DNA of 64,000 nucleotides from Oryzias latipes. Its lineage: Eukaryota; Chordata; Actinopteri; Beloniformes; Adrianichthyidae. The translations under genes were made by a program, and so were the position numbers. The notes below the pieces were generated by a model. That model saw only the letters and a list, made by a program, of their open reading frames with translations. It did not search any database and was not told the DNA's origin. Every line of letters starts with the position of its first letter. Position 1 is the first letter of the stretch. Shown here piece by piece: positions 1-64,000 of this stretch. The stretch spans positions 28,892,094 to 28,956,093 of the forward strand of contig NC_019871.2 in assembly GCF_002234675.1 (NCBI RefSeq), read 5' to 3'.

Positions 1-10
1 TATTGAAGGT

Positions 11-214
11 ATGCGCACATTAAATAAGAAAATGAAGGACCACTCAGGTGTTGACACATCCATGTGGGATGACTGGATGAAAGTGTTTGGTCCCTGGAAA
101 AATTTGATCTCCTCTATTCTTGTTGCAGTTGCCGTTTTTACAGCTATTCTCACTCTGTGTGGTTGTTGCTGTATTCCCTGCATTTGGTCACTTCTGACAC
201 GCCTCATAGAGTAG
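11..214 (+). pseudogene. Endogenous retrovirus env, transmembrane C-terminal remnant
   Basis: This open stretch reads as the C-terminal end of a retroviral Env transmembrane subunit: an ectodomain tail, a hydrophobic membrane span at about residues 34-55, a cysteine cluster LCGCCCIPC, and a short cytoplasmic tail. The cysteine cluster and the KMKDHSGVDT motif recur in a second env remnant near 58440-58600, so the two belong to related fish ERVs. The 5' part lies outside the window. A polypurine tract and an LTR follow on the same strand, which fits the env-PPT-LTR order of a provirus. It is only a fragment and no function is claimed. Confidence 0.75.
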
Positions 215-806
215 GCGGTGGGCGACAAGGATCGTGAGCATGGCCAATATGCCATGTTACCTGTCAGTGATCCTTTTCCCCCACCCCAGCTGTCAAATCA
301 GTTTGTGTGATTTTGTTCTGCCTTAACATGTCTCGCTTTCCTCCCCCTTAATTCCAAGTGTTCTTTTACTTTACAGGAACTGTTATCTTTTTTACGGTTA
401 TGCTTTTTTACTATTTGAATTTGAATTACACTGAATTAGACTTTGAATTTGTTTTATTTACCTTATTTACTACTTTAGTTTTTGTACTATGTAACTTTTA
501 TTTATGGAATTGTGACAAGGGGTTAGATCGATCTTGTGAGCATGAGCATCCTTAGGGGTGGTTGCCGCAGGAGCATGGAGCCGTCGCAAGATTTTTCCTG
601 TCCGACTGTAATCTGAATGTTTATCAAAGATGGTATAAAGTATGCCCTGGCAGGTTTTTCGCTTGCACGCCCATGCATGGACGCCTAACTCCTTTGAAAT
701 ATTTTGTGTTCCAGATTGTGCGGGCTTGAGACCACAGCTGTCAGGTCAGGTGGACCTGTTTGTAATGTTTTGTTGTTTTTGAGTGTTGTAGTATTAAATC
801 TTTTAG
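215..806 (+). other. ERV region between env and the polypurine tract
   Basis: No convincing gene is visible. A 65-codon open frame at 358-555 is hydrophobic but starts and ends arbitrarily. I treat the stretch as the 3' untranslated part of the provirus because it lies between the env remnant and the PPT/LTR. Confidence 0.5.
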
Positions 807-829
807 GTGATCACACTTTGTGTGATCAC
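807..829. other. Perfect 10-bp hairpin next to the PPT
   Basis: GTGATCACAC, a TTT loop and GTGTGATCAC form a perfect inverted repeat that ends one base before the purine run. It may be an RNA stem near the 3' end of the proviral transcript; that role is inference. Confidence 0.6.
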
Positions 830-839
830 GAGAGGGAAA
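830..839 (+). promoter_or_regulatory. Polypurine tract of the ERV
   Basis: GAGAGGGAAA directly precedes the LTR start TGTAG, the expected position of the plus-strand primer of a retroviral element. Confidence 0.7.
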
Positions 840-1638
840 TGTAGAAAATGTATGTTTTAATATCTTATTCTTCATTATGTTATAGCTTTATCTTTAGTGT
901 GAAGTGAACTCATTTTGAACTCAACAGGACTTATTCTCCAGTGACCTTCACTTGTGCTTTGTAGTTGCAGCAGTAACTAGGACTTCTTTGTGCAAATCTA
1001 GGAGTTTCCAAAGACGCGATAAATATGTCATGGACTACATTTCTACTATCTGGGTTGAACACCTTATCCTTGGGAAAGTGTTCAGGTTCGTGTTCTCATG
1101 TGGAGGATGAAGCTGACCTCTGATCTTGTGCCGGTGATGGAGTATTCGTTTGGCTGGTATGATTTACTTTGGACCAGAGGAGGACTCCTTTTGATCATGG
1201 ATTGTGTGCGCCGGTGAATGGCCCCTACCCCTGGAAAGGCGGAGCGGATCTGGACTTTGCAACCTTCAGCTATTGGCCGGTGGAAGCACGAGGGATACCG
1301 GCTGACGAATCACAGCGACCAGGGGCGGAGATCCAGCGACCATGCTCTTTCCGGAAGGCGGAGATTCAAACACATCTTAAAAAGACTGGTTTTAAAGTTT
1401 TCCATTGTTCTTAGGAAAATCTACGAGTAATTCGCATGTAACTTGTGCGCCAGTAGATCTTTACTTGAGAATCCAGATATATCTGCATTAATGTTTTAAT
1501 CTGTGCTCTATAACTATTGTCAGGGAAATAAACTTCGTGTATTTTTAATCCGGTTGAATCCTTGTTTGCTTTACCACTGTCGACTACTGAACACGCATGT
1601 ACGGAAAGAACTGAAAAGCCGAAGATTTCTTTCCTACA
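840..1638 (+). mobile_element. 3' LTR of the ERV
   Basis: The segment begins TGTAG and ends CTACA, a 5-bp terminal inverted repeat of the TG...CA type, and follows a purine tract. An AATAAA signal lies at 1527-1532. The next bases belong to the tRNA-bearing repeat unit, so the provirus inserted at the edge of that unit. The 5' LTR and the target-site duplication lie outside the window, so the left boundary of the element cannot be checked. Confidence 0.75.
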
Positions 1639-1942
1639 GTTCCAAGGAGTAATCCTGTGGGTCTTATCTTTACTGGGCTAGAATTACAAGCATCAAACAC
1701 ATATGGTAGTATCACCATCTACCAATGCGTTCTTTATCTAATTGCTGGAGAACGATACAAATTTCTGGGGGACCTGAACACCTTCATTCAGCCTCTCATA
1801 CATCTTGTAAAACAACTTGTTAGTGTACAAGATCACACAGGTTTCGGAGCGTCCGCAATTGTTGTTTTACGCACATACCTTGGCCCTTCTTTTCTCTAAA
1901 GTCATCAACAAGGTGTGTTATTTTAAAGTATCTGCCACTAAG

Positions 1943-2014
1943 GTTTCTGTGGTGTAGTGGTCATCACGTTCGCCTCAAACGCTAACGGTCCCCAGCTCGA
2001 AACTGGGAAGAAAC
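1943..2014 (+). pseudogene. tRNA-Val-like pseudogene with CAA anticodon
   Basis: The sequence follows vertebrate tRNA-Val (GTTTCTGTGGTGTAGTGG...) over its full length, but the anticodon loop reads CTCAAAC, giving CAA, a Leu anticodon. The anticodon stem has a C/T mismatch and the last acceptor pair is G/A. I infer a decayed tRNA-Val(CAC) gene. Confidence 0.6.
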
Positions 2015-2384
2015 ATTCATTTGATGAAAAGAAATAAAGATGAACCATTTGGAGACCAGACAATAAACACAGCGCTACAGCATTTCTTTGCTCATGATAT
2101 ACTTTCCACTAATCAAGTCACAACATGCCGTGGTCTGAAATTGCTTATAAAAAACTGAGTGAAGAAAGTATTGTCCATTTATTTCAAGCTACAAATCATG
2201 CATATGGAAGACTTTCCTCATCTCAAGGCAATAAAACCGGGCTCACATTCCCAAGAAAAGGCATTGGATCCTCATGATGAACTGAAAAGGATGAAGAATT
2301 TAACTCCAAATTTTGGCTTTTACACAATTTTTCTTCCTCATATTCTCTTACCTGATCCAAAAAGTAAGTCCAGCAACATGAAAG

Positions 2385-2457
2385 GTTTCTATAGTGTAGT
2401 GGTTATCACGTTCGCCTAACACGCGCAAGGTCCCCAGCTCTAAAATCGGCAGAAGCA
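2385..2457 (+). pseudogene. tRNA-Val(AAC) pseudogene
   Basis: A-box and anticodon arm match tRNA-Val with anticodon AAC, but the anticodon stem carries an A/C-type mismatch and the T arm (CCCAGCTCTAAAATCGG) no longer pairs. The inverted counterpart at 44937-45009 is better preserved. Confidence 0.55.
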
Positions 2458-2573
2458 TGTGTCTTCTTCTTAAATTGGAGACGTCTGGAGATATGACAGT
2501 TTTGTAGCGTTGCTTTTGGAACGGAACTTATTTGCTGATCATGTCTCTAATGACAAGCAAAAATGCTGTGAAA

Positions 2574-2648
2574 GGCCAGTTAGCTCAGATGGTTTAGAGC
2601 GTGGTGCTAATAACGCCAAGATCGTGGGTTCAATCCCCATACTAGCCA
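2574..2648 (+). tRNA. tRNA-Ile(AAU)
   Basis: A cloverleaf can be drawn: acceptor GGCCAGT/ACTAGCC with one C/A mismatch, D arm TAGCTCAGATGGTTTAGAGC, anticodon loop with AAT, and T arm GTGGGTTCAATCCCCAT that pairs with one wobble. The D loop is one base longer than usual. It may be functional or a young pseudogene. A near-identical inverted copy at 44746-44820 has a fully paired acceptor stem. Confidence 0.6.
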
Positions 2649-3146
2649 AAGGCGTTCTCTGCTGGTAGCTAGCACATGTGCAAATGCCAAACTTGTACCT
2701 TCATGCTGTCACCAGTGCATAATTGCTTAAAAAAGCTAGGAGTGGCACAGGGTCAACAGATTCCATGACAATATCCATTTCTCTGTCTATTCCACAAGCA
2801 CTTTTCCCAAATTCTTAGACTCAAAGAGGAAATACAACAATTGGTTCCAAGAAGAAATCCTGTGCATCTTGTCTTTACTGGGCTAGAATTACAAGCATCA
2901 AACACATATTGTAGTATCACCGTCTACTAACGCAGTCTTCATCTAATTGCTGGAGAACGATACAAATTTCTGGGGGACCTGAACACCTTCATTCAGCCTC
3001 TCATACACTTTGTAAATAATTTGTTAGTGTACAAGATCACACAGGTTTCGTAGCGTCCGCAATTGTTGTTTTACGCACATACTTTGGCCCTTCTTTTCTC
3101 TAAAGTCATTAACAAAGTGTGTTATTTTAAAGTATCGACCACTAAG

Positions 3147-3191
3147 GTTTCTGTAGTGTAGTGGTTATCACGTTCGCCTCACACGCGAAGG
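3147..3191 (+). pseudogene. tRNA-Val(CAC), truncated after the anticodon arm
   Basis: The 5' half of tRNA-Val is well preserved (GTTTCTGTAGTGTAGTGG, anticodon CAC, stem TTCGC/GCGAA). The sequence then switches abruptly to GGGGAGCCG, so the variable and T arms are missing. Confidence 0.65.
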
Positions 3192-3906
3192 GGAGCCGAA
3201 AATGGTTAAGCTTAACTCTCTCAATTTTTCTCATTCATTCTCTATGGTAGTTCTTAACACTACGGATGTAATATACTTTATCACCACAAGCGAGATTTTG
3301 GGGGCGCTGTTTCCACATCGTCTTAGTAGTAAGGATTTCACAGAAAGAGCCTTCAGGAAGAGAAAACAACAATTTTGCGGCCAGATGTGATCCGATCGCT
3401 GTTAAAACACAAGACTAGAACAAGTTAAAGTCAAGTTAAAGTCTAATGTAAGTAAAAAAAAAAAAAAAAAAAACTGGACAAAGTTTCTAGTTTGAAGACA
3501 TTTCTTTTCCCGTCATTTATTCTTGAGCATGATAGGACTGAAACTCCAGCAGTGAGGATACGGCTACTCGGATGAGAGATGAAAAACGTCTTCAAACTTA
3601 GTTTTTGTGTGTTTTCAAAGGCTTTTTAATTTTACCAACGGTAGATAACTTTTAATATTTATATATGCGTAATAAATATATATATATTTGTATGTTATTT
3701 TTTTATTTTTTTACTATTTTTGAGTTACAATAGACCTGGGCTACTTCACCCACTAACCACAATAAATGCATCTTTGGCTACAGATCTCCAGAATGAAGAG
3801 GAAATTAATTTTTCCTGGAAAAATCTGCGTGAGCTTCAGACGAGGCCCAACTGGGTTTCTGAGGCAGGACCCTTCACAAAGCCAAGAGGATCAAAAATAA
3901 TCCTGA
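3192..3906. other. No recognisable gene
   Basis: AT-rich sequence with an A-run near 3450-3472 and TA-rich tracts near 3660-3720. An open frame at 3720-3947 is out of frame with the coding fragment that follows, and I do not recognise it. Confidence 0.4.
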
Positions 3907-4506
3907 GCTCCAGGACAAGTCCGCTCCCCAGAGAGAGGAAAAAGTGAAGGAAAACACCCTGTCAAAGTCTTCATTAGAGGTGGAGATACATCTGATAGGC
4001 AAGAGGTGTTGGGGGAGTATGTTCTTCAATTTGGCAAATACAAGGGGAAGTCCTTTCGGTGGCTGCTAGAAAATGATATTGGCTACACCATTTATTTAAT
4101 TAACAAGGTTGAGGAAGAGGAGAGAGCTGGACTGTTTAAGGCCGAGGGACCAAAGAAGGAGAGTCTCCTTTCATTTCTGGATTATACCCAACACTTTAAT
4201 GAAATCAGAGATCTGAGAAACTATTTAGCTGAAAGATCAGTGGAGCCACCTTCAAGTAGTGAGGACAACCAGCTGGTTGGATTTGGTGGGCATTCGAAGA
4301 AGACCTGGAAGGATGTCTGGGAGAAAAGAGAAGATGGATATGCATCATTTATCCTCAGTAAACAGTGTGTTTCAGGCAACAAAATGTTCCTGCTCCAGCA
4401 GTACCTGAAGAAGAAAGAGGCTCAGACTCAGAGTTCTTCAGAACCTGCTCTTACTAAACCTTCTTCTAGTCCTCCAGGTCTGTGGCAGACTAGACGTTCA
4501 TGCTGA
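3907..4506 (+). CDS. Orphan coding fragment with FGKYKGKSF motif
   Basis: The frame is open from just after a TGA at 3904 to a stop at 4504-4506, about 199 codons, with no ATG before the conserved part, so it is an exon or a 5'-truncated copy. Two related blocks are visible: FGKYKGKSFRWLLENDIGY near 4027-4085, and FGGHSKKTWKDVWEKREDGY near 4282-4345. The first resembles the FGKYKG-type motif found at the C-terminus of ExoX-like exonucleases and small related domains; this is a motif match from memory, not a demonstrated homology. The C-terminus is Ser/Thr/Pro-rich. AATAAA follows at about 4701. Codon use and composition differ from the AT-rich flanks, which supports a real coding origin. Function is unknown. 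Confidence 0.45.
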   Translation, partial: APGQVRSPERGKSEGKHPVKVFIRGGDTSDRQEVLGEYVLQFGKYKGKSFRWLLENDIGYTIYLINKVEEEERAGLFKAEGPKKESLLSFLDYTQHFNEIRDLRNYLAERSVEPPSSSEDNQLVGFGGHSKKTWKDVWEKREDGYASFILSKQCVSGNKMFLLQQYLKKKEAQTQSSSEPALTKPSSSPPGLWQTRRSC

Positions 4507-4730
4507 CGTTAGGAAAGATAGTAGAAATGATGTTTCACATCTTTTCAGTGTCTTCTTTAGAGATGGAAGATGATGAAGAGTTGGAGAGAATGATGCTTTC
4601 TGTCTCTCCATCCAAACTCCTCCCTTTACAAAGTAAAACTAAATCACTCACAAGTACACACTGAGTGTTAATTATTACTTCAGATTTGAACCTGTTCAGA
4701 ATAAAAGCACTTCCATTGCAGCTTTACTTC

Positions 4731-5102
4731 CGTTGTGAGTTAATGTGTTGTGTTGTGAGTTAATGTGTTGTGAGTTATTGTGTTGTGTTGTGAGTAAATG
4801 TGTTGTGTTGTGAGTTAATGTGTTGTGTTGTGAGTTAATGTGTTGTGTTGTGAGTTAATGTGTTGTGAGTTAATGTGTTGTGTTGTGAGTTATTGTGTTG
4901 TGAGTTAATGTGTTGTGTTGTGAGTTAATGTATTGTGTGTTAAGTTAATGTGTTGTGTGTAAAGTTAATGTGTTGTGTTGTGATTTAATGTGTTGTGTGT
5001 AAAGTTAATGTGTTGTGTTGTGAGTTAATGTGTTGTGTGTTAAGTTAATGTGTTGTGTGTAAAGTTAATGTGTTGTGTGTAAAGTTAATGTGTTGTGTTG
5101 TG
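4731..5102. repeat. Minisatellite of TGTTGTGAGTTAATG-type units
   Basis: About 370 bp consist of imperfect units of 15-20 bp built from GTTGTGAGTTAATGTGTTGT, with variant units carrying GTGTAAAGTTAATG. It ends where TGACCCTTCTGG begins. Confidence 0.85.
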
Positions 5103-5736
5103 ACCCTTCTGGGCCACCGTAGTTAACTATGCTCCAAACATGTACCTGTGAATCTGCATCCCTAACAAAGAAAAACGAGACTGCTTAAAATAATTCATAT
5201 AAAATATTCACCATCCATGATTGCAAACTAAAGGGTGGTGTCTGATGTTGGGATGTCAGTGCCACAATCCAGCATCCATTTAATCTCTTAGGGTCACGTG
5301 TTCTGGAAACTATTGAAAACAAATGCCAGAATTTATATGAGAAACTCTGGAATTTATATAAATTATTCAGTATCTATAATTGCAAAATAAATGCATATAT
5401 TTGGATCCATAAGGTCACATGGTTTGGAAGCTATTGAATGAAATACCAGAATATTAACTTCAAACCATTTTTCTTATGAAAACATTGCAAAATAAATGAC
5501 AAAAATCCTTTGAACACAACTTAAGGAAATGTTTCATTGTAATTTATTTCACACACAACATGAACTTCTAACAAGTAATGTAAAAAGGTAGAGTTGTCCT
5601 CACACAAAACCTATGAACACGCTTTCCTTTAATTTCCAAAATATTCCAAACAAATATGAACATCAGACCAAACACAGAGCAGCTGCACCCCCTAAAGGGC
5701 AAAATAATTCACTACAAGCATAAAGTTACACTCACT
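5103..5736. other. No recognisable gene
   Basis: AT-rich sequence without an open frame of note or a clear repeat structure. It ends at the target-site duplication of the hAT MITE. Confidence 0.4.
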
Positions 5737-6163
5737 CAGTGCTTATGAAATAGTGGGGTGCGCGATGCCAGGGGGGGCGCGCAGTAGTAGAGGTTTTAGG
5801 CACAGGTAATACGGGCAATTGCTCAGGGTGCAAAAGAGGGCCTGCAGTGAAAGCGGCTCAGTGCTTGGAAAAAAATCTGCGCCACTGTTTGAGTTGTTAG
5901 TCCCTGTTTATTTCAGGCACTGTAAGCTTTTTTTCTGTTTTAGACTATAACAGGGTTTGTGTGTGGCCAAATAAATTTAATATTTGTTGAAAGTGGATTT
6001 GTATTCTTTTTTTCTTTTGTTAATGTTAAAAGATACAATTTTAGGTATACTTATACAATTTGATAGATACTAACCTAATAAATTGTCAACGCGGCGAGTG
6101 GGGGGTGGGGGCCATTTTCTTTTTCCTAGGGGGGACCTTGCAAAAAATAATTGAGAAGCACTG
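5737..6163. mobile_element. Non-autonomous hAT-type element (MITE)
   Basis: The element begins CAGTGCTTATG and ends AGAAGCACTG, an imperfect terminal inverted repeat, and is flanked by CACTCACT (5729-5736) and CACTAACT (6164-6171), an 8-bp target duplication with one mismatch. Length 427 bp and no transposase frame. A truncated copy in inverted orientation lies at 41000-41453 in the duplicated arm. Confidence 0.7.
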
Positions 6164-6507
6164 CACTAACTGAAGGCAAAATTTACACATTACAGCTCTG
6201 TTGGCTGAATTTAGCACTGCTGCGCACGAAACCTTGGTTTGCTTCCCAGAGGAGCCAATCTTGCTAAAAAGCGAAAAATCTCAAATCCACAAATCACACT
6301 GCTTCTCTGGGTCTCCCTCTGCCTTGACAATACAGGGTTGCATTAGAAGGATCATCTAGCATACAAACTCTCTGCCAAACCACCTGTGTGAATCAGTGGA
6401 ATAAGCTTAAAGCTTATTTTCTTGTCTGCTGCTGCACATTAGTGCCTAGTTACGAGACATAGTTCTCAAAGCACAGTATACCAATCTATTTACATGTATA
6501 GATTCTT

Positions 6508-7030
6508 TTAAATTTGTTTCTTCACCAATGTTGTCATTTTTATATTTGATAATAGGAGCATCAACCCACTGTTCGCCCTGTAGGCGAACTGGAGGGGGTC
6601 TAAGGGGGTTAGGGGATCGTGCAGGAGTCGCTCCAAGCACTTTGTGATTACAGACGTGAGGGCTAAGAGTCTGTAGTCATTGATGCAGTTCATGGACAAC
6701 TTTTTGGGGACAGGGAGGATGGTGGAGGATTTAAGGTAGCTTGGAACAGAGACATGGGACAAAGAGAGGTTGAACAGTTTAGTAAGGACACCAGCCAGCT
6801 CATCCACACACTCCTTGATAACGGCGCCCAGGATGACGTCTGGTCCTGCAGCTTTCCTGGTTTCGTAGCTCTCAGGGTTCCTCTCACCTCATTTTCCTGA
6901 TGGATGAGTAGAGCATTGGTGTTGGTGCTGTGGTGGCTGTGGTTGAGACAAGGTTTCAAAGCGGACGAAGAAGCTGTTCAATTCTTCTGCCAGTGCTCTG
7001 CTGCTGTGGGAGGGGGTTGTACTCTGGCCC
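6508..7030 (-). pseudogene. Non-LTR retrotransposon reverse transcriptase fragment
   Basis: Minus-strand frames read a LINE reverse transcriptase core: a DELAGVLTKLFNLSLS block, a PVPKK..INDYRLLALTS block and a PLDPLQFAYRANS block, in the order seen in L2/Rex-type LINEs. The upstream part (6690-6959) is in another frame, so it is disrupted. The same fragment recurs on the plus strand at about 40150-40660, carried by the inverted duplication. Confidence 0.65.
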
Positions 7031-7963
7031 GTTTAGTAGGTTTGTAAATAAAGATTCATCTGAGTATCTTTGAAAAACTCATCTGCACATTTACACACAT
7101 GAAGAGAAACAAAATTGTTTAATCTGATGAAAGAATCTGCAGATTATCTGTCCAATTGCAAAAACACCCCAAAACAAGAAAAAATTAGCTTTTAAAACTA
7201 TTAGTAAAGAAAAAAAAAACAGTATACAAATAACTAGTTTTTACATCATATTTCATGACTTTTCCTAATTTGATGGGGACAACTGATTAAGCTTAAAATT
7301 AGCATGTTTTTTTTCCCCAATGTCCTTAAGCACATATTGCATACATTGATGTTCCTTAAGGTTCAATTTGACCCCAAGCTGTGTAAGACTTGTCTTTGTG
7401 TGACCCAACATTCCCATAGCTGCAAACCTAACAGGGGTGGGGATGTGGGAAACATGACCTGTGAACTGCCAAAATGAAGCCAATGTAGTCTTTAGTTGAT
7501 CCAAATCTTTCCAACTACACATGCCTCTCTAAAATTTCAATGGTGCCATGGTGAAGTGGTAGGGCAGTCAGCCAAGTACTGTTGTAAGAGCGAGTGATAT
7601 AAACAAAGGAAAGCTGCATCATGAATCACTGTCACGGCTGTCCATCAAGGTCTTCCTCCTCAAGAAAGCTAACCTAGTCCAATAGTATCTCAGAACGGTT
7701 TGCTTTTATACCTAAATTTCATTTAAAGCCATTGAAACAAAACTTTTCAATTAAATTTCAGTGTTGACCCACAGAATAAATCTTTCAAATTTTCGAACTT
7801 TCATCCAATTCATTCAAGTCACTAAACTACTCAAACTAAGCTAAACCTCCCTAATTTTACTTCCAATTTCTCTATTTAAATACAATTTTTGCTGAGTGAT
7901 TTAATACTGGAGGTCTTCCCCAAATGTGAAAAAAACAAAAATGCATTAAGATGTAAGAAACAT
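7031..7963. other. 3' flank of hyosophorin-like gene A
   Basis: No gene is seen. The stretch is matched in inverted orientation by 39238-40130 downstream of gene B, so it is part of the A/B duplication. Copy C lacks it. Confidence 0.6.
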
Positions 7964-7970
7964 TTATTGA
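7964..7970 (-). terminator. Poly(A) signal overlapping the stop codon, copy A
   Basis: The last codons read CTT CAA TAA ATG on the minus strand, so AATAAA starts inside the final Gln codon and covers the stop. The same overlap exists in copies B (39234-39239) and C (about 59245-59250). If used, the 3' UTR would be only tens of bases long. Confidence 0.5.
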
Positions 7971-10900
7971 AGAAGGCTGAAGGACACAGTCTGCTTGCTG
8001 GCGGCGTCGGACACAGTCTGCTTGCTGGCGGCGTCGGACACAGTCTGCTTGCTGGCGGCGTCGGACACAGTCTGCTTGCTGGCGGCGTCGGACACAGTCT
8101 GCTTGCTGGCGGCGTCGGACACAGTCTGCTTGCTGGCGGCGTCGGACACAGTCTGCTTGCTGGCGGCGTCGGACACAGTCTGGTTGCTGGCGGCGTCGGA
8201 CACAGTCTGGTTGCTGGCGGCGTCGGACACAGTCTGGTTGCTGGCGGCGTCGGACACAGTCTGGTTGCTGGCGGCGTCGGACACAGTCTGGTTGCTGGCG
8301 GCGTCGGACACAGTCTGGTTGCTGGCGGCGTCGGACACAGTCTGGTTGCTGGCGGCGTCGGACACAGTCTGGTTGCTGGCGGCGTCGGACACAGTCTGGT
8401 TGCTGGCGGCGTCGGACACAGTCTGGTTGCTGGCGGCGTCGGACACAGTCTGGTTGCTGGCGGCGTCGGACACAGTCTGGTTGCTGGCGGCGTCGGACAC
8501 AGTCTGGTTGCTGGCGGCGTCGGACACAGTCTGGTTGCTGGCGGCGTCGGACACAGTCTGGTTGCTGGCGGCGTCGGACACAGTCTGGTTGCTGGCGGCG
8601 TCGGACACAGTCTGGTTGCTGGCGGCGTCGGACACAGTCTGGTTGCTGGCGGCGTCGGACACAGTCTGGTTGCTGGCGGCGTCGGACACAGTCTGGTTGC
8701 TGGCGGCGTCGGACACAGTCTGGTTGCTGGCGGCGTCGGACACAGTCTGGTTGCTGGCGGCGTCGGACACAGTCTGGTTGCTGGCGGCGTCGGACACAGT
8801 CTGGTTGCTGGCGGCGTCGGACACAGTCTGGTTGCTGGCGGCGTCGGACACAGTCTGGTTGCTGGCGGCGTCGGACACAGTCTGGTTGCTGGCGGCGTCG
8901 GACACAGTCTGGTTGCTGGCGGCGTCGGACACAGTCTGGTTGCTGGCGGCGTCGGACACAGTCTGGTTGCTGGCGGCGTCGGACACAGTCTGGTTGCTGG
9001 CGGCGTCGGACACAGTCTGGTTGCTGGCGGCGTCGGACACAGTCTGGTTGCTGGCGGCGTCGGACACAGTCTGGTTGCTGGCGGCGTCGGACACAGTCTG
9101 GTTGCTGGCGGCGTCGGACACAGTCTGGTTGCTGGCGGCGTCGGACACAGTCTGGTTGCTGGCGGCGTCGGACACAGTCTGGTTGCTGGCGGCGGCGGAC
9201 ACAGTCTGGTTGCTGGCGGCGGCGGACACAGTCTGGTTGCTGGCGGCGGCGGACACAGTCTGGTTGCTGGCGGCGGCGGACACAGTCTGGTTGCTGGCGG
9301 CGGCGGACACAGTCTGGTTGCTGGCGGCGGCGGACACAGTCTGGTTGCTGGCGGCGGCGGACACAGTCTGGTTGCTGGCGGCGGCGGACACAGTCTGGTT
9401 GCTGGCGGCGGCGGACACAGTCTGGTTGCTGGCGGCGGCGGACACAGTCTGGTTGCTGGCGGCGGCGGACACAGTCTGGTTGCTGGCGGCGGCGGACACA
9501 GTCTGGTTGCTGGCGGCGGCGGACACAGTCTGGTTGCTGGCGGCGGCGGACACAGTCTGGTTGCTGGCGGCGGCGGACACAGTCTGGTTGCTGGCGGCGG
9601 CGGACACAGTCTGGTTGCTGGCGGCGGCGGACACAGTCTGGTTGCTGGCGGCGGCGGACACAGTCTGGTTGCTGGCGGCGGCGGACACAGTCTGGTTGCT
9701 GGCGGCGGCGGACACAGTCTGGTTGCTGGCGGCGGCGGACACAGTCTGGTTGCTGGCGGCGGCGGACACAGTCTGGTTGCTGGCGGCGGCGGACACAGTC
9801 TGGTTGCTGGCGGCGGCGGACACAGTCTGGTTGCTGGCGGCGGCGGACACAGTCTGGTTGCTGGCGGCGGCGGACACAGTCTGGTTGCTGGCGGCGGCGG
9901 ACACAGTCTGGTTGCTGGCGGCGGCGGACACAGTCTGGTTGCTGGCGGCGGCGGACACAGTCTGGTTGCTGGCGGCGGCGGACACAGTCTGGTTGCTGGC
10001 GGCGGCGGACACAGTCTGGTTGCTGGCGGCGGCGGACACAGTCTGGTTGCTGGCGGCGGCGGACACAGTCTGGTTGCTGGCGGCGGCGGACACAGTCTGG
10101 TTGCTGGCGGCGGCGGACACAGTCTGGTTGCTGGCGGCGGCGGACACAGTCTGGTTGCTGGCGGCGGCGGACACAGTCTGGTTGCTGGCGGCGGCGGACA
10201 CAGTCTGGTTGCTGGCGGCGGCGGACACAGTCTGGTTGCTGGCGGCGGCGGACACAGTCTGGTTGCTGGCGGCGGCGGACACAGTCTGGTTGCTGGCGGC
10301 GGCGGACACAGTCTGGTTGCTGGCGGCGGCGGACACAGTCTGGTTGCTGGCGGCGGCGGACACAGTCTGGTTGCTGGCGGCGGCGGACACAGTCTGGTTG
10401 CTGGCGGCGGCGGACACAGTCTGGTTGCTGGCGGCGGCGGACACAGTCTGGTTGCTGGCGGCGGCGGACACAGTCTGGTTGCTGGCGGCGGCGGACACAG
10501 TCTGGTTGCTGGCGGCGGCGGACACAGTCTGGTTGCTGGCGGCGGCGGACACAGTCTGGTTGCTGGCGGCGTCGGACACAGTCTGGTTGCTGGCGGCGTC
10601 GGACACAGTCTGGTTGCTGGCGGCGTCGGACACAGTCTGGTTGCTGGCGGCGTCGGACACAGTCTGGTTGCTGGCGGCGTCGGACACAGTCTGGTTGCTG
10701 GCGGCGTCGGACACAGTCTGGTTGCTGGCGGCGTCGGACACAGTCTGGTTGCTGGCGGCGTCGGACACAGTCTGGTTGCTGGCGGCGTCGGACACAGTCT
10801 GGTTGCTGGCGGCGTCGGACACAGTCTGGTTGCTGGCGGCGTCGGACACAGTCTGGTTGCTGGCGGCGTCGGACACAGTCTGGTTGCTGGCGGCGTCGGA

Positions 10901-13736
10901 CACAGTCTGGTTGCTGGCGGCGTCGGACACAGTCTGGTTGCTGGCGGCGTCGGACACAGTCTGGTTGCTGGCGGCGTCGGACACAGTCTGGTTGCTGGCG
11001 GCGTCGGACACAGTCTGGTTGCTGGCGGCGTCGGACACAGTCTGGTTGCTGGCGGCGTCGGACACAGTCTGGTTGCTGGCGGCGTCGGACACAGTCTGGT
11101 TGCTGGCGGCGTCGGACACAGTCTGGTTGCTGGCGGCGTCGGACACAGTCTGGTTGCTGGCGGCGTCGGACACAGTCTGGTTGCTGGCGGCGTCGGACAC
11201 AGTCTGGTTGCTGGCGGCGTCGGACACAGTCTGGTTGCTGGCGGCGTCGGACACAGTCTGGTTGCTGGCGGCGTCGGACACAGTCTGGTTGCTGGCGGCG
11301 TCGGACACAGTCTGGTTGCTGGCGGCGTCGGACACAGTCTGGTTGCTGGCGGCGTCGGACACAGTCTGGTTGCTGGCGGCGTCGGACACAGTCTGGTTGC
11401 TGGCGGCGTCGGACACAGTCTGGTTGCTGGCGGCGTCGGACACAGTCTGGTTGCTGGCGGCGTCGGACACAGTCTGGTTGCTGGCGGCGTCGGACACAGT
11501 CTGGTTGCTGGCGGCGTCGGACACAGTCTGGTTGCTGGCGGCGTCGGACACAGTCTGGTTGCTGGCGGCGTCGGACACAGTCTGGTTGCTGGCGGCGTCG
11601 GACACAGTCTGGTTGCTGGCGGCGTCGGACACAGTCTGGTTGCTGGCGGCGTCGGACACAGTCTGGTTGCTGGCGGCGTCGGACACAGTCTGGTTGCTGG
11701 CGGCGTCGGACACAGTCTGGTTGCTGGCGGCGTCGGACACAGTCTGGTTGCTGGCGGCGTCGGACACAGTCTGGTTGCTGGCGGCGTCGGACACAGTCTG
11801 GTTGCTGGCGGCGTCGGACACAGTCTGGTTGCTGGCGGCGTCGGACACAGTCTGGTTGCTGGCGGCGTCGGACACAGTCTGGTTGCTGGCGGCGTCGGAC
11901 ACAGTCTGGTTGCTGGCGGCGTCGGACACAGTCTGGTTGCTGGCGGCGTCGGACACAGTCTGGTTGCTGGCGGCGTCGGACACAGTCTGGTTGCTGGCGG
12001 CGTCGGACACAGTCTGGTTGCTGGCGGCGTCGGACACAGTCTGGTTGCTGGCGGCGTCGGACACAGTCTGGTTGCTGGCGGCGTCGGACACAGTCTGGTT
12101 GCTGGCGGCGTCGGACACAGTCTGGTTGCTGGCGGCGTCGGACACAGTCTGGTTGCTGGCGGCGTCGGACACAGTCTGGTTGCTGGCGGCGTCGGACACA
12201 GTCTGGTTGCTGGCGGCGTCGGACACAGTCTGGTTGCTGGCGGCGTCGGACACAGTCTGGTTGCTGGCGGCGTCGGACACAGTCTGGTTGCTGGCGGCGT
12301 CGGACACAGTCTGGTTGCTGGCGGCGTCGGACACAGTCTGGTTGCTGGCGGCGTCGGACACAGTCTGGTTGCTGGCGGCGTCGGACACAGTCTGGTTGCT
12401 GGCGGCGTCGGACACAGTCTGGTTGCTGGCGGCGTCGGACACAGTCTGGTTGCTGGCGGCGTCGGACACAGTCTGGTTGCTGGCGGCGTCGGACACAGTC
12501 TGGTTGCTGGCGGCGTCGGACACAGTCTGGTTGCTGGCGGCGTCGGACACAGTCTGGTTGCTGGCGGCGTCGGACACAGTCTGGTTGCTGGCGGCGTCGG
12601 ACACAGTCTGGTTGCTGGCGGCGTCGGACACAGTCTGGTTGCTGGCGGCGTCGGACACAGTCTGGTTGCTGGCGGCGTCGGACACAGTCTGGTTGCTGGC
12701 GGCGTCGGACACAGTCTGGTTGCTGGCGGCGTCGGACACAGTCTGGTTGCTGGCGGCGTCGGACACAGTCTGGTTGCTGGCGGCGTCGGACACAGTCTGG
12801 TTGCTGGCGGCGTCGGACACAGTCTGGTTGCTGGCGGCGTCGGACACAGTCTGGTTGCTGGCGGCGTCGGACACAGTCTGGTTGCTGGCGGCGTCGGACA
12901 CAGTCTGGTTGCTGGCGGCGTCGGACACAGTCTGGTTGCTGGCGGCGTCGGACACAGTCTGGTTGCTGGCGGCGTCGGACACAGTCTGGTTGCTGGCGGC
13001 GTCGGACACAGTCTGGTTGCTGGCGGCGTCGGACACAGTCTGGTTGCTGGCGGCGTCGGACACAGTCTGGTTGCTGGCGGCGTCGGACACAGTCTGGTTG
13101 CTGGCGGCGTCGGACACAGTCTGGTTGCTGGCGGCGTCGGACACAGTCTGGTTGCTGGCGGCGTCGGACACAGTCTGGTTGCTGGCGGCGTCGGACACAG
13201 TCTGGTCTTGACTTAGCATTATATGAGCTTCCACCTCATTGGTTTCCAGTTGTACTAACAAAACAAATATTTACTTTAACATTTGCGTTTGTTATGGCGC
13301 TCATAGCCTTTTCAGAAAAGCCAAGCCACGTGTTCACCATATTGTAAATTTCTTTACAAATTCTCACCTTTAACCAGATTTTCCAACCTGGAATCCAGGG
13401 ACTGTAGAAGATCAAAGCTGCTCTCTAAAGCCAAATCTTTTGGGGGAGGAAAAGAAAGTAAACATCCACTCAGAAAATTTTTCTGGATACACTTTGCTAG
13501 CATTGAGTCTCACCAGCTCCTCTTCCCATCTGTTTATGGTTTGCATCCTGGGTTTCTCTAGCAACTGGCAAGCTTAAACCTTAGGAGAATCACAGTTTTA
13601 TAGGTTAAATGTTTGCTTTGATGGTTTATGTAAAACAAATTTCAATCTGCAGTAAATTCTCCTTCCAATAAAGCTACATACCATTGCTAAGGAAAACAGC
13701 CAAAACACAAAGGGCCACAAACGACTGCGCTCCCAT
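7964..13736 (-). CDS. Hyosophorin-like egg glycopolyprotein, copy A
   Basis: Four coding exons on the minus strand: 13736-13682 (55 bp), 13579-13514 (66 bp), 13436-13368 (69 bp) and 13254-7964 (5291 bp), all with GT-AG introns in matching phase, giving 1826 codons plus stop. The N-terminus MGAQSFVALCVLAVFLSN is a signal peptide. About 80 unique residues lead into 193 tandem nonapeptides, mostly QTVSDAASN, then QTVS and FSLLQ. N followed by QT is an N-glycosylation sequon, predicted in 186 units. In gene order, units 1-98 and 150-186 are QTVSDAASN, 99-149 are QTVSAAASN, and 187-193 end in K and lose the sequon. The circular permutation DAASNQTVS matches the medaka hyosophorin repeat as I remember it; that protein sits in cortical alveoli and is released and cut into repeat units at fertilisation. 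The start follows the signal peptide and the splice pattern shared with copies B and C. Expression in oocytes is inference. Confidence 0.9.
7994..13204 (-). repeat. 193-unit 27-bp coding array of copy A
   Basis: Exactly 193 x 27 bp with no indel. The unit is about 67% GC with three CpGs. Three variants occur: the common unit, a block of 51 units (9182-10558) where the GAC codon is GCC, and seven units at the 3' end of the gene (7994-8182) where AAC is AAG. All variants are contiguous blocks, which indicates spread by unequal exchange or slippage. Confidence 0.95.
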
Positions 13737-13865
13737 CTTTTCAGACACAGAATGAGAAGCCAACAAACAAGAGGAGCTTAAAAAAGTTCCTCCTGCAGGA
13801 AACACAGCTGCTGTTCATAACAGCTGATTGTCTTTCTCCTCAGATCAGCTGGACTCACATTTTGA
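13737..13865 (-). promoter_or_regulatory. Putative promoter of copy A
   Basis: Three CAGCTG E-boxes (13805-13810, 13821-13826, 13846-13851) and a TATA-like TTTTTTAAG at about 13778-13786 lie just upstream of the start codon and are conserved in copies B and C. E-boxes near the TATA box are typical of fish and mammalian oocyte genes driven by FIGLA; use here is inference. Confidence 0.45.
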
Positions 13866-14276
13866 TTGACGCACCTGTGATGAAACCTCAGTATTTATGG
13901 ATTACCTCGTTAGTTCTTAGTTTTATTAGGTTAAGATAAAAGCTTGAAAATGTCACACTAAGTCAACAAAAATAAATAAATGTTCCTGTAATCTTTGTGT
14001 AAAAAGTTCACTCTGTTGAGGAATCAAACTGTTTACTTGAAGAAAATCAAGTCATTCGACAGTAAAATGCAATCTTCAGTATAATGGAGGACATCGAAGC
14101 TCCACAGAAATAGTGTTTGCAGAAATTTTGTTTTCCTTTTTTATAGACATTTTATATAGATTTTTAAATATTTTCTCATATAAATGTCAGGACTCGGTTT
14201 CAGGAACTTGGAGTTACAGTAATGCATCTTTATAGCAAGAGCAGATCTTTTCTGATCCGTGAGCAGACAAAGACAC
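13866..14276. other. 5' flank shared by all three hyosophorin-like genes
   Basis: No gene is seen. It is nearly identical (inverted) to 31992-32400 and (direct) to 61385-61800. Homology of copy A stops at about 14275, where an L1 element begins. Confidence 0.65.
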
Positions 14277-16785
14277 ACAAAGCCCTAAATGTCTAAGGTG
14301 CGGTTAAAATTTGCCAAGTAGCCCCCCCCCCAAGGCGCATCGCAGGCTAGACCCCCCACCCCCTCACCCTAATATGAGGTTATATGAGGAAGGGGGTAAG
14401 TTGGGGACAGCTGGTAGACTGTCCCCCGGTGGTCAAACAGCCGTCCCCCAGCAAAGGGGCCAGGGCCACCCAGCCCAGGGGCCCCACCCCCGGAGGCGCC
14501 GACACCCCAGGCCCGGCACCACCCACCCCACACAGAGAGAGAGGAGCCAGAAAGCGTCGCCCCCCCCGGAGCAAGCCCAGGCCCCCACCCCCAGACGCCG
14601 GCCCTAGAGGAGCTCTGGTCAGGCCTTGACGGGACCGAGGAGGCCAACCGGCCGAGGCAACCACTGATTGCCTCAGCGGAGACCCCGACCCGTTAGCCCC
14701 CCCGACCCTTACCAATAATGGGCCCCCCCTCCCCCCCAGAACGCCCCCCCACAGGACAGGGCCGACAGGCCCCCCACCCCACCCCACCCCAGACCCCGCA
14801 GCCGAAGCGGGTGACACCCAGAGCGACCGGGGGCCCCGAGAGGGTTGTCCCGTCCCATCCCAGAGCCAGGGAAGGGCCGATCCCAGCCCCAGGTGCAGAT
14901 GGGCAGCCCATCCGGCGCCGCTGCCCCCCCCCCCCGAGCAAGGCCCCCCGCCAACCCCCCCAGCACAGGCAAAGGGACCACCCCCCCAAGCCAAGCCAGA
15001 CCACCACCCCACCCCACCCCCCCACCACGCACCCCCACACCCAAGCCCAGAGGACCACGCAGCGCCCCAGCCCGCCCCACCCAGGCACCGGACCCGACCC
15101 CCCGACCAACGGAGCCCCCCACCGCCCCCGCCAGGCACCGGAAGCCCCGACCCCCACCCCAAACCACGGCAGAAGGGCTAGGAGCAGCGACGACCAAGCC
15201 CCTCACCCCCTAAGTCATGGAGTCAACCACAGGAGACCAGAGAGACTGAATTCTTTCAAAGTTACTTGAGCTTTGGGCTGACATTTTTTCCAAGCTGATA
15301 TGATCAAGCAGCAGATTTCTGTGTTGACTTATGTTTATATTTTTCTTGTTTTTCCAATTTATTAAAATAGTTTTTTGGCAATACAGAGAGTTATGAAAAT
15401 GATAGATGCTAATCCTTCTTCTATATCGATGGCACTCATGTCACCAAGCACACAAAGTGACGGTGAGGCAGTGATTGAAACCTTAAGCCAGACTGATAAA
15501 TCGGCACATACCTGCTGCCAGAGAGCCTGGACAGGAGTGCAGAACCACAGTGCGTGCATGTAGCTGTCGGATAGATTATTATCACAGTGCTCGCAAATGT
15601 ATGAGTTACTGAGACCCATCTTGAACATCCTCTGTCCAGTGTAGTAAATTCTGTGAAGAGTTTTGAGATGGATTAGCGGCAGATTTGGACTTTTTGTCAG
15701 TTTAAAGGTGTTTAGACAGAGTTCTGACCAGAAGCTTTCATCTGTGCTGATGCTCAAATCTGCATCCCATTTTGTTGTTGGAAGGGCAATATTGTTATCT
15801 AAATTACATAAAAGTTTGTATATTTTGGAGAGAGTTCTATTCATTGAAAAATTAATCAGAGTGGTAACTACATCTGGTAGCTTTAAATCGTCGTCTTTAA
15901 ATTTATACTTTTTAGTAATACTTGATTTAAGTTGCTGATATTCCAAGAAGTTATTTATTCCATATTTGTCTTGAAGTTCCTGGGGAGTTATGAATCTTCT
16001 ATCAATAATTACGTGCTCTAGTTGTTTTATGCCCCCTGCTTGCCAAGCTGGGAAGTGAATCATTTTTTTGTTAATAAGGATGTCCGGGTTGTTCCAGATG
16101 CGTGTCATTTTGCACGGTTGAATTGATGATTTTGATATTTTGAGAAATTCCCACCAGGCTGTTAAAGTGGCATTTATATTAATACTTTTGAAACAATCCT
16201 GTTTTTTAACTGTTTGGCTAATAAATGGTAGCTGTGACAGGTTGATCTTTCCACATAACGCCTGTTCCAAGTCTAACCATGAGTTGGTTTCTGGATTATT
16301 TTTTAACCATTTTAAGATATATTGTAATCTATTTGCAAGAAAGTATTTGTAGAAGTTAGGTAATTTTAATCCTCCACAGCTTTTTGCAGATTTTAAAGTT
16401 TTTAGACTAATTCTTGCAGGTTTGTTGTTCCATAGAAAGCTTGATATGGATGAGTCTAATGTTTTGAACCATTTTAATGGCGGTTGTGTGGGAATCATTG
16501 AGAAGAGATAATTAACCTTGGGTAAGATTTTCATTTTAACCGTGGCTACCTTGCCCATAAGGGACAGAGGCAGGTTGGTCCAGCGTGTTAGATCGTCCTG
16601 TATGCTTTTTAGTAATGGGGTGTGGTTTAGCTGCACCAGTTCTGATAGTTTGGGGGGAAAGTAGATACCCAGATATTTGATATTTCCTGTTTTAACTGGA
16701 ATTGTGAGTCTTTGTTCCATATTCCTGTTGAGTGGTAATAAAACAGACTTATTCCAATTAATGGAATAGTCTGATATGGAGGAGA
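14277..16785 (-). mobile_element. 5'-truncated L1-type LINE with C-rich 3' UTR
   Basis: The plus strand shows a C-rich segment (14320-15210) followed by a minus-strand ORF2 C-terminal part. The order corresponds to an L1 lying on the minus strand: ORF2 end, then a G-rich 3' UTR. The C-rich part matches 55460-55740 (for example TATGAGGTTATATGAGGAAG), which belongs to another L1 copy. The 5' side ends at about 16785 where a foldback element starts; the extreme 3' end with the poly(A) is missing. Confidence 0.7.
15362..16785 (-). pseudogene. L1 ORF2 C-terminal region
   Basis: About 475 codons are open and read the region downstream of the reverse transcriptase palm: a KYLGIYFPP block, WTNLPLSLMGKVATVKMKIL, and a terminal zinc-knuckle-like CEHCDNNLSDSYMHALWFC. 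This pattern is typical of the C-terminal domain of L1-clade ORF2 proteins. The catalytic RT core and the endonuclease are absent, so the copy is dead. The open frame continues about 15 codons into the neighbouring element by chance. Confidence 0.75.
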
Positions 16786-17279
16786 ATTCATACATTCTTG
16801 CTCTCACAGTCATATATACTCTCTTTCCCATACATATATTCTCTTACGCATACATATATTCTCTCTTGCACATACATATATACTCTCTTTCGCATACATA
16901 TATTCTCTTACGCATACATATATTCTCTCTTGCACAGTCATATATACTCTATATCGCATACATATATTCTCACTTGCACATATATATTCTCACTTGCACA
17001 TCCATATATTCTCTCTCTCGCATGCATATATATTACTTTACACATATATACATTCTCACTGTCATTGTCACTCTTAAAAAAGAATATATGTATGTGAAAG
17101 CCAAGTATATATGTACGTGTGAGGAAGAATGTATATGTGCGTGTGAGAGAGGAGAATGCATGAAACGGAAGTGACTTTGCATGAAAAGGAAGGCACTTTG
17201 CATGAACCGGAAGGCAGATGATTTCTCATGCTCTGATTGGACGAGAGGCCGCCACTTCCCATTTTGAACAGACGCTAAC

Positions 17280-17477
17280 ATGAACCAGCAAGAAGAAGCC
17301 ACGGGGGTCCTGCAGCAGGCCATCGGAACCTTAAGAAATATTTTATCTTCACCTCAAGTGGTCACAAATCTGTCTGCATCTCTAGAGGCACAAAGGAATG
17401 TCTCAAATACCAATAATGGTAATAGAAGCGACACCGAAACAGAAAAACCGTATCCACCTTATTCCAAGCCCCCATGA
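17280..17477 (+). CDS. Small ORF inside the foldback element
   Basis: A 65-codon frame starting with ATG, rich in polar residues (MNQQEEATGVLQQAIGTLRN...). A second frame (about 17460-17625) continues out of phase with a CKCGKTSCH cysteine motif, so the two could be one frameshifted protein. Part of the coding stretch is repeated inverted at 17618-17677, which argues that it is element sequence rather than a host gene. Function unknown. Confidence 0.25.
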   Translation: MNQQEEATGVLQQAIGTLRNILSSPQVVTNLSASLEAQRNVSNTNNGNRSDTETEKPYPPYSKPP

Positions 17478-17677
17478 GCCTTTGCATGAATTATGGGCGA
17501 CACTTCCTGTAGACGCCGGAACACGCAATTACATTAAAACAAATTCCTCTTGTTATCGATCCATAACTACATGTAAATGTGGGAAAACCAGCTGTCATGT
17601 CTTAAAAAAGGCAATAGTGAGGTGAAGATAAAATATTTCTTAAGGTTCCGATGGCCTGCTGCAGAACCCCCGTGGCT

Positions 17678-18172
17678 CCTTCTTTTTTTTTTTTTTTTTT
17701 TTTAAACTTTATTGAATGTAAAAATTCAATACAGAACAATTTTAAACAGTGAACAACAACAACAAAGGAACAAGCCAGGGCGTTAATACATTTTATGCAG
17801 ATATATTGAAACTAACACACAGATCTAATGTTTTGATGGTGTTCTTATTATCAGAGTTTCTTATTGTCTTGATGTATTGTTTGAACTCATTGATAAAAAT
17901 TGAGAAATGAGGAGTATGATTCGTAACTTTTGATTTATGAATGTGCCATTTGCATAAAAACAACAAAAGATTAATGAGGTACAACTGTTCTTTTTAATGA
18001 GATGGACAGTGGGTGATGCCAAACATAACATTTTCTAAGTACAGGCGAAAGTCAGGGTCAATGTGGGCGGAAATTAAATGACAAACTTTAGACCAGAAAG
18101 TAGTGGAAAAGGGACATGACCAAAATAAATGTACAGCATCTTCAGGGTGTTCTTGACAAAAAGAGCACACGC
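17678..18172 (-). mobile_element. 5'-truncated L1-type LINE 3' end
   Basis: A T-run at about 17683-17703 (the poly(A) tail on the minus strand) is followed by the complement of AATAAA. The 18176-17994 frame reads MCVCSFCQEHPEDAVHLFWS, the terminal Cys/His motif of an L1-type ORF2. It sits inside the right arm of the foldback element. Confidence 0.65.
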
Positions 18173-18638
18173 ACATATATACTTGGCTTTCACATACATA
18201 TATTATTTTTTAAGTGTGACAATGAGAGTGAGAATGTATGTATGTGTAAAGTAATATATATGCATGCGAGAGAGAGAATATATGGATGTGCAAGTGAGAA
18301 TACATGCATGTGCAAGTGAGAATATATGTATGTGCAAGTGAGAATATATGTATGCGTAAGAGAATATATGTATGCGAAAGAGAGTATACATGTATGTGCA
18401 AGAGAGAATATATGTATGCGTAAGAGAATATATGTATGCGAAAGAGAGTATATATGACTGTGAGAGCAAGAATGTATGAATGTGAATGGTTCAGAATAAA
18501 TAATGTCTTATACGGCCCCTCACACGTGATCTTAGGTTAGTATGAATGTTCTGTAGATGTGAGAAAGACTGCTCGCATGCAGACGCGGGGCCAAACATAT
18601 ACTGACACGCTGAAGTATGTGACGGGCAGCATGTTTTA

Positions 18639-19263
18639 TTTTTTATTTATTTATTTTTTTCTCTTAACTTGTCCTGTCCAACAGCTGGGCAGGCAGATGA
18701 GAACTGAGGGCCTCTTGTGTTGGACATATTTTACTTTAACAACAGGGGTTGTTAATCTTCAGACAAACCAAAGGTATGTCTGAATAAACCCCTTTTGTAA
18801 TTGAGGCCAAACTTTATTAATTTCAATCATGTTTGAAAATCTTTGGTGTTGGACCAGACGGAAAAGGAAAGAAGGGAAGAAGACAGAGGGATTTTAGAGA
18901 GGGAAGGGGTAAGAGGGTGATGATAGGAGGGGGGGTAAGACCATGAAGCAGCATAGAGCAGACAGGTTTACTGGTTGTTTATCATTACGGTATGGTTCAA
19001 ATGTAGTACAAAAAGGGCGGGGCCTGTCCACACACACACTCAAATGTTATCAACACACCTGCTAGCTGCAAAAATGTCCACATGTCAACATATACACAAA
19101 ACAGATAGTGTTCACACACGCATACTTATGCCTTCAAACCAACTAGTGTGAAATATTTCATTCATTCAATCACACAAACTATAAGTGCAAAGGTGAGCTA
19201 ACACCTGTGCCCAGGTGAGTGTTTAGACCCCCGCCGCAGCAGCAGCGGCAGCCGGAACCCCCC
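18639..19263 (-). mobile_element. L1 3' UTR insertion with target-site duplication
   Basis: The copy starts with a T-rich tail and reads the same 3' UTR as 30671-31106 and 53886-55740 (shared TTGTCCTGTCCAACAGCTGG). It is flanked by CAGCATGTTTTA at 18627-18638 and 19264-19275, a 12-bp duplication. Only about 625 bp are present, so it is strongly 5'-truncated. Confidence 0.75.
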
Positions 19264-19275
19264 CAGCATGTTTTA

Positions 19276-20290
19276 AGTTTTGACAATCCCTGCACAATTC
19301 ACCTTGCTACCTGTGCCCACAAGACCCCCCCCCCCCCCCCCTTTCTTCCTCACACATCCCGCTTCTACTGCGTGCTCTTTCTCAGATACGGGAGCACGCA
19401 ATTGAAGGGACGGCGGTTCACAGGTTTTAGGCTGTTATAAACTCTGTGAAATAATATGATTTTTTTTCTCCAAGCACCGCTACTACTGCGCGCACCCCTG
19501 GCATCGCATCCCACCCGAGAAGGACTGGTCTGATGAATAAAAAAAAAGTATAAATAAAGATTTGTCTGCGAGCCACATAAATGGCTCACATAAATGGCTC
19601 GCGAGCAATAGGTTCCCGACCCCTGGGGCAGACAGACTCGCTTCTCTGAGCTTCATTGTTTTGTTCACATGTTCCACGGTATGACGGTCTGATTCTGTGG
19701 AAAGCTACACCGCTAAAGACGAGCTTTGGCTGGTATTTCTGTTGGAACTGAGAGACTTTATGAGCAGAATCTGAACAAGTGAAGACTTTAACCACTTCTG
19801 ATTGGTCAGACTGCTGACGTGTGATTAAGCCTCCAAGAATGATTGGTGGAAACAGTTAAAGACTTTTCCACAAACAGCTGAAGCTACGGCTAAATCGCGG
19901 TACCGTCATTCTTATCAAAATGTCTTTAATAGAATCAAATAAACACAAAGAAAAAGTATTTTATTTTATGTAATTAAGTAAAACAACTTTGTTAAATTGG
20001 TGAATATAACTTAAAGAAAATTATGTTCAGCCAACCTGCAATGACGTCATCTGATCTGCGCATGCGCACACCATGCACCGGCCATTTTAAGACCAGATAC
20101 GCGTGCTTCACTTTCACTGCAGACAGAACAGGGAGCGGGTTGAACGACGTTGCCTGGCTTTGGTAAGTAAAGTTTTCAAACTTTTTTTTGTCTTTTTACT
20201 TGAATTTAATCTTTTAAAATTGTTTTGACATTGGTCCACAAAGTTACTTGCCTTAACAATGCCTCGTGGTTTTGTTTTTAGCCAGCAAAT
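19276..20290. other. Mosaic of hAT-like fragments and unassigned DNA
   Basis: 19360-19510 resembles the MITE of 41000-41453 (shared CTACTACTGCGC...CCCCTGGCATCGC). 19566-19632 carries the CTCGCGAGC...GGTTCCCGACCCCTGG end of another hAT-type MITE. 19680-19960 matches, inverted, 26340-26640 of the hAT element there. At 20100-20165 a GC-rich stretch ends in GTAAGTAAAG, a good splice donor, but no coding exon is evident. Confidence 0.4.
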
Positions 20291-21749
20291 TACCGTAATT
20301 TCCGGACTACAAGCCGATACTTTTTTCCTGCGCTTACAGCCCTGCGGCTTATTCAGTGACGCGGCTAATTTATGGATTTAATTAGTGGCCGCCATGTACG
20401 TACTTTCGAACTCAGTGAATAGTTTGAATTCTTTATCTAACACCAAGCACAAGGCATTTATATTCAACACACCTCTAAGCAGCCAAACAGCATGGACTTG
20501 ACTTCAGGTCTTAGACACTTCAGTCATGGTTCAACAAAATGAAACACGCATGCCCGGCCACATCCCAGAATCCTTTGGTGCCATTAGAGCCAACGTGCAC
20601 CAGATCGCCGCTACAATATGATGAAGCTTTCAAGTTAAAAGCAATTGTTAAAAGCAGCGTAAAAAAGTCCACCACCAACGGGTTTGGAAAAGCCGGTTTG
20701 CTGCGTGACGGAGAGAACAGCGCATGGAATGAATTTACACTCCATTTACGGTTTCTAAGGAAACCGTAAAAGCGGAATTTTGCTTTGAAAAACTCACAGC
20801 CTCCGTGTGAGCTGGAGACATCTTCTCCTGCTGATTGAGCTGCGGGGCCAATGGCAGTCTGAAGGCTCCCACACGTAACAACGCACCCGCCCCTCATACA
20901 CAAAACGTACAGTATTAAGTCCGATTGCTTTGCACAGAAACGATTTGCTCCATCCACCGGCGCAATGGGGACGAAGTGCTCCTCCTTGAAGCCGCCCTGG
21001 CCAGAGGTGTCGGAGTAGATAGGAAGGGGAGACAAGGAGCGCGCGGGGCGGGAGCGGAGCGCAGACGCTTCTGAATTCTGACGCACGCGCCGCACTGAGG
21101 CGCGCGTATCACGCTGAGGCGCGCGCTTTTCAGTCGCCGCTGCTGTATTTTACCGGTGTGTTTTTTAACCAGCCCTGTTACTCCCATAACGCTGCCGCGA
21201 CACAAGCGGAAGGAGAGCTGTACCCGTTCACCCCTCCATGCACTGCTGATACTTGCTCATTCTTAAACACGTACAACAGAATGGCGAGCCGGGCATTGGC
21301 CCCGCCTTTAGCCCCTAAGACTCATGGGAAATGTGGAATCGCGGATGTAAATTTCCTCATCATAACTGAGGGATGTAATGTTGATTATATGGTTACTGTT
21401 TGTAATTTTATGTATGATACCTAGATTGTCAATAAGTAAAAAAAAAAATGAAATAAAAACACCATAACTGAGGAACTTGTGAACAGAATATAGGTCCATG
21501 CTGTTTGACAGATGTCGATACACTCAAAGACATGAGCCAGAGGCAATGCTGGAACCACCCACAATGTGCTAATGATTTGCACTCACTCTGGAATGCTGGC
21601 CGTGATCTGTCAGGATGACAATATCGCCTAACACATTGCGCGGCTTGTACTCTGACGCGGCTTGTGTATGTATAAAACTAATTAAACATTTGAAAATGGG
21701 TGGGTGCGGCTTGTAATCGGGTGCGCTTTGTAGTCCGGAATTTACGGTA
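20291..21749. mobile_element. DNA transposon with TACCGTAATTTCCGGACTA ends
   Basis: The left end TACCGTAATTTCCGGACTAC and the right end, complement TACCGTAAATTCCGGACTAC, are terminal inverted repeats with subterminal GCGGCTTGT repeats. No transposase is visible, so it is non-autonomous. A diverged second copy occupies about 41496-42990. I cannot name the superfamily with confidence. Confidence 0.65.
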
Positions 21750-21845
21750 GTCATTTCGAGTAATTACTAGCTTGTTTTGCAGACTAGCCTGTAGAGCAGC
21801 TAGAGGCCGCGTTTTTGAAACTATTAGTGATACTTTATTACTGTT

Positions 21846-21895
21846 AGATTCTGGTTTTCATCCAAGAAACGTAACGTAGAAAATTTCAATTCCGG
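21846..21895 (-). mobile_element. Gypsy LTR end fragment
   Basis: About 50 bp match 25387-25436 in the same orientation (TTCTGGTTTTC.TCCAAGAAACGTAAC). They mark the end of the LTR on both sides of the gypsy body. The rest of this LTR is missing or replaced by Harbinger sequence. Confidence 0.5.
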
Positions 21896-22912
21896 AGCTG
21901 ACCCCTCTTGATGAGAGACTGGCGGCAATAATTGGGGAATCCCTTTTAAGTGGAGTGGTGACTGAGACGCAGGGGGAACACCGACGCCCCAGACGCACCG
22001 GGTGACACCCCCCCAAAAGCCCGCAGAGGTCCAACAGGACGGCTCGAGGAAGTCGGAACCAGCTCATGAGCCACTCGTCCTCGTTTGCCAGCAAGTCTTC
22101 TTGCTGTCTAAAGATTGTGCGTCATTAAGCATTGTGATGGGGCATTTTATTTCCCTCCATTTAATTGCATCTGACAAGCTACAGATGTCGGTAATAATCG
22201 ATGTGGAAATGGGAAATTGATCAGCACAAATGTAATTTCTTGTTGCTTTCTGAATGGTTGAGACATACGCCATACATTGTTTTATCAAAAATAAAACAAA
22301 CTAAAGGCAAATGCATGAATACCATAATTCCGTAGCTTATGAAGAAATGTTTTACTATGAAAACAACTTTCCCCAGTGGACAATTAATATGTCCGTCTGT
22401 CTGTCTGTCTGTCTTTCTGTCTAATTGCACCTATATCTGCTCTGCCAGACGGACACACTTTGTACATTATTTCGTTCTGTTAACTATATTATTTATGAGG
22501 ATGAATTGCACAACATGCTAATATTGCAGAACATATTTCACTTTTCTTTCTGCAAATATGTGTTCATTTGAATTTCTGTTGTAATTTTCGTTTGATTTTT
22601 TTGTTTGTTTCACTGCTGATCGATCAAACGGGTGTTGGTGTAGCTGTTAATTGTAAGACTTGCTTTGTGAAGTCTTCATGTTATTTATGAGAGGCAGTAT
22701 TGTCATTTTCACTTTCACGTGTTTCTTTCATCTGCCGACGGTGTCGCCGTTTCTCATTTCACCCGTTTTTGTGCGTACGCCTGGGTCAGAGCTTGCGTGA
22801 AGGACCACACATTTTCCCGTCAAGTTTTTTTTTTTATAAATCTCAATTATTGCGTAGAGAGTGGCGTACGCCTTCTTTTGTGCGTACGCAACGTTTATAA
22901 ATGAGGCCCCAG
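21896..22912 (-). mobile_element. PIF/Harbinger-like remnant
   Basis: On the minus strand 22094-21896 reads EDEWLMSWFRLPRAVLLDLC, close to the N-terminal part of Harbinger transposases. The right edge ends in TTTATAAATGAGGCCCC, the terminal sequence I associate with fish Harbinger elements. No catalytic part is visible and the left terminus is missing. It is nested between gypsy LTR and gypsy pol sequence. Confidence 0.5.
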
Positions 22913-25383
22913 GTCTCTGACAAATCTGATGTAATATGAGCACTTGCGTTGCTGATTGGACTTCAAATCCAGCTGTGCTTGTAGAATTGTCAGTTGGAGA
23001 AGACTTGTCCTTGTGGGAAGTAGTGTTCTTGTGTGGCGACTGAGTAGTCTCTGCGCTGGACTGGAGTTCAGACCTTGAGATGGTGTGTTGCGATGATCCA
23101 GCATGGCTAGATAAGGATCTTGTCCTGCTATTTTGGCCTTTAACAAGAGCTTTTTTGCCGTTTTCACTGCTGATTCAGCTTTGCCGTTGCTTTGGGTGTG
23201 TCCTGATGATGATGTCTTAGGATGGAATTCCCACTGTCTGCTAAACCTTTTGAACTCTTGTGAAGTGAATTGGGGACCATTTTCTGATATGACTGTATCT
23301 GGGATGCCTTGACGAGCAAAGTGAGCTTTCAGTTACTTTATCACTGTAGTGGGTGGATTTTGTGTCTGGTAGATAATCTATTTACCAAAAATTTGAGTAA
23401 AAGTCCACTGTGATCAAATAGTCTCTGTTGTCAAAACAAAAAAAAATCTGTGCCCACCTTTGCCCAAGGTCTATTTGGCATTTCATGTGGGAGAAGTGTC
23501 TCTCTCTACTGTTTTACATCCAGTGACCTGCAAATTTCACATTTAGCAACATGTGCCTTGATTTGCTCTGTCATTCCTGGCCAGTAGAACAGTAGCTTGT
23601 CTGAGACATTCTTCCACTCCTAAGTGGGAAGAGTGTATGCGTTTAATTATTTCTTTTATCAAGGAGTCAGGAATTATGGCACGTTCACCTCTGAAAATGA
23701 TTCCATCCTGAAAACTCAGCTCTTCTTTGAATGAGAAATACAACCTGATCTGACTTGGAGCTTTGCATTTCTCATTAGGCCAACCTTTACTTATCGTCTG
23801 TTTGGAGTGTAGCATCTTGTTCTGTTGCCACACGAATTGCATTTAGGCTTTGTTCAGATATTGGCAAGTGGAGCACCATGTTTACAGTTTCTATTTCTGC
23901 TTCCACTGAGCCACAGGAAGAATGTTCTGGAAGATATGCTCTGCTCAAAGTGTCAGTTAACAGCATATCTTTTCCTGGTACATACACCACATCCACATCA
24001 TACTTCTGGATCCTCAACATAATCCTTTGAAGTCTTTTGGGTACACTGAGAAGAGGTTTCTTAACAATATTCTCAAGTGGCTTATGATCACTCTGAACCG
24101 TAACTTTTCGACCATATGTGAATTGATGAAATTTCTCTATGCTGAACACAAGAGCTAAAAACTCTTTTTCTATTTGTGCATAGCCTCGTTCCGTTTGTGT
24201 AAGTGCTCGACTTGCAAAGGCAATGGGCTTACCATTCTGCATGAGTGCTGCTCCCAACCCTGTGTCTGAGGCATCACACTGTACCGTGAGTTCTTCCTCC
24301 GGGCTGTAATACTTCAGAACAGGAGCATTAGTAATAGTTCCCTTCAGTTTTATAAATGCATCTTCGTGTTGTTTGTTCCGGCTCCATTCACAGTCTTTAT
24401 GTTTGAGTTTTCTCAACACCTCACACTGGTCAGAACAGTCTTAGTTTGTCAACATGATCACGTTCAGCAGCCTCTTGTGTCTCCCCTTGGCCGGTGATCA
24501 GTATATCATCTGCAATTATGTACAGCCCAGGTAGGTTCTCAAGAGCCTGTGTCAACTTCCTCTGAAAGATCTCTGGTGCAGTACTGATTCCCATTGGCAT
24601 CCTGAGCCAGCGGTAACGTCCAAATGGGGTGGAAAGTGTTGTCAGGCAGCTGGACTCTTCTTCCAGTTTGACATGCCAGAATCCACTTTTGACATCACAC
24701 ACTGTGAAAACTTTTGCTTTGGACAGATCCGGCAGAATATCTTCGATAGTCGTCATAGGGAAATGGCTGCGCTTCAGTGCTTTGTTTAGGGGTCTTGGAT
24801 CAATGCAAAGCCTTGGTTTTCCATTTGATTTTTGGACAACCACCATACCGCTAATCCAGTCTGTGCTTCGCTCTACAGGTGAGATTATTTCTCTGTGCAC
24901 AAAATCTTGGAGTTCATTTTTCAGCGGTTTCATCATTGCTACAGGAACACGTCTTTTTGGTAACTGCATAGGTTTGATGGACTCATCTATTTCCAGTTTG
25001 TAAACTCCATCCAGACATCCATCTCCAGTGAACACGTCAGCATATTCCGTCTTTATCTGTTCTAATGTCCACTGCTCCTTTGAGGGAGTCTGTGAGGTGA
25101 CGATGCTGTCTATTGCCATGATGTTCTCATAATGGACTTTGGTACGGAGCTCTCTGCCACTTTCACCGATAAGATAGCGAAAGAGTTTCACTTTCGTTTT
25201 TTCATCGTCGGCGGGAACCGTTAAATCCACATAGAGGATGAAGTCATCTCTCCCGGTCTTCCAAATCCGTGAAAGGTTACCGGACTCAAAACAGAACGGC
25301 TGTGGAGGTTTCAGACCTTCCATGGCTTCATGTAATCAATGCCGTAGTTGGTATTTTCAAAAAAGATTCTCCGCAGCTGCCAC
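22913..25383 (-). pseudogene. Ty3/gypsy pol, degraded
   Basis: Read on the minus strand, 25323-24430 is a reverse transcriptase (LPKRRVPVAMMKPL, the GKPRLCIDPRPLNKAL block, and IADDILI in place of YADDILI). 24419-23787 is RNase H (CDASDTGLGAAL, SDHKPLE). 23842-23543 contains the HX..H-type start of the integrase zinc domain (HSSHLGVEECLRQA). 23167-22895 is a late integrase segment (DHRNTPSQGLNSSPAQRLL). The domains lie in different frames and the integrase core contains stops, so the element is dead. Upstream of 25383 a primer-binding-like TGGTGGCAGCTGCGG follows an LTR end in ATAACA. No gag is seen. Confidence 0.8.
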
Positions 25384-26171
25384 CATGTTATATTCTGGTT
25401 TTCCTCCAAGAAACGTAACACAGAATATTTCAATTCTACCCAACAGGGCAGTTCTTTTAATTAACTCAGGCAGGTTAAACTCTTACAGTGCAGCTCAGGT
25501 GCATGCTCCCATTCATTCAGACTGTGCAACGTCCGACTGGAAACCAAACATACAACAATAGTTCCTATTGTTACAATTACCGCAAATGTAAAGGCAGGTC
25601 TCTTTAGCAGTAGTAGGGCACAATCTCGACCCCCTCCCCCTCCCCCGTTTTTTTTCCCCCTTTTCTCGCTGGTTTCTCTAAACGGATACGCCACGTGAAG
25701 TTGACAAAATATGTGCGAGGGCGCTGCATAAGGCTGGCGGGGTGGGGGTGAGGTTCAACACCTGTAGCTGCAGATGAAGTGAACAAGTGTCTGACCCTAA
25801 GAGAAAAAGCAGTAGAGGGGCGGGGGAGGGGCTTAGAGTCATCGCTTATGATTACAGGCTTAAAATACACACTGCTGTTTCCAAGTTAGTAAATGATTGT
25901 TTTTTATTTATAAGATTATTGTTTTGTTTATTTATTATTGTTATTTATTATTATAATTATTATTTGTTTATTTATTATGTTTATTTATTATTTGTTTATG
26001 TTTTATTGGGTTACTTGGTTATTAAAAAAATAGAGGAAAACATTTAGGAACAAATCTGTACTAAAGTGAAGTTGTTTACATCATCTCATCTTAACTGTGG
26101 GTGTTATCAACAAGTAAGGTTGTGGGTGATGGACAAAAGATCAAAGGAATTATTAGTTGCTCAGTTTAGAC
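25384..26171 (-). other. Gypsy LTR region and AT-rich DNA
   Basis: 25387 to about 25860 is probably the 5' LTR of the minus-strand gypsy element; its outer end is not clear. 25880-26010 is a TTATT-rich low-complexity tract. No gene. Confidence 0.4.
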
Positions 26172-27053
26172 CAGTGTTTTTCAACCAGTGTGCCGCGGCA
26201 CACTAGTGTGCCGTGGGAGATGGTCAAGTGTGCCGTGAGAAATTGCCCTCATTAACTGATCTAAAAGCAATTACCATCTCCAGGAAATCAGTCTTTGTTC
26301 ATCCAAACAGGCCCTGATAAAACACTGAGAAGTTAAGAATATGAAATATCATAAAATTAGTTTTTCTTTGTGTTTATATGATTCTATTAAAGACATTTTG
26401 ATAAGAATGACGGGATTCCGCGATTTAGCTGCAGCTACAACTGTGTAAGGAAAAGTCCCGCCCCTTTAACTGTCTCCACCAATCATTCTTGAAGGCTTAA
26501 TCACATGTCATCAGTCTGACCAATCAGAAGTGGTTAAAGTATTCACTTCCTTGTTTCGATTTAGCGCAAAAAAGTCTCTCTGTTCTAACAAAAATACCAG
26601 CTAAAGCTCGTCTTTAGCGGTGTAGCTTTCCACAGAATCTGGTATCAGACTGGAACAAGTGAACAAAACAATGAAGCTCAAACAAAGACGCTGTTCTTTC
26701 TGCGGTCGGCGGATTACGGGCACTACATCTCCCATGATGCAGTTAAGTGACTGTCTTATTGCACAATGAGTCTCTCCTCTTAACATCTTAAAACAACGAA
26801 CACACATCAAACAGTTTTTGAATGTTTTGACTGAATTTTTAATACATCTTTTAGAAAAAACAGCTGCAGCTTCCAGCGTTTACTGCAACAATTATCACAA
26901 AAATGCATGTGAGATTGCAGAGCGGCTGTAGATCAATACAGACTGAGCTTTTTCTATTTTTTTTATTTATCTATTTTTTTGAATGCTGGTGTGCCGCGGG
27001 ATTTTTGTCAAGGTTAAAGTGTGCCGTGGCTCAAAAAAGGTTGAAAAACACTG
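26172..27053. mobile_element. Non-autonomous hAT element
   Basis: Terminal inverted repeat CAGTGTTTTTCAACC...GGTTGAAAAACACTG, with GTGTGCCG-rich subterminal sequence. The flanks are GTTTAGAC (26164-26171) and GTTTAGAG (27054-27061), an 8-bp target duplication with one mismatch. 882 bp, no transposase. A 3' end of the same family is at 31107-31269. Confidence 0.8.
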
Positions 27054-27600
27054 GTTTAGAGGACAAAAGAGAAAAACACTACAAATATTAAGGAATGCCG
27101 ATGGTGTCCCAAATTAATACATGTTCCAAATGCGACCAAATTTGTTATTTAAAGAGTAAAATGTTGAAAACCTTTGCCACATGTCTGATGTTTACACCTT
27201 ATGTTAGTCGGGGTAAACAGCTTATTGTTGTATTTTATCCTTGTCTTCTCTTTGAGTACAATGTACACAATTTGGGCTATTTTAAGATACCCACACCAAT
27301 TAAAATTGTTTTGGTGCTTTTTAAATGGCAGTTAATAGCAGCTATTTTTTATATGGGCAACATGGGTGGATGCCCCATCAGAAGGGGGATGACAAAATGT
27401 GTTAGTTTTTTTTTTTTCTGATGGTTTATCACCCACACTTTATGCCAGCGTGAGTCTCTTTTTAAAAAAGTATAGGTAACAATCAGTTATATATCCCCCA
27501 TTTCGGAAATAGCAAAGTGCATTTTGTTTTGCTGGCACAGCTAGGGGAGAGGCCTGCAGAAGCAGCTGGAAATGAAACTGCAATTTTCCAGTTTACAAAA
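27054..27600. other. No recognisable gene
   Basis: AT-rich DNA with a T-run at about 27406-27420. The open frame at 27095-27421 has no features I can assign. Confidence 0.35.
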
Positions 27601-27835
27601 TAAAACAAAAGGAGCCGGTTTAGCTCGTGCTGGTTTGCAGCGCCTTCCGTCTGTGAAACCCAGATTCAAATCTGGGCTGCTCCCTGTTCCCTTCTCTGCC
27701 GGTCCCAAGCCCAGTTGCTTTGAGAGGGTTGCATCAGGAAGGGCATCCAGCATAAAACATTGCCAAGTTTACCATGCGACTCATTCGCTGTGGTGACCCC
27801 CGATGGGAAAAGCCAAAAGGGAAACAACAAAAAAA
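27601..27835 (+). mobile_element. tRNA-derived SINE with RTE-like tail
   Basis: A pol III A-box-like TTTAGCTCGTGCTGG and a B-box-like AGATTCAAATCTGGG lie about 45 bp apart. The 3' part (GGAAGGGCATCCAGC...CATTCGCTGTGGTGACCCC) is the tail common to fish RTE-type LINEs. The exact 5' end is uncertain. Confidence 0.45.
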
Positions 27836-28423
27836 TAAAACAAAAACAAGCCGCAAATGTAAAATCTGTTTCACATTTAGTGAGTCACTACTACTGTTTC
27901 CCACATTTCTTTACTTTTCACTAATTGTTTTACCCATGTACATTGTGTACTCCAGTGTGGCTGTTAATGCTTCACTTTTGGCAAGTGTCCATTTTTTAAT
28001 AGTATTTTTGGATAGATATTTGAATTTGTGATGTATTGACTGGGCCAAAGTTACACTATGCTGACTGGACAGAATATACTAGATTAAGTTTTATAGTGAT
28101 ACATTTATTTATTTTTCCTTAACAGACCACAAGTAATGTTCATCAGTAAAGGGAAGCAGTTCTCAGAGCACTTTGTTGCTACCTGGGGGAAGAAGATGAG
28201 AGTCTAATTCATGAGTACAAGGTAAGCCTATAATCAAGATCTTCAGATTGTATTTATTTTTATTTATTTTATTTTTTTAATTATCTGCATCTGTAAGTCC
28301 ATGTTGAAGAGAAACTTGCCCCATTTCCAGTGTCTTCTGCCACTTTTCCACAGTGGGGAAAAGTAAACTGTTTCCTGTATGTTAAGGATATTATTGTTTA
28401 CATTTGTAAAGCACACTGTACAC
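27836..28423. other. No recognisable gene
   Basis: AT-rich. A short AG...GTAAGC-bounded stretch at about 28126-28221 could mimic an exon, but its frames contain stops. Confidence 0.35.
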
Positions 28424-28869
28424 CAGGGGTGTCAAACTCATTTTCACTGAGGGCCAAATCAGCATAGTGGCTGTCCTCAAAGGGCCAGATATAACTTATA
28501 CATGTAATGAAAAATGTCATGAAAAAGAAATGTAACTACTCCTTAATGTTAAATAACTCATTATTTATTTACTATAACTTTTTAAAGTGACAATTCCAGC
28601 TGCATATAATATATATGTTTGCTTGTTACTCTAGCATAAATCCTTTTACATTTGATTCTGTCAGGTTGGGTTATATGGACAGTGTTTAAGTCCTAATTTA
28701 TAGCTGCTCAGTCCCATATTTCAAGTCTGATTCCCCCTAGATGTGAATAAATAAAGACCAATTTTTATCTTTTATTCCAAGAAATTGAAAACTTTTATGC
28801 TCTCACGGGCCACATAAAATGACATGGCGGGCCACATTTGGCCCCCGGGCCTTGAGTTTGACACGTGTG
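28424..28869. mobile_element. hAT-type MITE with perfect 8-bp target duplication
   Basis: It begins CAGGGGTGTCAAACTC and ends GAGTTTGACACGTGTG. CTGTACAC lies on both sides (28416-28423 and 28870-28877). 446 bp, no coding capacity. Confidence 0.85.
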
Positions 28870-28989
28870 CTGTACACTGTGAGACATTTACTTGGAAAAC
28901 ACAGAGGTATGTGTATCACCCCAAAACAAATGCTTCCCAAATCTGAAATTGCTAAAGATAAACAAACACTGTAAATATGACATTCACTG

Positions 28990-30180
28990 AGTTTCTTAAC
29001 ATTTTTCTTCTTTTCCTTTGGGCTTTTCCCTTTAGGGCTCACCACATCCAATCAGCTTCCTCCATCTAACCCTTTTTTCTGCATCCTCTCCTCTAACAGC
29101 AGCTACCTTCATGTCTTTAATCACTGCATCCATAAACCTCCTCTTTGGTTTTCCTCTAGACCTCTGGCAGCTCTAGACTCGGCATCCTTCTACCTCTGGA
29201 CATGCCAAAGCCATCTCAGTCTGACTTTATCTGCAAAACCTCTAACATGATGTCCTCATTCCTGATCCTTCCAGGTCCCTCCCAAGGAGAACCTCAGCAT
29301 CTTCATCTATGTTACCTCCAGCTCTGCTTCTTGTCTTTTCCTCAGTGTCTCTAGACTGAACAACATGGCTGATCTCATTACAGTTTTCTACACCTTTCCT
29401 TTCTTTTGTGCTGAAACTCTTCTAGCACACCTGACACTTTTCTCCACCCATTCCATCCTGCCTGCACTCTTCTTCGCTTCTTTTTCGCACTCTCCCTCTG
29501 GACTGTTGCCCCTAGATATTACAAATTCTTCACCTTATTTATTTATTTCTTCTCCCTGTAGCCTCACTCTTCCACTTGGGTTCCTGTCATTCACAAACGT
29601 TCCCTGTCTTGTTATGGCTAACCTTCATTCCTCTCCTTTTCAGAGCAAACCTCCACCTCTCTAGCTTCTCCTCCAGATGTTCCCTGCTCTAACCACAAAT
29701 CACCATATCAAACATGGTGACTCCTGTTTATCTGTTAGTCTGTCCATCACCATTGCAACCAGGAAGGGCCTCAGAGCTGATGCCTGATGTAATCCCACAT
29801 CCACATCAAACTCCTCTGTCACCCTTACATCACACCTTCCCACTGTCATGTTCTGCGCTCTAACATACCTATGTCACTCCAGGCTACCACAGTTCCTCTC
29901 TTGGTATCTTGCCATAAGCTTTCTCCAGATCTACTAACACGCACCGTAGCGCTCTCTGACCTTCTCTGTACTTTTCTATAAAATCCCTCAAAGCAAATAT
30001 TGCATCTGTAGTGCTTTTTCTTGGCATGAAACCATACTGCTACTCACAAATGTTCAGTTCTGCTCTTAGTCTAGCTTCAGCGACTCTTTCCCATAACTTC
30101 ATCGTATGGCTCATCAGCTTTATTCCTCCAACTCCACACATCTCCCTTATTCTTAAAAATGGGCGCCATCGACCTTAACA
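28990..30180 (-). pseudogene. RTE-type LINE reverse transcriptase remnant
   Basis: The minus strand near 30030-29900 reads QYGFMPRKSTTDAIFALRD, then a VLVDLEKAYGKIPREELW block, and further on a DRLTD block, in the order of RTE-type reverse transcriptases; the catalytic region is broken by stops and indels. The 3' end at about 28990-29045 carries the GGTGTGGTGAGC-like tail typical of the family. Confidence 0.6.
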
Positions 30181-30670
30181 CAGTGCCTTGGACAGCTCGG
30201 CCATCCTGACATCCTCCACGAAAACCAATGGAAAGTTGTGGGCACCCTTCTCAAAAAGGACCTATGTGCTTAACAACTGCTTGTCTGTTCAGAAGGCAAA
30301 GATTGAATGGTGAAAACGGCCTTCTCTTTTTTAACTGAATTTAGACTACTGAGGTGTTTTTTCTTGTTGAGTAGCCATTATACCCAACAGTTACAATGTT
30401 GTGGAACTCTGTCTGTTGGCAGCACCAGGATGTTCTGCAGTCTACGGCATTAAGGAAACCTTGAGCGTTGATGATAGAAATGAACAGCCAGTGTGTTTCA
30501 GCGCCACATTAAATGCTGCTTCTTTGACTTCTTTGTTTACTATGAAATTTAAAACATGTGTCTCTCTTTTTGTGTCCAATGTTTACATTTTTATGACTTC
30601 ACTGTAAACCCTTACTTAAAAAATATAAGTTAATTTGTACTTAGAAGGTCTGAGTTGAATGAAATAAGAC
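30181..30670. other. No recognisable gene
   Basis: AT-rich sequence; nothing could be assigned apart from Tc1-like wording near 30190-30280, which is too short and decayed to call. Confidence 0.3.
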
Positions 30671-31106
30671 TATTTATTTATTTATTTTTTCCTAACTTGT
30701 CCTGCCCAACAGCTGGGCAGACAGATGACAGCTGAAGGCCTCTTGTGTTGGACATATTTTAACAACAGGGGTTCTTAATCTTCAGACAAACCTTAGGTAT
30801 GTCTGAATAAACCCCTTTTGTAATCAAGGCCAAACTTTATTCATTTTAATCATATTTGAAAATCTTTTTTGTTGGACCGGACGTAAAAGGGAAGAAGGGT
30901 AGAAGAGAGAGGGATGTTTTGGGGGGGGGGGGGGGGGGGGGGGTAGGAGGGTGATCATAGAAGGGGGGGGGGGTGCAGCCAGAACCCCCCACCCGGCCAC
31001 ACGGCAGTAGGCAGAGAACAACCGCCCCCCGGGCGATCACATCCGCCACCCAGGCCAGGGCCAGAAGGACCGCTGCGGGGCCCCCAGAGCCAGAGAGCAG
31101 GGAGGC
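30671..31106 (-). mobile_element. L1 3' UTR fragment
   Basis: Same family and orientation as 18639-19263 and 53886-55740 (TTGTCCTGCCCAACAGCTGG, ATTTTAACAACAGGGGTT). It contains two G-runs at about 30920-30945 and 30964-30973. It ends abruptly against a hAT fragment. Confidence 0.65.
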
Positions 31107-31269
31107 ATGGCCACGATCATCACAAAAATGCATGTGAGGTTGCTGAGGGGCTGTAGATCAATACAGACAATGAGTTTTTCTTTTTTTTTCATTTATAGAT
31201 GTTGGTGTGCCGTGGGATTTTTGTCAAGGTTAACGTGTGCCATGGCTCAAAAAAGGTTGAAAAACACTG
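31107..31269. mobile_element. hAT element 3' end fragment
   Basis: Matches 26889-27053 of the complete hAT element and ends in the terminal GGTTGAAAAACACTG. Confidence 0.75.
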
Positions 31270-31311
31270 TACTAGAGGCCAGAATCACTTTTTTTAGTGT
31301 AGAAGTCTCTG

Positions 31312-32402
31312 CGAAGAACCAGAGTGCATAGATGCTTACTAGATTGGTGAATATAGACCATGATACATTGCGTTTGAGAAATTTTTTTGAGGAAAGTCAG
31401 AGCAGTTTGACAGTCGCTTCTTCTCTTGTTTTGAGTTCCATAGGAACAAAGTTTCACAGGTACGTTCGGAGCATAGTTACTACATACGTGACAAAAGTCT
31501 CCAGACACTCAGACTTTTCGGAAGAAACTTCCTAAAAAGCGCTGAAGCTCTCAGCACCATGGACAGCAGCCTTCAACTGACAGACAGGACTTGAACATAA
31601 GAAACTCTTAAACCGACAGAAATCAGCTTCTGCAAAGTTATTCTCTTTTAGCGCAACTTATATTTAAAATTTTTTTCAATTGGTTTGCATTTTCTTGATA
31701 TTTTAACCACATTTTCAAATTTACAATCAATTGTGTATAAACAGATTTTGCAAAGTTGTACAGATCTGTTTTAGCTGGACTTTTTATGTCATGAAATGTG
31801 AAAATCCTGGCACGATGTGTAATGACTTTAAATCTCCACTAGAGAGCGCTCACATGGAAAATGTAATCTTCATTGTAATCTTCGTAATGAAAGAAAGTTG
31901 TCTAACATCCAACAAACATGTAATGGTTTAAGGAGAATAAAAGATTGATATTTAGTCTTTGAGACAAAGGAGTTTGGAATGAAGGAAGGTTTGTCTTTGT
32001 CTGCTCACGGATCAGAAAAGATCTGCTCTTGCTCTAAAGATGCAACACTGTAACTCCAAGTTCCTGAAACCGAGTCCTGACATTTATATAAGAAAATATT
32101 TAAAAATCTATATAAAATGTCTATAAAAAAGGAAAACAAATTTTCTGCAAACACTATTTCTGTGGAGCTTCAATGTCCTCCATTATACTGAAGATTGCAT
32201 TTTACTGTCCAATGACTTGATTTTCTTCAAGTAAACAGTTTGATTCCTCAACAGAGTGAACTTTTTACACAAAGATTACGGGAACATTTATTTATTTTTG
32301 TTGACTTAGTGTGACATTTTCAAGCTTTTATCTTAACCTAATAAAACTAAGAACTAACGAGGTAATCCATAAATACTGAGGTTTCATCACAGGTGCGTCA
32401 AT
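31312..32402. repeat. 5' flank of copy B, inverted duplicate of the copy C flank
   Basis: 31312-31992 matches 61800-62488 inverted, and 31992-32402 is shared by all three copies. No gene is visible. Confidence 0.7.
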
Positions 32403-32530
32403 CAAAATGTGAGTCCAGCTGATCTGAGGAGAAAGACAATCAGCTGTTATGAACAGCAGCTGTGTTTCCTGCAGGAGGAACTTTTTTAAGCTCCTCTTGT
32501 TTGTTGGCTTCTCATTCCGTGTCTGAAAAG
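32403..32530 (+). promoter_or_regulatory. Putative promoter of copy B
   Basis: CAGCTG E-boxes at 32416-32421, 32441-32446 and 32457-32462 and a TATA-like TTTTTTAAG at about 32482-32490 precede the ATG at 32531. The order and spacing equal those of copies A and C. Confidence 0.45.
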
Positions 32531-35500
32531 ATGGGAGCTCAGTCGTTTGTGGCCCTTTGTGTTTTGGCTGTTTTCCTTAGCAATGGTATGTAGCTTTATT
32601 GGAAGGAGAATTTACTGCCGATTGAAATTTGTTTTACATAAACCATCAAAGCAAACATTTAACCTATAAAACTGTGTTTCTCCTTAGGTTTAAGCTTGCC
32701 AGTTGCTAGACAAACCCAGGATGCAAACCATAAAAATATTGGAAGAGGAGCTGGTGAGACTTGATGCTAGCAAAGTGTATCCAGAAAAAAATCCTGAGTG
32801 GATGTTTACTACTTTCTTTTCCTCCCCCTAAAGATTTGGCTTTAGAGAGCAGCTTTGATCTTCTACAGTCCCTGGATTCCAGGTTGGAAAATCTGGTTAA
32901 AGGTGAGAATTTGTAAAGAAATTTACAATATGGTGAACACGTGGCTTGGCTTTTCTGAAAAGGCTATGAGCGCCATAACAAACGCAAATGTTAAAGTAAA
33001 TATTTGTTTTGTTAGTACAACTGGAAACCAATGAGGTGGAAGCTCATATAATGATAAGTCAAGACCAGACTGTGTCCGACGCCGCCAGCAACCAGACTGT
33101 GTCCGACGCCGCCAGCAACCAGACTGTGTCCGACGCCGCCAGCAACCAGACTGTGTCCGACGCCGCCAGCAACCAGACTGTGTCCGACGCCGCCAGCAAC
33201 CAGACTGTGTCCGACGCCGCCAGCAACCAGACTGTGTCCGACGCCGCCAGCAACCAGACTGTGTCCGACGCCGCCAGCAACCAGACTGTGTCCGACGCCG
33301 CCAGCAACCAGACTGTGTCCGACGCCGCCAGCAACCAGACTGTGTCCGACGCCGCCAGCAACCAGACTGTGTCCGACGCCGCCAGCAACCAGACTGTGTC
33401 CGACGCCGCCAGCAACCAGACTGTGTCCGACGCCGCCAGCAACCAGACTGTGTCCGACGCCGCCAGCAACCAGACTGTGTCCGACGCCGCCAGCAACCAG
33501 ACTGTGTCCGACGCCGCCAGCAACCAGACTGTGTCCGACGCCGCCAGCAACCAGACTGTGTCCGACGCCGCCAGCAACCAGACTGTGTCCGACGCCGCCA
33601 GCAACCAGACTGTGTCCGACGCCGCCAGCAACCAGACTGTGTCCGACGCCGCCAGCAACCAGACTGTGTCCGACGCCGCCAGCAACCAGACTGTGTCCGA
33701 CGCCGCCAGCAACCAGACTGTGTCCGACGCCGCCAGCAACCAGACTGTGTCCGACGCCGCCAGCAACCAGACTGTGTCCGACGCCGCCAGCAACCAGACT
33801 GTGTCCGACGCCGCCAGCAACCAGACTGTGTCCGACGCCGCCAGCACCAGACTGTCCCCCCCCACCGCCGCCCCCACCACCAGACTGTGTCCGACGCCGC
33901 CAGCAACCAGACTGTGTCCGACGCCGCCAGCAACCAGACTGTGTCCGACGCCGCCAGCAACCAGACTGTGTCCGACGCCGCCAGCAACCAGACTGTGTCC
34001 GACGCCGCCCACCGACCGCCCCCCCCAACCAGACTGTGTCCGACGCCGCCAGCAACCAGACTGTGTCCGACGCCGCCAGCAACCAGACTGTGTCCGACGC
34101 CGCCAGCAACCAGACTGTGTCCGACGCCGCCAGCAACCAGACTGTGTCCGACCGCCGCAACCAGACCCACGCCGCAGCAACCAGACTGTGTCCGACGCCG
34201 CCAGCAACCAGACTGTGTCCGACGCCGCCAGCAACCAGACTGTGTCCGACGCCGCCAGCAACCAGACTGTGTCCGACGCCGCCAGCAACCAGACTGTGTC
34301 CGACGCCGCCAGCAACCAGACTGTGTCCGACGCCGCCAGCAACCAGACTGTGTCCGACGCCGCCAGCAACCAGACTGTGTCCGACGCCGCCAGCAACCAG
34401 ACTGTGTCCGACGCCGCCAGCAACCAGACTGTGTCCGACGCCGCCAGCAACCAGACTGTGTCCGACGCCGCCAGCAACCAGACTGTGTCCGACGCCGCCA
34501 GCAACCAGACTGTGTCCGACGCCGCCAGCAACCAGACTGTGTCCGACGCCGCCAGCAACCAGACTGTGTCCGACGCCGCCAGCAACCAGACTGTGTCCGA
34601 CGCCGCCAGCAACCAGACTGTGTCCGACGCCGCCAGCAACCAGACTGTGTCCGACGCCGCCAGCAACCAGACTGTGTCCGACGCCGCCAGCAACCAGACT
34701 GTGTCCGACGCCGCCAGCAACCAGACTGTGTCCGACGCCGCCAGCAACCAGACTGTGTCCGACGCCGCCAGCAACCAGACTGTGTCCGACGCCGCCAGCA
34801 ACCAGACTGTGTCCGACGCCCCCGCAACCAGACTGTGTCCGACGCCGCCAGCAACCAGACTGTGTCCGACGCCGCCAGCAACCAGACTGTGTCCGACGCC
34901 GCCAGCAACCAGACTGTGTCCGACGCCGCCAGCAACCAGACTGTGTCCGACGCCGCCAGCAACCAGACTGTGTCCGACGCCGCCAGCAACCAGACTGTGT
35001 CCGACGCCGCCAGCAACCAGACTGTGTCCGACGCCGCCAGCAACCAGACTGTGTCCGACGCCGCCAGCAACCAGACTGTGTCCGACGCCGCCAGCAACCA
35101 GACTGTGTCCGACGCCGCCAGCAACCAGACTGTGTCCGACGCCGCCAGCAACCAGACTGTGTCCGACGCCGCCAGCAACCAGACTGTGTCCGACGCCGCC
35201 AGCAACCAGACTGTGTCCGACGCCGCCAGCAACCAGACTGTGTCCGACGCCGCCAGCAACCAGACTGTGTCCGACGCCGCCAGCAACCAACTGTGTCCGA
35301 CGCCGCAGCAACCAGACTGTGTCCGACGCCGCCAGCAACCAGACTGTGTCCGACGCCGCCAGCAACCAGACTGTGTCCGACGCCGCCAGCAACCAGACTG
35401 TGTCCGACGCCGCCAGCAACCAGACTGTGTCCGACGCCGCCAGCAACCAGACTGTGTCCGACGCCGCCAGCAACCAGACTGTGTCCGACGCCGCCAGCAA

Positions 35501-38500
35501 CCAGACTGTGTCCGACGCCGCCAGCAACCAGACTGTGTCCGACGCCGCCAGCAACCAGACTGTGTCCGACGCCGCCAGCAACCAGACTGTGTCCGACGCC
35601 GCCAGCAACCAGACTGTGTCCGACGCCGCCAGCAACCAGACTGTGTCCGACGCCGCCAGCAACCAGACTGTGTCCGACGCCGCCAGCAACCAGACTGTGT
35701 CCGACGCCGCCCAGCACCCAGACTGTGTCCGACGCCGCCAGCAACCAGACTGTGTCCGACGCCGCCAGCAACCAGACTGTGTCCGACGCCGCCAGCAACC
35801 AGACTGTGTCCGACGCCGCCAGCAACCAGACTGTGTCCGACGCCGCCAGCAACCAGACTGTGTCCGACGCCGCCAGCAACCAGACTGTGTCCGACGCCGC
35901 CAGCAACCAGACTGTGTCCGACGCCGCCAGCAACCAGACTGTGTCCGACGCCGCCAGCAACCAGACTGTGTCCGACGCCGCCAGCAACCAGACTGTGTCC
36001 GACGCCGCCAGCAACCAGACTGTGTCCGACGCCGCCAGCAACCAGACTGTGTCCGACGCCGCCAGCAACCAGACTGTGTCCGACGCCGCCAGCAACCAGA
36101 CTGTGTCCGACGCCGCCAGCAACCAGACTGTGTCCGACGCCGCCAGCAACCAGACTGTGTCCGACGCCGCCAGCAACCAGACTGTGTCCGACGCCGCCAG
36201 CAACCAGACTGTGTCCGACGCCGCCAGCAACCAGACTGTGTCCGACGCCGCCAGCAACCAGACTGTGTCCGACGCCGCCAGCAACCAGACTGTGTCCGAC
36301 GCCGCCAGCAACCAGACTGTGTCCGACGCCGCCAGCAACCAGACTGTGTCCGACGCCGCCAGCAACCAGACTGTGTCCGACGCCGCCAGCAACCAGACTG
36401 TGTCCGACGCCGCCAGCAACCAGACTGTGTCCGACGCCGCCAGCAACCAGACTGTGTCCGCCCGCCGCCAGCAACCAGACTGTGTCCGACGCCGCCAGCA
36501 ACCAGACTGTGTCCGACGCCGCCAGCAACCAGACTGTGTCCGACGCCGCCAGCAACCAGACTGTGTCCGACGCCGCCAGCAACCAGACTGTGTCCGACGC
36601 CGCCAGCAACCAGACTGTGTCCGACGCCGCCAGCAACCAGACTGTGTCCGACGCCGCCAGCAACCAGACTGTGTCCGACGCCGCCAGCAACCAGACTGTG
36701 TCCGACGCCGCCAGCAACCAGACTGTGTCCGACGCCGCCAGCAACCAGACTGTGTCCGACGCCGCCAGCAACCAGACTGTGTCCGACGCCGCCAGCAACC
36801 AGACTGTGTCCGACGCCGCCAGCAACCAGACTGTGTCCGACGCCGCCAGCAACCAGACTGTGTCCGACGCCGCCAGCAACCAGACTGTGTCCGACGCCGC
36901 CAGCAACCAGACTGTGTCCGACGCCGCCAGCAACCAGACTGTGTCCGACGCCGCCAGCAACCAGACTGTGTCCGACGCCGCCAGCAACCAGACTGTGTCC
37001 GACGCCGCCAGCAACCAGACTGTGTCCGACGCCGCCAGCAACCAGACTGTGTCCGACGCCGCCAGCAACCAGACTGTGTCCGACGCCGCCAGCAACCAGA
37101 CTGTGTCCGACGCCGCCAGCAACCAGACTGTGTCCGACGCCGCCAGCAACCAGACTGTGTCCGACGCCGCCAGCAACCAGACTGTGTCCGACGCCGCCAG
37201 CAACCAGACTGTGTCCGACGCCGCCAGCAACCAGACTGTGTCCGACGCCCGCCCCGGCAGCAACCAGACTGTGTCCGACGCCGCCAGCAACCAGACTGTG
37301 TCCGACGCCGCCAGCAACCAGACTGTGTCCGACGCCGCCAGCAACCAGACTGTGTCCGACGCCGCCAGCAACCAGACTGTGTCCGACGCCGCCAGCAACC
37401 AGACTGTGTCCGACGCCGCCAGCAACCAGACTGTGTCCGACGCCGCCAGCAACCAGACTGTGTCCGACGCCGCCAGCAACCAGACTGTGTCCGACGCCGC
37501 CAGCAACCAGACTGTGTCCGACGCCGCCAGCAACCAGACTGTGTCCGACGCCGCCAGCAACCAGACTGTGTCCGACGCCGCCAGCAACCAGACTGTGTCC
37601 GACGCCGCCCAGCAACCAGACTGTGTCCGACGCCGCCAGCAACCAGACTGTGTCCGACGCCGCCAGCAACCAGACTGTGTCCGACGCCGCCAGCAACCAG
37701 ACTGTGTCCGACGCCGCCAGCAACCAGACTGTGTCCGACGCCGCCAGCAACCAGACTGTGTCCGACGCCGCCAGCAACCAGACTGTGTCCGACGCCGCCA
37801 GCAACCAGACTGTGTCCGACGCCGCCAGCAACCAGACTGTGTCCGACGCCGCCAGCAACCAGACTGTGTCCGACGCCGCCAGCAACCAGACTGTGTCCGA
37901 CGCCGCCAGCAACCAGACTGTGTCCGACGCCGCCAGCAACCAGACTGTGTCCGACGCCGCCAGCAACCAGACTGTGTCCGACGCCGCCAGCAACCAGACT
38001 GTGTCCGACGCCGCCAGCAACCAGACTGTGTCCGACGCCGCCAGCAACCAGACTGTGTCCGACGCCGCCAGCAACCAGACTGTGTCCGACGCCGCCAGCA
38101 ACCAGACTGTGTCCGACGCCGCCAGCAACCAGACTGTGTCCGACGCCGCCAGCAACCAGACTGTGTCCGACGCCGCCAGCAACCAGACTGTGTCCGACGC
38201 CGCCAGCAACCAGACTGTGTCCGACGCCGCCAGCAACCAGACTGTGTCCGACGCCGCCAGCAACCAGACTGTGTCCGACGCCGCCAGCAACCAGACTGTG
38301 TCCGACGCCGCCAGCAACCAGACTGTGTCCGACGCCGCCAGCAACCAGACTGTGTCCGACGCCGCCAGCAACCAGACTGTGTCCGACGCCGCCAGCAACC
38401 AGACTGTGTCCGACGCCGCCAGCAACCAGACTGTGTCCGACGCCGCCAGCAACCAGACTGTGTCCGACGCCGCCAGCAACCAGACTGTGTCCGACGCCGC

Positions 38501-39237
38501 CAGCAACCAGACTGTGTCCGACGCCGCCAGCAACCAGACTGTGTCCGACGCCGCCAGCAACCAGACTGTGTCCGACGCCGCCAGCAACCAGACTGTGTCC
38601 GACGCCGCCAGCAACCAGACTGTGTCCGACGCCGCCAGCAACCAGACTGTGTCCGACGCCGCCAGCAACCAGACTGTGTCCGACGCCGCCAGCAACCAGA
38701 CTGTGTCCGACGCCGCCAGCAACCAGACTGTGTCCGACGCCGCCAGCAACCAGACTGTGTCCGACGCCGCCAGCAACCAGACTGTGTCCGACGCCGCCAG
38801 CAACCAGACTGTGTCCGACGCCGCCAGCAACCAGACTGTGTCCGACGCCGCCAGCAACCAGACTGTGTCCGACGCCGCCAGCAACCAGACTGTGTCCGAC
38901 GCCGCCAGCAACCAGACTGTGTCCGACGCCGCCAGCAACCAGACTGTGTCCGACGCCGCCAGCAACCAGACTGTGTCCGACGCCGCCAGCAACCAGACTG
39001 TGTCGACGCCGCAGCAACCAGACTGTGTCCGACGCCGCCAGCAACCAGACTGTGTCCGACGCCGCCAGCAACCAGACTGTGTCCGACGCCGCCAGCAACC
39101 AGACTGTGTCCGACGCCGCCAGCAACCAGACTGTGTCCGACGCCGCCAGCAACCAGACTGTGTCCGACGCCGCCAGCAACCAGACTGTGTCCGACGCCGC
39201 CAGCAACCAGACTTTGTCCTTCAGCCTTCTTCAATAA
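32531..39237 (+). CDS. Hyosophorin-like egg glycopolyprotein, copy B (frame disturbed)
   Basis: Exons 32531-32585, 32688-32753, 32834-32902 and 33016 onward copy the structure of A and C, with intact GT-AG sites and the same signal peptide and lead-in (HIMISQD, as in C). The array 33066-39207 is 6142 bp, not a multiple of three, because about ten irregular units change the frame (near 33850, 34010, 34150, 34820, 35290, 35710, 36460, 37250, 37608 and 39005). The sequon-bearing frame QTVSDAASN is read at 33066-33845, about 34186-34816, 35312-35705 and 37614-39000. In between the same DNA reads TRLCPTPPA or PDCVRRRQQ. No stop arises, so a literal translation runs to 39329 with a foreign C-terminus instead of FSLLQ. 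Most breaks are C-run or single-base changes in otherwise perfect DNA, so assembly error is as likely as real decay. Confidence 0.75.
33066..39207 (+). repeat. About 228-unit 27-bp coding array of copy B
   Basis: 6142 bp of the same unit as copy A, all of the common N-type, with about ten irregular units concentrated at 33840-34190 and then scattered. The A-type (QTVSAAASN) and K-type (QTVSDAASK) units of copy A are not seen here. Confidence 0.9.
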
Positions 39238-40149
39238 ATGTTTCTTACATCTTAATGCATTTTTGTTTTTCTCACATTTGGGGAAGACCTCCAGTATTAA
39301 ATCACTCAGCAAAAATTGTATTTAAATAGAGAAATTGTAAGTAAAATTAGGGAGGTTTAGCTTACTTTGAGTAGTTTAGTGACTTGAATGAATTGGATAA
39401 AAGTTGTTCCAATGGCTTTAAATGAAATTTAGGTATAAAAGCAAACAGTTCTGAGATACTATTGGACTAGGTTAGCTTTTTGAGGAGGAAGACCTTGATG
39501 GACAGCCGTGACAGTGATTCATGATGCAGCTTTCCTTTATATCACTCGCTCTTACAACAGTACTTGGATGACTGCCCTACCACTGCACCATGGCACCATT
39601 GAAATTTTTAGAGAGGCATGTGTAGTTGGAAAGACTTGGATCAACGTAAGACTGCGTTGGCTTCATTTTAGCAGTTCACAGGTCATGTTTCCCACATCCC
39701 CACCCCCGTTAGGTTTCAACTGAAAAGTATCAACTCTGCCCCTGCAGCTATGGTAACGTTGGGTCACACAAAGAAGTTTTACACAGCTTGGGGTCAAATT
39801 GAACCTTAAGGAACAATGTATGCAATATGTGCTTAGGACATTGGGGAAAAAAAACATTCTAATTTTATGCTTAATCAGTTGTCCCCATCAAATTAGGAAA
39901 AGTCATGAAATATGATGTAAAAACTAGTTATTTGTATACTGTTTTTTTTTTTTCTTTACTAATAGTTTTAAAAGCTAATTTTTTCTTTTTTTCGGGTGTT
40001 TTTGCAATTGGACAGATAATCTGCAGATTCTTTCATCAAATTAAACAATTTTGTTTCTCTTCATGTGTGGAAATGTGCAGATGAGTTTTTCAAAGATACT
40101 CAGATAAATCTTTATTTACAAACCTACTAAACGGGCCAGAGTACAACCC
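39238..40149. other. 3' flank of copy B
   Basis: Inverted counterpart of 7031-7963. No gene. Confidence 0.6.
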
Positions 40150-40660
40150 CCTCCCACAGCAGCAGAGCACTGGCAGAAGAATTGAACAGCTTCTTTGTCC
40201 GCTTTGAAACCTTGTCTCAACTACAGCCACCACAGCACCAACACCAATGCTCTACTCATCCTTCAGGAATATGAGGTGAGAGGAACCCTGAGAGCTACGA
40301 AACCAGGAAAGCTGCAGGACCAGACGTCATCCTGGGCGCCGTTATCAAGGAGTGTGTGGATGAGCTGGCTGGTGTCCTTACTAAACTGTTCCACCTCTCT
40401 TTGTCCCATGTCTCTGTTCCAAGCTGCCTTAAATCCTCCACCATCCTCCCTGTCCCCAAAAAGTTGTCCATGAACTGCATCAATGACTACAGACTCTTAG
40501 CCCTCACGTCTGTAATCACAAAGTGCTTGGAGCGACTCCTGCACGATCCCCTAACCCCCTTAGACCCCCTCCAGTTCGCCTACAGGGCGAACAGTGGGTT
40601 GATGCTCCTATTATCAAATATAAACATGACAACATTGGTGAAGAAACAAATTTAAAAGAA
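40150..40660 (+). pseudogene. Non-LTR reverse transcriptase fragment (duplicate)
   Basis: Inverted duplicate of 6508-7030 with the same DELAGVLTKLF and DPLQFAYRANS blocks. It was copied with the hyosophorin locus rather than inserted independently. Confidence 0.65.
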
Positions 40661-40999
40661 TCTATACATGTAAATAGATTGGTATACTGTGCTTTGAGAA
40701 CTATGTCTCTGAATTGTAACTAGGCAGTAATGTGCAGCAGAAGATAATAAAATAAGCTTTAAGTTTATTCCACTGATTCACACAGGTGGTTTGGCAGAGA
40801 GTTTGTATGCTAGATGATCCTTTTAATGCAACCCTGTATTGCAGAGGAAGACACATAGAAGCAGTGTGATTTGTGGATTTGAGATTTTTCGCTTTTTAGC
40901 AAGATTGGCTCCTCTGGGAAGCAAACCAAGGTTTCGTGCGCAGCAGTGCTAAATTCAGCCAACAGAGCTGTAATGTGTAAATTTTGCCTTCAGTTAGTG

Positions 41000-41453
41000 C
41001 AGTGCTTCTCAATTATTTTTTGCAAGGTCCCCCCTAGGAAAAAGAAAATGGCCCCCACCCCCCACTCGCCGCGTTGACAATTTATTAGGTTAGTATCTAT
41101 CAAATTGTGTAAGTATACCTAAAATTGTATCTTTTAACATTAACAAAAGAAAAAAACAATACAAATCCACTTTCAACAAATATTAAATGTATTTGGCCAC
41201 ACACAAACCCTGTTATAGTCTAAAACAGAAAAAAAGCTTACAGTGCCTGAAATAAACAGGGACTGCAGTTCACAGTTTCAGGCTGTTCCAAACTCTGTGA
41301 TATAACCGATAATAGGAAACCAACAGTGGCGCAGATTTTTTTCCAAGCACTGAGCCGCTTTCACTGCAGCCCCCCTTTTGCACCCTGAGCAATTGCCCGT
41401 ATTACCTGTGCCTAAAACCGCTACTACTGCGCCCCCCCCTGGCATCGCGCAGG
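41000..41453. mobile_element. Truncated hAT MITE (duplicate of 5737-6163)
   Basis: Begins CAGTGCTTCTCAATT and follows the A-side MITE inverted until CCTGGCATCGCGCA, then diverges. This is where the A/B homology breaks. Confidence 0.65.
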
Positions 41454-41495
41454 TTGCTGGCGGCGATCCAACTTTGAGCAGCAAGCTAATTTATT

Positions 41496-42990
41496 TTCGA
41501 CACACCTCTTAGCAGCCAAACAGCATGGACTTGACTTCAGGTCTTAGACACTCCAGTCATGGTTCAACAAAAAGAAACAATCATGCCCAGCTGCATCCCA
41601 CAATCCTTTGGTGCCATTAGACCCAACGTGCACTTAATCGCCACTACAATATGACTCAGCTTTCAAGTTAAGCAGCGTGAAAAAATCCACCATCACCAAC
41701 GGGATTGGAAAAGCCAGTCTGCTGCGTGACGGAGAGAACAGCGCAAGCTCAGGAGTGAATTTACCTCTGAGTCACACTGACACTAGCCCATCTATTTAGT
41801 AGCTCCGTAATATATGAGATGATCTTTTAAACATGCTTTTATTATTGTTATGAAGCCCCTGTTCGCTCATCATTTTATTTTTAATCTGTGTGGTCAGTGC
41901 TTTTTTGTGGCAGAACGAAGCCGGAAGAAGGGTTAGTTAGAAGGTGAAGGCTAACATGCGCTAACAACAAAATTTAGCCTTTAAGGAACATAAATCGATA
42001 CGGGAAACACCGCAATCTGCACCTTGGCTGCACGTAAATATGTGGGAATAACTTCAGCCTTTATTTTGTCTGGACACGACTGGAAACACAATTCCACGTG
42101 ATGGTTTGAACAGTTTGAACAAGGACTGAGCGGAACTTTGCTTTGAAAAGCTCACACCGCCCCAAAGCCGCTGTATGAGATGGAGACATGGTCCTCCTGA
42201 ATTCGGCTGCTCTTTCACATAGAGCTGCGGGACAGATGGCAGTCTGAAGGCTTCCACACGTAACAAAGCATCCTCAAACACAAAACGTATTAAGTCCGAT
42301 TGCTCTGCACGGACACGATTTGCTCCGTCCACTGGCAGCCACGCGCAGGGACCGGATGCAGCGGGCACGAAGCGCTCCTCCCTGGCACCCCCCTCACGAG
42401 GGGTGTCAGAGAAGATAGGAAGGGAGAGACTAGGACCCGCGGGGAAAGGGCGGGGCGCAGAGGCGTCTGCGGAGTAACAGTGTGTCACTGTTGTGGAAGG
42501 AAACTTCTGGCACACGCGCTGCGCAGAGGCTCATTCTTAAACACGTACAACAGTGTGGCGACCCGGGGGTTAAGCCCCTAAGACTCATGGGAAGTGGGGA
42601 GTCGCGGGTGTAAATTTCCTCATCATAACTGAGGGATGTAATGTTGATTATATGGTTACTCTCTGTAATTTTATGTATGATACCTCAATTGTCAATAAGT
42701 TAAAAAAAAAAAACATAACTGAGGAACTTGTAAACAGAAGTCAGGTCCATGCTGTTTGGCAGATGTGGATACGTTCACATACATGGGCTGATGCAATGTT
42801 GACTCCTCCCACAGTGAGACCGAAAGGTGTCTCAAGACTGGGAGTAAGGATGTTCAGTGTCAGGCTGATCGTGTTGATTACAACATGAGGCTTGAAGACT
42901 GATGCGGCTTATGTATGTAAGAAATAAACGTAGTTCTTGAAATTGGGTGGGTGTGGCTTATAATCAGGTGTGCTCTATTACCCGGAAGTT
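41496..42990. mobile_element. Diverged second copy of the TACCGTAATTTCC element
   Basis: Matches 20460-21745 in the same orientation (CAGCCAAACAGCATGGACTTG, later GGGTGTGGCTTATAATCAGG). The inverted termini are degraded. Confidence 0.6.
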
Positions 42991-43590
42991 TAGGAATTCT
43001 TAGAGTAGATACTGGAGATTGCAACAAATGGAGAGTTCAGAAAGATCCATACATTCCTTCCAGTCACACTGCTGGTTCTCATGTCACCTTCCTCTACAAA
43101 GAGAACAGAATGAAAAAGAAAAGATAGGAATGACACTAAAAAAAGATCCTGGACATCGCATCTCCTAAAGTTTTATAATAAATACAATATTCTATTATAT
43201 GAAGGGGCATCTCAGGTCACCTAAATAATCTAACAGAATGAAAGCATGCAGGAAAAAACTATGAATGAATGTGTACAACAGCTCTAGCTTCAATACTACC
43301 TGATGAGATGGATTCAGAAGGCATCTTTTTCAGTGAAGCATCATCTTCATCCTGAAAGTGGCAGAGGGATTCACAATAGCCTCAGAGAAGAGCTTCAATA
43401 TGTACCTCGTGAATTCAATGACCTCCTTTCAGCTGGAGTTTCTGCTCCTCCCGACGCCTTTTTCTGGCTGCATTCTTTCTTCTTCAGACCTTGGTGAATC
43501 AACGACAATGAATGTTCACTATCAAAATTTGAATAAAAGGTCAATCCATAGAGTTTTCAGTAAAATATGTAATAATAAAATAAGGATTGT
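42991..43590. other. No recognisable gene
   Basis: AT-rich single-copy-looking DNA; nothing to assign. Confidence 0.35.
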
Positions 43591-44248
43591 AACCCTTGTG
43601 CTATCCTAGGCACTATAACATTGGGAGTTGGGTCATCTAGACCCACTAGACAGTGCTCTGAACCTTTTTTCTTCAATGATTTGTGATCTTCACTGGTGTC
43701 CATGGATTACATGAAATCTTTCCACCTTTATCCACCTTTGTCTTGGTAGGGAGAACACGTCAATGTAAGGGTGGGGTCATCAAAGATATCACAAGGGTTA
43801 AAAGTGTGATCGTGTAACCCTTGTGGTATCCTTGGCACTTTAACATTGGGAGTTGGGTCATCTAGACCCACTAGACAGTGCTCTGAACCTTTTTCTTCAA
43901 TAATTTGTGATCTTCACTGGTGTCCATGGATTACATGAAATCTTTCCACCTTTATCCACCTTTGTCATGGTAGGGAGAACACGTCAATGTAAGGGTGGGG
44001 TCATCAAAGATAGCACAAGGGTTAAAAGTGTGATCGTGTAACCCTTGTGGTATCCTTGGCACTTTAACATTGGGAGTTGGGTCATCTAGACCCACTAGAC
44101 AGTGCTCTGAACCTTTTTTCTTCAATGATTTGTGATCTTCACTGGTGTCCATGGATTACATGAAATCTTTCCACCTTTATCCACCTTTGTCATGGTAGGA
44201 ATAGCACGTCAATGTAAGGGTGGGGTCATCTAAGATAGCACAAGGGTT
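43591..44248. repeat. Three tandem copies of a ~209-bp palindromic-ended MITE
   Basis: Each copy begins AACCCTTGTG.TATCCT and ends GATAGCACAAGGGTT, an inverted terminal pair. Copies start at 43591, 43817 and 44040 (periods 226 and 223 bp), joined by AAAAGTGTGATCGTGT. Confidence 0.85.
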
Positions 44249-44745
44249 AAAGAGCACTTACAGCATTGGAAAGTTAGTTATTAGATGAAGACATCACCAT
44301 CTTCTAATTTGCTGCATGTTTTCCTTTGAAGAAATAAAAACAGAGTAGTTAGTTTGTGCCACAACCCAAAAGTGTCTTGAATTCACTTGACACAAACTGA
44401 CCAGAATTTACACACACCTCACTGAAATCACATTTAGTTTATATTTAGTTAGTTATTGGATTTAGTTTATAAACATATTATACTCTATGTGACTATGAAT
44501 GAGGAGGCCTGAATTGGTCTATCATGTCAATATCTCTGCTTTTCTCCAGTTAATCTACTTCAAACTTGCTGTGATGATCATGAACATCATTACCAACAAT
44601 AATCCAGTAAAGGTTTTGCGTCACCTTTTGAAAAAGTAGCATTTTGGATGGTTTACATATTCCACTCCGACTATGTATGAGGGAAATCTGTAATTTTCTC
44701 CAGTTAATTTTCATCAAACTACTAGCTACCAGTGTAGAATGCCTT
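44249..44745. other. No recognisable gene
   Basis: AT-rich flank; from about 44720 the inverted match to 2080-2680 begins. Confidence 0.4.
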
Positions 44746-44820
44746 TGGCCAGTATGGGGATTGAACCCATGACCTTGGCGTTATTAGCATCACGCTCTAA
44801 ACCATCTGAGCTAACTGGCC
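44746..44820 (-). tRNA. tRNA-Ile(AAU), inverted duplicate
   Basis: Acceptor GGCCAGT/ACTGGCC and T stem ATGGG/CCCAT pair fully and the anticodon is AAT. One A/C mismatch lies in the anticodon stem and the D loop is one base long. It is better preserved than its partner at 2574-2648. Confidence 0.65.
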
Positions 44821-44936
44821 TTTCACAGCATGTTTGCTTGTCGTTAGAGACATGATCAGCAAATAAGTTCCGTTCCAAAAGCAACACTACAAAACTGTCA
44901 TATCTCCAGACGTCTCCAATTTAAGAAGTAAACACA

Positions 44937-45009
44937 TGCTTCTGCCCAGTTTAGAGCTGGGAACCTTTCGCGTGTTAAGCGAACGTGATAACCACTACAC
45001 TACAGAAAC
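44937..45009 (-). tRNA. tRNA-Val(AAC), inverted duplicate
   Basis: Acceptor, anticodon stem TTCGC/GCGAA and T stem CCCAG/CTGGG all pair, with anticodon AAC. The T loop reads CTCTAAA instead of TTCGAAA, so the internal B-box is weakened and the gene may be silent. Confidence 0.55.
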
Positions 45010-45317
45010 CTTTCATTTTGCTGGACTCACTTTTTGGATCAGGTAAGAGAATATGAGGAAGAAACATTGCGTGAAAGCCAAAATTTGGAGTTAAATTCTT
45101 CATCCTTTTCAGTTCATCATGAGGATCCAATGCTTTTTCTTGGGAATGTGAGCCCGGTTCTATTGCCTTCAGATGAGGATTTTCTTCCATATGCATGATT
45201 TGTAGCTTGAAATAAATGGACAATACTTTCTTCACTCAGTTTTGTATAATCAATGTCAGACGATGGCATGTTGTGACTTGATTAGTGGAAGGTATATCAC
45301 GAGCAAAGAAATGCTGT

Positions 45318-45538
45318 CCGGAATCCGGTTTTTTGGGAGTTTTTCCTTACCGTGAAGGGGGGTCTAAGGGCAGGGATGCCAGTATAGCTGAGTCAGTTTG
45401 TTAGTTCATTTTAGTATTTTACTATTGCACTCTTTGTATTCACGATCCTTTTGAGTTCATGTTTCCCTTCGAAGCCCATCGAGACGACTGTTGTTGTGAT
45501 TTTGGGCTATACAAATAAAATTGAATTGAATTGAATTA
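45318..45538 (+). mobile_element. L2-type LINE 3' UTR
   Basis: GGGAGTTTTTCCTTACCGTG...GGGCTATACAAATAAAATTGAATTGAATTG is the 3' end with the short tandem tail found on fish L2/Rex-type LINEs. Confidence 0.7.
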
Positions 45539-45708
45539 GTTAAGGATTTATAAATGTATCTTATAGATAGACAGCAGATAACTAACAAGCTTTTAGTTAG
45601 TGAGCTATAAATGACCTGTTTCCCGTATATTAATGAGTTCTAACTGTACCTTATTAATTAGTCAGATCGAGATGAAACTGTTAATAAATTACTTACTAAT
45701 GATTTTGC

Positions 45709-46095
45709 AAATGAGGATCAATTCCAACTTTATAATAATGTCCAAATAACATTTACAAGCTAATAACTAACGCATTACTGGTATATTAACTCACACTTTA
45801 CAGGTCAGTTGTTAATAGTTTGTTAACCATCTACTAGTGACGCTTTGTTGAAAAGCAAATGGGTAGGACAAGTTCACGGTACAAAAATATGTAATATTCA
45901 AAATATCAGATGCTTTATCTCAACCTTCTTTCACTAATAGCTTTTTCTGTGTACCGTACTTGACCAAAGAAACACCACAAATGAAGTGTTGAACACTGTT
46001 TATTCCTTTTCCACACATACTGAGCCGTCACATGGCAGATCAGCAGAATAAAACAGAATTTTGGAACTTTTTGAGCAGAACAGAGAAAACAAATG
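45709..46095. repeat. Left terminal inverted repeat of the Merlin-like element
   Basis: Inverted match of 53190-53551. It contains, on the minus strand, AATAAA followed by CAGTGTTCAAC, so it can supply the 3' end of the CCDC106-like gene that stops at 46288. Confidence 0.75.
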
Positions 46096-46287
46096 AATCA
46101 ATAACAAGCCATTGGCATTTTTGCTATAGAACAATTTTAACTCAATATATTTGGTCAACCGGACCTGAGCTACATTGAACTACTCTATGACACCATCCCG
46201 CAGTGTTACACCTACGCTTTCCTAGACAGAGGAATCAGTTTTCCCTTCCTGTTTTGATGTTCAACATCCCTTAAAAGGTATGGATCA

Positions 46288-49118
46288 CTATTTTATCACT
46301 TCCAGACATTTTTTTGAAAAGTCCAGAAGTCGTTGCTGTGGCGTGTGGGCACCCAGCAACTCCTTATTTGTCTTTGGGGCCACCACAGCCAATTCACAGA
46401 TCGGAGCATTGCTGACAATGGTGTTTCGGTCAACACCGACCTTTTGATATGCCAAACTCAGCTTTCTCCCTTTCTTGTAAGCCTTAAGACTTTCTTGTAT
46501 CTCTTGTGACCTCTTGAGGATGACGTGCTGAAACAGATAGAAATTTAAGTACAACAAACATAAAATAAGTGAATCAACACTGGGACACAAACACAGATGC
46601 TATGTGGTTGCAAAAAGTAATGAAGATTACACACACAAGGCAATTGGAGAGTTCACAATACCATACCCACCAGGACATACATTTTGAAAAAAAACTTTAT
46701 ACAAAAACAGAAAGACAGATAGACAGAAAAAGAGAGATACAGACAAACAGAAACACAGAGAGACACATGTGATGTCTCCATGCTCGACACCCTGACACAC
46801 ATGAGGGGAGTGGCCTTTTTGCTGTCCTCTTTTCACGCTTACTTCTTCGCCTGCTGTGTTCCCTTTTTGTCTTCTTTTTCTTTCTTTTGTCCTTTTTTTT
46901 TACTCCAGTGGCGTTGCATCTTTTGTTTTCTTGCGTTTTTTCTTCAATTTCCGATATGAAAAATCAGTTGATGAGGTGCTGGATGAAGAGGAGCTGAATG
47001 AAGTGGAGCTGGATGAGCTGGAGGATGAAGACAAAGAAGATGCACCAGGAGATGTGTTGGCCGAGGAAGATGAATCATTTGTCCCACTGTTATCTGTATA
47101 AACAACATAATAAAAAAGCACAATTTAATAGTTCATTTGAAATTATTACCTATGATAATACAAGTCAACTCACATACATTCTTTTAACATTTATGTTTCC
47201 CAAGACTTGCTATGTAATCAATCAGCAAAACTGTGGGTCATCAGTTGAACAGATTTTTTTGCTGTTATTCGATGCTACAGATAGGCTATTATCTTTTAGG
47301 TATTAACTGTGCAATAACACATTTGTGTTCCAATAGACCGGGGCAATAAATGAATTTGATCAATTAATTCAATTTTGTAGTTCAAGATTTTCCCATTTTT
47401 TGGGAGAATCTGGCCTTTTTTTACCCAGCACTTTGCTTCTTGGAGTAAATCTGTCCTTGCTTTCAATGCATGTTTTAGTTATAGTTTACAGTTGCATGAT
47501 ATTAAAAATGTCTTCATGCCATTTACGAATTACTTTTAGATCATTTCATTTTCTCAAAAAAAAAAGTTTTAATTCTCGTCAGCTGGTTCAGACTACAGTT
47601 GATCCCTTAGGCGATGCATGGGGGTCTTTTTAAGAGACATGTTCTGCTGCTGTGCTAAAGGAAACAAAAACAACTTATTTGTGATAGGAAATGAAACACA
47701 TTATTGATTGTGGCTGGTGACTCAAAAGGAAAATTTGGTCACTGGGGTGGTGACTTTAAACTTAGAGCATCAAATCACAAGCAGCAAAATCCGTTTGAAG
47801 GTCTTTAGCAGAAGAGGGAGTATGAGGACAACTTAGAGAAAGTTTTTTGTTTTTTTTTTTTGGCCGTAGCCCCCAGCCCCATGTTTTGATGAGGGCCTTC
47901 TCACCATTAAATGTTGGCCTTTCTTTCCCTCAATATATATATTTCACAAAGCACCAAAGTATTATTACCAGGTGTGCAGTCCTGTTTCGAACAACCAAAC
48001 AAAACTGTGGGCCCACTTACTTTGACCAACTTGTTGGCAGAGGGAGTCTCTCTCCTTAGGCAGGTCACAGATTTTTTTGGTGACTTTGTGCTGCTTCTTC
48101 TTCTTGGCCTCACATCGTTTAAGCTCTTTCTTCTGAAATGATACCATAAAGAACAAATTCTAATTATAAAAGCCAGGTTAGGGTAAATGTATAAAATATG
48201 ACCTTTTAAAAAAATGTTTTGATGTTCTGAAGGGTCACCAATGAGCTCATTAACAAGACTAGGCTAATGAAGAGCAAACCTTCATTAGCCAAATGTTGCT
48301 CTTAATTTTACTCCTCCATCAGTAAATTTGGTCATATTTGGCACCTAGCGAGTTTTTAATTTTGGACCCCGCCTGCATTCTTATATCCTTGGAGTGTTTT
48401 CTACTTTCTACACTGGACGCTGATGTTTTATTTGATCTTTTGTCCATTTTCCACAACCTGGAATAGACTTTTCTGTCTGTCAAACACCCAGAGTCAAGAT
48501 GAGATAAGAGAAACAAATTCACTTTGATGCAGACGTGTTTATTCTCCTTCCATTTTTCAGAAAATCCAGTAAACCCAATGAATTACATCCATTTTATGGA
48601 TGAAAACTATTTTCTATTTGGAAGCAGCTGTTAGTTTGTTGCGGGATCTGTGGTCATAAGCGGTGTCTAAGCCCCTCCCCGCCTATGTACCTGTTCACCT
48701 GTCCACGTCCTCTGCAGCCAAGTTGGTTTGCCCCGCGCGTTAACCCCCCACCACCACCACCACCACAGACACACACACACACGTGTACGGGCTCCTCCAG
48801 TGTTCTTCGCAGAGTGCAAATACTGTAATTACAACAAGAACACACGACAGTAAGGGTGCCCTTGCGCACATTTCATTAACTTAGACGTGGAAATGAGCGG
48901 TTTTAGTCTAGAAAAACTGCGGAGGGGGGGCACATTTTTGGAGCGCTCGTGGCACGAGTCGTGCAGGAAGATTGTGCCCTAGCCACTGGCTTCACTAATA
49001 TGGTTGAATTGTGTAAAACAAATCAACAAATCCGATGTTTAATCAATCCCAATCAAGCTTCTTTTCATTGAAAGAAGGGATAACACGTTTGCTTACCGAC
49101 ACCGTCGTCCATCATCAT
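46288..49118 (-). pseudogene. CCDC106-like gene carried by the transposon
   Basis: Exons inferred on the minus strand: 49118-49097 (MMMDDGV, donor GTAAGC), 48476 to about 48420 (DRKVYSRLWKMDKRSNKTS; donor unclear), 48132-48021 (112 bp, a basic coiled-coil-like segment ending DSLCQQVGQ, donor GTAAGT), 47093-46903 (Ser-rich, then the basic YRKLKKKRKKTKDATPLE), and 46527-46288 (GRKLSLAYQKVGVDRNTIV, APICELAVVAP). The last block is the conserved part of CCDC106-like proteins as I remember them. Phases fit except at 46903, where GAG is followed by TAAAAA rather than GTAAAA: a lost G would break this donor. It diverges from the transposase gene. Its role in transposition is unknown. Confidence 0.55.
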
Positions 49119-49548
49119 GTGCACATCCGGCTGGTCCACAGTTGAAGTTTCCCTCCCCCCGAAATTCCCGCTGTTGACTTCTTCCTCTTTTTTCCGACAG
49201 TACGTGGATTTATTGCGGTAGTTTGCGCATTCCCACTGGGGTTCGACATTTTACCAGACCGTGTGTTCATCTCTATGCCTTGAAATCCAACTTGCTACAT
49301 GACTTGTGAGTGAAAAATGGGCGCATCTGTCTAGGTTGTCGCCGGCTGCAACTAATCAAAATGGGCCTACAACGGTGATTGACAAGTTGATAACCAGCCG
49401 ATATGATGCAGGAGGCCGCATGACACCGCCCCTAGCCCATGAATACAAATATGATTGGTTTGTTTTATCCTCATTACACCGAATTATTATAGTTTACAAT
49501 TCGAAGGTAATCTGGCGGGAGCTAGTCACTGAAACTCAGGAATAGTGG
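49119..49548. promoter_or_regulatory. Intergenic region between the divergent transposon genes
   Basis: Lies between the start of the CCDC106-like gene and the transposase exons. A shared bidirectional promoter is inferred from layout only. A first transposase exon may lie here, but I cannot define it. Confidence 0.3.
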
Positions 49549-51145
49549 TGTTGCTCCCATTTTTTATGGTATGAACTCAAAGATGTGAAACTTTTTCCAC
49601 ATACACAAACTAACCAGTTCTCTGAAATATTGTTCACAAATCTAAATCTGTGATAGTGAGCACTTCTCCTTTGCCAAGACAACCCATCCCACCTCGCAGG
49701 TGTGCCATATCAAGATGCTGATTAGACAGCATGATTATTGCACAGGTGTGCCTTAGACTGGCCACAAGAAAAGGCCACTCTGAAATCTTCAGTTGTATCA
49801 CACAGCACAATGCCACAGATGTCGCAAGTTTTGAGGGAGCGTGCAATTGGCATGCTGATAGCAGGAATGTCCACCAGAGCTGTTGCTAGGGAATTGAATG
49901 TCCATTTCTCCACAATAAGTCGTCTCCAAAGGCGTTTCCGAGAATTTGGCAGCACATCCAACCAGCCTCACAACCGCAGACCACGTGTAACCACACCAGC
50001 CCAAGACCTCCACATCCAGCATGTCCACCTGCAAGATCGTCTGAGACCAGCCACTCGGACAGCTGCTGAAACAATCGGTTTGCATAACCACAGAATTTCT
50101 GCACAAACTGTCAGAAACCGTCTCAGGGAAGCTCATCTGCATGCTCGTCGTCCTCATGGAGGTCTCGACCTCACTCCAGTTCGTCGTCGTAACCGACTTG
50201 AGTGGGCAAATGCTCACATGCAATGGCGTCTGGCACGTTGGAGAGGTGTTCTCTTCACGGATGAATCCCAGTTCACACTGTTCAGGGCAGATGGCAGACA
50301 GCGTGTGTGGCGTCGTGTGGGTGAGCGGTTTTCTGATGTCAATGTTGTGGATCGAGTAGCCCATGGTGGTGGTGGGATCATGGTATGGGCAGGCATATTT
50401 TATGGGCGAAGAACACAGGTGCATTTCATTGATGGCATTTTGAATGCATAGAGATACCCTGACGAGATCCTGGGGCCCATCGTTGTGCCGTACATCCAAC
50501 AACATCACCTCATGTTGCAGCATGATAATGCATGGCCCCATGTTGCAAGGATCTGTACACAATTATTGGAAGCTGAAAACATCCCAGTTCTTGCATGGCC
50601 AGCATACTCACCGGACATGTCACCCATTGAGCATGTTTGGGATGCTCTGGATCGGCGTATACGACAGCGTGTTCCAGTTCCTGCCAATATCCAGCAACTT
50701 CGCCCAGCCATTGAAGAAGAGTGGAACAACATTCCACAGGCCACAATAGACAACCTGATCAACTCTATGCGAAGGAGATGTGTCGCACTTGATGAGGCAA
50801 ATGGTGGTCACACCAGATACTGACTGGTTGTCTGAGTCCCCTGACCCCCTCAATAAAACAAAACTGAAGATTTCAGAGTGGCCTTTTCTTGAGGCCAGTC
50901 TAAGGCACACCTGTGCAATAATCATGCTGTCTAATCAGCATTTTGATATGGCACACCTGCGAGGTGGGATGGATTGTCTTGGCAAAGGAAAGTGCTCACT
51001 ATCACAGATTTAGACAGATTTGTGAACAATATTTCAGAGAACTGGTTATTTTGTGTATGTGGAAAATGTTTCAAATATTTGAGTTCATACCATAAAAAAT
51101 GGGAGCAATAACAAAAGCGTTGTGTTTATATTTTTGGTCAGTGTA
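49549..51145 (+). mobile_element. Tc1-type transposon
   Basis: Long inverted repeats of roughly 240 bp (left TTGCTCCCATTTTTTATGG, right complement of the same) flank a transposase. The right end is CAGTGTA with a TA target. The outermost left ~40 bp do not match the right end, so the left terminus is damaged. Confidence 0.8.
49810..50823 (+). pseudogene. Tc1-type DD34E transposase with one nonsense mutation
   Basis: From ATG at 49810 (MPQMSQVLRERAIGMLIAG) the protein shows a paired helix-turn-helix N-terminus (TRAVARELNVHFSTISRLQ), a first catalytic Asp in FTDESQF, the second in QHDNAWPH and the Glu in YSPDMSPIEHVW, ending at 50823. A TAG at 50449-50451 follows the GILNA block; the same frame continues directly after it, so this appears to be a single in-frame nonsense change. 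Length otherwise fits Tc1 transposases at about 337 codons. It is inserted next to an exon of the host transposon's own transposase. Confidence 0.8.
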
Positions 51146-51222
51146 AGAAGATGGATGAGATGCAAAAAATGCAAACACAAGATGAAATTCAGGGAATCAC
51201 TCTGTGTGGATCACTATGCATG
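51146..51222 (+). pseudogene. Merlin-like transposase, N-terminal zinc-ribbon exon
   Basis: Reads RRWMRCKKCKHKMKFRESLC, a W.C..C...FR motif like the N-terminal ribbon of Merlin/IS1016 transposases, and ends at a strong donor GTAAGT (51223). The Tc1 element ends immediately before it, so the exon's 5' part is cut off. Confidence 0.5.
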
Positions 51223-51829
51223 GTAAGTTTCTTTTTATTGAATAAATGACGACACACATTGATAATTTGTTAAAGAATTTCTTGTGAAAATTAAATCTAT
51301 TTATTTGTGCTAATAAGAGTGCATCTAAACTCACGTTAAGATTAGGGTAAACATGCTGACTATTGGTCCTTCTTGCCAAATTTTTGACAATTAAAATAAA
51401 CTTTTTTAACTCCTCAATTTATAACCATCTGCCTTCTGCCCCTGACATGAGGTAGTGAAGTTGATTTTCGGGATTCATCAACTGAGTCATCGTATCTATG
51501 GGCAACTACTGTCCCGATGACTCAGAGCGACTCAATAACTGTTTACTGATTTCAACACGGCGGCGCCCGTGTCAGGAAGCAATGGTGCACCTCGAGTCGT
51601 ACATTGTTTTTACAGTCTATGAGTTAACGTCAATGTCAATCTCAGATCCAGACCACATCTTCCCAGCTCAGCCTGCCCTCACGAGCCCCACTCCTTTTTT
51701 TCTTTTTCTTTTGCATTTTTATGGTCTGAGCGTGGAGTCAGCAACTGCCCTGTTGTTACTGTTACCCTTTAATTTCTAGATACACACTACTATAAACTAA
51801 ACAATGTACATGTATGTACATGATTACAA
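51223..51829. other. Intron or spacer of the transposase gene
   Basis: No motif assigned. A CAACACGGCGGCGCCCG stretch at 51554-51570 is GC-rich against an AT-rich background. Confidence 0.35.
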
Positions 51830-52522
51830 CACGCTAAAAGGGGGTGCATATCTGCTATAAAAAATATCAACACTATTCACCCCCTAAAAATATACATTCC
51901 AACACAAACACACACACACCCTCACAAACACACATACATGCACACACATTTTGCAAGGAAGGTGGGACCTAGGACCATCTGTCCCCTACCCCTTCCCTGG
52001 TGGGGGGTACGGGGCCCTTGGCAACGGCGGCCGTGTGCCCGGGGTGCCGGTTTGTGGGGGGGGTGTCACATTACACCTGAGCCGAGGGTGTCCGTGTCCC
52101 TAGGGGGTGGGTTCTAGTTCTTGCCCCTGGGTGCTGGGCCCCGCCAAAACTCCGAGCCTGGTCGGGCCAAGTTCACAACACCCCTCGTGGGCCCCCTTTT
52201 TCCCCGGGATGCTCCCCCCCTGGGCGGGGGCGGCTGGCCCCTGCCTTGCTCCTCCCTGGACCATCCGTTGGCCGGGTGGGTGGCTGCCTGGAGTGCGGGG
52301 CGGGTCTCCCTTGGGGGGTCCTGGCTCGTACCTGGGGTTGGGGCGGGGGGATGCCCGTAACTCCTGGGTGGTGATAGGCTGCTCGTCTGGGGCTGTGGGC
52401 GCCCTTCTCGGGTGGGGCCCTGCGTTGGGCTCTCCCGGCGCGGCGGGGGGGCTTCTCTCCTGGTTGGGCTGGGGCGGCGCTCTCTTTCCCCCCGTGCCTC
52501 CCTGCTCTCTGGCTAGCAAGCA
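51830..52522 (+). mobile_element. L1 3' UTR internal fragment
   Basis: Matches the complement of about 54660-55400 (for example AAGGTGGGACCTAGGACCAT). It lacks both the poly(A) end and ORF2, and lies directly upstream of the transposase catalytic exon, whose 5' part it probably replaced. Confidence 0.65.
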
Positions 52523-53089
52523 AGAGGCCAGTACATCGGGGGGCAGCAGCAGTTTGTCACAGTTGATGAGAGCCACTTTAGACTTAAAAGAAAGGCAAGC
52601 ACTATTACGTAATAATGCAAATATACTAATTATCATTGAATGACAGATATTTTTTTGGTTTGATGAAGAACAATTTCTAATATTTCATGTTTTCAACAGT
52701 ATGGACGGGGACGAATGGCTGGTGGGTGGAAGAGGATGAAGTGGGTGTTTGGGATGCTAGGTGTTAACCGGAGGGGGAGAAGACATGCTAAACCTATTCT
52801 TCGTTTGGTCGAGAGAAGAAGGAGAGATCTGGTGCCACTTATAGCTCACCATGTTAAAATAGGCTCTACAATAAAAATTGAGGAATGGCGGGCTTATCAC
52901 AATGCTTTACCTCAGCTAGGTTACACTCATTTCACTGTCAATCACAGTGTGTCATATGTCGATGCCCAAACAGGTGCACATACTCAACACATAGAGAGAG
53001 CCTGGAGAACAGTTGAAGAAAATGTGTGGAGACTCAGGGGAAATCGTACAGAAGAGTTACTGTTAGACCATCTCAGAGTTATGGCATGA
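52523..53089 (+). pseudogene. Merlin/IS1016-type transposase, catalytic part
   Basis: Two exons: about 52523-52594, reading QYIGGQQQFVTVDESHF with the first catalytic Asp in VDES, and 52700-53089, reading WVFGMLGVNRRG, an EEWRAY block and HTQHIERAW before the stop. The pattern IGG..V.VDES, WVFG, the Asp/Glu-W-R-A-Y position and H-T-Q-x-I-E-x-x-W is that of the ISXO2/IS1016-type DDE domain found in Merlin elements. In the EEWRAY position this family usually has an Asp; here it is Glu-Glu. The intron 52595-52699 starts GCAAGC and ends CAG, a GC-AG intron. The 3' UTR continues into the right terminal repeat. Confidence 0.7.
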
Positions 53090-53189
53090 GTGGCTTGGCC
53101 GTCAGCATCGCAAAGGGCCGCTAGGACGGGTAATCCATGACATTGCTGTGATGTATGGACATTAAAAGATCTGTTTAACCAGTGTTCTG

Positions 53190-53551
53190 CTCAAAAAGTT
53201 CCTAAATTCTGTTTTATTCTGCTGATCTACCATGTGACGGCTCAGTATGTGTGGAAAAGGAATAAACAGTGTTCAACACTTCATTTGTGGTGTTTCTTTG
53301 GTCAAGTACGGTTCACAGAAAAAGCTATTAGTGAAAGAAGGTTGAGATAAAGCATCTGATATTTTGAATATTACATATTTTTATACCTTGAACTTGTTCC
53401 ACCCATTTTGTTTTCATAAAGCGTCACTAGTAGATGGTTAACAAACTATTAACAACTGACCTGTAAAGGGTGAGTTAATATACCAGTTATCCGTTAGTTA
53501 TTAGCTTGTAAATGTTATTTGGAGATTATAAAGTTGGAATTGATCCTCATT
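53190..53551. repeat. Right terminal inverted repeat of the Merlin-like element
   Basis: Inverted match of 45709-46095. It contains GGAATAAACAGTGTTC on the plus strand, a poly(A) signal downstream of the transposase stop. Confidence 0.75.
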
Positions 53552-53885
53552 TCCAAATAACTGAGAAGGAGGAAGATTTGTTAAAAGATCTCCCTGAAAA
53601 CCCTGTGGTCTAAAGGACCCACAGATTTAGGGTTAATTAAAGGCACTTTACCAGTTCAGATTGGACCAAGAACAGAATTTAGACCATGTGTTCGACAGTA
53701 CCCTTTAAAACCAGATGCACAAGAAGGTATTAAACTAGTAATTAAAGATTTAATAGCTGCAGAAGTAATTATCAAGTGCAATAATTCACCATTTAACACT
53801 CCTGTATTTCCAGTGAAAGAACAGGCGCCCTCCACTTGTTGGAGGATGGTACAAGACTTACAAGTGGTAAACAATGCAGTTATTC

Positions 53886-55740
53886 TTTTTTTTTTTTTTT
53901 TTTAACCTTGTCCTGTCCAACAGCTGGGCAAACAGATGAGAGCTGAGGGCCTCTTGTGTTGGACATATTTTACTTTAACAAGAGGGGTTATTAATCTTCA
54001 GACAAACCAAAGGTATGTCTGAATAAACCCCTTTTGTAATTGAGGCCAAACTTTATTAATTTCAAACATGTTTGAAGATCTTTGGTGTTGGACCGGACGG
54101 AAAAAGAAAGAGGGGAAGAAGAGAGAGGGACGTTAGAGAGAGGGGGGGAAGGAGGGTGATAGTAGGAGGGGAAGGGGGATAAGACCATGAAGCAGCATAA
54201 AGCAACAAGTTTACTGGTTGTTAATCACCATGGTAAGGCTCAAATGCAGTACAAAAAGGGCGGAGCCTGTCCACACACACACCCAAGTGTCAAACACACC
54301 TGTTAGCTGCAAAAATGTCCATCTGTCGACATGTACACAAAACAGATAGTGCTCACACGCATACTTATGCCTTAAAACCAACTAGTGTGAAACATTTCAG
54401 TCATTCAGTCACGCAAACCGCCAGTGCAAAGGTGAGCCAACACCCGTGCTCAGGTGAGTGCTCATGTTCTTCTAAAATGGATGGTGGAATGTGTAAAGAA
54501 GGAGGGAGAGCGCCCAGCCATCCCCACCCCAAGACCCCCACCGCAGCAGCAGCGGCAGCCGGAATCCCCCCCACGCCACACGGAAACCGGCAGGGAACAA
54601 CCGCCGCCCGGGCGACCAAGCCCGCCACCCAGGCCAGGGCCAGCAGGACCGCCGCAAGGCCCCCAGAGCCAGAGAGCAGGGAGGCACGGAGGGAAAGAGA
54701 GGGCCGCCCCAGCCCAACCAGGAGAACAGCCCCCCCGCCGCGCCGGGAGAACCCAATGCAGGGCCCCACCGGAGAGGGACGCCCACAGCCCCAGACGAGC
54801 ACCCCACCACCACCCAGGAGTTCTGGGCATCCCCCCGCCCCAACCCCAGGTACGAGCCAGGACCCCCCAAGGGAGACCCGCTCCGCACTCCAGGCAGCCA
54901 TCCGCCCGGCCCACGGTTGGTCCAGGGAGGAGCAAGGCAGGGGCCCGCCGCCCCCGCCCAGGAGGGGGGAACCCCGGGGAAAAAAGAGGGCCCACAAGGG
55001 GTGTTGTAAATATGGCCCGACCAGGCTCGGCCACAGTTGGAAATTTGGCGGGGCCCAGCGCTCAGGAGCAAGGACCAGAACCCACCCCCCAGGGACACCA
55101 ACACCCCCGGCTCAGATGTAATGTGAACCCCCCCACCGCGCGGAGAGAGCACCGCCGGGCCCAGGAAGCCGGCACCCCGGGGACACGGCCGCCGTTGCAA
55201 AGGGGCCCGTACCCCCCACCAGGGAAGAAGCAGGGGACAGATGGTCCTAGGTCCCACCTTCCTTGCAAAATATGTGTGCGTGTATGTGTGTTTAAGAGGG
55301 TGTGTGTGTGCATGTGTGTGTGTTTATGTTGGGATGTATATATTGAGGGGGGAGGGGTGTGTGTACTAAGGGGGGTGCAGTTAAAATTGGCGGGTAGGGC
55401 ACTAAGGGGACATCTCCTGATTACTCACAGTGATGTCCCCTCACCCCCCCCACCAAGGGGCCCTAAATGTCTAAGGTGCGGTTAAAATTGGCGGGTAGGG
55501 TGCTAGGAGGACATCTGCTGATTGCTGGCAGTGATGTCCAAGCACCCCCCCTACCAAGGGCCCTACATGTCTAAGGTGCAAATAAAACCGAAAGAGGGGG
55601 GGCCCACTCCATACGGCAACCATAGGAGGGGGGGCCACTGCCTAGTAAACCCCCCCCAAGGCTCATCGCAGGCTAAGCCCCCCACCCCCTCACCCTATTA
55701 TGAGGTTATATGAGGAAGGGGGTAAGTTGGGGACAGCTGC
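53886..55740 (-). mobile_element. L1 3' UTR insertion with 16-bp target duplication
   Basis: Starts with a T-run (poly(A) tail on the minus strand) and is flanked by AACAATGCAGTTATTC at 53870-53885 and 55741-55756, inside the ERV reverse transcriptase. It is 1855 bp, all 3' UTR: strand-asymmetric C-rich (G-rich on the RNA strand) from 54520 to 55250, TG repeats at 55275-55335, and two tandem variants of CTAAATGTCTAAGGTGCGG near 55463 and 55569. It is the longest 3' UTR copy in the window. Confidence 0.85.
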
Positions 55741-56817
55741 AACAATGCAGTTATTCAAAGAGCACCCTGTGTGCCTGACCCCGTACATCCGTACATCCAA
55801 CAACATCACCTGACTCCTTACGATCGGATGAAGCTGTCTTCACAGTGGTAGACATCAGTAATGCATTCTTTCCTGTGCCTGTCCACAAGGACAGCCAGTA
55901 CTGGTTTGTGTTCACATATGACGGCCAAAGGTACACTTACACCAGACTACCGCAAGGTTAGTGCGAATGCCCTACTATTTATTCTCCAGTAATGATAGCG
56001 AGCATGGCAAAATTCCAACCTCCAGGGGGAAGTCAAAAACTAATTTATGTGGATGATGTTGTGATAGCATCACCAGACAAAAAAAAATTGTATGAAGGAT
56101 TCAGTGGCACTGTTAAAACATTTAGCTGATGAAGGCCATAAAGTCAGTTATAAATAATTTACAGCTGTGCAGGGAACAGAAAAAATATCTTATAACTTGG
56201 TCATATTTAAGCGCAGCAGTATGCACAATTATGGAAGAACTTAAAACTGCAATTATGCAAGCACCAAAACCTCTAACGAAAAAGCAAATGATGTCATTTT
56301 TAGGCCTGACTAATTATCGCAGAAACTGGGTATCGAGTTATGCCGTAATAACGGTTTCCCTCCAAAAGTGAATGTATGAAGAAGATTTAAAAATGACTTC
56401 CCCTGTAAACTGGACGCAAGAAGCAGACATGGCCTTTTGTGACAAAACCTATCCAAACATTCGGACTAGAAATCAACGCAAATGATGCTCAGGGAAATCT
56501 TAGACCAAAACGTGGGAAGTTTCCAACTCCCTGATGTCCATTTCAAGTTATACACATGGACTTTATAGAATTAAACAAAAGTGAAGGAAAAATTCTGTCT
56601 GGTCATAATAGATTCATTCTTTAAATGGATTGAATTGTTCCCAACAAAACATCCTGGTGCAATAACAGTAGCCAGAGCATTATGCAAAGATATAATATCT
56701 CTGTATCGTGTACCTGGAAAAAAAAATGAAAAATTTATAGTGACAATGGGTCTCATTTTGTTAATGAAATCATAAAAAGGATAGGAACTATGTTTCACAT
56801 TAACACAATAACAAAGA

Positions 56818-57807
56818 ATTAATAATTTAATAATTAATAATATTAATAATTAATAATAATTAATAACATCAGCCCTTTAATTAAGTGCTTGGAGGAATTA
56901 CAAATCTGGATGGCTCTTAATTTTCTCCACCTCAATGAGGAAAAGACAGAGGTGATTGTCTTTGGTCCCAGTGGCAACAGTGGGTCACACCCAATAGCTC
57001 TGGGCTCTCTCACTCAATCTGTTAAATCTACTGTCACAAACTGAGGAGTTAAGATGGACAATGGTTTTAATTTTGACCAGCAGATCAGTTCGGTGGTGAG
57101 ATCCAGCTTCTTTCAATTAAGGCAGCTGGCTAAAGTCAAAGCGTTTTTATCAAGAAAGCACTTTGAGACAGTAATCCACGCCTTTGTTACAACTCGGCTA
57201 GATTACTGTAACTCTCTTTACTTTGGTGCCCCTCACTCATCCTTGTGCCGTCTCCAGCTGCTGCAGAACGCTGCTGCACGCTTGTTAACTGGAACGTGGA
57301 AGCGAGAGCATGTTACACCAGTTCGGGCTGCCTGTCCATTTTAGAGTTGGTTTTAAAATTCTTTTATTTGTTTTTAAGTCTTTAAATGGTCTTGCTCCAC
57401 CCTACCTCTCTCAGCTGCTACATCTGCATTCGCCTTCCCGCTCACTTAGATCAGCTGATCAGCTGCTCCTGGATGTGCCAAGGACACGGCAGAAACTCAG
57501 AGGGGATGGAGCATTTGCCGTTGCTAGCCCCAGCTGGTGGAATGCACTCCCTATGTGGATTAGGAAGGCCTGTTTGTTGAATGATTTTAGATCCAAGTCA
57601 AAAACCCACTTTTCATCCCTGGTGTTTAACTCAGCGTGAGTTGATGGTTTTATTGGTTTTATTTATTTTATTTTATTTTTTTTAATTTATTGATTTTATG
57701 CTGTTTGTTTTAGTTTGTTGTTTTGTTTTATTCTGCGTTGTTAAGCCCTTTGGTCACCTCCTGCTGTTTTAAAAGCGCTTTATAAAGTTGACTTGACTTG
57801 ACTTGAC
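56818..57807 (+). mobile_element. 5'-truncated L2-type LINE
   Basis: 57054-57639 reads the ORF2 C-terminal part (SSFFQLRQLAKVKAFLS, TTRLDYCNSLYFGAP, LQNAAARLLTGT, and an AFAVASPSWWNALP block), with a frame change near 57310-57345. It ends with GTTGACTTGACTTGACTTGAC, the short tandem tail of the family. It interrupts the ERV integrase, which resumes at 57808. Confidence 0.75.
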
Positions 57808-58288
57808 ATTGACTTAAAGAATCCCTGTGCCTACCACCCGCAGAGTGCTGGGTTAGTAGAAAGAATGAATGGTACAATTAAGAATAGGCTGAAGAAATGT
57901 ATTGATGAAACTGGACTCAGTGCCTAGATTTAGAAACTTAATTCTTTTACCTTTTTCTGTGTACGGTTGACGTTTTGGTTGCTAAAATGTCTAGTATTTA
58001 TCCTCACAGATGGAGACCTAGCCATAAGCGAGAAGTGTGGCTGACAAAAACTGACCCTACTTACATAGATGCCATAGGGGTTCCTCGTGGAGTACCAGAT
58101 GAATGTATATAAGTTCATCAGGTGGCTGCCAGCTGGGAATCTTCACTCTGTTGGTGGTGTACGACTGACAAAGGCGTGGACAGGATCTACAGCAACCAGA
58201 CTACATCCACTACAACGTCCCAAAAATTAGGTAACTGGACAAGAAAAGGGTTTGAAGCTGTTCTGAACAGCTTTCTGTTACATATATA

Positions 58289-58665
58289 ATGGCATTCCAG
58301 AACAGGACCACTCTCGACATGCTGAGGGCTGAAAAGGGTGGCATGTGCACCATGTTCAGTGAACAGTGTTGCACGTTCATTCCTAACACCGCTGCAGACG
58401 GCAGTCTGACCAAGGCCATAGAGGGCCTTCGCACTCTAAATGGTAAAATGAAGGACCATTCCGGTGTTGATACCATGTGGGACTCCTGGCTGGGTGTGTT
58501 TGGGAAGTACCACTCACTGGTTGCATCCGCTTTGGTGTCCAAGCAATATTTATGGCCATCTTGACCTTGTGTGGATGCTGTTGTATTCCTTGCCTGCGTT
58601 CTTTGTGCAATCGTCTCATCTCCACAGCTATTACACCTGAAGAGACCCAGCTGCGTCGCCTCTAA
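58289..58665 (+). pseudogene. ERV env transmembrane remnant
   Basis: A CX6CC disulfide motif is encoded at 58347-58373, followed by a heptad-like stretch, the KMKDHSGVDT motif shared with the remnant at 11-214, and a cysteine-rich membrane-proximal tail. The frame breaks at about 58530-58550 between the ectodomain and the membrane span. Only the transmembrane part remains; no surface subunit is visible. Confidence 0.75.
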
Positions 58666-58725
58666 GTGTCCAACACACACCCTCCAAGTGTAAATGTGGT
58701 TGAGCTAGTAAACAGGGGGGAATTA

Positions 58726-59222
58726 TGTTGGAATAATGTATATAGGTTCTCATATTTGCATCACCTATAGGTGATTTAATCATCAAGTGTGTGTCCGAAT
58801 CCGTTTCACAGGAAGGTGGAGGTGACACCCTTGGTAGAAAATGTTTCTTTGCGTCTTTTTAGCATTTTCCTTAGAACCTTTGTCCAAACTGAATCGAAGG
58901 ACGCTCCGAGTTAGTTTATCCGTGAGAAAAAGCTTTGCAGGGCAGTGAAAGGAGGGAGATGAAAAGACTGGAAGTATAGACATGTTGCAATTAATGTTTG
59001 ATAGCGCTGCAGCTGTGTTTTTATCCATTTCCCCTCCTTAGAAGTCAGCGCACGTGTAACTTAGGGACAACCCAAAACAAATTAAAAGAGGCAGCAGAAC
59101 ATGCGCCAGAGTGGACAGAAATGGTTTACTGGTTAAATCTGTCTGCTCTCCTCGTAAAGGTACCTTGTTCTGTTTGTCTTTCCTTTTTGAACTTAAAACC
59201 AATTTCGCCATTTCAATACATC
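58726..59222 (+). mobile_element. Probable 3' LTR of the second ERV
   Basis: A purine run AACAGGGGGGAA at 58711-58722 precedes TGTTGGAATAATG, the expected PPT-LTR junction. The sequence ends at about 59220, one or two bases before homology to the hyosophorin 3' end begins. A second LTR for comparison is not in the window. Confidence 0.5.
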
Positions 59223-59246
59223 AATGCATTAAGATGTAAGAAACAT

Positions 59247-61269
59247 TTATTGAAGAAGGCTGAAGGACACAGTCTGGTTGCTGGCGGCGTCGGACACAGT
59301 CTGGTTGCTGGCGGCGTCGGACACAGTCTGGTTGCTGGCGGCGTCGGACACAGTCTGGTTGCTGGCGGCGTCGGACACAGTCTGGTTGCTGGCGGCGTCG
59401 GACACAGTCTGGTTGCTGGCGGCGTCGGACACAGTCTGGTTGCTGGCGGCGTCGGACACAGTCTGGTTGCTGGCGGCGTCGGACACAGTCTGGTTGCTGG
59501 CGGCGTCGGACACAGTCTGGTTGCTGGCGGCGTCGGACACAGTCTGGTTGCTGGCGGCGTCGGACACAGTCTGGTTGCTGGCGGCGTCGGACACAGTCTG
59601 GTTGCTGGCGGCGTCGGACACAGTCTGGTTGCTGGCGGCGTCGGACACAGTCTGGTTGCTGGCGGCGTCGGACACAGTCTGGTTGCTGGCGGCGTCGGAC
59701 ACAGTCTGGTTGCTGGCGGCGTCGGACACAGTCTGGTTGCTGGCGGCGTCGGACACAGTCTGGTTGCTGGCGGCGTCGGACACAGTCTGGTTGCTGGCGG
59801 CGTCGGACACAGTCTGGTTGCTGGCGGCGTCGGACACAGTCTGGTTGCTGGCGGCGTCGGACACAGTCTGGTTGCTGGCGGCGTCGGACACAGTCTGGTT
59901 GCTGGCGGCGTCGGACACAGTCTGGTTGCTGGCGGCGTCGGACACAGTCTGGTTGCTGGCGGCGTCGGACACAGTCTGGTTGCTGGCGGCGTCGGACACA
60001 GTCTGGTTGCTGGCGGCGTCGGACACAGTCTGGTTGCTGGCGGCGTCGGACACAGTCTGGTTGCTGGCGGCGTCGGACACAGTCTGGTTGCTGGCGGCGT
60101 CGGACACAGTCTGGTTGCTGGCGGCGTCGGACACAGTCTGGTTGCTGGCGGCGTCGGACACAGTCTGGTTGCTGGCGGCGTCGGACACAGTCTGGTTGCT
60201 GGCGGCGTCGGACACAGTCTGGTTGCTGGCGGCGTCGGACACAGTCTGGTTGCTGGCGGCGTCGGACACAGTCTGGTTGCTGGCGGCGTCGGACACAGTC
60301 TGGTTGCTGGCGGCGTCGGACACAGTCTGGTTGCTGGCGGCGTCGGACACAGTCTGGTTGCTGGCGGCGTCGGACACAGTCTGGTTGCTGGCGGCGTCGG
60401 ACACAGTCTGGTTGCTGGCGGCGTCGGACACAGTCTGGTTGCTGGCGGCGTCGGACACAGTCTGGTTGCTGGCGGCGTCGGACACAGTCTGGTTGCTGGC
60501 GGCGTCGGACACAGTCTGGTTGCTGGCGGCGTCGGACACAGTCTGGTTGCTGGCGGCGTCGGACACAGTCTGGTTGCTGGCGGCGTCGGACACAGTCTGG
60601 TTGCTGGCGGCGTCGGACACAGTCTGGTTGCTGGCGGCGTCGGACACAGTCTGGTTGCTGGCGGCGTCGGACACAGTCTGGTTGCTGGCGGCGTCGGACA
60701 CAGTCTGGTTGCTGGCGGCGTCGGACACAGTCTGGTCTTGACTTATCATTATATGAGCTTCCACCTCATTGGTTTCCAGTTGTACTAACAAAACAAATAT
60801 TTACTTTAACATTTGCGTTTGTTATGGCGCTCATAGCCTTTTCAGAAAAGCCAAGCCACGTGTTCACCATATTGTAAATTTCTTTACAAATTCTCACCTT
60901 TAACCAGATTTTCCAACCTGGAATCCAGGGACTGTAGAAGATCAAAGCTGCTCTCTAAAGCCAAATCTTTAGGGGGAGGAAAAGAAAGTAGTAAACATCC
61001 ACTCAGGATTTTTTTCTGGATACACTTTGCTAGCATCAAGTCTCACCAGCTCCTCTTCCAATATTTTTATGGTTTGCATCCTGGGTTTGTCTAGCAACTG
61101 GCAAGCTTAAACCTAAGGAGAAACACAGTTTTATAGGTTAAATGTTTGCTTTGATGGTTTATGTAAAACAAATTTCAATCGGCAGTAAATTCTCCTTCCA
61201 ATAAAGCTACATACCATTGCTAAGGAAAACAGCCAAAACACAAAGGGCCACAAACGACTGAGCTCCCAT
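59247..61269 (-). CDS. Hyosophorin-like egg glycopolyprotein, copy C
   Basis: Exons 61269-61215, 61112-61047, 60966-60898 and 60784-59247, the same sizes and phases as copy A, give 575 codons plus stop. The first 80 residues (signal peptide, then DLALESSFDLLQSLDSRLE in exon 3) precede 54 perfect QTVSDAASN units and the C-terminus QTVSFSLLQ. All 54 units create an NQT sequon. Lead-in residues and introns are closer to copy B than to A. The gene is intact but short; the 3' flank found in A and B is missing and replaced by an ERV LTR that starts about 25 bp beyond the stop. Identification as hyosophorin rests on the repeat, as for copy A. Confidence 0.9.
59277..60734 (-). repeat. 54-unit 27-bp coding array of copy C
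   Basis: Exactly 54 x 27 bp, with no variant unit that I could find by eye. Confidence 0.95.
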
Positions 61270-61400
61270 CTTTTCAGACACGGAATGAGAAGCCAACAAA
61301 CAAGAGGAGCTTAAAAAAGTTCCTCCTGCAGGAAACACAGCTGCTGTTCATAACAGCTGATTGTCTTTCTCCTCAGATCAGCTGGACTCACATTTTGATT
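61270..61400 (-). promoter_or_regulatory. Putative promoter of copy C
   Basis: CAGCTG E-boxes at 61338-61343, 61354-61359 and 61379-61384 and the TATA-like TTTTTTAAG at about 61311-61319, as in A and B. Confidence 0.45.
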
Positions 61401-62488
61401 GACGCACCTGTGATGAAACCTCAGTATTTATGGATTACCTCGTTAGTTCTTAGTTTTATTAAGTTAAGATAAAAGCTTGAAAATGTCACACTAAGTCAAC
61501 AAAAATAAATAAATGTTCCTGTAATCTTTGTGTAAAAAGTTCACTCTGTTGAGGAATCAAACTGTTTACTTGAAGAAAATCAAGTCATTCGACAGTAAAA
61601 TGCAATCTTCAGTATAATGGAGGACATCGAAGCTCCACAGAAATAGTGTTTGCAGAAAATTTGTTTTCCTTTTTTATAGACATTTTATATAGATTTTTAA
61701 ATATTTTCTTATATAAATGTCAGGACTCGGTTTCAGGAACTTGGAGTTACAGTGTTGCATCTTTAGAGCAAGAGCAGATCTTTTCTGATCCGTGAGCAGA
61801 CAAAGACAAACCTTCCTTCATTCCAAACTCCTTTCTCCTCAAAGACTAAATATCAATCTTTTATTCTCCTTAAACCATTACATGTTTGTTGGATGTTAGA
61901 CAACTTCCTTTCATTACGAAGTTTACAATGAAGATAACATTTTCCATGTGAGCGCTCTCTAGTGGAGATTTAAAGTCATTACACATCGTGCCAGGATTTT
62001 CACATTTCATGACATAAAAAGTCCAGCTAAAACAGATCTGTACAACTTTGCAAAATCTGTTTATACACAATTGATTGTAAATTTGAAAATGTGGTTAAAA
62101 TATCAAGAAAATGCAAACCAATTGAAAAAAAAGTTTTAATATAAGTTGCGCTAAAAGAGAATAACTTTGCAGAAGCTGATATCTGTCTGTTTAAGAGTTT
62201 CTTATGTTTCAAGTCCTGTCTGTCAGTTGAAGGCTGCTGTCCATGGTGCTGAGAGCTTCAGCACTTTTTAGGCAGCTTCTTCCCAAAAGTCTGAGTGTCT
62301 GGAGACTTTTGTCACGTATGTGGTAACTATGCTCCGAACGTACCTGTGAAACTTTGTTCCTATGGAACTCAAAACAAGAGAAGAAGCGACTGTCAAACTG
62401 CTCCGACTTTTCTCAAAAAAATTGCTCAATTGCAATGTATCATGGTCTATATTCACCAATCTAGTAAGCATCTATGCACTCTGGTTCT
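61401..62488. repeat. 5' flank of copy C, inverted duplicate of the copy B flank
   Basis: Matches 31312-32402 inverted and ends at about 62488. No gene is visible. Confidence 0.7.
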
Positions 62489-62559
62489 TCTCGGAAACAT
62501 CTAGGGCACTCAATTCAGACAGCACTTCAAAATAGCCAACGTGCACAGGGCATAAAAGG

Positions 62560-62975
62560 CAGAAGAAGAGAGCAGTTGTGTTGTAAGAGCTAAAAAGAAA
62601 CGTAACAATAAGTTAGCTGTGAGAGAGCTGTGAGAGATGGTGGTAATATTGTTAGCTCTTAAATGGGTTGAGGAGGTCAGACCAAGTAGGAGCTTCAGTT
62701 GGTCTGACTCATGTTCTTCAATGATCAATTTTGACAGTTGCCATTCAGGAAGTAGACCCGACATCTTAATTGATAGATATCCCACAAACTATAGACAACA
62801 AGTGAATAATAGCATATTTCTTATGTTTACCGGCCCATGTTGGTATTGAGGGAACAAGTTGGCAGATAAGAATGCAAAATTAACAACCATAAAGGATGAT
62901 TCAGATTTACACATAGATCTGAGTAGGGCTAAAATTAAGAATTGACTTAAGAGAAAATGAATAGGCGTCTGGTAA
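62560..62975 (+). pseudogene. LINE RNase H domain remnant
   Basis: Reads LALKWVEEVRPSRSFSWSDS, then after a frame change GNKLADKNAKLTT, resembling the RNase H domain of certain fish non-LTR elements (the conserved Asp in CSDSSSA- and GNE.AD-type motifs). Stops interrupt it. Confidence 0.5.
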
Positions 62976-63426
62976 GAGAGGTGAGAGAGGGAGAAGACAG
63001 GAAGTTGGTTTTCACCATGTGAGATGGAATGTGGGGAAAGAAATAGGAGGGAGGAGGTGGTCCTTTCTAGTTTACGACTTGGACACACAAGACTTAGTTA
63101 CCACACAATTACTTAATTATAAAACGAGTAAGCGCTGTGGAACATGTAATATTGACATGTAAATATTATGTGACATACTAAAATTTTCATGGAATATTTA
63201 TGATTTTTTTTTAAAACAAGCAAAGTTATGTATATGTGATTCCATCTTTAAGGGAGACACTTCTGATGGGGCAAATCTGGCCATGAGTAGGACATAAATA
63301 AACTTTATCAACATAATAAAGCCCTCGCCTCTCACTCCAGACCAGGTGGTGGCGGTAATGCGCCCTTCTGCTGTTTCCCAAAAGCCCAAAACTACACAAG
63401 AAGAAGAAGTTGCGTTGCCTTCAAAC
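62976..63426. other. Upstream region of the RDH-like gene
   Basis: No gene. 63335-63415 carries CAGGTGGTGGCGGTAATGCG...ACACAAGAAGAAGAAG, a short repeat seen near many fish gene starts. It may include the promoter. Confidence 0.35.
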
Positions 63427-63547
63427 ATGTTGCTCTGCGTCGTTGCAGGCGCAGTCTCCTTTTATTTGCTCATTTATTACGGAGTTTTCAGAGTCCAAAG
63501 ATGCACAAGTTCAGTGAGGCTGAAAGGGAAGACGGTGATCGTCACAG
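63427..63547 (+). CDS. Retinol-dehydrogenase-like SDR, first coding exon (partial)
   Basis: From ATG at 63427: a hydrophobic N-terminus (MLLCVVAGAVSFYLLIYYGV) that would anchor the protein in a membrane, then a basic segment ending LKGKTVIVTG, the start of the Rossmann fold of short-chain dehydrogenases. The exon ends at 63547 with donor GTAAAG, in phase 1, just before the expected TGxxxGIG nucleotide-binding motif. Layout fits the RDH11/12/13/14 group, which reduce retinal or other aldehydes with NADPH. The rest of the gene is beyond the window. An in-frame extension upstream to 63346 lacks the membrane-anchor pattern, so the later ATG is preferred. Confidence 0.65.
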
Positions 63548-64000
63548 GTAAAGGAAACTTCAAACTGCCCTGCGTTTGTGATTAGACATACAGAAACGGA
63601 TGTTTCGTTTGATGTTTGGAGCCGACATGCGTTTGCATGTATGTTTTGGTAAAGTGTAGGCTAGCGTGATTGTGTAGTAGCCCTATTGGTTATACAGTGG
63701 ATCTGCATACACGTTTTGATTTGCACATTTGTGTGTGTGGAGGTTTGTACGACAGTCGTGTTATAGCCTGTGCTTATTTGTGTTTGCGTGTGTAGATGAT
63801 GATGTGTGTGATTGTGCAAGAAACGGTCCGACTGTAGACAGCTATTTATGACGTATTAGTGAAATTTAAAGTCCCACTGACTGAGTTCGGTAAACAAAGT
63901 TAGAAAGAGATTGACAGATTCGGACTTCCGGCCTAAATAGTTATTCTAATAAACATTCAAATGTGTCAGCAAGCATCTCAATCCTTTTGTATTAACCCAG
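63548..64000 (+). other. First intron of the RDH-like gene
   Basis: No further exon seen; TG-rich tracts at about 63690-63810. Confidence 0.5.

Follow-up and report, generated by a model that had tools for sequence, protein, structure and literature searches.

Polysialoglycoprotein (PSGP), the salmonid form of hyosophorin, is, like hyosophorin, a tandem-repeat glycoprotein of the cortical alveoli; according to the sections of PMC3528131 used here, it is cut from 200 kDa to 9 kDa at fertilisation, after its release, it is said to make the perivitelline space swell through colloid osmotic pressure, and its unit has 13 residues with three O-glycans and O-linked polysialic acid. Hyosophorin has also been isolated from flounder, with a precursor of 100-120 kDa, and the medaka protein has been published as a repeated nonapeptide that bears a large N-glycan, apparently on Asn5. 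The works on medaka hyosophorin named in the reference lists covered are biochemical by their titles. Medaka hyosophorin was reportedly the subject of Kitajima, Inoue and Inoue (1989), and we take the exact letters of its published unit to be DAASNQTVS. In trout, PSGP is encoded by several genes with differing repeat numbers.

The unit of the three genes that we describe from the window (the whole stretch of DNA analysed, 64 kb) fits the published medaka hyosophorin in unit length and in having Asn at position 5. Assignment of these genes to the PSGP type was considered and rejected, as the unit has nine residues and an N-glycosylation sequon instead of 13 residues with O-glycans. The kind of protein is known; the locus structure, the giant arrays, the block variants and the constant leader with changing repeats are new. 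The parts of the hyosophorin literature covered held no description of this gene cluster, of arrays of 54-228 units or of the AAAS and SKQ blocks, and the strings DAASNQTVS, AASNQTVS and Asp-Ala-Ala-Ser-Asn occurred in none of the matches listed in the literature search. Taken together, the three loci are very probably a hyosophorin precursor gene cluster of a medaka-type fish, made of inverted duplicates that encode long N-glycosylated nonapeptide polymers.

Three genes on one 27-bp unit

The first-pass annotation had reported three genes with the same exon structure in alternating orientation from 7964 to 61269. This was borne out, with orientations -, + and - for genes A, B and C, and with outer bounds that coincide with the last base of the gene A stop codon (7964) and the first base of the gene C start codon (61269). 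The genes are as follows.

7964..13736, minus strand, gene A from start to stop codon (exons 13736-13682, 13579-13514, 13436-13368 and 13254-7964; GT..AG, phase 1; predicted 1826 aa)
32531..39237, plus strand, gene B (exons 32531-32585, 32688-32753, 32834-32902 and 33016 onward)
59247..61269, minus strand, gene C from start to stop codon (exons 61269-61215, 61112-61047, 60966-60898 and 60784-59247; predicted 575 aa)

The four-exon layout is common to A, B and C: exons 1-3 measure 55, 66 and 69 nt, exon 4 is the giant repeat exon, and every intron is GT..AG and of phase 1. Introns 1 and 3 are 102 and 113 nt long in all three genes, and intron 2 has 77 nt in A versus 80 nt in B and C. The predicted leader, MGAQSFVALCVLAVFLSNGLSLPVARQTQDANHKNIGRGADLALESSFDLLQSLDSRLENLVKVQLETNEVEAHIMISQDQTVS in B and C, has four substitutions in A, and its N-terminus, MGAQSFVALCVLAVFLSNG, is hydrophobic by eye. 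Because four amino-acid-changing codons and one silent codon were found among 79 codons between A and C, no purifying selection is visible on the leader over this short divergence. When two window leaders and three relatives were used as tblastn queries against the window with the arrays masked, A, B and C were recovered and no further leader copies, the other matches having E 0.032 or worse. In genes A and C, FSLLQ follows the final repeat directly, and the stop codon after it shares bases with an AATAAA motif.

Tandem Repeats Finder gave one 27-bp unit behind all three arrays, which are GC-rich and too long for chance to matter.

7982..13206, minus strand, array of gene A (193.5 copies, 99% matches; 193 full units)
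33064..39219, plus strand, array of gene B (227.5 copies, 97% matches; about 228 unit-lengths)
59265..60736, minus strand, array of gene C (54.5 copies, 100% matches; 54 units)

The unit counts given in the first-pass annotation hold for A (193) and C (54), where the units run on without any indel; for B, the figure of about 228 stands as a number of unit-lengths, which do not lie in one frame (ten indel patches, see below). Every unit of gene C (54/54) is DAASNQTVS, identical in all 27 bases. Gene A consists, in order, of 98 DAASNQTVS, 51 AAASNQTVS, 37 DAASNQTVS and 7 DAASKQTVS units (135, 51 and 7 of the 193 by form), each variant being one base off the main unit and the units otherwise invariant. 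The NQT sequons that had been noted are present in all 54 units of C and in 186/193 units of A, which is not uniform in this respect, the sequon being lost in its last seven units (DAASKQTVS). Random placement would not yield the contiguous variant run of gene A; such a run would be expected from duplication of a variant unit or from a consensus artefact. The uniformity of the arrays is probably kept by unit duplication together with exchange between copies.

With the arrays masked, the following flanking matches were obtained.

13207..14278, minus strand, 5' part of gene A (leader exons, introns and upstream sequence; 1.07 kb in common with B at 97.4% and with C at 97.6%)
31300..33063, plus strand, 5' part of gene B (inverted match to C over 1.77 kb at 98.4%; differences mostly away from the array)
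60737..62503, minus strand, 5' part of gene C (common to B)
5759..7981, minus strand, 3' flank of gene A (inverted match to the 3' flank of B over 2.2 kb at 91%)
39220..41451, plus strand, 3' flank of gene B (partner of the 3' flank of A)

The upstream match of A ends at 14278, about 540 bp before the start codon, and the 3' likeness of C to the other copies ends, by eye, about 24 nt beyond the stop codon. Inverted duplication would relate the three genes and forms part of the best explanation of these matches. B and C differ at 4/967 sites near the array versus 22/797 farther out (Fisher p ~4e-5, for a near/far split that was picked after the profile was seen and that includes introns), and this gradient suggests exchange centred on the gene.

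Frame of gene B and length of the arrays

Gene B holds 212 perfect units and, between 33834 and 39030, ten indel patches whose net shift is not divisible by three. Wrap-around alignment of the patches gave 29 deleted bases (23 of them in two patches), 15 inserted bases and 9 substituted bases; all nine substitutions are to C, as are 13 of the 15 insertions, a bias for which the chance figures assume independence, with five of the nine substitutions sitting in one patch. As assembled, the DAASNQTVS frame covers about 120 of the 228 unit-lengths. The literal ORF quits this frame after unit 28, misses the normal stop (39235-39237, the counterpart of the A and C stop codon, is out of frame as assembled) and reaches 2167 aa; the break is hidden because no frame of the 27-mer, on either strand, contains a stop. 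Since the patches contain indels and are C-biased, whereas ordinary mutation is mostly substitution, they look like consensus errors that stayed uncorrected in a long repeat rich in GC. The 2017 medaka assemblies offer an example, in which PacBio contigs were polished with Quiver and Pilon and merged centromeric repeats were left uncorrected (PMC5705604, in the portion cited).

Gene B could instead be a real frameshifted pseudogene, or the source of a chimeric polymer drawn from other frames (CPTPPATRL and QQPDCVRRR units). The ten patches with their net shift would fit this, as would the length that the literal ORF keeps in an array open in all frames and a single clean G to T substitution in the last unit, outside the patches; but the 212 units between the patches are perfect, every one of the ten patches holds indels, and the changes run to C as given above, so we regard this alternative as quite unlikely and retain consensus error as the reading of the patches.

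The apparent consensus errors of gene B also bear on the array lengths and on the blocks of gene A, all of which might be wholly or partly assembly artefacts, with the D-to-A block as a consensus error. The D-to-A change is likewise a change to C, and the gene A variants stand in exact contiguous runs. On the other side, the units of A and C are free of indels, all 51 units of the block show the same single clean substitution, and unit-by-unit duplication of a variant likewise gives contiguous runs. Artefact on this scale seems to us the less probable account, with perhaps one chance in a few, and the block variants of gene A may be real or artefact.

The residue mass of one unit is 874 Da, and at 80-90% carbohydrate (a figure for the class, from the part of PMC3528131 used, and not of these proteins) the predicted masses are about 0.84-1.69 MDa for A, 1.0-2.0 MDa for B if intact, and 0.24-0.47 MDa for C; the locus thus predicts precursors near one megadalton. 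The value for gene A far exceeds the size of the flounder precursor. This leaves three readings: a medaka-type precursor of exceptional size, a main source other than the long arrays, or array lengths that the assembly has inflated.

Leader relatives and identity of the genes

Five Oryzias proteins came out of a first search with E values of at most 4.8e-27, each with the leader and DAASNQTVS units: P0001 and P0002 (O. javanicus), P0003 and P0004 (O. melastigma; both named polysialoglycoprotein-like, P0004 being an isoform of P0003) and P0005 (O. latipes). A sixth match (E 0.42) looks unrelated and was set aside. A profile search, in which only the best 7990 candidates (those with the most words in common) were scored, yielded 16 proteins with E no higher than 0.01, including four query rows; seven come from three Oryzias species (P0001-P0005, P0007 and P0010), and the other nine belong to Etheostoma, Perca, Sebastes, Plectropomus, Epinephelus and Paralichthys. 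Since the leader is common to all seven Oryzias proteins, and DAASNQTVS or DAASNQTAS units are present in six, the identity of the window genes as medaka-type hyosophorin precursors, proposed at the outset, is well supported. A hyosophorin repeat other than DAASNQTVS in the same species had been named as a point that would tell against it. Such a unit (DAASNQTAS) does occur in an O. latipes paralogue; the units of P0005 are DAASNQTVS, so the identity is not refuted.

An extremely improbable alternative is that the arrays are a non-coding minisatellite, or belong to an unrelated secreted repeat protein merely resembling hyosophorin. GC-rich arrays with all frames open would suit it, and neither Pfam nor PDB gave a match to the protein itself; yet the spliced leader is homologous to annotated polysialoglycoprotein-like proteins, the nonapeptide is found in three Oryzias species, and a related leader is present in flounder and other percomorphs.

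In the leader alignment (15 of the 16 proteins, P0004 being left out; P0008 and P0009 are without the start of the leader), L66, E70, V71 and E72 do not vary, and this part of the leader has the consensus VQLETNEVEAEAS. A predicted model of the leader of P0010 has helices at 3-19 (block pLDDT 78) and 39-79 and is weak as a whole (mean pLDDT 59.9, pTM 0.25). The leader tree places O. latipes P0007 (LOC101175394) as sister to the window genes (support 0.925); this protein has DAASNQTAS units and a leader identical to that of gene C at 62/80 residues, and the leader of O. latipes P0005 (LOC101161851) is more distant (42/79). The window therefore most probably belongs to Oryzias or a close relative. 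The models of P0007 and P0005, on contigs of 32.2 and 23.7 Mb, have only two to three units each, versus 54-228 here; they are possibly incomplete, and hyosophorin genes appear poorly annotated. A search for long annotated relatives with residues 1-120 of the gene A exon 4 coding part gave no scoring match among 5415 candidates, which is not proof of absence and may reflect missing gene models or the handling of repeats by the search.

The nine proteins from outside Oryzias have the leader motif in common, and most carry other N-glycosylation repeats, namely GDQAANQTL in Etheostoma spectabile, an NVT type in Paralichthys and Epinephelus, and NAT in Plectropomus; the tails of Sebastes and Perca fluviatilis are rich in sequons and less regular. 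Little or no repeat is present in P0010 and P0015, perhaps from incomplete models. P0016, from the flounder Paralichthys olivaceus, resembles the window genes in having the leader motif and N-glycosylation repeats, and we infer that it is the isolated flounder hyosophorin; it differs in its unit (VTLDG with NVT), and the isolated protein, at 100-120 kDa, is much below the predictions for A or B. These comparisons suggest that the leader is kept across spiny-rayed fishes and that the glycan-bearing repeat is swapped per lineage and uniform per array. Change of N-glycosylation cassettes behind a constant leader may be a general rule in this group.

Proposed path of the precursors in the egg

The gene structure, the unit sequences and the homology of leader and repeat are observed here; the storage site, the glycan and the proteolysis at fertilisation are taken from the literature on this protein class. 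Each gene would encode a signal peptide (predicted by eye) and a short pro-leader, followed by a nonapeptide polymer of great length that is N-glycosylated. The oocyte would make the precursor, remove the leader, attach a large N-glycan to each Asn5 and store the polymer in cortical alveoli; at fertilisation the polymer would be released and cut, probably at the Ser-Asp junctions, into single glyco-nonapeptides, which would retain water in the perivitelline space. By analogy, A, C and probably B would be expressed and follow this path. A study of 1991 is said, by its title, to deal with free glycans liberated from hyosophorin in medaka embryos. Hyosophorin can give rise to free glycans and is a substrate of a medaka acid PNGase (PMC12753239, in the part used). 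The first-pass annotation spoke of an egg-envelope system, which is the wrong compartment, hyosophorin being described as a cortical-alveolus protein in the passages used of PMC12753239 and PMC3528131. Its proposal that copy number tunes glycan load, in a cluster expanded for dosage, is plausible: the number of units would set the number of glycans per molecule, and with 54 to about 228 units the cluster offers a natural system in which this number could vary more than 3-fold (54 vs 186 sequons, C vs A).

It is also conceivable, but in our view very unlikely, that the blocks of gene A are functional zones. The change from Ser-Asp to Ser-Ala at the junctions of the 51-unit AAASNQTVS block would lead the protease to leave a 51-glycan polymer whole, and the seven terminal DAASKQTVS units, which would be glycan-free, could offer their adjacent Lys and Gln as a handle for a chorion-hardening transglutaminase, anchoring the polymer to the egg envelope. 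If so, one gene would make both a soluble osmolyte and an attached layer.

Among the neighbouring ORFs, 20 of the 95 with at least 95 aa were scanned with Pfam; these 20 included no synteny anchor, and four passed the curated threshold (three of transposon type and one CCDC106). We also considered six-frame openness of the unit as a selected safeguard and dropped the idea, because 5632 of the 73728 synonymous encodings of DAASNQTVS (7.6%) are six-frame open as well; 34% are open in the three forward frames.

Annotation of the leader relatives

Outside the window, the database names of several of the proteins with a related leader, namely P0005 (LOC101161851) and P0007 (LOC101175394) of O. latipes and the further relatives from the profile search, P0008, P0009 and P0011, were absent or misleading: the O. 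latipes relatives in this set were labelled "uncharacterized protein", and those of Etheostoma were labelled circumsporozoite protein-like or pentatricopeptide repeat-containing. Thus, the annotation of this gene family of fish is poor.

Reading frames of the 27-bp arrays

The 27-bp repeat unit of the three gene arrays (7982-13206, 33064-39219 and 59265-60736) was open in all six frames. Because of this, frameshifts are masked, and six long overlapping ORFs per array appeared in the ORF lists.

Other features of the window

The following features were assigned, domain matches being judged by the curated Pfam cut-offs.

Features outside the gene arrays
3907-4506, plus: 199-aa ORF; weak ExoX-like_C match (19.3 bits, under the cut-off of 26.5)
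22895-25335, minus: LTR-type retrotransposon remains; cut-off exceeded by the matches to reverse transcriptase and RNase H
43588-44251: tandem repeat with a 224-bp unit, present in three copies (97% matches)
46288-46599, minus: 103-aa ORF; CCDC106 match (E 7.5e-19)
49735-50451, plus: piece of a Tc1/mariner-type transposase ORF; HTH_Tnp_Tc3_2 (E 1.7e-10)

In the retrotransposon remains, the integrase core match was below the cut-off (24.7 versus 32.6 bits). The CCDC106-matching ORF may be an exon of a gene, or it may represent a domesticated element.
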